Part shown: piece by piece, positions 1-64,000 of the stretch
How positions within the stretch are numbered: the first letter of the stretch is position 1
How the letters are laid out: each line of letters begins with the position of its first letter
DNA from: Pycnopodia helianthoides
Taxonomy: Eukaryota; Echinodermata; Asteroidea; Forcipulatida; Asteriidae
DNA length: 64,000 nucleotides
Assembly: GCA_032158295.1 (NCBI GenBank)
Contig: CM063256.1
Location: forward strand, 558,001 to 622,000
Direction of reading: 5' to 3'
Position numbers and translations under genes: made by a program
Notes under the pieces: model-generated
Databases searched by the model: none
Told to the model about the DNA's origin: nothing
Seen by the model: only the letters and a program-made list of their open reading frames with translations

Positions 1-59
1 CCTACCTTGTTGACTTCCACAATCTTGGGGCGGTAGTCCGTGATCTCACGCTGGAGGGG
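1..59 (-). CDS. Exon I2, cassette 7 (3' part beyond window)
   Basis: It begins after acceptor ttgcag with PLQREITDYRPKIVEVNKVG and is still open at position 1. The final GTAGG could pass for a donor, but the read-through residues NKVG match the I2 consensus of cassettes 4 and 6, so the exon most likely continues. Confidence 0.8.
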
Positions 60-3000
60 CTGCAAGAGAGTGAAATAAATGTCATTAATTATTTTTATTA
101 TTATTGTTTGGGGTTGAACAAAGAAATTTGACTAGAGCGGGATTTGAACCAACGACCTCCGGATTAACATACCAGCGCCCAACCAACGGAGCTATCTAGC
201 CCTATGTTGGCGGTCTCCCTATTTTGTCAATTTTTGTTCGGGGGTGCCAGTCAAAAGCCATGCAACCGTTAACTGCTGTGTAGCCAGGGATCACACCAAA
301 GTTTACGATACAACCTGGGAAGCGGCAGCCATGGGATCACCTTAAGGGGATGCAACTTTTTTTATTTTAAATGACATTTTTATTATTATTATAATATTTA
401 TTTCATCATTGTCCTTGCATTTCACAAAATTCAAAGGCATAGTTCAACATTACATCTAGGGTTCGTTTCCCTAGACCAGAAAATACTTGCCTAATAAGTA
501 CTCCTAATAGGAAAAATGCACTGGGAACCAGTCACAAATGTACAAATGACATCGATTTTAGCTGGTAACCTTTATTTTCTGGTAAGCAACACTTTTGTGC
601 TTACAAAGTGTTTCAAATAGTGACCTTTTTCTGCTGGGCTTGGAATGGTGTGTGCTGGAAATGAAATTATAGTCATGTACCCTGTATGCAACAGTTATCA
701 TGAGTACTTGTTCTCAAATAAGGGGCCAGACTATTTTACCTTCCAGCCTCAGTTTGGTTACATTGATTTAAATAGGAGATGAACAACATGGCTGTATTGA
801 CTGATGGGTAGTAACACTCACCCTTAGCTGTTGGATCTGTAGGTCCACAGCTTTTGCTTCTTGGACGGTCAGGTCCAGCATGCCCAGTTTGGTCTCCATG
901 TTGTCCAACCAGAAGTCTACCTCCTTGGATCTGCTCTGGTAGCGTTTGGTAGCCAGCTGACGATCCTCAAGCTGTTGGAGTCTGTAAGGGCAGAAACAAG
1001 GTCATCAGTTTTGGTCAACTAAATTCCTCAATTTAACTTCACTTTGGTTTCCATACTTCCATGAAAGTTAAAAAATCTTCCATAACAGAATCTTTCGAGG
1101 GGCAGATATTTAAAACATTGCAATGAGGGACTTTTTGGACGCTAGGTGGCAGCAGACTTACCAGGTAAATTCATTGTTCTTGGCTATGTGCGCATGCTTA
1201 GAATTGCGTAAACAATGGAATTTCACCTGGTGTGTCTGCTGCCATCTAGCGTTCAAAAGTCTCACATAGAAAAAATATTAACTTGCAGCAAAATTTTCAA
1301 ATTAAAGAGCGTCTCAAAAGTTGGAATGATGGGAGCGTTCTAATTGGATCAGATAAGTATTATAGCGCGTGCTCATGGATCGTTCCATTGGACTGCTGGA
1401 ATGTTCCATTGAAACGTTCACAATACTAATGCCTGTATTCACTTGTGTAGGATTGCTCCTGTACTTCGGGAAACATTCTTTTGCAACAAGAACGTACCAA
1501 ACTTTTCAGACCCTCCCTTAGTACTCTGTATCAAATGAAGTATGCCGGGGATTTACTAAGATATAAGTAACCCCTATCCCCAACTTATACCCGTCCTTCC
1601 ATCTTGTACTTACCGTTTGGCGAGTACATCATCCAGTGACTGCCAGTTCTGATCCAGGTTGGTCAGGACGGCTGTGACGAATGAAGTATCTCCTGCCTTG
1701 GGGTGTTTCATCAACTGTTCACCCAGCTCATGGATAGTGTGATACTCTGGACGATGACTCTCTACGTCTTGGGAAATCACCTATAAATCACCATGAACAA
1801 TTACGGAATAGTCAACCATTGATTATCATTATTTGTTTTGGTTTTTAATCTAAACTAGAATGGCACAATCTTTCAAAATGGCACAGCTTCTTTGCAATTT
1901 TTGTTTTCAAACTTACAAAGAGCTGGACAGGTAGTCCTGGGGTTAGGGCCAATTTCACAAAGAGCTAAGATTGATCTTAGTTGCGAATCAATCGTAAAGT
2001 GTGATGTCCCAATACAAATCACTATGGTGAAACTGACAACTCATCTTGAGATGAATCTCAAGTGCACTGTGAAATTGATCCCTGGGCCTGATTTCATAGA
2101 GCTGCTTACCAAGACAATTTCGCTTACAGAGTTTGTGCAAAAAATAGCGGGATACCAGTCAGAAATGGCTGGTATTCTTGTACGCATAATTTTGCTGTGG
2201 CGTTGCAATAGAAAGGTCTATACAGACAAATCTACCAAAATCTAATGGTGAAATATGAATGTGTCCACCATTTCTCAAACTGGCAAAATTGAAATGACTT
2301 TTGGCCACTCCTCAGATTCTTGTCTACGTACCTGCAAGACCTCTTCCAACTCAGGGATCTCCTTGCGGTTGAAGTCAGCTGATTCCAGGTCATCCAACAA
2401 CGGCACCAGCCACTCCTCCAGGTTGTCCAGTAGTTTCTCAAGGTCCACAAGGTCAGCAGAGAGGAACTGCAGCACCTCACCTGAAAAAAGAAGTCATTCA
2501 TAAATATTTGTTTAAAGCTTGGTTCATACATCATGCGATAGAGAATGCAGGGCAAATTTTAGTGAGTAAACAATCTGTTTGTGTTTTTTTTCCAATTGTG
2601 AGGCAAGAAAATGAGGTTGGTATTTCAAGGCTATATATATATATTGATTTTTCTCCTTTACTTTATTTCATTATATAGACCTACATAATTTGTTTTAATG
2701 TAACTATAGATAAATGTGCACATATTTATTTGTTGAAATTTTATTCAGCTTCGAGATTTGGACAGTTTTACTTTGAGATATGATTGTCTATTTGCTGCCT
2801 TTATTCTGCATGTAACTTTATCTTTTCTGTTTTTGTTGTTCACAGGGCCCCCTTGGGCGACCACGCTGTTTGTAAACAGGCTACCCTGATAAAAAAAATG
2901 AAATAATTGAATGAATAAAAAACATAAACAGACATCTACAAATCTTGTTGATCTTACCGTGAGTCTTCAGCGAGGAGGTCATGTCTCCAAACCGGTCTTG

Positions 3001-6000
3001 GAAGTTGTCCACCTTGTCTTGGTAGATGCGACGTTCCTCGGGCTTGAGTTGGCGGATCACGTCAGCCGTGGAGCGCATGACACGGTCGATGGTCGGTCGA
3101 TGGTTCTCAATGTCTTTCTCAAGAAGCTGGAAATCAAAAGTGTAAACGGTGAAAGTAAATCGGAGAATAAACATTTCTCACTTTATTCAATCATTATGTG
3201 GGACAAAGAGTCTTAAAGCTTTCAAGATGTCCAGAGAGCTAGAACCAATTTTTGTCCAAATTGCCAAACCTAAACTAACAAAAAATCAACAAATAATGTC
3301 TACAAAGAAAAACGGTCTCTGAATGTCTTTGTCCTGAAGACAAGCAGAGTATACTGTTCGAAACGTCGAGACCACAATGGCTATTTTCAGAGCCAACACT
3401 CCACAAAAGAGATATAATACATTGTTGTACCCGCAAGTTAACTATTTATTTATAGTTACTTCTAATGGTCTCTGGATGGTTATATAAAAAAAAAACTCAA
3501 CGCCAACTCACTCTGTATTCCTGTAAGTTCTCCACCAGGGGTTCTTTCTTGACCACGATGACCGTTCCCTTCTCCATCCTGAGGAGTGCCTTCTCCTTGT
3601 CTTCAAGCCACTTCAGGAGCCCGTCTAGGCTCTCTTGGACGGACTGGCAGTCAGCGAGAGCTTTCTGGAGTCTCTTCATGCGTTCTGCAATGTCGCCCTC
3701 TAGCTCATCGTACTTCTTCTGTACCTCGTCTGTGATGGGGAAATGTGAAGAAACAAACAGACAAGTGAAAATATGATGGTTGCTAGTTTTTACTTGACGC
3801 AAGATTTACTCTGCCTGATGAAATTTTGTTTTGGACTTGTTAATGTAAGAATTTCTTAATTGCAGCTCATTTCCAATGCAGCCTTTTGTGAGTGTGAAAA
3901 ATTTGAGGAAAAACAAGTAAAAATAAACAGGATTTGAGTCAGGTTTGTAGAAAATTGTATATCCTGGTCCAAACTTTTTCAATTTTCTTCTCTCGGAATT
4001 GCAGGACAATTTGCCAAAGCACTCTGCGCACCACGGAGTAAACGGTACAGCAAAACATTCAACTTTTGCTCATTCCAGTTTTGTGTCCATCCCTAACCTA
4101 TAAAGGAAAAAGACGACAGATATTCTCAAGCATTCATACCTTTGGTGGCGTCCACTGCTGGTGTGGTTTCTGGCTGAGCTTCGGTCACCTCAGTGCCTGT
4201 GTCTTTGACTGCCTCTACGTCTTTCCCATGAAGGACGACGTCATCGTGCAGGGTCTGTCAACAAACAAGATTTCAAACTTCAATCATCTCTCAAGGAATT
4301 TGCTTTTGTAGTTGGTAGTTGGGAGATCTAGGTTATACATACATACATACATACATACATACAACATAATTTGTGTATACCGCTATTCCATCGAGATCAC
4401 ACAGATTTGTGATGATATTGTCTGGAGCAAGAGCAATACAAATCAATATGAAAATATATACAAACAGCAAACAATCAACATGGGAAAAGGCATGTTTTCA
4501 AGTTTTTCTTAAAAACGTTCAATGATTTTGCAGAACGGAGTGTAGGTGGGCGATTGTTCCATAATGTTGGTGCAACAAAGAAAAGATCTGTCGACGGCAT
4601 ATATATTAAGCTTCCCAATAAGCCAGCCTAGAAAAAAAATCCAGGGAAAGAAACGGAATGTTGTGAACCTCAAAATGCAACATGACTGACTAAAGCTGTG
4701 TACCTTGAGTTCATTGATCTGCCTCTGAATGTTGACCTGATCAGCGGCAATCGGCTCTTCAAGGAGTTTATCCAGATCCACTCGAGTCTCGTCACACCAC
4801 TTAGTGGTACCCTTCACGTTGGTGTTGAACCGGCGGTGTTTGTCCAACAGTGAGTTCAGACGGTTGGTGTGGTCATTGGTGGCCATCTTCAGGTCGTTGT
4901 AGTAGTCGTTGATGACGCCTACCTTGTCGCGGATCTCATTGGTCTCTGGGTTCTCATCGAAGGCGCGTTGCTGCTCACGGGTCAGGACAGTAGAGCGGAA
5001 GTCACCCAAATCTTCACGGTAGCTCTGTTGGTGACAAAAAGAAAATTAAACTTAGCTATGTTAAGCAAAGCCATATTTAGGATGTAAGATTATCTACTTC
5101 CAATAATTGCTCTATAGTGCTTTAAATTGTCTACAGAGGAGAGCAGCCATCTTGCTTTCCTTTTATATAAAAGCATGTGGCCAAAGTGAGGCTTGATGAT
5201 CAAAATAGTCTGGTCTCTTACTATGTAGACTTCACCTAACACAATACCAAAGAGGCTAGAGCTACTCAACCTAAGACTAACCTTGGAGCTGTCCAAGAAC
5301 TTCTCCCCGGTCTTATTGAGGTACTTCAGGTCGGCGCCGTGGTTGACCACATCGTCAGCGAACTCTCTCTGCTGGTTGTATTGCTCCTCCAACTCTTCGG
5401 CGAGGTACCGACGTTGTTCTGGGCTTCTTGGATGGTCTCCTGGGCAGAGCTCAGCCACGTCTCCATCTCGTCCCTGTCATCCTCGAAGTGCTTCAGCTCC
5501 TCCGTCTGTGAGGACAGACGGTTCTGGCGCCCGTAGGACTGGCCGAGGACGCCGTCGTAGCGTGTCTTGAGGTCGTTGACAAAGTTGCGGAGTTTGAACA
5601 TGTCCTGGTCCTTGAGGCGGTTGTTGTATTGGTCTAGGAGCTGCGTGGCTGTGTGGATGTTCTCCATGACAGGTTGTTGACGGGAGAGGATGTCTGTATG
5701 CAGAGACTGGAAGAGGTGAAAATATCAACGATTAGTGGAGTCATGAAATCAAATTAAACCAAAGTAAGAAATATCAAGGGGGATTGGGGAGGTGGTTTGA
5801 ACTTGACAAAGGTGCAAGGTTGCACTAAGATACCCTCCAACCTTCCTCTGAAACACTCCGAAAGTAAATTCTCTTCATATGGGCAATCCCTCTGCTATAT
5901 CACAATGTCATTGTCTATCCTCTTGTGCCTTGGTTGAATCACCAGAAGACGCTTCTTCCTCTATTAGCAGACCTTTTACTTTCCAGCTTGTCTTGTTACA

Positions 6001-9000
6001 TTCCTCTTCCAACACCCTTAACTTTCTTTGATTTTCTTTCCATTACGAATTTTCTTTCCCAACGACCATCCCCTTTACAAGACCTTGCATGACTATCAGC
6101 CGCCATCTTTAGAGGTAAAACTTGACGAAACAAGGGAAACGCACAGGTAATACGCTCAGCGCACAGGATTAGCCAATGGGATATCTTCTCTTGACCTCTA
6201 GCCGAGGGGGCCCTACTCAAATTACATCATGTGTATAAGGTCTTTACTAAAAAGGGTTTGAATTATACAAACAACTTGTTTGATTATTCATGGAAACGTT
6301 GACGGTTCAGTTTTGCATACCTTGTGCTCTTCAGTCTGTTGGCTGAGCACTGGAACGTCTTCACTCTGTGGTTGCTCCTCAGCGAGACGGTTTTGGACCT
6401 CAGTCACCCAGTCAATCAGAGACACAACACCATTGCAGGAATCATTGTACATCTTACGCAGACGGATCTGATAAGGAAAAGTAGAGACATTCTCGTGATA
6501 GCTCTTCTTAACATCACCAAGTCCATCTTCACAAAAATATTTAATTACAACCTTTAACACTCTTTTGATAATTTTTACTCTAGAATTTTAAACATTTTCT
6601 GCTGTTAATTTGAATATGAAGAATTAGAGGTGTGTATACTTTGCTTAATTCATGATGAATAAAACCAATTAAAAACAAACGTTACTTCAAACAGTTGTAT
6701 TCAGTACATTTGTTTAGTTCAATGAGAGCACTGGATGGTACTAGCAACAACTCAAATCAGTCAATGTGGAACTATAGCATTGAAACAACCCTGCAGCGTT
6801 ACAAATATCAATGGTAAAAATCTCCTCTTATATTACGTAGATTACTGTAAACAGCCACTGTATACACATCAAAAGCCAAACATAAAGAAAAGAAATATAA
6901 ATATTTCTTGTTACAAAACCCTTAACACTCTTTTAACATTTGTTCCTCTGTAATAAAATTGTTCAGCCAAAACTTAAGCAAGGCATCTTAAGGGAAGCAT
7001 TAAACACTTTGTCTAGCCCCCTGTTTGCTCTAGCTTTGGTTACTCAAGAAGGTGCATCTTAAAACGTCCTCTTTACCTCTTCTTCCAGTTCCTTCTCCAG
7101 CCTGTCAATGGTCTGCTGTGTGTCTGTGTTGATCTTCTCGCTGCGGTGATCCACCTGGTCAAAGTAACCCCTCAGCTCGTCTATCTTTCTCTGCATCTCT
7201 TCCTGTTGCTCCGGGGAGAGGCGGTTGCGGTTCTCCTGGAGGAACTGCTCTCCCATCACGATCGTCTCCAGCACGGCGGCTTGTTGGATGCGATGCTCTC
7301 ATGAACATCCTGGGCAGAAGAGAGAAGTACCACCACAACCAATTACTTGTTTTGTTTGATCATCACAACTCATCAATTGAGACTATTGATGTAGTCTTAC
7401 CACATTTCCATTTAAGTCCTGCCTTGTCTTCAGTTCCTCTACAACTCGTACGATTCTAGAAGATGCTCCAACTTAATTCGATTTGTCTTGTAAAACTGGA
7501 TTGATGCTTGCTTCTTAAAAATCATTATTTTGTATGTATTGTTTCGAAAATGAGTATGGAAACAAATGTGAGCCTGAATTGAAATATGAATTGTAAGGTT
7601 CCTACCTGGAACTGAGAGTACTCCTTCTTGAGTGGTTCCAGTTCCCTGCTCGTTGGTTTCTTCTTCATCAAGCGGCTGTCCACAGTGGCACACCAGTCCA
7701 GGCGGTTGTTGACAAAGCCCAGTCGGTCCAGGAACAGACGAGCCAGCTCGATATCGTCTTTGCGATCGGTGATCGTGATCTTGAGTGCGTCGTAGCGGCG
7801 GTTGACGTCGAACAACTGGCGCTGAATGTCGAATCCTCTGTGAAAATCAATTTATCCAGAAATTAGAAAAACGTATCTCCCATTAACAGAAATCTTTTTT
7901 TTTTTCCTCACAAATCATTCCAATAAGATATCCTATTTTGACAAAAACAAAAAACAAGATATGTATCTTGCTAATAAGTTCATTATAGAGCTCATTGTTA
8001 AGGTAGTAATTCTAATGCTTTAACATACATTATTACCTTCATAGGCGCATTTTGAGTTCCTGGAAATTTCTCAAGCCTTCCTGGAATATACCCCTGTGTC
8101 ACAGTATGTAGCGCACAAATTAATTCATTCATAAATACCATCTAGCCTCACGTGGGTAATTACCCCTGGTGAAAGAGTAAGCAATAAGTGATCTTGTGAA
8201 AGACCAACTGTCATGAACGGGGATTCGAACCCACACCCCGATGACTCAGCAAACCAGAATTGAGTCCAATGTTCTAACCGCCCAGCCACAAACATCTACA
8301 CCATAATATGAATTTTGGAAGGTTTCAGGATTGCTAGAGTTAAAACTATTTAAAGGAAAGTGATGAATAAACGGACCTGGTGCTTCAGGCTGGATGATGC
8401 TCTTGTCCATCCTGTCCTGAATCTCACGTCGTTCCATCTCTCTTTAGTCATGGTAGAGCTCAGCTGGTTAGAGCGGTAGTGAGGTTTGGTGGAGAGGGGG
8501 GCCTGAAGCTCACGGAGAAGGACGTCTAAGGCCGTTACCCACTTTGTTCAGATCCTCGATGTTGGGCTGGTAGGTGCCTACCTCCAACTGGAATGGCTGT
8601 GGGATGGTAGATTTAAACAAACAGTCAAATTAAAGAGTTACTTGAAGTTGAACAACTGTGGGAACTTAGGGGCCATTACAAGCTGGTATAGAAGCTAACA
8701 TTTCCAATATAATTGGACCAAAAGCCTAATTTGGGTGTTTATTTAAGGGCTTGTACAGCAAGTATACTTTGATTTTTCGGGATAAAAACAAAGGTTTTTA
8801 TATTTTTGATATGCACTAACAAGAGTCGGCTCTGGAAAGGTCATCTAAAATGTCAGTTCTGTTCAAAGAAAAAAATGAAATGAATAACATAACATTGCTG
8901 AGGTGTAGACTTATCCTATCATTTAGTGTGAACAAGACCTCTAGATAAGGCACTGTATCGAAGACAGTTGGAAGACACAAGAAACATATGAAATGTCTTC

Positions 9001-12000
9001 AGCTATACCTTGAGTTCTTTCTCCTGTCTGTCCAGAGTCTTGTTGTCCATAGCAACGGGCTGTAGCTGGCTGAGCTTTACGTTCCATCCCTGTAAGCCAG
9101 CCGGTAGTGTCATGGTAGCCCTCGTTGTATTTGGCAGTAGCCTTCTGCTTCTGATCAAGCTGTCTCTTCCTGTATTAATCAAGGTCAATTAAATCAATTA
9201 ACACAATTCAAAGTTTCTCCATACGTTTGAAGAAATAATTGCAATATGAGACAGGGTACCAGACTCTTTCCCTTCCAGCCTCGGTTTGGCTACATGTATT
9301 TGCATAGAAGTTCAAGTTACCTGAGCTCCAAGAGATCCGAGGTTGTCTTCCAGTTGGTGTCTACATTGCTGAGGACAGCGTTGACTGGCTGGTGTCCTTG
9401 GCTTTGGTTCTCTTGACGATGTCTTCACCGAGCTGATGGATAAGCTTGTATTGTGGACGGTGGTTCTCAAGCTGCGTGGTGTAGTCCTACAAATGCAATC
9501 AAATATCAATATGCAACATATTATTATCAATAAAATATCAATATGCAACATTTTATTATTAGTAAAATATCAATATGCAACATATTATTTTCAATAAAAT
9601 ATCAGTATGTAACATGTTTTTTTGTCAACAAGTCTTTCTGGACATAGTTTCGTGGAACTGTTATGAACTAATACAATCTGGTTCTTGAGTTCCTAAGCTG
9701 TACACATTTCTGGTTCTAGTTCTTACAGTGATTTTGCGGTTGAGTTGGTTCATGTCCATCTTCATGACATCCCGTCGCTCAGTGCCTCTATGACTGGCAT
9801 CTCCCAGTCCTCCAGCTGGTCCACCTCCCGGTCAAAGTCGTTCAGCTTGCTCTGCAGCAGTCGCAGCTGGTCGCCGTGCTTGTCGGTCACGTCGCTGATG
9901 GTGGCGAAGCGGCTGTTGATGCTGTCCAGCTTGGTCATGACGATCTTGGCCTCGCTGGGCTTGGATGTCTCTAGGTAAGTGGCGGCTACCTGTTGGACGG
10001 ATTCCACCGCTGGCCTGTGAGCTTCAATGTCGGTGTGGATCACCTACAGAGCAGACAATCAAAAATGAAACATGACAAGTTATCAAAAAGAACAACTCTT
10101 CCACCTCCAAATCATTTTCAAGTCTTTAACCATCCCCATAAAATCCTCCACCCAAGGAAGGTTGGAAAAAAGGTCCATAAATTGCTTTAACGATTCGGCG
10201 GAATAGAATAGAAGCTGTGATAAACTTCAAAGGAGTTCCTGTGAATCCTTTATTTTCTTTTAGATTGAAGACCAAACTGCAAACAACTGTTAAAAAAATA
10301 ACCTCTTAAAATGCAGCAACTTGTGTGTTTACACAGCTAATGAAAAAACTTGAACCCATCAACATATCATGGCCAAATTTCATGGCTCTGCTAACTGTAA
10401 GCAAAGAATTGGCACTTACGAAGCAGATAAATCCGCGCTTACGTCAAGCGTATTTTACGGGTCAGCAGAGAATGTTTGCCTGTGGGTGTGCGTACTCCAC
10501 GTTACTTGGCATTCTTCCTTACACTGCTAGCGCAAAAAATTTGGCGCTTGCACAGTAAGGGAAGAATGGTGATCACAAACGCAGAATTCGCGGTAAGCAG
10601 AGCCATGAAATCGGGCCCTGATTTGGGATAAAAACTTACCATGTGCTCCTCGATGCTCTCCAGCAGTGGTTCCTTCTTAGCAACGATGATGGAGCCCTTG
10701 TCCATCTTGTGGAACGTTCCTCTCTGCCTCATCCAGCCAGCGCAGGAGCAAGTCCAGTCTGTCCTGGAGGCTCTGGGACTCGGCCAAGGCCGATTGCAGA
10801 TGGGTAAGGTGAGTCTTCAGGTGGGCCACGAGGTCATCGAAGCGATCCTGGAGGTCAACTGAATGTTTAGAGAATCAAACAAAGGTATTAGTTTCAGTTC
10901 TTTATGAAACTTTTAGTGGTAATCTGGCAGGGAACCAGTCACAAGCAATGTACAACACTTGGTATTTTGGCTGGTAACCATGGGAAGGTAAAAACCTTCA
11001 TTCTGGAGTAGCTATGTTGTTTTTTTTCAAATTTAAATTAGCATAACAATTTAGGGTTAAATGTTTCCAGCGATGGGTACCTACCTGCTGTTTCAGTGAC
11101 TTGTGGTTTGATGACAGGTTGGGCATCAGTCAAGTCTGTGCCTGTGTATTTCACCTTCTCAAGATCACTGGCATGACCAACAACATCATCATTGAAGTCC
11201 TGCAAGAAACAGAAATGTCAAAATGATTAACAAAACCATCTCCTTTGTAAATGGTAAAAACCACTATGGACACTTAGCTGAAGTGAAAACAAGTAAATTC
11301 AAACTTGTGTTTTACAATAAGATTGATATTCTCTACCAAAGAAAAAACTGAAATGCTGCCGAAGAAATAATTGCACCTCTGATGTACAAGAATTCCATCG
11401 AAATGTTGAAACAAAAAGAGTCTGTGGAGATGAATCCCTTTCTCAGGTGAATCAACTCACCTTGATCCTGTCGATTTGTTTCTGAATGGCCAGTGGGGCA
11501 GCACTAATTGGCTCCTCCTCCAAGAGGGCCTGCTTGCTCTCCGCCTCCGGCAGCCATGTCGAGAAGACGTTGACAGCATCATTGTAGACCGGTGCTTCTC
11601 CACTAGATCTCGCAACAGCGCGCCGTGGGTGTTGGCTTTGGTCTTGATGGCGTCAACGCTGGCGTTGATGGCATTGGTGCGCTCACGGATGATGTTGGGT
11701 TCAGGGTTCTCCTGGTAGTCGCGGTTGAATTGACGGGAGAGGGCATCGTTGCGGAAGTCACCGAGCATCTTACGGTAGTTCTGTGGTTTGATTTGACGAT
11801 TGAAAACAATGTTTTAGTGAAGGTTTATGTTAACTTGTAAAATGTCTACAAACCGCAAGGGACGGACAACTTTAAGATGCATATCAAGACATTTCAATCA
11901 TATCAATCAGATTATAACTTCTTGCTTTCAAATTTTCTCATTGAGAGTTTTATTATTTGTATAAGAAGAAGCCTGCAGAGATAATGCAACCTACCTTGGC

Positions 12001-15000
12001 TTGATCCAAGTACTTCCCTCCACTCATGTTGATGTACTTCAGATCACCCTTCTGGTCGTTCAAATCATCCACGAACGTTCGGTGCTCATCAAGCTGTCCC
12101 TTCAACTCTTCGTACTCTGTCCCGACGTTATCTACCAAGTCTTCCAGGGTGGTCTCAGCCTCCTGAACCCAGTCTTCGAACCCGGTCACATCCGTCTCGA
12201 ACTTGGCGATGTCTTCGAGGGCTGGAGTGAGCTGGTTCTGGCGGTTGTAGGATTGGGTCAGGACCACGTCGTAGCGGGTCTTGAGGTTGTCACGGCCATC
12301 ACCGAGCTTGGTGGCGTTCTCTGGACTGATGCGTCGGTGTACTGCTTGAGGAAGCCCTCAATGTCCTGGACACATTGGGCTACCGGCTGCTGATGAGCAG
12401 TGATGTCATTGTGAATGACCTGTTTGCAACAACAACAAAAAAAGTATATCAAATCAATCCAAAAGCCATTCTAAAAAACATAACGTTTGGCCACAGCAAA
12501 AAAGAATTAAATAATGGCATTAGTTTTTGATATGGGACTTTAAGATTTTAAAACATTCAAAATGTCGCTGTGGAATTAAGGATTAATGGGCTATACCGTA
12601 TGGGTCTCCAGTTGATCCGAGACAGGAGTGGATTGTTCAGCTTCTGGCTGCTCTGAGCCCAAGGCTTCCTCTGCCTGGGTGATCCAGTCAAGCAGCTCCA
12701 GTAAGGCAGTGAGTTTTCCCTCATCAATGCCTCAATGCGTCTCTGTAATACAAGAATCAATCGAAATTCAACAAGCTTAACTTCAGAGAAATTCTGATAA
12801 GAAAACGTTTTCAACCAGTAGAGAAGAAAAACTGACAGCTCAAAGTCACTGTTCCGAGATTCAAACCTTCCTCCCAATAACAATGAGAATAATTCCTTGA
12901 CACACCTGAAGTGCAAACACATTTGATTCCCTTCCAACCCCCTTCAAAGGCCGGTGACTGGGCTTTTTTCTGTCTCTGCCCCTCAGCAATGGAATAAACT
13001 TCCCACTCATGTTAGAAATTCTACTGGTCTCACTTCTTTTAAAAAGGCCCTCAATACCCATCTTTTCTCTGCTCTCATGTAATCTAGGTTTTCTCTAATC
13101 TGCCCCCCCCCCCCTCCATTTTTTGTTGGCTTTCTCTTCTTTCCATTTCCAGCGCTTTGCATCTTCTTAACAAAAGTGCTTTATAAATGTCCCTTTTTCT
13201 TTCTTTTTTTTAAACTCCCTGGAAGCTACATTTTTTTAATTTGTTTTAGGGCAAGTTTGCCTCAAACAAGGCTAAAAGCCACTCTTGGTAAGGGGCTACA
13301 AGAAGACAAAATACTAAAGATGAAAATAACTCAAGTGAGCTGAAGGTAGGAATTGATATTCCTCTTAAAACAGTCTAGATTGTAGGATGGAGGGAAACAT
13401 GCATCAGGCAAGGAGTTCCAAAGAGATGCAGTAGTGGAATAAAGCTGTTGGAATGGCTCTTTCTACATCTCAGCAAAGCAAGAGTGTATGGGTGAGGACA
13501 AGCAGAAAGCTTGGTTTTACGCTCAAACATCCTGATAGGAGGAACTAGGTCGGACACACTGGTGGCACATTTATCAAGAAATGATCCATCTCCCTAAAAA
13601 TTATCTCCACCACTCCTTACCCTCTCCTCCTCCTCTCGCTTGAGTTTGTCCAGCTTGGCCGAGTCCTCCTTCAGCCAGTCCTTGGCGTTCTGCGAAGCAT
13701 TCTCAAAGTTGACTCGCATCATGCCCACCTTCTCATTCAGGACGTCTCGCTGCTCTGGGTTGAGACGGTCGGCGTACTCACGGTCAAAGTGACCTGCCTT
13801 GCTGAGAGTGTCACTGATGTCGGGCTGTTTGCTCTCCACATCTTCAACAACTTGCTGAGGGTTAAATGATCACCCAAAAAAAGGGCTCGTTTTGTTAGCT
13901 TGAAGTTTGAAATAAACTCTTCCTATCTTATACTTGGCTCATACTTAACAAGAATTGCAAAATCAAACCAAGATTTCTTACATCACAAGGGAAACTTATT
14001 GGGTAAATTTTTAAAACAATTTGGGCTTGAATAAAGAAAACTTTGTAGGCTCAAGTCATGCTGAGTTTAAACCACAAAATTGCAATCTGTTTTGAGTGAA
14101 ATATGTATGTTACGTGACAGCGATTGGTAATGGCCAATCGTCTTGCCCCATCAAAAATGAAATTCTGGGCCCGAATTATCAACCAACTAACAACAATTTA
14201 TAAAAACTAAATACATGCACTTCATAAATGCAACATACCAAAACACACACTGCAAAGTTTCCCCACATCAACATGCAGTCTAGACACAAGTTTAAAAATC
14301 TTCCAATATTTTCATCATTTTCACTTCTGCCTGCTTTGTGCATTTCCTAACATAACAATAATGTCAACACTTCTGCTTCAATAAGAATTTCAGTTTTTTA
14401 GGCACAGAGCCCAGTTGTTATCGAAGTATTAAGGAATCTATAGACCCTTGCATTGGCCCCCATCTTTGATGAAGTGTGCATGCCTGAGAGGCTGTCATTG
14501 GCTGAGAGTTGTGCGCAGCGCGTACACGCGTGCACGCTTCCATTGTTTTTCATCAAAGATGGTGGTCAATGACGTCATGTGCAATCCATCAATTGATAAT
14601 ACCATGAATATCTCCAGCTCATCTTCCAGCGGTTGGATCTCCGTGGCGCGTGGCCTGCTGCGTTCTAGTTTGGTCTGAGTGGCTGTAATCCAGTCCAGGT
14701 TGTCTTGGACGTTCATGGTCTCATCAACGCAGCGGTCAGCGATCTCCAGGTCATCCAGGGACAGTCTGAGGCGTTTACGGAGGGCCTCATAGCGACGGTT
14801 CACCTCGTCCAGCTCATTCTGGATGGGGGTTGACCCTGATAGTGAGAAATCAATAAATGAGTCAAAAAGAGAACAACAAAAACTGCAAAACAAACTTGAG
14901 CAGTATTCACCCACTAAGCTAGGATTTGGGTGATTAGAGCAGTCTCACCGAACAACAGGGTCCAATTTCATAGAGCTGCTTAAGCGGAAATTATTGCTTA

Positions 15001-18000
15001 AGCATTTTCTGCTTAGCAAAAAAAAAGCAGGATACCAGTCACAGATTGTACATGTGACATGGTATTTTGGCTGGTAACCTTATTCTGGTTAGCACAATTT
15101 GGTTGTGCTCAGCCACTTTTTGTGCTGAAGCAGCTCTATGAAACGGGGCCCAGGTTTACTTCAGTAGGATTTGAAACATTGCATCATGACTCATATCAGA
15201 CTTATTACACGGCGTCTCCGTGACTTCACTTCGAAGGTATAAATTCGATAGTTTGTACATCAAAACATAGCTGTGTGAATAGTCCTGAGGATATACTATT
15301 GATTGGTTTGCAAATCAAGACGCCTACATTGTGATGAATGAGTTACCTGTGAACTCTGCATCAAACTCCTCAGAGATCCCCGGTACTGCTGGTTCTCCCT
15401 GGCCAAGCCGTGTGGAGAAGTAGAGAGGGTTCCTGGAGACTGGAGCAGCGACATCCTTGATGAGACGGTCTAGATCGTTACCAACGGTGTTGGTGTCTCG
15501 GATGCTCGGCTCATAGTCGTCTACCTCCTGCAGGAGTGGCTGTTAAGGAGAGAAGTCAGAGGGATTGAGGATTCATTCATTTATTGATTGATTTACTTTA
15601 GAGACTTATTTAGAGAAGTCAGAGGGATTGAGGATTCATTGACTTATTGATTTATTTAGAGAAGTCAGAGGGATTGAGGATTCATTCATTTATTGATTTA
15701 TTTTAGAGACTTATTTTAGTGAAGTCTGAGGGATTGGGGATTCATTGACTTATTGATTTATTTTAGAGATTTATTCTAGAGAAGTCTGAGGATTCATTTA
15801 TTTATTTTTAAAAGTATCTATATTTTGTTAATATTGACTAGGGAGCTTGATTCGGAAAGGATTTCAATTGTCCAAGAATGCAGCCTGAGCTAAAACACAC
15901 AGCCATAACCAAAACAGAAATGAGTTTGCTAAGAGTTTGCAAAAGCATTTTACAAATTTAATGAGGGTAAATGCTGTCATGCTGTTTCAAGGATTTCAAA
16001 ACAAAATATAATCGGAACTCCAAAAGAGGACAAATGTCAGAGGGAAAAACGGAAAGTTTTGGGGAGATATAAACAAAAAATTATATGTCAGACTTTGTTC
16101 AAATTCCTAAATATCAGACAAATGAAGATAAAAATAAATGATTAAAAAAAAACCATTTTCATTGGGATTAGGTGAATTAAATCAATTAGATTTGTTACCA
16201 AAACTCAATTGAACATTATATAAAGTTAATGGTGCTATTTCACTGGGCTTACCAAACACATTCTGACCTTTGACCTTAACTAGAAAAAATGAGCTGCAAA
16301 TCAGATTATGCATGCTCAGGTCAAAGGCCTGCACCCATTCCCAGTTTGCAGCTTTGATGTTTTGACTGACTTGCTGATTGATTCGTGGAGTATTGAAACA
16401 AGTTTTTTTCAAAATGTATTCGTATTCAGAATTCCCGACTTGTGACTTTGACATTTTGAGCAACAAGCTGAACTAAGGTCCAAATTTGCTGAATTCAAAT
16501 CAATTAAGGGAAAGCACACTGATATAGCACCTCCAAAGTTATACTTCAATCCAAATAAATAAAAACGTGTGAAATGTTACAAAAATGGAAAAATTAAACC
16601 TTGTTGAAAAAAATGTTCTTCCCAACCCCAATCAGCATTCCAAAACCATATTCCTGCAAATGCTACTGACTTTTCCTTTGAAATAATCAGGAAATTTTTA
16701 ACACAAATAAAACACTTTAGGGCGTGCACGTCTCATGTGTATTCAGATATTTTGTCCGTCAAAGTGCGTGATTTTCATTCCTTCCGATGCTAAAATATAC
16801 CAAAGTTCAAAACATTAGAATGCACATGAGTCCCTGGCCCAATTTCATGGATCTGCTTACCGGCGAACTCTGCGCTTACAGCACCCTGTTAACCATGTAA
16901 GATCTATGGGCCGTAAGCGCCAAACTTAGCGGTAAGCAGAGCCATGAAATTGGGCCTGGCTGCACAGTCTAAGGAACAGTCCAAAGGTTATGAAGTATTG
17001 GGACAAATTTGACTGCCATTGAAACATTTTTACAAGGCAGGGTTTACTAGTAGTAGCATTTGCACAATTTTTTGAGATGAAATGTTTTTAGTATTAATGG
17101 GTCACTCAATGTTTTTAATACAATAAATGAACTATGAAATGTTTTATTTTTAGTTATGTGTTCAAATCATGAAGTTGTCAAAGTATTAGATGATAATGGT
17201 TTATATCTGGTTAATACAAATGTTGGTGTAATTACCCCCAAACATTGAAATGAATATTGACAAAGTTAGTAAGGTGTTATTAGTTCATGATGAATACATA
17301 TTGCTGACAAAATCCTGTAAAATTAAAATGGTTAACAAAGTAATAGTGTGATCAACTACCACCAACATAGAATCTGTGGAGATAAATCCCACCATGCAAA
17401 CATTGACGGTGGACGAAAATTGGTTAGAACACGTATGCCATAACAAAGACAAAATCTATACAAAGTGTTTATACTTCAGTATCGTTCTGGTATGTAGTTT
17501 TAAGATTCTACACATTTATTTGCTCAGTATGGGACAAAAAATCTCACATTGTTTAATCAATGAGACCAATAAACAAATGAATGAATGCATGATTGAATGA
17601 ATAAATGAATAAATGAATAAATGAATAAGTGAATAAATGAATAAATGAATAAATGAATAAGTGAATAAATGAATGAGCGAATGTGTTTGTACTCTCCTCT
17701 ATAACACAAGTCTTCTGAAAATTTCCCTTGATTTTTGTTTCACTTGGAGTAAATCTGAGACAACTGACAAGGAGAAATATTCAAGTGCTCTAAAAACTTT
17801 GACCAACAGATCTATTCAATCTGGCCCAAAATAAGTCCCTCTTTACAAACTCATGATGTCACTCTTGTACAAAAGTTGATCTTGTTTTTACTTTGAGTCA
17901 AAAAGTGCTCATATGGAGCAGGTCTGACATATTAGAGATGTTTTAAAATTTCCTAAACAGTTTTGACTAATGAGATCTCAAAGTTTTAGGTAACACTTGA

Positions 18001-21000
18001 CAATCCACATGCACCCTAAACACAAACCCAGACACCTGATAATACAAACTGACAAAAGACTAGTCACTCAGACTGAAAAAACGAACAGATGATCCCAAAA
18101 CAAAAAACCCAAACTAGAACTACGACATGGGACACCAACAATGTTATGAGGTAAACATGTAGATGTGGTGAACCTCAACCATCGCACTTCCTCAAAGTAC
18201 TACCTTGGTGATCGATTCTGGAAGTCTCTGGTCCTCATCGTCGGTCTCTACCTTCTTCGGTTCTTCTGGCGAGCCAGACTAGTAAAGTGCGGGGTGGAGG
18301 GTTGTTTGGTGAGAAAATATATATTACTTATTCAGGGGTTAGTTGTGTCAAAAAAAAGGTTGTGTTTAAAGATTAGGTGCTAATATTTTAACTCTTTCAC
18401 GTGATAAACCGGTCGCAGCGACCGGTTTAAATCTCTTCAGAATTTTTTTTGTTAACGAAAAAAATAAAGATCTCCTCGCCACACAGTTTTTAGAATAAGA
18501 AAGAGGACTCTTGAGGGCGCTATTGTGAGCAGTTTGGGGGGGGCTGGGGTTGGGATTCGCAAAACTCCTATCAATTTATCACTAAAATAAATGGTGCATG
18601 AATGGATTGAGGGAATCAATTATTGTCAGTTATGTTTCATAATATGGATTTGGTAAATGTTCAAAAAATATTTTGAAAACGTTCTATCCTGAATTGGAAG
18701 GTTTTTCTAAACTTCCATCAGAAGGTAAATAACTGGTCTCAATGCAATTGTTTTAGATGTTGAATAGCACAGTGTAGATTGCAAAAACCTTAACAAGGTT
18801 TAAGTAAAATTGTATGCATTTTGGGGATTAGGAGATTTGTTTTAGTAATTAACTATGTCATAATTTTTGTCAGAGTAAAAACAGAAACGTGAATTTTACT
18901 CTCTTGTTTAGTAGCTTGGTTTGGACAACGTATAAATCTTAATCATGTTGCTGCTGTTTTGTTTCCTCCCATTCAAGGCAATGTAACCAAAGTGAGGCTG
19001 GGAGGGCACATTTAGTCTGGCCCCTTTATGTAGAATAAGAGGACGGGTCTTGACAGCCTCAAGCTTTCTTGGTTTTTATGTTGTTGGTTTTTATTATAGA
19101 TTTTTTGTTATAGACCTTATGCACATGACGTCATTTGAGTAGGGCGCCCTCGTCTAGAGGTCAAAAGAAGATTGCTCATTGGCTCATTCTCTGCGCCGCG
19201 CGTACCAAATGTGCTTTTTCCATTGTTTCGTCATCGTTTTACCTCTAAGATGGCGGCGTGATGATGTCAATGCATAAGGTCTATTAATTAGAAAAATCTG
19301 ATTACATTTATATGAGTCAAAGGAAATAAAATCAAAATGATCTGTTTTTAGTTGTGCAGATTGTCCACAAAAAAAAATAAATTAAATCTCTCAAACAAAC
19401 AACTGTTGAATTCCTTAAAGTCACATCACATGGATTAGTCAGAGTGGATGACAATCAATAGTCAAGAAGTTAATGGTGAGGGACGGACAAGTTCAACCAA
19501 CCTGGGATATTCTGGCCCTGCGTAACTGTCTGGCGAAATGTTCAGGCTATAACAATGCAACGTGTGATAAGTGTGACAAGGGAAATGTAGTATGAAAAAC
19601 TGCTTTATATTACAAATCAGACGATCTCTACAAAGTGTTGGGGAGTAGGGGAGGGAGTGGCGCTGAAACACCGATGGTACTGTTGGTGTACACTCCTAGC
19701 TGACAATAGACTGTGCAAGTCTTGCACTCATTCCAAACTTGGGACCTAGTCAAGTGCATGGTCTGGTATCCGTCACATGCTAAAGCAATGTATTTGGAAA
19801 CCCACGGTTCCACAAAATGTCAGTACATGTCAATATATATATCCTCAAAAAACTGAAGTTTTGAGGAATTAAGAAATAAGCACGGACTCACAGATAAATT
19901 AATGTACACAAATGAATCTTACTCAACTGGGGAGACGTTGAAATACATAACATGATTTCTTACTCTCAAAACAATCCAATCTACCTGGATTGAACATGCT
20001 GCATACACTATGGTATGGTAGACTGTTCTGATGATGATAGCCCATCAGACGTATGTACATGTAGTCTGGAGCCGGTTTAAGGCCTAATTTCATAGAGCCG
20101 CTTAAGCACAACATCATTGCTTCACATCGGTGAAAGGGCAAAACCAAATAATACTAATTGCTTCTGCTAAGCAAAAGTTTGCAGGTTACCAGTCACAGAT
20201 TGCATGTGAGAAATGGCATTTTGGCTGGCTAACCATTATCTAGTGAACGTAATTTTGTTGCTTAGCTACGTGTACCTATGTGCTTAAGCTGCTCTACGAA
20301 CTTGGACCCCTGATCAGCATTGATATGACATTGGTACACACTATGGTATGGTAAGCAAAATGATAAGCAAGAATGTAGCTCTGTGTTCAGGGGTTGTGAA
20401 GATCACTGGATTCAATGGCAATTTCCACAGACTTCTAGTGATCATTGGAGCCAGTTCAATGAGCTCATTGAAGTAGAACGTCACACTTATGAACACGATC
20501 AAAAAGCTAAAGGTCAAAGTCATCCCACTCCTCTACACTGAGGAATTCCTGGATGCCAAAATAGAAACGGCACGGTACTGTTGCAGTAAAGTCTTACATC
20601 CAATGACCAGATTCCTTACCTTGAGCTCTTTGATCTTGGCCTTGATGGCCCCAGAGTCTCTGGCCGTTGTCTGGGCTTGCTGGAGACGTCTCTCCATCCC
20701 TTCCAACCAGAAGTTGGTGTCCTTGTGGATACCGTTGTACTTCTTGGTGGAGGCGTTGAGGTCATCCAGCTGCTTGCCTCTGAAAAAGTTAACACATCAA
20801 AATATCGCGTATAAATTAAATCTCCTCACTTTCAAAGCTCTTTGTGGACCATCTCCATCTGACCTTCTGCATAAATATATTCCTAATTATCCTCTTCATT
20901 CTGCTGGCCAATCCTTACTGATGCAAACTACTTTTTCCATAAAATTCTATGGTCAAAGAGTCCTCAACATCATTGCACCTTCGTTATGGAACGACATACC

Positions 21001-24000
21001 TGTTCATATTTGCCAAGCTGATCCTCTCTCCTAATTTTCAAGTGACTTTTAAAGACTCATTTGTTTGAATCTATTTGTTTGTAACAACTTGCCTTTATAT
21101 ATTCAATGTCATTGTTTTATGTTCTGCCTTGTGCATAGAGGCTCCTACACTATGCGCCATATAAACGTCTTGTCTTATTATTATTTCTATTAATAAATCT
21201 ATATGACAAGTACAATGGTTTCCATGGTAACAAAGCTACACCAATTTAGATCAGTTTAGATATTGATGGATTTGAGAAAGTTAGGGATAAATCAAAACAG
21301 TAGAATTTGAAAATTTGCGTGGTCTGAATACAACCTCATCAAGTTTGCTGTAACACCATCAAAATAATCGACCTCATTTTTTTCCCGAACAATCTCCACT
21401 TGAATTACATTTACAAATGAACTTAAACAGGGCACTGTGCCTTACCTCTTTGCAAGAATGTCATCCAGACCGGCCCAGTTGACGTCAACGTTGCCAAGAT
21501 TGCCTTCACATGAGACGTATCATTGGCTTTGGGTTCACTGATCAACTGCTCACCGAGCTGGTGGACACGTTTGTTGACAGGACGCTGATTGTCAACTTGC
21601 TGTCTCAAGTTCTGTGGAATCAACCAATTATACAATAATATTAGTTCAGTTTCTCTCTTTGTGGTTTTTGATGTGTATCAAAGAGTGGTCTTAGAAAGGA
21701 AAAAAAGAATTATTAAAAATTACCTACAGAGGATTAAATTAAGATTTCTGAAAGCAGTTTCAGTGTTTTTACGAGGATTATAATTGTGGGGTGTCGTGGC
21801 AGAGTGGTCAACTAAATCCGACTCAAGTAGTGTGGGTTCGATTCTCGGTCATGACACTTGCGTCCTTGATTAAGGCACTTCACCATAACTGCTTCTCTCA
21901 ACCCAGGTGTATAAATGGAACCTGAGAGGGCTTAGTTGGTATCGTGTTGTAACCTCTTAGCGCAAATTCAAGCAGCTTGGGGGTTGTATACTCCCCAGGG
22001 AGTTGAGAAAGTTTGAGGACTGGTCTAAGTATGCCTGATGAACAGGGATAATAACGTTGTAAGGTACCTTGATCTCACTACTAGGATATGTGCACTATAT
22101 AAGAACCGAGTAATATAATTGTTATTATTACAATGATCAATCAGTTAATAGAAACCTCATTCTCACCTTCAGGTCGCTGGTGATCTGTGGGATATCCTTC
22201 CTCATGAACTCCTTGGATCCGAGCGTCTTCAGCGTCGGCAGGACGTTCTCCTCCATCTCATCCACCTGCCGCTCGAAATCGTTCAGCCTGTCGGTCAGTG
22301 AGCGGAGGGTGTCGCCGTGGACAACTGTGCTGTCTCGGACCTTGACGTAGCGCTTGTTGATGGCGTCTAGCTTGGTCTTGATCTCCTTGGCTTCTTGGGC
22401 TCCTTTGGTCTGCATGTGAGTGGTGGCCACACGGTTGACAGTGTCCACAGTTGGCTTGTGGTCCTCAATGTCTTTGAAGACCACCTGATGAGAAAGAAAT
22501 CAAGAACAATCAGGAGTGATTTCCATGGAACTAACTCTTGAACTTTATTTCATTTTTGAGGCATTTTTGGGGGAAGTTCAAACACATGGAAATGGATAGA
22601 TTTTTTTATTATACTTTGTTTAACTGAGATATTGCCTAATTCACAAGGCTGGGCGGCCACTTCGAGGTGAGGGCTACACTTAATTGATTTGGGCTGTCGA
22701 CCCAAATCAGCTGTCACCAGGGGCACGTTACCACCTAATCCTGGGGCTGAAACGGGGTTACCCCCTTCACAGTCAGTAAAGATGTAGGCATGGGAGACTG
22801 GCTGGTAGAGCAGAATGCACTACCTTCCCAACTTTTTACGAAGCAATTATGGTTAAGTGCCTTGCTCAAGGGCACAAGTGTCATGACCAGGATCCAAACC
22901 CGCACTCTGCTGCTGACAACACCAGAGCTTGGGTCCGGTGAACCAGACCGCTCGGCCACGACACGCCACAAATAAAACGTCTAGATGCTTAAATTTTAAA
23001 GTCATAACATCCAAAGGTTCTAGTGTAGATTGAAACACTTCTCTATGGTCCACGTGAATCAAGACCAACCTTTTTTAATAGATGTTAATTTTTCCACAGA
23101 TTCAAGGATTCGAACTACCTCTAGCCATCAGGCTAGCTCGGTGGTCTAGTGGTAAGACATCTGCTCTAGCAATGCAAAGGTCGTGGGTTCGAATCCAACC
23201 CGAGTGATTTGCCTGTGGATTTGTTTCACAGAGCTCGGGAAAGTATTCAGTATACAGTGCTTAATACACATCGGTGTACGGGTAAAACAAAACTAAACTC
23301 AAGACCAACCTGTTGTGCCTCGGTGTTCTCAGTCAGAGGTTCCTTCTGAACCACCAAGAGGGTTCCCTTCTCCATCTTGTGAACGTCATTCTCGGCCTGG
23401 TCGAGCCACTTCAGCAGCATGTCCAGTTGGTCTTGTAGGTCAAGGGCTGCCGTCATGGCATCACGGAGCACCTCCAGACGATCCTCAATGGTAGCCTGCA
23501 GAGCCTGGTATCGCTTCACGATCTCATCTGCCAGGGTAAGGAGACAAAAAGTTTAGAAAATTTAAAATTTAGTTGGACTGCAGTTTAACTCCATCTTGTT
23601 TTGTTTTTTTCCTTACTTAAATTAACTTTTGGATAGGAGGTTTCTATAATATTTGTTGACCATATTTACTATTGTATTGGCATATTTTAGCAATAAGTAA
23701 AATGTCCAAAACACAAGTAATATTTTTATGATTTTTATCATCATGTGGGTGTCATGACCGAGCAGATAAGAACAATGAACTCAATCCTCTGGTGTTTCTG
23801 ATCAGCAGAGTATGGGTTCGAGACCCGGTCGTGTCTTTGTGTGTCGTGTAAAGCACGTAAAAGAACCCAGTCCACTTATTGTGCAAAGAAGGGGTTCATC
23901 CCGGTGTTCCTGGTTTGATTGGCTGAATATTGCGCCCCAGCACCTTGTAAACCATTGCATGGTGCTATGCAAAGGAAAAAGGTCTCTTATTTCAAAACGC

Positions 24001-27000
24001 AGCTCTGCATACCTTGCAGGAAAAAACGCTTTGAGACGCCCATCGGGTGTGATAAAGCACTGTATAAGCACTACGTATTATTGTTATTAAAACTGCAAAA
24101 GGAAAGTCGTATCTTATAATCCCTGAATGGGACTGACAACATCCAAAATACTTGACAGAGCGTTAACGTTATGCAGTTTTGTGAACTGCATAATCACAAG
24201 TAGAGTTTCATAAGAAAGGCTTTACAGAGGAGACTTACCGACTCTGTAGTCCACGTCTCGTTTGACGGCAGTGTGAGCGTTACCGAGGTCATCACCGGTG
24301 TCTCGCACTTTCTCTACATCACTGTAATGCTGGATGATATCATTTCTCACAGCCTATAGGAACAAATATTAGAAATTAGCATAAATTGAAAAACCAAAGT
24401 ACTGAGTAAACAGTGCTTTACATACATCGGTGTTAGGGTAAAATACCAAACAATGTTCTTTATCCCTGATGCAAATTTAACATCTATTAAATTGTTGCGG
24501 TACCCACTACTAAAACATAGGATTTGAACTGCCCCTAGCTAACGAGCAATCTCTGTGGTCTAGTTGGTAAGACATCTGCTCTAGAATAGCAAAAGTGGTG
24601 GGTTCGACTCCCACTTGAGTGACATGCCTGTGGATTTTTTTTTGCAGAACTCGGGAAGTACTGAGTATACAGTGCTTTCCATACATTGGTGTTAGGGTAA
24701 AAAAGAAAAACATTATAAAACCAAAGTCTTGAACAAAATTTTCATTTACGGTCTAACCATTCCAAAATCAAATGTTTTACTTTTTAAACAAAGCTGTGAC
24801 CTTTGACATGTCTTACAAGACAAAACTGAAAGGTGACTGGGGAGCTGTGAACAAAATCCCGACAAATGAAATGCAGGATTAAAATTCTAACCTTGAGGTT
24901 GTCGATCTGTTGCTTGATTCCTTCTGGCTCAGCGTTGATGGCTTCCCGTACGATCACCTCCAGCTTCTTCTCTGTGGTATCCATCCAGGGTCCCATTGGG
25001 GTACAGGCGTCCTCAAACTTCTGGTGCTTGTCCACGAGGTCCCGCAGTGTCGCGGTGAACTGGTTGGCGTCACCCTTGATGGCGCCGTAGCGGAAGTTGA
25101 TGTCCATCAGGTTCTCCCGGAGCCACGTTGGCTCTGGGTTCACCTGGAGGGTCTTGGAGAACTTGGCAGGGAGGGTGTTGGTACAGAAGTTCTCAAGGTC
25201 TTTGCGATAGGTCTGAGGAAGTAAGAAAGAAAACGAGTCAGTTTGTAATTTCAGTTTGAAGAGAGCACAATATATTGAAAAACTCAAAAGCAGGATTTCA
25301 AGACAGGCAAGAGTATGAAAGGCTTGAAGGACTTCAAGAGATTCAATGACATCTAGAGCTTACTGGTCAAAGTTTAGAGAAAATTTTAGAGTTTAGAGTT
25401 TAAAACAGATTATACATGGTTTACCCTCAGGAACTAGCAACTGAAATATGATTTCATAAAAGATTTCTCATGATACCTTGGCAACATCCGTGATCCTCTG
25501 TCCGCTCATGTTCAAGTATCTAACATCAGCTCCTTCAGACACCATGCTCTCATTGAAGTCATTCTGCTTCTGCAGCTGCTCCTTCAGGGTCATCAGGTCC
25601 GTCCCGATGTTCCTCTTGGCGTCGGAGAGCGTCTTGGTCCCGTCCTTGATCCAGCGGTCCGTGTCGTCCCGCTCGAAGGAGAACTTCTCTAGGTCCGGCA
25701 CCACCCCCTGGATCTTGTTCTGACGGGTCTGGGACTCCACGTAGACGACGTCGTAGCGGTCTTTCAGCTCCCTGCTGATGTCTTCCAGCTTGCTGCAGTC
25801 CTCGGGTTGGAGGCGAGATGCACACTCATCGAGGAGCTGCTTGGCTCCATGGATGCTCTGTGCGACCGGTTGCTGATGAGCTAGAATGTCATCGTGTAAC
25901 ACCTGGTAACATCAACAAAGATTTACAATTGTTATTAATATTTTTTATGTAGTGCTTTCCTACTGAAATTTACTTAACCTTTGTTTGTTTCGTTGCTTTT
26001 TGTCAACTTTTTGGTGCGAAGAAACGTTTACAAGTAAATTATTTTGTTCACTGACCTGGTGTTCCTTGGACTGAGACATGAGTGGTTTGATCTCATCACT
26101 GAGTGGCTGCTCTGAACCAAGACGTCTCTCTGCCTCTGATATCCAATCCATCAGGTTCAGTAGCATGTCAAGCTGCTTGCGTAGGCGCTCCTCAAGAGCC
26201 AACTGTCAATCAAGAGCAAGGGGAAGACAATTCCTTAGAATAAATCTTACGTTTGTTTAAGAGAAATGAACATTTGTTCCCTGCCTTATTAATTCCCTGC
26301 TGGTCTTGATGTCATAACTGGTAGTAATATGAAAGCAAAACAGCATGAAAATACTCTCCAATTTTCAATTTGAATTTGAATACTACTGAACGTGGAGAAT
26401 GTTTTGTGAATGTTCCAAAGAAGCATTTGATTAAACAACTTAAAGAATGTTATTTCATAATGTATAATGATTTTATTTAATAATTTGAATTGTCACACAT
26501 GTCTTTAAGAGCAGGACACAAAAACCAAATATTTATTAACATTTTTACAACTTCTTCAGTTCACATCTTCATTTTTCTTTAACATTAATTTTCTTTTAAT
26601 AATTGTGCTTTATTTAGGGTTACTGTAACTTACATATTACAAATGTCATTTATTAAACCACTGCAACATTTCACAGCAGTTTGGGTGGTCCACTACTAGA
26701 AAACTTTAACTCCTCTGATTGCAACCCGCATTTGTACTTAATCTGTTTTACAACTTTATTTATTTACTTGTAATCAATATTCTTGAACTATTGTTGTTTA
26801 ACAAATGGAAAAAAAAACACAACAAAACAACCACACTCTACACCTCTAACAGAGCACTAGGCAGCCATGTTGGTTCTTGTATCTTTCAAACCATTGTAAC
26901 CACACTGAGGCCCGAGGTGAAAACAGTCTGGTCCTTTTTTTGATGTCAGGAGAATTACCACTATCCACAACCAATGGGGATACAGGGTTTGACACTGCTA

Positions 27001-30000
27001 CTTACCCTCTCAGCTCGCTCTCTCTTGAGCCTTCCCAGCTCGTCCTGAGACTCCTTCAGCCAGTCTTGGGAGCGGACATCCAGACGGTCGTACGTCTCCC
27101 TCAGATTGCCGGTCTTGTTGTTCAGATCCTCTTGCTGTTCATAGTCCAGTTTCTCCCTGTTGTCCTGGAGGAACTGGGTACTCTTCAAGTACGACTCATT
27201 GACGGGAGACTTCTTGGATGTAATCTCAGAGCAAATGTTCTTTACAGAGAGAAAGAGAAAATGTTTCAGAAAACAGCATTAAACACTCATATACTTCACG
27301 AAATTACCTAACCAGGGCCCAATTATTATGGCCCTGTTTACCGCCAGAATTGCGCTAATGATCACCATTCTCCGCTTACAAGGCAAGCGCCGAATTTCTG
27401 CGCTAGCTGTGTAAGCGAAGAATGCCTAGTAATGTAAAGTACGCAAGCAAAACTTCTTTGCTAACCTGTGAAATACGCTTGCTGTAATTAGTGAGGAATT
27501 CCCTGCTTTCGTAATTGCCGATTCTTTGCTCAGAGAAAGCAGAGCCATGACATTGAGCCCTGGGCCCAATTTCATAGAGCTGCTTAAGCAGGGAAGGATG
27601 CTTAGCAACTTTCTGCTTGGCACAAAAAACAGAACCAAACACAGATTGTACATATGACATGGTACTTTGGTTGGTAACCTTATTTTGCATGTCTCACTTT
27701 CAAATTACTTCAAATAAAAGTAAACACTTCCCTTACCTGGAACTGATCGATTTCTTGTTCCAGAGGCTCAATGTCTCTGCTTGCTGGTTTCATATTCTGT
27801 ATGTTGGACTCTGTCTTGGTTGCCCAGCCCAGCTGCTCGTTGACGGTAGCGTCACGGTCGATGTACTGCTCGGCAAGTTTCAGGTCGTCCACACGGAAGT
27901 TGAGTTTGACCTTCAGGTCTCATAGCGCTTGTTGGCGCTGTCCAGCTGGCGCTCTGTTTCCGTTTCTGTTGAAGTGAAGAAAACATGGAATTTAAACGAT
28001 CATCAAACTTGATTGCCTTGAGAGGTCGTAATTTCATTTACAATCTCGCATGAAGAAAACAATTTTCCAACACCAGGGGCCCAATTTTATAGAGTTGCTT
28101 AAGCACAAAAAGTAGCTAAGCACAACAAATTGTGCTTACAAGGAATTAGGTTACCAGCCAAACTACCATGTCACATGTACAATTTATGCCTGGTATCCCG
28201 CTCATTTCTGCTTAGCAGACAATTGTTAAGCAATGTTTTCTGCTTAAGCAGGTCTATGAAAATGGACCCAGGACCCAATTTCACGACCCTGCTTACTTCA
28301 GAATTGTGTGCTTACAGGCTTACAGGTGTGCACTTTGAAAGGGGCCCTGTATGTGCAAATTTCTGTGCTTAGCAGGACCATGAAATTGGGCCCTGCATTT
28401 TGACCTGCACCTTTAGCATAATCCAACCCATCAACTTATACATTAAGTCTGAGAGCTGAGTCTTAACATCAGTAACTTCTCAAGAGGATTGTTATTATTT
28501 AATGGATGCTAAATTTGCATTGGGGATACAATTATTATTATCATTTTTATATAATTCTGGTAATGTAACCAAGGATGCCTCATAAGTGAACTAAATCTCT
28601 GAAGCTCGCAAGCCTGGGGAAACCTGTAAACAAGGGTTCTTACTTTGTGATCCAGAAACACTGGGGTTAACCCCTACTCTTCCACAATAAGTGTTCTGGG
28701 TTCTTTTAGGTGCACTATCAATCCTAGTACATGGAACCAACGGCTTAATGTCCAATCCAAGGACAAAGCAATTATGGTAAAGTATCTTGCTCAAGAACAC
28801 AAGTGCAACAACCGAGACTCGAACCCACATTCTGCTGTTCAGAAACACCAGAGAATGAGTCCGGTGCTCTTGACCGCTCAGCCATACCACTATTTTCTAG
28901 TCATGACAATTTGCCCTGTAAGGGGAAGGAATCTTACCTTGAGTCATAATGACACTACGGTCTAGATCCTGTCTCTGCTTGGTCACATCTCTCCCTGTGT
29001 CCTTCTTCTTGTCACCCACCTGAGTAGAGCGACTGTGAGGCTGCTTGTAGGCAGACTGCTCCACTTCACGGACCACGGCGTCAAAGTTGTGGCCGAGCTT
29101 GTTCAGGTCGTCCATGTTGGGTTTGTAGTCAATCACGTCCTTCTGGAAGGGCTGTGGATGGGTGGAGATTAAACAGAATTATAACGATAAATATTGAAAC
29201 AGGATTTGTAAAAGATGACCACTTGATCTTATAAAACATGGCATTTAAAAAAATTATTTCTATCTATTGATGGTATTACTAATAGCTAATGTTCCAAATG
29301 AAGTCACAGACCCTTGCAATGTCAACCATTTATTGGTGTGCAATACTGTCTAGGGGCACAGCACCACAATGTTGCACATTGTAATAACCAAAGTGCTAAA
29401 TGCACAAGTAGCATTCTTTTCTATTTCAACTAAGACTGAAACTGCAATTACAAAAAACATACAAAGCACCACAACTGTGACAACAACTAAGATCCAAACA
29501 TTTTAGATGCCAGCAGGGTTAGGCTTAAGTAATAAGTAACTATTAGTTCTCTGTTGGCGGGACAGACCCATCCCCATACTGTGGTTTGGGAACTAGCCTG
29601 GTGACCAGTCTTGTTTCTTTATTTTTTTCTGCTATTCTGTGCATTTTAAAACCTGTTATGCGCTTTTGATAATTTCTATGTAAGGGGGGCAATATAAATC
29701 TTAATTATTATTAGTAGTAGAGTAATTTATAGATTTTATGAATTTGACAATTTCTTAATCGGGCAACTCTGCAATAATCTTGTACCTTGACTTCTTTCAG
29801 TTGTGCTTGTACAGTCTTTAGGTCCCTGCCTGCTGGATGTAATTGGGCAAGTCTACGCTCAGTGTCTGTCAGCCAGCCTGTGACATCCCGGTTGCTGTTG
29901 CCATACTTCTTGGCAGCCTCTTGCTTCTGCTCCAACTGCTTGATCCTGTTTTTTGTGCCAAAATATATCTTTTTTAATCAAAGTTGAGTTCATGTAATGT

Positions 30001-33000
30001 CAGCTTTCTATTTTGAAAACCCAACGATCAAAAATTCAGTCAGTGAAAGGTAATGTATGACCAAATTGCAGTATTTTTTACCATGTGAGGGCGTGTGAAC
30101 CAAATTATTACCTGATGCAAAATAAGTCAAAATAAACTATTTTTTTCGTTGTTGCCATTATCATTATTATTTATTTGGCAATTAATGAACGAAAAGAACA
30201 TACAGACAGTCAAAATAAAATAAACTGTAATCATCATGTAAGGAAATTAGCAAAAAATACAGTCAATTTATCAAATGAAATCATTGTATCCAATGAAATC
30301 ATTGGGCCTGTAAGACCAGTGTCTGTCTCTATCCTTGCGGATAAAGACAGGGTGACCAGTCTAGATGAGATGTAGAATCTCACCTCTTGTTGAAGACCTC
30401 ATCAAAGTCAGCCCAGTTGAGGTCAGTGTTCTTCAAGACTGCAGGTGATGTAAGACGTATCGTTAGCCTTAGGGTGATTCAATAGTGCATCACCCAGCTG
30501 GTGGATCTTCTTGTGTTGCGGTTTGTGGCTCTCGTACTTGCGAGAAATCTCCTGAAGAATGAGAAGAGACAGTGTGTTAAACTACTGCTGGTAAAGAACT
30601 TTTGCTGCTGTTGAAATACTGAGCACTTTGGAGTCCTCTTTTTTTTAAATAAGGAATTAATAATGAAGTTTTTATAATGTAGATTTCAAGAGTTGAAGGA
30701 AACAGTTGAGGAAGAATGGTGTAAAACATGTATGATATTTGGCTCTTGGAAAAATTAGAAAGTATTATTGACTAAAGGTACTTGTACTATGGTATAGGTT
30801 TTGATAGGCTTTTCAGGCTGTTTGAAACAAATTTTGCTGATTTTTTTAAAGGGCAAACAAATCGGACATCAGATTATTATCATGCCTGGTAAAAAGAATA
30901 TCATTTGTTTGTTTAGTTTTGTTGAGGACAAGAGATATGGCATATAAATCATGTGATGAAGGAACAAAGTTGCTATTTATTACTGGGTTTGTGTAGCGGA
31001 CTTACCCTGAGTACAGACTCTGATGTATCTTGGGTCATCACCTCCCTGGACTCTAGGGTCTCTAGGTCCGGTAGGAGCCAGTCCTCAAAGTCGTCCACCT
31101 CCCGCTCAAACTCGGCCAGCTTCTCCGACAGCCCGTTCAGCCCGTCACCGTGCTTCTTGGTGGCGGCGTCCACCACGCCGTAGCGAGAGTTGACCTGGTC
31201 CAGCTTGGTCTGGATCAGCTGGGCATCCTTGGCGTCTTTGGTCTGCATGAACTGCTTGGCGGCTGTGTTGACGGCGTCAATGGCTGGTCGGTGATTGGTG
31301 ATGTCATCCTCCAGGATCTAATGGGGAAGTCAGGAAAAAGTCTCAGTTTAAAGGTAGGGTGACTTTTGATAATTATAAGATCATGACCATAAAAACTTAC
31401 TTGGTAAAGAGCACTGGTGAGCTGTTGGTATTATAAAAACTTGTTAGACACAAGAACGGCACCCTTTGAAGTAATGTAGCTTTAGAGAAAGAGGTCATTT
31501 TTAACCAAAACTTAAGCAAAATTTGTTGTGCTTGAGCTACTTTTTGTGCTTAAGCAGCTCTATGAAAGTGGGCCCTGTTGACGCACTTGACGTGTCCAAC
31601 TCATAGAAGAAAAAACAAATTCTTCCCCAGAATTTTGTTATTATCATCTATGATTACCTTGGTGTTCTCGATCTGCTCTAGCACCGGTTCCCGTCGGGCC
31701 TGGATGATAGTTCCCTTCTCCAAGTTGTGTTCTTTCTTCTCTGCCTCATCCAACCATCGGAGGAGCATGTCCAGGTTTTCATCAACGCTCTGGGCGTAGC
31801 TCAGGGCCTGTTGGAGTTTCTCAAGTAGGTCATTGACGGCAAGCTTCCAGCGCCCTGTAGCGCTCAACGATGACACCTTTAGAGGGAAACATTTCAGAAA
31901 GGTTATTCAGCTCATTCTCTCTGAGACAAATTAAATAACGACAATCTAATCCTCCTGTATCAATTATTGACTTTAAACATTCGACCACTTCAGATTGAAT
32001 GACGTCTTTATCCGCCAATTTTTTTTACAGACTCTGGAAAACATGCCTTGTAAATCCCTTTCTGGGGTTATTGCATAACCCCTGTTTCAAGACCTTTGTC
32101 TTGTTGTTGTACAAATTGCAACAGAATGGCAGGCTGCCACCATTGTTCATCATTATATTGGCTAAAAGGGAGGCCCAAGTCCGAGTGTTCCGAGACTCCA
32201 CCAGTACCATGTCCGGGGTTCTGCGAATCACAGTAAGTGACTACTCAATTTTCTCACAAGACAACATCAAAACCTTTGTCTTTCCTTTGTCAAGTCAGGG
32301 TGTTATTGTATCAACAAGATTTTCAAGGGAAAAAACTATTACTCAAGAACTCAAAAAAGTTTGAAAATAATATCGCAGGTGCACACGGACAATTTTTGGA
32401 AATACGATGCAATGTGGTTAAAAGCCAACTGTGGACTCTGTACTGCTACTGCTGTAATAGATACTTGCAAATTGAATAATAGAATGGTTGATTGATGATT
32501 GATTGATTGGATTGATTGATTGATTGATTGATTGATTAATATTTAAAGTTACCTGTTGTCCTTTGCACCACTGGTTTGACTTCTGGCTGGACATTGATCA
32601 CATCCTCACCCTTGTCTTTCACATTCTCAACATCACTGGCATGGTTGACCACATCTTCATGGAAAGTCTGCATGCAGGATAATTCAATGAAAATGCACAA
32701 GTGTCAGGGCAGTGCTGAAGCTCATTTTCAACCCAGTCACAACTCTGTCAGTTCCAGATTCTCAAAAGTATAAGTTACTTGTAGCTTATAAAAATACTCA
32801 TGAAAGACTCTTCAAAGTTTCAGCTATTTCAAATACCGACTTTCTCTGTATTCCTTACTGTATTTACAAAATGAACTTTTGTTTAAATTGCCTACATCTT
32901 AAAACCCCTCCTTCCCAGACATTTTGATGAGATTTTATGAAAATGAAAAATCCTGAACACTGGATAACTTCCTCTGGATGTGGTAATAAAGCTCCATGAA

Positions 33001-36000
33001 TGCACAGAATGTTACATGTTAGAGGTTTAGAGACTCTCTGCATCATTTCAAGTAGATATCTGAAGGTCTGGTCATAACAAGGGCAAGTCTTTTCATCTCT
33101 GTGATGGTAAGTTTGTTCTTTCAAGAAAATCTGAACGTGCAGGGAGATGAGTGAAAAAACCTGAAATCAGGACAAATCCTGACGAGTCACATGCCTGACT
33201 TCGGTGAAAAGTAGACATTTTAATTTAAAACCTAAGCACGCCACGTTTTGTTACCACATAGAGCAAATGTGCAATTACTTTCATTTAATTTTCATTTCAT
33301 TTATTCTGGTTGTGAAGCCAAGCACTCTCAGAAAGTGAACTTATTCCCTATACTAGCCAAGAACCCCATGGAGAGAAGACAATGAAGGAAGTTTTAGTTT
33401 TAGGTGTGGGAGGAAAACCCCAAAGAATTATTTCAGAAAAAACCCACACATTTAGGCAGGGAATGAAAAACCCAATCCACGTAGTGCCCCGGTATGATTT
33501 GAACTGGGGTCCCCAGAGGTGGAAGGCAAGGCAAGATACCACTACGCCAACCTGACTGCCCACCTTACCGTTTGCTACGCTAGGCAAAATTGCTGAAACT
33601 GGTGAATAAAAAGTGATTCAAAGGTCACAAAATAATGACAGAAACGAAATATACATTACCTGGACTTTCTGGATTTGTCTGATGATGGAATCAGCCTTGA
33701 CTCCGATGGGCTCCTTCTGCAAGGTGTCCAGGGTCTTCTCGGCCTGAGACAGCCACGTGGAGGTCCCAGTCACCTTGTCATGGTAAGCCTGGTGTTTCTC
33801 CACCAGCTCCTGGAGTGTCTTGCCGTGTTTGCCGGAGCGAAGCTTCAGCTTCTCAAAGCGTCCGTTCATATCGTTGAGAAGGTTGCGGATGGTGTTGCTC
33901 TCGGGGGTCTCCTGGAAGGAGCGGGTGACTTGGCGAGGGAGGGTGTTGTTGCGGAAGTCTCCTAGCTCTTGGCGATACACCTTGTAGTGAAATTCAAGCA
34001 AACAAAAAGAAACATAAAGAGCAAGGCTCAACATTTTTAGTTATCATCTACATATTTGTTAAACAAAGCTTTTGAAGAGATGTTTATTTTCTTCCCCCAA
34101 CTTCCGGAATCCTGAAAAATTGTTCCAACAATCAAGATTAAGTAGCCAGAAAAAAGGTACCCGCTAAATACCCTTGTTCTATTTGCTGTTTTTCACAGGT
34201 TTCTAGTAAATTTTAACGCAGCAGACAAATTTACCCAGCAAAACTTTTGTTAAGCAGCCAAGTAACTTTCTGCACTTTTACTACACAATTATTAAATCAA
34301 AAGATTCTCAATGAGAAATGAAAATATACATCCGACGCAACCCTGAAGCTTCACCCACCTTAGAGAAATCTAAGAATGTCTGCCCGGCCTTGTTCAGGAA
34401 CTTCAAGTCGCCCTTCTGGTCGTTGATGTCATCGATGAACTGCACATGATCGGTGGACTGCTCCTTCAGCGTTGGCAGCTCCTGGCCGACGTTCTTCTCA
34501 GCGGCGTCGATCTGCTGCTCGGCCACCTTCAGCCAGTCGATGAACTCCGTGAAGTCCACCTCCAGCTTGTGCACATCCTCGATGCCGGAGTTCAACTTCT
34601 TGATGCGGTTGTGGGTGGCGGTGTGGACGTTGTCGTAGCGGGTCTGGAGCTGCGACTGCCCGTCGCGGAGACGCGTCTGGTCCGGGGATGGGATGTTGTC
34701 ACCGAAGACACTGAAGAGCTGCTCAATGTCTTCGATGCATTGGAGTATCGGCTGCTGGTGTGCTTGGATGTCATCATGAAGTGGCTAAGATGATTAAACA
34801 AAAAGACAATCAACATTTACAAAATTGCAACTGATACATCTTTAGTTAAAGGCAAACCTTTGGTTTTAGGTACCGCTCGGTTGTTTACATCCTATCTAAA
34901 TGTAGGTATATACAATAAAACTAACCTGTAAAAATTTAATTTCAAAAGGTGGTTGCGTTTTTGAGATATCACCGAAAATCTGGAGCGGTTATGTTCATGC
35001 AGGAAGAATAAACCACAATCGGAACACAATCTGAGAAACCTTTTCATGCAGAAACTTTTCTCAGATTGAAATGTTTTCGAATCCCTCTCACTAAAACCAC
35101 ATTCCTTCAAAGGGAATTGTTTCTCAAAATGTTATACATTATCAACAGCTGCAGTGCTTCTTACCACGTAAGTTTTTAGGGTCATAAATTTTTGGAGTAA
35201 TTACCAAAGGTATACAGTCCCTTTAAGTTTATAAAGTTTTTAACAGTTAGGGTTAGGAGAAAGACTCTGCTATAAAGGTCGAAACGTCAGGCCACTAACT
35301 AATTTTTGCACATTTGATGGCCGTAAACTATCTGTTATACTGACAGCTGATTCTGAGCAAGTTGCAGTTATCCTGTTACCTTGTGTTGGCTGTACTGTTT
35401 AGCCAGTGGCTGTGATTGTTCACTCATTGGCTGCTCTGCTCCTAGAGCTTGTTCTGCCTTGGTCAGCCAGTCCAGCAGCTCCTGAAGACGGAGGCTCTTG
35501 TCTCTGATCTGCCCCTCAAGGCGCATCTGTGTCAACAAGACAGAATATATAATTTTAAAAAACAATTCTGGGCAGTTCACAATAAGTTGTACAACGCTTC
35601 CCTTTCCCGAGTGTCCAAAAGCATTCCTAAAACCAGCTGAACTCCTTAGGACTATGCAGCCCCGGCAGCCAAATCACAAAGACAAATCCTACCCAATTAC
35701 TCATGGGCGCTGAGAAGCATTATAATAAGTAATAACAAAAGTGGCTTCTTATATAGCGCTCAAATCCGTCACTCAGTGATGCTCCAATATTATTATATAA
35801 TTTATCCAGCTAAGTATGTGGAGCTACGTTTTGAAGTAAGAGACCTTTTTCCTTTGTATAACACCATGCAATGGTTTACACGGTGCTGTGGCGCAATATG
35901 CTGCCAATCAAACCAGGAGCACCGGGGCAAACCCCATCTCTTTACGATAAGAGCACCAGTTCTTTTACATGCATTACACAACACACAAGACCTACGGCTT

Positions 36001-39000
36001 TACGTCCCATCCGAAAGACGAAGCAATAATGGTTCAGTGTCTTGCTTAAGGACACAAGTGTCAAACCTGAGACTCGAACCCACACTCTGCTGATCAGAAA
36101 AAACCAGAGCTTGAGTCCGGTGCTTTTATCCGCTCGGCCATGAAACACCACATAGTTAAGCATCTTTACTTAAAGACACAAGTTACAGGATTCATCACAC
36201 ATCTTTATCTCCACATCACAAAGAGAAAAAGCAAAGAATGGTGTTAACATCAACCCCAAAGCACTCACCCTGTAGTCATATTCCTTCTGCAGCTGAGCGA
36301 GTCGATCAACAGATTCCTTCATCCAGTCATCCACCTTGTTGTAATCCCCGTCATAGTTCAACCGTAGCTCCTCGATCCGTCGCTCCATCTCGTCCCGTTG
36401 CTTGGGGGACAGACGGTCGCGGTTCTTACGCAGGAACTGCTCTGAGCTGGTGACCACGTCGGCCATGTTGGGCTGTTTGCTGCGTACATCGGAGTGGACA
36501 CCCTGTACAATATAAAGTAGATTTATGAATAAAAACTTCTAATCCAAAATTGAATTAGTTTACAACAACCAACTAGTAGTTTATGATATTCGTCAGTGAA
36601 CAGTTCCCCAGAGTTTCTTCTATGCATATAGTTTGTTTTTCCCCTCTTAGACTAGCTTCAGTATTTTTTGGCTTCTTTTATTTTAATATTTTAGCTACAA
36701 ATAGAATAAAGATTATCCATGGAAACCACCCAAAAATTGTAAATAGGAAAGGGACTTGAAATCTGATCAAATATCTTACAAGACAAAAATTAGATTTTTT
36801 GCTTTTGAACCCAAACTTATTTTACTTTTTTTCTCTTACCTTGAAGACTTCAATCTCTTTGGTGAGCGGTTGGATTTCATTGCTCATGGGTCTAGTCTTC
36901 TCCATCTTGGCCTCTGAGCTGGTCACCCAGTCCTTGGAGCTCTTGAGGTTGGAGTTCTGCTCCACCCATTGCTCTGACAGCATCAGGTCATCCAGAGCGA
37001 TCTGCATGCGACGTAACAGATCGTCGTAGCGGTGCACAACATCGGTGACTTCACGCTGGATCTCTGTCTCACCTGTAGGTAGTATCAAGTATTTTTAAAA
37101 AGAAAGAGAGTTTGAATGTTGTAATTTTAAGAGCACCTAACAGAGCTGCCAACATATGCATCGTGCGATCAGGAAGATTTTGCACAACAATCAGGGAGAT
37201 TTTCAGAACCACATTCAACTTAGATGGGAAAAAGTTTCCACTATCAGGGAGATTTCCAAATTTGTTCATCAGAACATGGAAAGATTGGTTTATTTTCAGG
37301 GAACTTTCTGCAGAATCAGGGAGAGTTGGCAGCTCTGCACTAAATCTGACCTTCAAATACACAAGACAACAAATCATTAAAAAAAGTCTGATTTGATATT
37401 ATAATAAGATTATTTTGACTGTAAAACAAAACCAGTAATTTCATGTTTAATACGTTTGTGACTTTGATACCAATTTGATTTTTTTGCTTTCTTTAAATAT
37501 TTTGTATATTTTTGGGTGTTGCCTACACGAAAGAACCTTGACTATTCTCTAAGGTGTTTAGGTTGGGCTGAACAACTTTTAGTTTTTTTTTTTTTTTTTT
37601 TAATTGCACCCTTAAAAGATAGCAGGTTGGTGGTTGAAACATCTACACAGGGCACAAACAACTGGGTTTCTTACCTAAGAATTGGACCGGTTCATCAACC
37701 GCCCTTGGTGTCTTGTCTTTGGTGATATCAGAGAGCTCTGTAGAGCGATAGTGAGGTGCTGACTGGACCGGTTGGACTACTTCCTTCTTCAAGGTGTCCA
37801 CGATGGTCCCTGTCTTGGTGTTGTCGTCCACTCTGGGTTTGTAGTCGATGATCTCCTTCTGCAACGGCTGGTGGATCAAGCGAGAACACAACAATCTTAC
37901 AAAATGAACCGATATTTCCAGTCGCAACGATCTCATCACAAGGAGAGAGCAGGGAAAGGATGAAATTTGATCAAAGGTACCGTCCAAGATAGACTCTTGA
38001 CAAATGTTATAGGGGGCTGAAGAGCTTTACCTTGAGTTCCTTGAGTTGGACCTGGATGGTGTTGAGATCCAGGGCTTCTGGTTGCACCTGATCCAGGCGA
38101 CGCTCAGTGGTGTCAAGCCAGTAGGTAACATCCTTGCGTGTGGTGCCGTAGCGCTTGCTTGCTGCCGTTAGCTCATCAAATTGTTTGTTCCTGCAGAAAA
38201 TGAAGATGTTTTGTAAAATGTTAAGGTTACAGTTAGGCAGTCCATCAAAGGCAGGCCAAGCTCTTTGATGCATTGAGGAAATGAGAATTCATCACTTGCT
38301 GTTTGTGAATATTGTTTATTGTTCATTCCTTTAAGAAACATGGGTGGTCGGATTGGCGTAGTGGTAACTTTCCTCGCCTTCAACCTTTAGGACCACGGTT
38401 CGAATCCTGCCTGCTGCACTATGTGGATTGTGTTTTCAGTCCCTACCTGATTGTGTGGGTTTTCCCTATAATAATTCTCTCGGAGTTTCCCTCCAACACC
38501 TAAAAATAAATCTTCCGTCTTTGTCTTATCTCTATGGGGTTCTTGGCTAGTATAGTAATTAAGTTCGATTTTCTGAGAGTCCCTGGCTTCACAACCAGAA
38601 TTAATCAATGAAATGAAATGAACAAATTAAACAACATTCCATTTCCATTAGGAGACTGACTGCATCTATTTCCTAGTACTCTGTTCTTGATTTGTATATT
38701 TTTTTTTACCTCTTGGCCAGGATGTCTTCAAACGCCTTCCAGTTGAAGTCAACATTGGTGAGGATAGCCGTGACATGGGATGTATCCTTGGCTTTGGTGT
38801 CCTTGATCAGCTCATCTCCCATCTGCTTGATCTTCTTGAGAGGAGGACGATGGTTGTCCAACTGTCGACGGAGATCCTGAGGTAGAACAAAACAAGAAGA
38901 TATCGTGTAAGGAGAGTTTTAATTCCAGGATTAGGGAGGGGTCTGCAAACCACACAGTCATCTTTATTGCATTAACTTGCATTGAAGAAGAACCTCATAT

Positions 39001-42000
39001 CTGAATAACAAACATATTTCAGCCATCTTTTTTTTTCTCCTCATATAAACTAATGTAATCAAATCGAGGCTGGAAGTGAAAAAAAGTCTGATCCCTTTTT
39101 GGATGATGGAGATTAAGTATCTGTGATTGAGACTGCACTTAGGGGACATGACCATTACATTTGGAACCCCTTGCACTGACATCACACACGGCTGCTCTCT
39201 ACGCATGATACTCCATTTTGCTGGAGGACATGTTGCGCATCTCACTGCGTGCACGTCGCCTGCACAGAAACCAATTCCCAAAATGGCACCAAAAAATGTT
39301 GACTAACCTGAAGTTTGCTGCCAAATTCTGGCAGGTCTTGCTGGGTGACCTCATTGCTCTCCAGCGTGTCAAGCGAGGGCAGCAGCCAGTCCTCCAGTTG
39401 CTCCACCTCGTTCTCAAACTCGGACAGCTTGTAGGTGAGTGTGTCCAGGTAGTCACCGTGGTTGGTGGTGGTGCCGGCGATGCGGGAGTACCGATCGTTG
39501 ATGTCGTCCAGCTTGCCCTGGAGCTGGCGTGCCTCGTTGGGCTCGCTGCTCTGGATGAGGTCCTTGGCGCTCACGTTGACCGTCTCGATTGCGGGCCGGT
39601 GATTCTCAATGTCCGACTGGTTGACCTGGGATACAATAATAATCATTGGAGACAACCAATTTAGACATTTCTCTACGATACAGTAAAGCAACAGGTTCAG
39701 TTACGTCGTAATACGAACATTACAAGAGGGGCAAACATTAAAAAATAAACTTTTGTTTTGCTAAAAAGTTTTTGGACATCAAAACCAAAAGTGAAATGAA
39801 CCATGCTTTATACTTTTTTCCAATTTAGACCCTCAAAATCACATCAAATAATTAACAGATACCCCCAAGATCTAGAGGATGAAGCCCCACACAAAATTAT
39901 AACTTCTCTAAAATAGAGGCAATGAGAAACACTGAATCCTGTTACGCATCAGAAAATCCTTAGATAATACTGAGTTCTTATACAGCGCTTTATCACACCC
40001 GGTGGGCGTCTCAAAGCGCTCAGAATTTTGTCCTGCAAGTATGTGGAGCAACATTTTTAGTATGAGACCTTTTTTACTTTACATAGCACCATGTAATGGT
40101 TTACATTACAATTTGCTGCCAATCAAACCAGGAACACCGGGGCGAACCCCTTCTCTAATCGATAAGTGTACTGGGTTCTTTTACATGCATTACACAGCAC
40201 ACGAGACCAACGGCTTAACGTCCCATCGGAAGGACGCAGCAACGATGGTGAAGTGTCTTGCTTAAGGACACAAGTATCACGACCAAGACTCGAGCCCACA
40301 CTCTGCTGATCAGAAACACCAGAGCTCAAGTTCGATGCTCTTATCAGCTCGGCCACGACATGCCACATCTTTCCAAAGAAATCCAAAATCGCTTAAGATT
40401 GAACCCACCTTTTGCTCTTGCATGTTCTGTAGCAATGGCTCTCTCTTGATGGCGATGAGAGTTCCCTTCTCCATCTTGTGCGTGTTCCTCTCTGCCTCAT
40501 CCAGCCATCTCAGCAGCATGTCGAGCTGATCTTTCACATCCACACACTGGGCCAGGGCTCGCTGTAAGTCCTTCAGTCGCTTGGCGATCTGGGCTTGGAG
40601 GGCCTCATAGCGGCGGACAATGTCATCTACACAAGCAAATATTTTATATGGTTATCACTGGTGCTTACATTCACTTTTCTTGTAATTCTTGCTCATGTAA
40701 AAAGTCTCTTATTGGAAGGAGTGCTGGCTCTGACATGAACCTTTTGGTTTGTTCTAAACAATTCAACGAGCTTGCTCAAGTCATCTTCAGGAGACTAATC
40801 GGTGGGGCGTGGATGATACTTAAAAACAAGTGGATTGTGGACAAGTGGATTGTGGACAAGTGGGTTGTGGACAAGTGGATTGTGGACAAGTGGATTGTGG
40901 ACAAGTGGATTGTGGACAAGTGGATTGTGGACAAGTGGATTGTGGACAAGTGGATTGTGGACAAGTGGGTTGTGGACAAGTGGATTGTGGACAAGTGGGT
41001 TGTGGACAAGTGGATTGTGGACAAGTGGGTTGTGGACAAGTGGATTGTGGACAAGTGGATTGTGGACAAGTGGAGTGTGGACAAGAGTATTCTGCAGTGG
41101 ACGAGAGGTTTAGGGTAACACCACAAACACTGTGATACAAGTCTCAAGGGAGGGTTTAGTGAACGTTACCTGTGTTCCTAGTGATCTCTGGTCGCAGATC
41201 TTCTTGCACCTCAATCACTTCACTTCCAGATTCCTTGACGTTGTCAACATCTCGGAGATGGAAGACCACATCGTCGCGGAGCGCCTAGGAGAAATAAACA
41301 CAAGATGTTAAGAAACAACTCATTCAAAATTGGAATGATCATAGACTCACATTGGGCTGAAAGAGAAGGAAAAAGTTCTGCAGACAGATAGAGAAAATGA
41401 CTAAACTACGAATGGCCTCAACGAAAGAATAACTGCAATAATTCTGTGACCGACTGGAATTTTTGTTTGGCTTACCTCCACTTTGTCGATCTGCTTCTGT
41501 ACACTAATAGGATCAGCTCCGATGGGCTCTTTGGTCAAGTTCTCAACCACCTTCTCTGCTCCAGGAAGCCAGTCCAGCATGGTGTCGCTGGCTTTCTTGT
41601 AGGTCTGGTGACGCTGTACAAGGTCCTGTAGGAACTCAGTGTGCTTGGCTGAGGTGCGTTTCAGCTCGTTGAAGCGATCACTGAAGTCCTTGAGCTTGTT
41701 GTTGATGGTCTGGGTCTCTGGGCTCTCTGTGAAGGAGCGGATGAACTCACGAGGCAGCACGGTGGCACGGAACTCGGAGAGATCTTGGCGGTACACCTGG
41801 GTTATGACAAACAAACATAAACAGTTTTGTTTTAGGGATTTCAAAGGCCACGACCAGAATTCAAACCCTTGTTTTGATCACTCAGCAATGTGTGCCTTAT
41901 ACTAGGATTCTTTGGAAGATTTCAGTTAGAATTCAGGCAATCGATTTACCTTGGCTGCATCAAGGAACTTCAACCCTGTCACGTTCATGAATCTCAGGTC

Positions 42001-45000
42001 AGCTGCCTCACCCAGGACTTCCTCATTGAACCCCCTCTGTTTGCCACTCTGTTCCTTCAGTGTGGTCAGGTCGCGCCCGATGGTTTTCAGGGCAGTCTGT
42101 TGGGTCTGCTCGGCCGTGGCAATCCAGGGCTCAAACTCCTGCTGGTCATCACTGAACTTGACAAGTTCATCCACGGCTGTCGTCAGCTGAAAAAACAAAT
42201 CCAATTTACAGTTTTATTTATGGACTACTAATAGAAGAACTTATTTTTTAATGTAGAACTTTTAGTAAACGACAATTCAGTTCAAACAAATGGTACTTCG
42301 ATGCTGAAATGACAATCTCCAATATTGCATGACTGAAATAACTCATTGTTGTTGAAACAAAGTCAACTATTCTAGTCAGGCCATAAATCTACACATAGGT
42401 CACAAAGACCGTGGCCTCGTTGCCCTGGTCTTGGCCTTGGTGCCCCTTCAAAAGTTCCCCACAGAATGTAAGATTTTTCGAATAGAAGTGCCCTTTGCAA
42501 ATGAAAATAGCCTTGCCCTCTCAAAGATGAAATTCAGGCCTACTATTCAACTTATGTTTCTCAGTATCGCTATTTTCCTGACTTCAACCGTTTCAGACGA
42601 AAATATTTCTATAAGGGGGTATTTGTATTTAAGTGTCATACTATAATCAGATGTGTTGTGATTACCTTAGTCTGTCTGTTGGTTGATTGGTAGTTGACCA
42701 CACCGTAGCGTGTCTTGAGCTCTGTCTGAAGATTACGCAGTCTGGTTTGGTTAGATTGATCAACCCTGTTACCATACTGCTTCAAGAAGCTCTCTACGTC
42801 TTGAACCACTTCAGGATGGGCTGTTGATGCTCTTGGATGTCCTTGTTCAGGGCCTGGGGGGAAGGAAATGAGGAGAGACGATCAGACATTGTCAAGGCGA
42901 GATAACTCCACGATGAAGACATTTACTGAACTTGTACTTGAATCATGGTTGGGTGGAAATGAACAAAAACTAAACATCAGGAGGTAAAATTTGTCAAGAA
43001 CCGAGGAAGTTTTTATTCTATTGAGCCGGAAACTTATCAAGAAATGACTAGATTTCCCTTTTGCCTTTTTTCTTCTTAATTTGCAGAGTGAGAAAATATC
43101 TGGCTTGGGGAGAAATTGTACAAATTCTTTACAACGAATCTGCTTAATGCTCATAAAGTTTGAAGGCAATAGGGTTCAGTAAATAAAACTTATTACTCAC
43201 TTTTTTAACCTGTTATTTAAACCCTCTTACAATTTTACAAATGTTTGTTCATTTCATATTTTTTTAAATTTCTCATGCAGTATGTTTTCTGCAACAAAAT
43301 GAAGCATCATGTATAACCGCAGAGCCATGAGTGGTCATTCAATCACAACACCATGCTAATATTAATATTCCATAATCCTACAGGAAATTCATTTTGGCTT
43401 TTAGGTTTTTTTTTTAGTTATATTTGTCTCACTAAATAAACAATCGGTTTGCTCAAAACAAGACTAAGAACTTTGGTTTTCTGTTTATGATTTAAAAGAC
43501 TATCAAGTAATAAACCACAAGGGAAACTGACTGGGTAAATTTTAAACAACTTGCGGTTGAACAAAGAAAACTTGGCTTGAGCTGGATTTGAACCAACGAC
43601 CTCGTGATTAACCAACAACTGAGCTATCTAGCCCTATTTTGTTTCCCTATTTTGTCAATATCTTTGTTCGGGGGTGCCAGTCAGAAGCCATACAACCAGT
43701 AACTGCCGTGTAGCCAGGGATCTTACCCAAGTTTACAATACAACCTGGGAAGCGGCAGCCACGGGATCACCTTAAAAGATGGCCACACAAGGATTTCTTT
43801 GGTTTATGTTCTGTGTTGATGGCATAACACTTTGTAGTAATATGACAGCTTAAAAAAATTGAAATCTGTCAATTTTTAAACAAATTGTTCGGAAGAATGA
43901 TGAGGGATGTGGGTGGCTTCACATGATTCAATCAGCAACTCAAATTTACATCGAAATCAACAGAGAATGAAACTTTACATCAAAACAAAAAGTACAACCC
44001 AAATCTTTAAGAAATAAAATGAATATTTAAATGTCCGCAACTTAAAAGCACATTCTGATTCATGAGAGTCTTTCTCCATAGAGCCGGTTATCATGCAGAA
44101 AGCGTAATTCCCGTTTCTTAATCAGCCACAAACGAAAACAACGATCGCAGCATCAATGATGCTCAAGGAGTGATATGACAAACGTGCCACCGAGAACTAT
44201 CCACATTTACATTCAATACACAGATACGCAACATTTTATCAAATGTTGGATCAACATAAATCTCACATTAAAACTGCACCACTAAAACACATACATCACC
44301 AAAAAAAATCAATCACTTTCCTCCCAAATGGATGGTTACTTTTGACTTCAGTAATCAGTGTGCACAACATAACAAAGCACCCCACATGATTGACTTTAAT
44401 CATGCAGCTACATGACAGAAAATAGGGAATTGTTCCCCAAATAGTCTTACTATAAGTTGCTTGTATGTTGTCTGCATTGGCTGGTAGGTGGAGAGAGGCA
44501 TTAACAACATATTAATACAGCAATCAAGTTTAACACACATCGATTTAGCCTTGATCCTAATCATCACAAATCTAGAATCCAATTAGGTCTGCCAGGAATT
44601 AAGAAGATTCAATACTGCAGAGACAATCCATTGAAACCTGCTTAGCTTAAGATCAGGGCTATGCTTACTGCACAATTCTGTACTTGCGATCACCATTCTC
44701 CGCTTACTGTGCAAGCCCCAAATTTCTGCGCAATTTGTGTAAGCGAAGAATGCCTACTAACGTCAAGTGCACACATGCACAAGCAAAAATTCCCTGCTAA
44801 CCCGTAAAATACGCTTGATGTAAGTGCAGAATTCCCTGCTTCCGTAAGCACTGATTCTTTGTTTAGGGTAAGCAGAGCCATGAAATTGGGCCCAGGGTCC
44901 AATTTCATAAAGATGTTAAGCAGACACTTTCTGCTCAGCAAAAATTAGCAGGGTACCAGTCACAAACAATACATAATATGGCTGGTAACCTGCTTCTACT

Positions 45001-48000
45001 AAGCAGGGTTTTTCTGTGCTAAGCATCTTTGTGTGCTTAACAGCTGTATAACCATTCCATTGAGTTGCTAACTGCAGTATATTAGACTTAAGTCCATTTT
45101 ATCCCGCTTATAGGTTCAGTGTTGAATTTCCACACGAGCTGTGCAAGCAAAAAATGTTCAGTTTATATGAACTCTGAATGCATATCCTACATACAAAGCT
45201 CTTTCACTACTAAAATTAGTCACCAAAATTTAGCTCATTCAAAAACACAGTATAAACTGATTGTGTTTCACATCAAATGAATCTTTTTTTAAACTGGATT
45301 CAAATAAATACTTGGTTTTTGAAATAATCATTAGACTCCAACTTGATGCAGCACTTTGTAAAAAGACTTTTCCAAGAAGCTTATTTTTGTGTTAAATATC
45401 ACAATCCAGTGTTCAGAATTTAATTGCAAGATAAAAACATAACCTCCGTACAAAAACGGTATACGCCCTGATACAATGTAGTAGCACCAATACCAGAAAA
45501 AAGCGGATATGAAATGAAAAGGAAGACTACGTACTGTGTGCTCAGTGCCTTGACGAGTCAATGGTTTGACTGTCTCTTCTTGAGGTTGTTCAGATCCGAG
45601 ACGTTTCTCTGCGTCTGATACCCACTCCAAGAGAGCCTGGAGGGATCTCAGCAGGTCACGGATACGCTCCTCCAGAGTCATCTAAAGATACAATACAAGA
45701 TTTTTTATTACAAACAAGAAAGTGGATCATTCCTGGCCCAGGGGTAAGAGAATCAAATGAGGGGAATGAAGTTTGCATGAGTTTCTACTTTGCAACAATC
45801 TCTACGGTGAGAATAACATTTATAAATTGTGCCTCTGAAGTGATTTAAACCAACGACCTCCAGATTAATGTGCCGGTGCTCTACCATCTGAGCTATCTAG
45901 CCCTGTGTTGGCGGTCTCCCTATTTTGTCAATATCTTTGTTCTGGGGTGCCAGTCAGAAGCCATACAACCGTAACTGCTGTGTAGCCAGGGATCACACCC
46001 AAATTTACGACACAACCTGGGAATCAACTTATGGGGATGCGACTTTTTGGTTCCAAATATCCAAATTTACCTAGTCAGTTTCCCTTGTGGCTTGTGATTT
46101 GAAATTGTGAAAATTCATGACAAATTTTCAAATAATAAACCACAAGGAAAACTGACCGGTAAATTCTAAGTAATTTCAGGTTTAAAAAAGACACATTAAT
46201 ATTTCATTTTTATTGAGCTACCTCATCGAATGAACAGACCAAGGACTAAGAAACATTGGTTTTACATTGATCCAGTAAAAAGTGCAACTTGATGAAACAA
46301 TAAGTGGGTTTTATGTCTTGGTAAATCAAGAGTTTGTTACGTTTTCATCTCTGTCTTTCTTGAGTGCTGCCAGGAGGTCCTCGGCTTGCTTGAGCCAGTC
46401 CATGGAGTAACCCTGGAGTCTCTCATAGGTTGTCCGTAGCTCTCGGACGATGTTGGTCAGCTCGTCCTGGAGTTCGGGGGTCAGTTTGTCCTTGGTGGTC
46501 CGTAGGAACTGCTCTGCATGGACGGTCACGTCTGAGACCGGTCCCTGTAATAACAAACGAGCAATGTACAATAAGTCCTCATCAATCTTGTATTTGACAA
46601 TGGAATCTTATTTTTACTTTAAACAACGCTATTTATTTTTGTTACAGCTTGGTTTCACAAAAGGTATACTTGATGATTGGAGTCATTGACGAGTCCCACT
46701 CAAAACCAGTTGACCTTATGAACAAGTTGACCTTATAAACCAGTTGACCTTATAAAACCAGTTGACCTATAACAGTCGACTCATAAACCAGTTGACCTTA
46801 TAAAACAGTTGACCTCATAAACCGGTTGACCCCCATAAACCAGTTTACTGCATAGAAATTCCCTTTAAATCTGCCATTATAAATTGTTTTTATGTTTTCC
46901 TTACCTTCTTGGAAGCGATGTCGCTGCAGATGACTTTGAATTCACGGATCTCATCTTCCAGAGGTTCGATGTTCTGGCTGACCGGCTTCAAGCGTTTCAG
47001 TTGGGTCTCGTGTCGTTGGCCCATTCCAGGAGTCCGAACACCCCACCGCATCTCTCCATGAACTGCAGCATGAGCTCCAGGTCTTCAAGACGTTCAGAGA
47101 CCAGCCACAGCAGGTGCTCATAGCTGCGGTTGGTATCATCAACCATGCGGTCTGCTTCAGTGTCACCTGCAAAATAGCAAAAAGAGAGAAATGTGTAAGC
47201 AGAGGGCTTGACAAACAAAACCAAAGAGCAAATGACTGTTTATTTACTCTTAGGCCATGTCCAAACCAACCAACAGATATTTCTTTGAGAGTTTAGTTCT
47301 TTGTAAAAAATAAGATGGACCTTCTACAACTTTCTTCCTGTAAAATATTCCTTGATTCTGGAGGAACATGAAGGAATTTAGAGACATTTTATCAAATTGT
47401 ATTTCAAACTATGTACTTCTTTGTATTAATGGTTTGGGGTTGAACAAAGAAAATTTGACTAGAGCGGGATTTGAACCAACGACCTCCGGATTAACGTACC
47501 GGCATTCTACCAACTGAGCTATCGAGCCCTTGTGGTTCATTCTTTGTATAAATCTTAGACTTGAATACTCACGGTCTTCAATGAACTTGGGTTCCTCAAA
47601 GACTCTCCTATCAATGGGTTTGGTCAGGTCCAGCTCGGTGGAGCGGTAGTGAGGACGAGTAGCAATGCTGATCTCAGTCTCATAGATGAGTTTGTCATAG
47701 ATAGCGCCAAGGCGAGCGTTCTCTGTTACCTTGGGCTTGTAGTCTTTGACTTCCTTCTGGTAGGGCTGGGGGGTGAGAGAGAGAGTGAAATAATACGTAT
47801 GGTCAATTGTAGAAAATAAGTAGAATTAAAACTGGGGAAAATTGTTTGAGTAATACATATTTTCTGTTTTGAAACATCAAACATACCACAACTTCCTGTA
47901 TCTGTGACTGCAGCAGTGGGATGTCCCTGGCGACCTTTGACATCTGACCGACTTTACGTTCCTGCCCGCCGATCCAGTTGTTGACATCCTTCATGAAGCT

Positions 48001-51000
48001 GAAGAAGGTCTTCTGGGCGGCTGTGCGCTCCTCGTATTGTTTGGTCCTTAACACACACAAAAACAAAGCAAAATGTGTTTTTAAGTACGATTCTCTGCTT
48101 ACTAGATATTGTTAACACGAAATAAAACAAAACGGAATAGAGACTTGTGGGTAATAGCGTTTTATTTAGTTCACCCTTGAAGTTCATCAACAAATTTATA
48201 AGAATTTTTAATAATAATAACAGTGGTACAATTCCGCCACACAGTGATGCTCAAGGAACTCAACAATAATGCCAAATCGCTCCAAAACTGCAAGTTTGTT
48301 TATACTACATTAGATCAGCCAGTCAAACCGCAGAGCGCTCAGCGGGGTGCATTGGCATAGGGCATGTCTTTAGCGCATCAAAGAACTGTATGCCTTTCAG
48401 CGAGTAATACCATGTCTCTCATAGAAATACAGTCCGATGGAAATCCAACCAAAATTGTACTGGATTAATTTCGACATGACCTCTTACCTTCGAGCGAGGG
48501 CGGTATCCAAGCAGTCCCAGTTGAGTTCAATGTTTAGTCAGCATCGTCTTGATCTCAGAGACATCAGTTGCCTTGGGATGTTTCATCAACTCCTCTGCCA
48601 CAACATGGATCTTCTTGTACAGAGGACGATGATCATCGACCTGCATCTTGTATGTCTGAAAAAAGGAAATAAGATTCTACATGTTTCTCTTCCTGATGTG
48701 ATAATTGCTGTCTTTTGTTTGAGAGGATTTTGACCTAATTTGTGATTACGTCACGACTAAAAATTCTACTGATTTTTTTATTCACTGAACAGCTGTGTTG
48801 TGCATTTTGTGCACAGGCTTGATGATTGAGCAACTGACATGTACTATCATTACCATATAAGTGCAATTCTTAGTCCTTGTCCGAATTGGCAGCTATGGCT
48901 ATGGCTGAATCGCAGAGTCCTCACATGTTGAAGTATTTGAAGTCCTTAGCAACACCCTTAGCAACAGTCGTAGCCATAGCCAATTCAGACACAGCCTTTA
49001 GCAGGTGTAATGTTGATTGATTTATCAAGTCATATCCAGGAATATTAATAGAAGAATGTCTCACCTTGAGTTGGTCACCAACGATTGGAAGATCTTGTTC
49101 CATGAACTTCTTGCTCTCGGTGTGCTCCAGGATTGGAAGGAGCCAGTCTTCTAGCTCATCAACCAGCTTGTCAAAGTCAACCAGACGGTCTTTCAAGCTT
49201 GCCATCTGGCGGCCGTGCTCCTGGGTGGTGTCTTTCACCTGTGTGAAACAAAAACGGTAACTCAAACTTTAGGCTGGATTTTGAAGCCTTACTTTTAAAG
49301 CATTTTAAAACTGACTTTTAAGTAGTTGCAACTTCAAAGATTTTAAGTGTCTTGTAGAAGTAATTTGGGGTTGAACAAAGAAAACTTGACTAAAGCGGGA
49401 TATGAACCAACAACCTCCGGATCTAAGCCCTACCAAATGAGCTATCTAGCCTATGTTGGCAGTCTCCCTATTTTGTCAATATCTTTGTTCGGGTGCCAGT
49501 TAGAAGCCATACAACTGTTAAATGCCATGTAGCCAGGGATCACACCCAAGTTTACGATACAACCAGGGAAGTGGTAGCCAGGGGGTGCGACTTTTTCATT
49601 TAAAATATAAGGTAATAAACTACAAGGGAAACGGACTGGATAAATTCTAAATAAATTGGGGTTGGACAAAGACTAGAGCAGGTTTTGAACCAACAACCTC
49701 CGGATCAACGTGCCGGCGCTCTACCAACTGAGCTATCTAGCACTATGTTGGCCGTCTCCCTATTTTGTCAATATCTTTGCTAGGGGATGCCAGTTAGAAG
49801 CCATACAACCCAAAGAAGTCATACCTTATTGAATCGGGAGTGGAGTGTCTCCAGTTTGGATTGGATGATCTGTGCCTCCATGGGCTCGCACTGCTGAACA
49901 AAACTGTTTGCCTTCATCACACACTCTTCAATCATGTTCTGTTTGGCTGTGATGTCTTCATGGATGACCTGAGTAGATGACCGAGAAAAATCAAAGTTTA
50001 GTTTAGTCCAGGTTATTACCTTTTATTGCATAAACATCAAAATACAACGTGGTGCAAAGGGGAAACTTCACTAAATGGAGACCCTTGACCACACATCAAA
50101 ATAAAACAAAGAAACAAAGACAACAGTAAAAAAGCAAAAACAACTGTAGAAAACAGGGAAGTATACAGCAACAGTAATAAATGTCATTAAATCACAACAA
50201 AACAATATATAAATATTATAGTCAATTTACAATACAATTATGGCAACGTATGGAAGATGCAAGACGATGAAGAAAAAATACTCCACCCCAAATAAAAAGG
50301 TAACTAGTAAGGTAGAGGTCATGGAGGACAGATTTAAATTGAGAAATAACTTTCAAAGTTCTAAGGTCATCAGAAAGTTTTTTGATGAATGTTTTGTTAT
50401 AGTGTACTTATCCTATTCTATTTCATTTCTGATGGAGTGGATTAGAAAGATTTAATCAGAGAACGGCTCAATACAATCTAGATTTTCTTAAAGAATTACA
50501 TAATGTTGTGAATTGTAGTGATTATTTCTAATTGCTAAAATGAAACTACTTAATCTTATCAATAGGGTAAATCTCGCTTAATCCTTTGTAATGACTAAAT
50601 CCAACCTTCATGGTGAACTTTTTAATCCTCTTCATCCTACTTTTATCACTTTTGAAATCCCATCTTAATCCTTATCCCCTGTAACTACTAGCACATCATG
50701 TCCATCCTTACCATGATCCCTTAATCCTGCCCATATTTAAACCTAATCCCATCATAATCCTAATCTACTTACATCTCCCTGCTGCATGTGCTCCTGCATG
50801 GGTGCCTTCTTGACCACAACCACAGTACCCTTGTCCATCTTGTGGACGTCCTTCTCAGTGCCGTCCAGCCAGCTCATCAGATCGTTCAGGTTGTCGTGCA
50901 TGGACTGCGACTGAGCGAGGGCGTCCTGCAGGAGGCGAGAGCGATTGTTCAGCTGCCCGTCTAGGTTGTCATACTTGTCAACAATGTCCTCTGTAAACAA

Positions 51001-54000
51001 AAACAAACAAATAGAAATTGTGACAACAGTCTCATTAAAAACAACACACAGAGACCCTTAATAATTACATCAACTCTTATATAGTGCAACCCCACAGAGT
51101 GATTATTGCATTTCAAACATTATTACCCCTGGTCACTGGGCCATTATTTCATTCCTTAAACCATCTCAGCTCCCTGGTGAGTATACAGCCTGTGCTGCCA
51201 AGTATGTAGCGCACCGAGCTAAATCAATCACAATCTTTGCCTTCACATGAACCCATTTACCCCTGAGTGATGAGAAGCGATTATCGTTAAGTGTCTTTCT
51301 CAAGGACACAAGTGTCATGACCAGGAATCGAACCCACAACCTGATGACTCAGAACCAGAACTTGAGTCCGATGCACTAAACTGCTTGGCCACAACCCTTT
51401 TGTATCAATGAACATTACCTGTCATTTTGTTGTTATGGTCTAGTGCTTCGTCAAATACAACATAAAGAAATGACTCTTTGTCAAAACAAAAAAGGGTCTA
51501 AAGACAAGATATTGATGAAAGACAGAAAGCTCTGCAATTCAATCTCCAAACCCTAGGAGTTCCAAGAGTTATTCCAGTACCACCAGCAAACAGACTCACC
51601 TGTGTTTCTCTGGACAGGCACCTGCACGTTCGGCTGAATATTGACCAGGTCATCTCCGTACTCTCGCACCTTATCCACATCCGTCCTGTGCTTCTTCACA
51701 TCCTTCTTGAAGTTGTCAAACTCATCAATCTGCCTCTTGATGGTGTCAGTCTCGGCACCGATGGGCTTGTGGAGGAGTGTTTGCAGGGTCTCGCCAGCGT
51801 CCTGGAGCCAGACGTTGGTGTCGTCAGACTTGTCCCAGTAGCGCTTGTGTTTTTCCATCAGGCGATGGAGGTGGCGGGCATGGTTGAAGCTCTCCGTTTT
51901 CAGCTTCTCATAGCGGGTGTTGAAGCCCTCCAGTGTCTTCCGCAGGAAATCTGAGTCGGCTGCTCCTGGAAGCTACGCAGGAATTGCTTGGACATCACGC
52001 GCTGGCGGAACTCGGCCAGGAATTCCTTGAATGTCTAGAAGAGAAAGGAAAAGAAATAAATACTAATTTAATAGCTCTATCAATAATCCTTATTAATTTA
52101 AAAAATACCTTGAATCTTTGTGAAAGGTCTATTTGCAAGAAAGTAAGTCATTTTTTAAGAGGACTCTGAAAGAAGATCAAAGTGAAAAATGTTGATTAAA
52201 ATATGAATATAATTTCAGTATCTCTAACGAGCCAGCTGAAACTTTGATAAGTAATCATGTGATTCATACCAACATAGATCGCAGCTGCCAACGAGTAAGA
52301 TGTAAGTGTGCACAGCCACAATCATGGGTACACTTTTTGTTACAAAGACACCAAATGAACGACACATAAATATTGAGTAACTCTTTGCAGATCTTGTTTT
52401 CGACAAACTCAAGTACTTTCTACTCTTCATTCACACAACACTGGTTAATTAATTTACAAAAAACATTAAAATAACTGTTACATCACTGGTTTTCAAAGTG
52501 TTGTTCATAACATGGACACGAAAAATGTGTACCCATGATCGTGGCTGTGAACAACTACAAGTAAATTACAAAATATGAGTGTTTCAAGATTCAGTAAAAG
52601 AGTTTTGTAAATGTTTTTCAAATTTGCTTTTGGGAAGAGGAGAGAAGGGCGGCTGGGTTGAAGGTGAGTTGGATAACTATGGGTGTCACATTACCTTGCC
52701 TGAAGACAGGAACTTCTGAGTAGCTTTGTTCATGTACTTCAGATCGGCCGAGTGTGTGACGACGTCATCAGTGAAGTTCTGATGTTCCTCAGTCTGGCGG
52801 TCAGTGTGTCGTAGTCGCTGCTGACGTTCCTCAAGATGGTGGTGATCTCTTGCTCGGCGCCTCTCAGCCACGTCTCGAACTCGCCGCATCCCTCCTCGAT
52901 CTTGTCCAGATCCTGGAACCCGAAGGTGAGCTTATTGGTGCGGTCGGTGGAGTTGCGGTTGATGACGTCGTAGCGTGATTTCAGCTGGTCCACAGCCTCC
53001 TCCAGGTCACGCCCTGTTGTCGTCGGTCATCTTCTTGCCCTTGGCCTTGATGAGGGCCATGGCGTCTTGGGCCACCTGTTGGATTGGCTCGTTGTGGTCC
53101 TGAATGTCTTCATTGATGTCCTGGTGCGGAATGAAAATAGAGAGGTACATAAGAGCTGAGTGAGGTTAAGTTGCAAGAAGACTTTGCACAATGTGAAAGA
53201 TTAAGGATCCAAAATAGCGTGTCGTGGCCGAGCAGTCAAGGGGAACTCAAGCTGTGGTGTTTCTGATCAGCGGAGTTTGGGTTCGAGTTCCGAACTTGAC
53301 ACTTAAGCAAGACACTTGACCATTATTGCTTCGTCCTTCAGATGGGACATAAAGCTGTAGGTCCCCTGTGTTGTGTAATGCACGTAGGAACCCGGTACAC
53401 TTATCGCTAAGAGAAGGGGTTCCACCCTGGTGCCTTCTGGTATGGTTGGCTGCAGATTGCGCCACAGCACATTACATGATGCTATGCAAATAAATGGCTC
53501 TTGTAATTCAAACATAGCTCCACATACCTTGTAGAAAATAAATAACTAAAACAATGAGCGCTTTGAGACGCCCTCGGGTGTGAGAAAGCACTTTATAAAA
53601 ACTACATGATATAATTTTTGGGATCATGGTCACTCCTTATTGGTGTAACGATTATGGTACAGACGAGAGAACTCCATTAGCCTTTTTGAAGTATGGTGGA
53701 CACTATAGGAGTGCACTGTTTGGTTTAGGTGTATACAGATAAATTGACCCAAACCTAGTGTACCCTTGAAATGTGTCCACTATGTCTCAAAATGGCTTAA
53801 GGTGTTACCGCAAACATTACAAGAATATCCTCAAGAGTGTTTTTACCTTTTGTACAGCGACCTGGTTGGTGAGAGTCTGGGTCTGCTCAGTCATGGGTTG
53901 CTTAGAGGCGAGCTGTTCCTCTTTGACGCGTACCCACTCAAGAAGGTCTCTCAGAGCTTGCATGACTGACCCCCACTCCAAACCAAGATTGGACTGAATA

Positions 54001-57000
54001 GCAAGAAAATATACCATACAAAAAACATTAGACTCATAAGAAATATGTCAAGTAATAGAACCACAAGGTTGGGTGAATGGGTAAAATTAACTAGGTGGGA
54101 TTTGAACCAACGACCTCCGATTAACGTGCCGGCGCTCTACCAACTGAGCAATCTAGCCCTTTGTTGGAGGGAAAAACACTTAAAGCAATTCTTTAGGTTG
54201 TAATATGAAAACATCATTGAGCTGTGTATTTGTTATGTTTTTTTTTCTTCATAATTTCCAAGAGCACTTAACAGAAAACTGAAGCCATTGTTAATATACT
54301 TATTAGGGTCTTTTTCTGTTCATCACAAATTGTTTTTTTATTTGTTTGGTGTAAATGTTATGTATTTTTGTTTTATCTGTTGACTTTGTGCTTTTACTGG
54401 AACCATAACGGACCCATTTTTGTTATTTACTGCCCGCTTCATACTTCACGTGAATTGAAAACCAAATCAAAGATCCCTGCGTCACAACTGATAAACAGCG
54501 CGTACGTGATTGTTTGCATTACGTAATTCATTTCGCATTCGTGAAGTATGAAACTGGGCTTAACAAACAAGTAAATAAAAGCAAAAGTTTCCTCTAGATT
54601 GTAGAGTTTCTTGCCCTACCTCTTCCTCCTGTTGCAGGTTGATGCTGTGGATCTGCGTCTCCGTCTCCTTCACGATTTGCTCCGAGATAACCCAGATCTG
54701 ATCCAAGAAGGTTCGGAGTTCATTGATGCGCCTCTGCAGGGTCTCGATCTGCTCGGGAGACAGCTTCTCCTTGTTGACACGGAGGTACGCCTCGGCTTCA
54801 CTGATCACCTCCTGTATCGGGGCTCGTTTCTCACGGATGCTGCTCTGGATACTCTGTGGGAAGAATAGGGTCAGGATGAGTGTCCAAACTGCAGGCATAA
54901 TATTTGGTCCTCGGAAAAAAAGTAGGAATATTTTATCAACTGACCTACATGTACACATGGTGTACACTTTAATAGACATTTCATCCCAATTTGTTGGATT
55001 TTCCAAGGGCGAAAAAAATGGAAATCAGACTGAAGTAGGAAGAATAACATGCCTTAAACTGACTGTCTCTTAATCCAAGATGACTGTATTTGTCGTGGCT
55101 GAGCAGTTAAGAGCACTGGACTCAAGCTCTGGTGTTTCTGATCAGCTTGGTATGGGTTTGAGTCCCAGCCATGGCACTTATGTTTCTTGAGCAAGATACT
55201 TTACCATAATTGCTTTGCCCTTCAAAAGTTTCCCATAGACTTTAAGATTTTCCAATAGAAGTGCCCTTTGCAAAATGAAAATGGCCATGCCCTCTGCCAG
55301 ATGAAATTCAAGGCCTGGTGGGTGATACATTTATCTGACTTTCCTTAGCCACAATCGAGACGAGGGCACTTGTTTATCGTATAATATTTTAGACTATCAC
55401 TTTTGAAATAAATGTTGGTCGAGCCATGGCCTTTGTTGCCCATGATCTTGGCCTTGGTGCCCCTTCAAAAGTTTCTCATAGACTTTAAGATTTTCCAAAA
55501 GAAGTGCCCTTTGCAAATGAAAATGGCCATGATACTTTAATCTGACTTTCCTTTGCCACAAAGGTACACTGTCAGAGTCAGAGACAGCGAGCAGCCCCCT
55601 CTTACCTTGATATCATCCATGCCTTGAGTCAGCGATCCCAGATCGTTGTTTCCTGCCTTCTTCTGGTTGATCTCAGCGTCCATGGTGATCGCCCATTCCT
55701 GTGTGTCCTTCAGACGGTTGTTGATGCTGTTGTACTCACTCAGGAGCTCCAGGAGGTCTTGTCGACCAGTCAGACGTCTCAGGAGTTCATCATAGCGGTG
55801 GCGAGTTTGCTGGGTCTCGTCAAGGATTGGTGATTGCTCTGTCACAATATTGAAAAGTAAAATAACTAGCTCTAAATAATCAAGCTCTACAAGTTTCATT
55901 TTAAATTTTTATTTGTTAATCCCCCAAAATGCATTCAAAAACAATCAAATATCCTTAAAATCTTCCCAACTTCTATTTCTGATTTCATAGATTTACCTAT
56001 CAAGAGCAATATATAATGTTTAACCAGTTTTTCTACAAGGCAAAACAGAAACGGAACCAACCACAAATATTGCTTATTCAGAACTGCCATAACTAAACAG
56101 AATTTGATTATGCTAAGCAAATCTGAATTCTGAGATGCTGTGATTTTTACAGCCTCTCTAAAGGTAACTTTCAAAACTCACCTTCCATGAAGCTTTGGTC
56201 AAGGTTCTCTTCAAAGATCTTGGGTCGTAGCCTCTCTCCCGGACGTCTCATCTGACCAACAGACGTGGACTTCTGATGCGGCATGACGGCCAGCGGCAAC
56301 TCCGTCTCCTTGACCAGTCTGTCCAGGGTTGTTCCCAGGTTGCAGACGTTGACGATCTGGGGCTCATAGGCGACCACCTCCTGACGGACTGGTCGTACCT
56401 CCTTCAGCTGGATGTCAATGGTGTCAGAGTCCCTCGAGACTGGTTGGAGCTGGTGGACACGGCGCTCAGTGTTGTCCAGCCAGTGGCTGGTGTCCTTGTT
56501 TGCTGCACCGTACTTCTTAGCGGCTGCCTGGCGATTCTCAAACTGAGAATTCCTGTGACAAAAAAAAGTTTCCACAATAGGTTTTATTTCATAAATTGTT
56601 TCTCATAAATTTTGAAACAAACGTCTGCTTCTTTTGCAGCTGCCTGGCGATTCTCAAACTGAGAATTCCTGTGACCCAAATTTCCCCAACCGGTATTATT
56701 TGACAAATTTCGAAACAAACATCTGCCTCTTTTGTATAGTTGATATGAACAATTTTTAAACGAGCTCACAAATTTACTCAGCATTGTCAAAAAATGATTT
56801 GTTTCATATTCTGTCTCTTTGATAGCTAATGGAGAAACAAAAAGATCTTACTTTACTTTGAAATTTGTTTATTTCACATCCAACAGCACAATTAGCGACA
56901 ATAACAGGATGAATAGGAAACAAGAAGAAATGTTAAGTTTTAGATGTGGGGGAGGAAAACCCTGAATGGGGGGAAACCAATGCAATCAGGTAGGGACTGA

Positions 57001-60000
57001 AAACCCAATCTACATTCAAGGCTCCGTTCTGAGGCAGGATTCCAACCGGGGTCCAAAGAGGTGAAAGGCAGGGAAAGAAACCACAGAGCCAGCCTGATCC
57101 CCTAGTTTCTATTCCTACCCAGAATGCCTGAAAACTTTTTACTCCGATCTCACAAAGAAAAAAAAACTACCATACCTCTTCTCCAGGACATCCTCCAGGG
57201 TCTCCCAGTTGCTGTCCACACTGTCCAGGACCTTCTGGACGAAGGTGGTGTCATTGCCTCTAGGGTGAGACAGTAACTCCTCGCCAAGCTTGTGTACCTT
57301 GCTCAGCTGTGGCTTGTGGTTCTCAACTTGACGTGTAGAATCCTAAGTCATGGGCGAGAGAAAGATAAGAGAATCAGGTTTAGAGTTGCCAACATTTGCA
57401 TTCACGGAGATTTTGTCCAACAATAGGGAGATTACATTCAACATAATAGGGAAAGAGTTTCCACAATCAGGGAGATTTTCAACTTTGTGTATCAGAACAT
57501 GGAAAGATTGATTTATTTTTTAGGGAACTTTCTGCAGAATCAGGGACAGTTGGCAGCTCTGCAGGTTAACAGAGAAATGTCAATAACTCAATTGGCAGTA
57601 TTTTTTTACTGCGTGAGGGCGTGTGTGAACTGAATTTACCTGATATAAAACCAACAGTTTTTTCAGTGTTGGTATTATAATGGTTACTTTATATGGCTAA
57701 TGATACAAGATACATGTAGCAACATACAGGCAGTCAAGATGAGATCAAACTGTAATTGTCATGCAAGGCAATTCGTTGTTGTAAAATCCCTAGTCAGTTC
57801 ACAAGCACTAATAATACAATGATATCATATAGCTTAATATGTTGTGCATGAAACAGGCAAAGTTTCATAGTAGGTTGGAGTTTATAAGGCTACACTTACA
57901 GTGAGTTTACTGTAGACGGCTGGAAGCTCATCCTTCATGAAGCGTCGAGACTCCAGTGTCTCCAGCAGCGGTAGCTCCCAGTTCTCCAACAGGTCTACCT
58001 CCTTCTCAAACTCGTTCAGCTTGCCGGTCAGATCCGTCAGCTGGCCACCGTGTCTCTTGGCAGTGTGGTTCACACCGGCGAAGCGGCTGTTCACCTCCTC
58101 CATGCGGTTCTTCAACACCTCGGCGACTTTGGGTTCGCTCATGCGGATCACCTTGCTGACGGCATCGTTCATGGATTGCACCACGGGTGCGTGGTTGTCA
58201 ACATCGGTCTGGAAGACCTGTAGCAAGAATATTAACAGAGAAAATAGAATTAGCTGTTGCAAACTGCTTACCAACCAAAAGGACCTGTAGTATAAATGCA
58301 AAAAATGATTAGTGGCAGGACGTTTCGACCCTAGCAGAGTCTTTCTCTAAGGCTCTGCTAGGGTCAAAATGTCAGGCCACTAACTATTTTTTTGCAAGAA
58401 TATTAACAGTGAAAAATTGGGTTCAAGGCTGTCTACAGAATAAATATAAAGACTTTCTGCTCAATATTAACTCAAAGTAAATTTCCTTAAGGGGGGGGTC
58501 AAACACTCCTCGTAAAAGTTACTTCAAATGGTTACTTTAAGTGATCACAGCGAGTCTGTGGCCAGACATTGAACTCTCACCCAGTTACTGCACACACGGG
58601 CGATAATGACAGCGCCTTATAAAGCTTTTGTCTGTGATGTAATGCTTGTAGTAACTGTGTGAGGGTTAATGTTTCCATGTCCAGCCACAAGCACACTACA
58701 CACAAGACAGTGCCACTTTAAATGTTTCAATTGTTTAGTCAAGCCTTTATATAGGGACCATTCATTTCTGTATGATCATCACTGTACGCCCAAACATGGT
58801 CTTATTGTTGACTTTAAAATAATACAAAATTATTGTACAAGTGTCTCAGAAACATTATATAAAACAGACATTTTGTTTTGTTTTAGACACATAGATACGA
58901 TGTCAACATGTGAAACATTGGAGATTGTCAATTCAGGTCATGACCTTTACTTTGACCTCTTTGGTGGAGTGGAAGTCGGTCAGATCTTGCAGCTGTTTGA
59001 GGTCGATATGGGCATTTTGGTTCCGGTCAATTCTGGATGCTATGATCTCTAAAGGGTTTTAATGAATAATAATTGAGTCTTGTCTCTGCAGAAGAAATAA
59101 CATTTTCTGCTCAACAATTTGAAGAAGATGGGCCAAGGACAAGATAAATGGATATCTCCAGAATGTCTAACTTTATGCAGTATTGACAGTCTGAGGAGAA
59201 ATCAGCAGAAACAAGGCGAGACAATGCGTATCAAGGTAGAAGACTTACCCGACAGGTCTGTGAGCATTCCTGCAGGGGCTCCTTCTCCACCTTGATGACA
59301 GTTCCCTTATCCATGATATGAGCTTCCTTCTCGGCCTGGTCCAACCACCTCAGCAGTCCATCCAGGCTGTCCTGAACGCTGCGGGAGCGGCCCAGGGCAT
59401 CCTGAAGGCTGTTCAGGCGATCGTTGATCTGTCCGTGGAGGGAGTTGTAGCGATGGTTCACGTCCTCCGTGGTACGGCCAACACTTGTGCCCAGCTGCGG
59501 TTGAACTGCGCAGAGCTTGTCACCGAAGGTCTTCACAGTGTCGATCTCATCAGAGAAGTGGATCACATCATCCATGAATGTCTGAGCAAGGGATGGAACA
59601 CAAAATTGAAATCAAATCTCAACATAAAAACTTTCAAAGGGACTTCATCTCATAAAAATGTCATCCCTCTAAACCCCAGTGGGAACCTCTTGCAGAGGAT
59701 GAAAATCAACTACTGTCTTGCTGTTTCAGAGACCAAAGGTGTCTTATTAACTCACTTGAAAGAAACACCTTAGAAACCTTGTCAAAATTAGTCCAGAACA
59801 ACCAGCAGATAAGAACCATCCAGGAAAGGGTTTTTCACCCGCCGTTAATTCACCTTATTTGAAATTGGGTGTCGGAGAAAACATGGCAGAAGTTTACAGT
59901 GCCTTGGGTTACAGTTATTTACAAACCACAGAGACTTAGATTGCTAACTTCTTGAAAACAAGCAGGGGTCTCTACATGTCTCACTGAAAAATCACTCTAC

Positions 60001-63000
60001 ACGTCTTTTTTAAATACAATGACCTCTACCCTTCCAGATCGCTCCAAAACTACAGGTTTGTTTATACTACATTTAATCAGCCAGTTGAACCGCATAGCGC
60101 TCAGCGGGGTACATTAGCGTAGGGCATGTCTTTAGCGCATTCAAGAACTGTGTGCCTTTCAGCGAGTATAACCATGTCTCTCATAGAAATACAGTCCAAC
60201 AGAAATCCAACAAAAATTTGACATCGGAGAATTGTTATCTGTCTACCTGTTCTGGATTAATTCTAACACGACCCCTTAAGATGTTCAAAATCATCACCCC
60301 CCTTTTATCAATCTAATAAATCATTTAGAAATCAATGAGTTTTGATTTTTGAAATGTACCTTCAGATCATCAATCTGTTTCTGGATCTCAGAGGTCTCAG
60401 CTGGCACCGGTTTGCTGAGCATGTTGTCCAACGAGGTCCGTGAATTCCCCAACCACCGGTCAGCGACGCTGACCGAGTTCTGGTAGCGCTGGAGCCTGTC
60501 GGCGATGTCGGCCAGGCTGTTGGTGAATTGGATGCTGTTGGTCTTCAGGTTGGCGTAGCGGTCATTCAGGTCAGTGGTCTGGTCACGGATGATGTTGGTG
60601 TCCTGGTTCTCCTGGAAGGAGCGGATGAAATCCCGAGGCATGGTGGTTGCACGGAACTCCGACAAATCAGCTTTGTAATTCTGTTATTCGAACAAAAAAA
60701 AAGAACGACATCTTATTCCATACATCCAACAATCAGACAAGACTGATGTTATTGGAAATCTGTGATTAAAACAAGATTTTGTCCATACAGCTGGCTCATC
60801 AAAATGCGAACCCACCTTAGAATCGTTGATGAACTTCTGCCCTGTCATATTGATGAACTTCAGGTCTCCCTTCTGATCATTGACATCCTCAGTGAAAGCC
60901 TTCTGGTCCTCGATCTGCTTCCTCAGGGTGTCCAGATCCTGTGGGACGTTCTTCTGCGCCTGCTGCAGCTGCCTCTCCGCGGTGTCGATCCAGGTGGAGA
61001 AGGAATCCTTCTCCTGCTCGTACTTGTTCAGGTCGTTCAGGCCGTAGTTCTGCTTGGTCTGGCGCTGATGGGACTGGTTGCTCACAACGTCGTAGCGAGG
61101 CTGCAGGTTTTCCACAACGTTGTGGAGCTTGGTGCGGTCGGCATCGCGAAGACGGGGGCCGTACTGATCCAAGAAGCGGGTGGCTTCTTCCACGTTCTTG
61201 ACCACTGGGGTCTGTTGCTTCAGGATGTCCTCATGAAGAGACTGGGTAAATTCAGAAAGCGAAATCAACAAATTTACTTCCATGAACAAAGGCCATGGGA
61301 AGATAGACAGCTACCAAACAGGGCATTTACAGACTCAGTTATCATACCAAAAATTATAAAAATTCAGTGTGTAGCTGTGTTGTCATGTCCAATGAGTTGT
61401 GTTTGTGGAATGGGGGATCAGGTTGGCTCAGTGGTTTCTTTCCCTGCCTTTGACCTCTGTGGACCCCGGTGCGAATCCTACCTCAAACCGGAGCCTTACA
61501 TGTGGATTGTGTTGTCAGTCCCTGAATACCTGGGTTTTCCCCCATTTGGGGTTTTCCCCCATTTGGGGTTTTCCCCCATTTGGGGTTTTCCCCCATTTGG
61601 GGTTTTCCCCCATTTGGGGTTTTCCTCCCACAAAATTCAACAGTTCTTCTTGTTTCCTATTCATCCTGTTATTGGCCCTAATTGTGCTGTTGGAAGTGTA
61701 ATACAATAAATAGTGTTTGGCTGTTCGCTTCTGCCCATCACAACAGCCACATGTTCTTAGTTAGCGCATTAGACCCCGACTTTCTGAAGTTAAACCTAAC
61801 TTGACTGCTTTCTAAAAAGCAAAATCTCAAAAATATAAGGCGAACTCCTGCCAAATGACAGACCTGTATGTTGATATCTTACCGCGTGTTGGTTGACCTG
61901 CTGGGTCAGAGGTCGTGTCTCTTCACTCAATGGCTGCTCAGATCCTAGACCCTTCTCAGCGTTGTCTATCCAGTTATTGATATGAGTCACATCCTCTAGG
62001 ATCTTCTGGCTTCGTTGATTCAGGGTAGACTGGCAATCAAAAGAGATCAATGTGTTTTAATCTCTAAGCCAACAAAATATTTTAGATATCTTGAAATCAA
62101 TACTCAAAAAGATGAACATGCCATGTTAAGACCGGTTGGCTTGTAGAGTACAACTTACATCAGTGTAAGGCAAAATCAAAATTGGAGTACTGGGGTGATA
62201 AGTGTGGTTTTTAAAACGAGACTTGTTTCAATGAAGATGACGCTATCATTTTTATGACAAATGTGAAGCTATTTTCATTCTCAGGCATTTAAAAAAGCAA
62301 ACAATTCTATGCAAAAAGGGTGTTTTCCTTTTATTATTTTCTTGCAACTTCGATGATCAATTGAGCCCAAATTTTCACAGGTGTGTTATTTTATGCATAT
62401 GTTTGGATACACAAATTGAGGATACTAGTCTTTGGCAAATACTAAAAGTATAACCTGCTTTTAATGGATCCCTCCGCAGTATCACATTTACTTTATTCTC
62501 ATCTCTATAATTTCATTACATAACTTTTTATGATTTACTTTCTTTGGTTTAATACCATGGAATAAATCAACCTGAAACCTGTCGTAGTTAATAATCTTGA
62601 TAGTTAAGTTTTTTCTCTTCAAACTCAGTACATACCATTTCGTCTTGGTCGTTCCTCAGCTGATTGAGACGATTCTCAGAGTTCATGAGTCCCTGACGAT
62701 ACTTCCTGAGTAGCTCATCATAGCGATTGCGTAGATCGCTGCTGAGTCGTTGCAGGGCGTCTTTCTGTTCAGGAGAGAGTCGGTCAATGTTCTGATTGTA
62801 GAAGGTGTCGATGCGATGGATCATGTCATTGATGGGGTGCTCATGGTTGTCAATGTCCTGCACCAGTATCTAATCAAGAGAGCAAAAATTAAATTACGAC
62901 AACTTGCCTCAAAATTATTCTACAGTAATAATAAAAATAATATTGACTCTTATTACAATACAATTCCACAGAGCGATCATTGTGCTTCTAACTGTGTTAC

Positions 63001-64000: not shown

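Follow-up and report, generated by a model that had tools for sequence, protein, structure and literature searches.

The stretch of Pycnopodia helianthoides DNA analysed here (64,000 nucleotides, hereafter the window) is likely the interior of an echinoderm spectraplakin gene of the MACF1/dystonin/Short stop family, in which a segment of the rod was amplified before the split from Lytechinus. A multi-exon cassette recurs in tandem and in constant register, the copies match those of a Lytechinus protein one-to-one, and six repeats of each cassette are homologous to a block of which the other spectraplakins examined have a single copy. Spectraplakins join actin, bound by their CH domains, to microtubules, bound by GAS2, via a spectrin rod. 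The array would be situated between the N-terminal CH pair and the C-terminal EF-hand/GAS2 end of such a protein. In the proposed course of events, an ancestral rod segment comprising some seven repeats, one of which has a Ser/Arg-rich loop between its helices B and C, would have been duplicated in tandem, exons and introns included, to at least eight copies; this duplication would have been complete before the window species and Lytechinus parted.

The exons are encoded on the minus strand of the window. Exons were found from look-alike open frames on this strand, which form eleven types of seven members each, and splice sites were then placed, giving 77 exons, 76 introns and 17,604 coding bases. 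The exon order A-B-C-D-E-F1-F2-G-H-I1-I2, as proposed in the preliminary description, is seen seven times and spans the whole window:

56182..64000, minus strand, cassette 1: 9 exons, with F1+F2 fused and I1+I2 fused; no frameshift; exon A cut by the window end
47573..55838, minus strand, cassette 2: 11 exons, with E+F1 fused and G split; 4 one-base indels
37675..47166, minus strand, cassette 3: 12 exons, with D split and the A/B intron moved; 2 one-base indels
28938..37072, minus strand, cassette 4: 11 exons; 2 one-base indels; G two codons shorter near its end
15347..27965, minus strand, cassette 5: 11 exons; I1/I2 intron of 5080 nt; 2 one-base indels
8377..14835, minus strand, cassette 6: 11 exons, free of in-frame stops; 9 one-base indels
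1..7835, minus strand, cassette 7: 12 exons, with G split; 2 one-base indels; exon I2 cut by the window end

Canonical exon lengths are 233 nt (A), 234 nt (B), 147 nt (C), 426 nt (D), 321 nt (E), 115 nt (F1), 218 nt (F2), 318 nt (G), 167 nt (H), 160 nt (I1) and 193 nt (I2). They sum to 2532 nt, or 844 codons, and bear out the cassette of about 845 residues that was first estimated. Intron phases at the exon starts, from A to I2, read 1-0-0-0-0-0-1-0-0-2-0, and this pattern is repeated. The matching of lengths and phases claimed at the outset is thus a nearly exact recurrence, broken by fused and split exons and one moved intron in cassettes 1, 2, 3 and 7. Exons C, D, E, F1, F2, H and I1 are of constant length across copies save for one-base deviations, fusions and splits. 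Exon A is shorter in cassettes 5 (229 nt) and 7 (230 nt), exons A and B of cassette 3 measure 262 and 204 nt, with the intron between them displaced by ~30 nt, and exon G of cassette 4 is 312 nt long (canonical 318). The greatest range is found in I2, which spans 193 to 220 nt; the fused I1+I2 exon of cassette 1 exceeds the sum of the two by 18 nt. Two exons may serve as examples:

25477..25902, minus strand, exon D of cassette 5: 426 nt, encoding the end of repeat 2 and the start of repeat 3
37675..37867, minus strand, exon I2 of cassette 3: contains the PHYRST loop

The PHYRST loop is the most length-variable part of the cassette and sits where spectraplakins have a Ser/Arg-rich loop; it may bend or be modified. 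Over the first 785 columns of the protein alignment, an internal gap occurs in one copy only and measures two codons; the alignment leaves out the first ~11 codons of exon A, a part in which cassettes 5 and 7 are each short by one codon. Such scarce length change within cassettes would fit selection for a regular, continuous rod.

All 76 introns have GT..AG ends. By hand tally, an intron is present at 73 of the 76 canonical boundary sites, one of the 73 being moved. Absent are the F1/F2 and I1/I2 introns of cassette 1 and the E/F1 intron of cassette 2, and three introns are extra:

49239-49824, extra intron within exon G of cassette 2
42187-42665, extra intron within exon D of cassette 3
2481-2957, extra intron within exon G of cassette 7, at another place than that of cassette 2

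These three extra and three missing introns represent intron turnover after the duplications.

Between cassettes, in-register protein identity is 31.3–43.4 % (mean 37.1 %, 21 pairs), and the nine shifted registers give mean identities of only 5.5–7.9 %. Exons are nearest to their own type, as the preliminary description implied: each of the 76 exon pieces compared has its best match within its own type. Borders of the pieces were taken from the alignment, and the cut I2 of cassette 7 was dropped (under the 25-residue limit). All same-type copies rank first for 63 of the 76 pieces; the others are pieces of exons A, B, C and F1. In 5259 codon pairs, from which exons with stops or non-canonical length are excluded, the first, second and third codon positions differ in fractions of 0.47, 0.38 and 0.59, which is consistent with protein-level constraint among strongly diverged copies. 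The introns had been described as not homologous between cassettes, and this agrees with the comparison made here. Same-position introns account for 6 of 122 intron matching stretches, close to the proportion of same-position pairs among all possible pairs (175 of 2850), so dispersed repeats explain the intron matches. A recent segmental duplication and a stutter of the assembly are both rejected, since the copies are only 31–43 % identical at the protein level and same-position introns are unrelated. What stands of the original view, an old amplification kept under selection, is an old multi-exon super-repeat held in register; its count of eight spectrin repeats does not.

The introns have contents of their own. 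The best of the 122 stretches of dispersed repeat extends over 355 bases at 81 %; examples lie in the B/C intron of cassette 4 and the F2/G intron of cassette 3. Rfam gives tRNA-like matches in introns at 129-201 (minus), 23135-23207 (plus), 24549-24622 (plus), 47456-47528 (minus), 49670-49742 (minus) and 54088-54158 (minus), and ARAGORN predicts four tRNAs, two of which coincide with Rfam matches. An open frame across 47456-47528 reads GSIAQLVECR..VVGSNPA, a string that we take to be one found in tRNA-derived SINE elements; the intronic tRNA-like matches are perhaps copies of such elements. The F1/F2 intron of cassette 3 holds a minisatellite at 40826-41085 (15-base unit, 17.3 copies, 96 % matches). 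Two introns carry arrays of 17-base units: C/D of cassette 1 (61532-61630, 5.8 copies) and A/B of cassette 3 (46703-46845, 8.5 copies). Additionally, the intron between H and I1 of cassette 5 contains an open frame (20780-21034, plus) that reads ..APSLWNDIP.. near its end; it has no Pfam match and looks like the terminal part of a LINE reverse transcriptase.

Seven spectrin repeats, and not the eight first counted, make up each cassette, as judged from tryptophan columns and from the predicted structure of a sea cucumber relative, P0001. Helix-A Trp residues fall in columns 37, 164, 277, 411, 521, 633 and 739, and the Trp of column 705 is interpreted as belonging to a helix C. In the P0001 model the A-B stretch is a three-helix unit (ten-residue mean pLDDT ~78–92) and the loop ahead of it is unordered (26–44); the model is of modest confidence (mean pLDDT 68.7, pTM 0.32) and served for helix counting only. 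Seven helix-A columns together with a single three-helix unit for A-B rule out an eight-repeat count. The six fold matches of the P0001 model at E ≤0.001 are rods of alpha-actinin, beta-spectrin and plectin, and the best solved-structure match to the cassette profile is dystrophin. Pfam Spectrin matches all seven cassettes. The segments of cassette 3 for repeats 2–7 match it at E 3e-13 to 2e-05, three of the six exceeding the curated cut-off; repeat 1 has no match in cassette 3 and one at E 0.004 in cassette 4. Repeat 3 contains a long stretch between helices, and repeat 7 houses the variable PHYRST loop.

The family assignment comes from protein searches. Exons D+E of cassette 1, placed in a long carrier frame that admits long candidates, gave 58 matches among 198 candidates, led by the Lytechinus protein P0005 and then by MACF1 and dystonin types; one unnamed ostracod protein with MACF1/dystonin-type domain make-up is also among them. 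A Lytechinus segment used as query gave 71 matches among 1259 candidates: itself, 67 spectraplakins (so classed by protein name or domain marks) at E 4e-86 to 8e-33, two dystrophins (1e-23 and 6e-19) and one SYNE1 (2e-13).

Against the cassette profile, the best block of 124 spectraplakin-type rows, many of them isoforms of one species, scores 104–414 bits (median 271), with median profile positions 169–802 and a second block of at most 131 bits. At least 400 of 611 core positions are covered by the best block in 123 of the 124, and none of the 124 has two blocks of ≥150 bits in one protein. The best block is ahead of the second only 1.2-fold in P0026. The lone row with its best block elsewhere (profile 143–420, 120 bits) is P0126 of Nezara viridula, whose gene model may be broken. 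Among the spectraplakins examined, those of insects, molluscs and vertebrates carry a single copy of the block; in the gastropod Gigantopelta it occupies residues 1293–1926, following the CH domains (161–264) and plakin SH3 (802–866) and preceding the EF-hands and GAS2 (4642–4788). MACF1, dystonin and Short stop are alike with the window in a rod block that matches six cassette repeats in the same order, but they contain it once per protein and not in tandem, and their loop is Ser/Arg-rich and often longer.

Homology of the A-B repeat is less secure, because the match to a profile rotated to begin at exon C ends at the loop (640–700) in 89 of 124 rows and continues past it into A-B in 33. In the 17 rows listed singly the rotated match runs past the loop in 9 and ends at it in 8. 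Residues 3322–4145 of the Anthophora protein align to rotated profile positions 3–825 of 848, and Latimeria MACF1 to 35–784. Eight spectraplakins can be aligned over the loop and the helix that follows, but only three of the eight have the repeat 1 Trp. As far as alignment can tell, six of the cassette repeats certainly correspond to the early spectraplakin rod, and the remaining repeat (exons A-B) probably does so too; the family assignment and the amplification are independent of the latter homology.

The closest relative is P0005 of Lytechinus variegatus (5683 aa, ‘microtubule-actin cross-linking factor 1-like isoform X4’), the top match at E 6.9e-252. The cassette profile matches it in eight consecutive places, as six full cassettes that score 935–1078 each and two partial ones. 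Lv1 to Lv7 are each nearest the same-numbered window cassette, in identical order, with identities of 49–62 % to the partner and 31–44 % to the others; for cassettes 1–7 the partner values are 53 % (Lv1 partial), 50 %, 62 %, 55 %, 49 %, 54 % and 60 %. Lytechinus cassette 8 has no partner in the window. In a tree of 31 rows (midpoint-rooted for drawing only) the 15 echinoderm cassettes form a single clade (100/100), apart from vertebrate blocks and from arthropod plus gastropod blocks, and all seven window/Lytechinus pairs are recovered at UFboot 100. One clade that includes the seven pairs points to an amplification in the echinoderm or ambulacrarian line that predates the split between the window species and Lytechinus; hemichordate and amphioxus spectraplakins were absent among the matches listed. 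The name of P0005 is silent on the tandem design, and exons and introns are visible in the window.

A profile of the seven cassettes matched three proteins, the best being P0001 of Apostichopus japonicus (‘putative nesprin-1’, 848 aa). It spans one cassette from D to I2 and then A-B and D of the next; since it crosses from one cassette to another, the sea cucumber has tandem copies too. P0001 differs from the window in being a fragmentary model with exons missing. One tree places it with cassette 2 (89/91), but the cassette that follows in P0001 is not placed with cassette 3.

The array could instead belong to a rod-only paralogue, a copy of the spectraplakin segment that became a separate gene and was amplified without the actin- and microtubule-binding ends as a structural spacer or scaffold. 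Such a paralogue would agree with the domain content so far seen: a Pfam scan found no CH, plakin, EF-hand, GAS2 or plectin-repeat domains inside the seven cassettes, and the precomputed annotation of P0005 holds spectrin-type domains exclusively, with no CH, plakin, EF-hand or GAS2 domain. However, the P0005 model looks truncated at both ends, because its initial Met falls within F2 of cassette 1 and its last residue within D of cassette 8, while window cassette 1 extends in frame upstream of that start. Likewise, a second, single-copy echinoderm block is absent among the matches listed. We regard the rod-only paralogue as unlikely.

Frame-aware alignment of the cassettes revealed 21 one-base indels: cassette 1 is free of them, and cassettes 2–7 have 4, 2, 2, 2, 9 and 2. 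In-frame stops are lacking in all seven. Two more indels, called at the outermost edges of cassettes 5 and 7, were discarded as edge effects. The five complete cassettes measure 2532, 2530, 2549, 2527 and 2556 nt in the raw sequence. Three of the five fail the description ‘always a multiple of 3’, and the range of 843–853 codons given with it holds once the 21 indels are allowed for and not in the raw sequence. The indels are probably base-level assembly errors in a working gene, since homologous reading resumes, stops are lacking and splice sites are intact. That they are real, and that the array is decaying or pseudogenised and the gene dead in the window species, is quite improbable. The number of indels, spread over six of seven cassettes with nine in cassette 6, would suit decay, yet all 76 splice pairs are intact, the homologous frame is picked up again past each indel, and the unequal differences at the three codon positions given above also argue against it. 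Neutral decay with 21 indels is expected, by a rough ratio, to leave several nonsense changes too, whereas none is present.

A giant nuclear tether of the nesprin type (SYNE/ANC-1/MSP-300), to which the preliminary description had linked the array, is disfavoured and hardly to be credited. It draws on the ‘putative nesprin-1’ name of P0001 and on Pfam Spectrin_SYNE1 (Nesprin-1, spectrin repeats), which matches six of seven cassettes. Neither discriminates, since Spectrin_SYNE1 also matches both spectraplakins scanned (9.5e-37 and 1.6e-52). The only nesprin among the matches listed, a partial Branchiostoma SYNE1, has a best block of 75 bits (E 2e-13 with the Lytechinus query), against 104–414 bits for all spectraplakin rows, 230–414 in the 17 listed singly, and E down to 4e-86; moreover, the loop and next helix align with spectraplakins. 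The public name of P0001 seems to mislabel a rod of spectraplakin type. A dystrophin-type rod is rejected, the best blocks of the two dystrophins scoring just 43 and 64 bits.

Caenorhabditis elegans ANC-1, also a giant protein, resembles the window in having six tandem repeats near cassette length; an excerpt of PMC8139857 gives these as 903 residues each with almost 100 % nucleotide conservation, and states that spectrin repeats had not been identified within them. ANC-1 differs in being a KASH protein and in its nearly identical repeats, compared with 31–43 % identity between window cassettes. An ANC-1-type repeat is rejected for the window on that divergence and on the presence of Pfam Spectrin in seven of seven cassettes; Pfam Spectrin_Anc-1 matched one of eight segments only, at E 0.56. 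The ANC-1 repeats are probably a separate, convergent case.

Returning to the spectraplakin reading, the array would act as a spacer that lengthens an actin-microtubule cross-linker. A spectrin repeat is ~5 nm long, so that seven repeats would add ~35 nm per cassette and ~280 nm for eight. Order and register, and number for the copies seen, have been fixed since before the species split, which may point to selection on rod length, in the manner of a molecular ruler. It is conceivable, and put forward tentatively, that the gene encodes a complete echinoderm spectraplakin whose rod is stretched by at least seven extra seven-repeat modules under such selection. If so, ~50 extra spectrin repeats, or ~5,900 residues, would be added to the usual 5,000–7,700 for a protein of roughly 11,000–13,600 residues.

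No description of an echinoderm spectraplakin amplification was found in the literature searched, mostly at the level of listings; the main text of PMC9145010 contains neither ‘echinoderm’ nor ‘sea urchin’. A lineage that multiplied a defined spectraplakin rod module and has since preserved the order and register of the copies would be a natural experiment on the effects of rod length, and individually conserved cassettes would allow deletion of whole units. The nesprin-1 annotation in the sea cucumber would be misleading. Giant tethers may repeatedly have grown module by module, as in the window and, probably as a separate case, in ANC-1.
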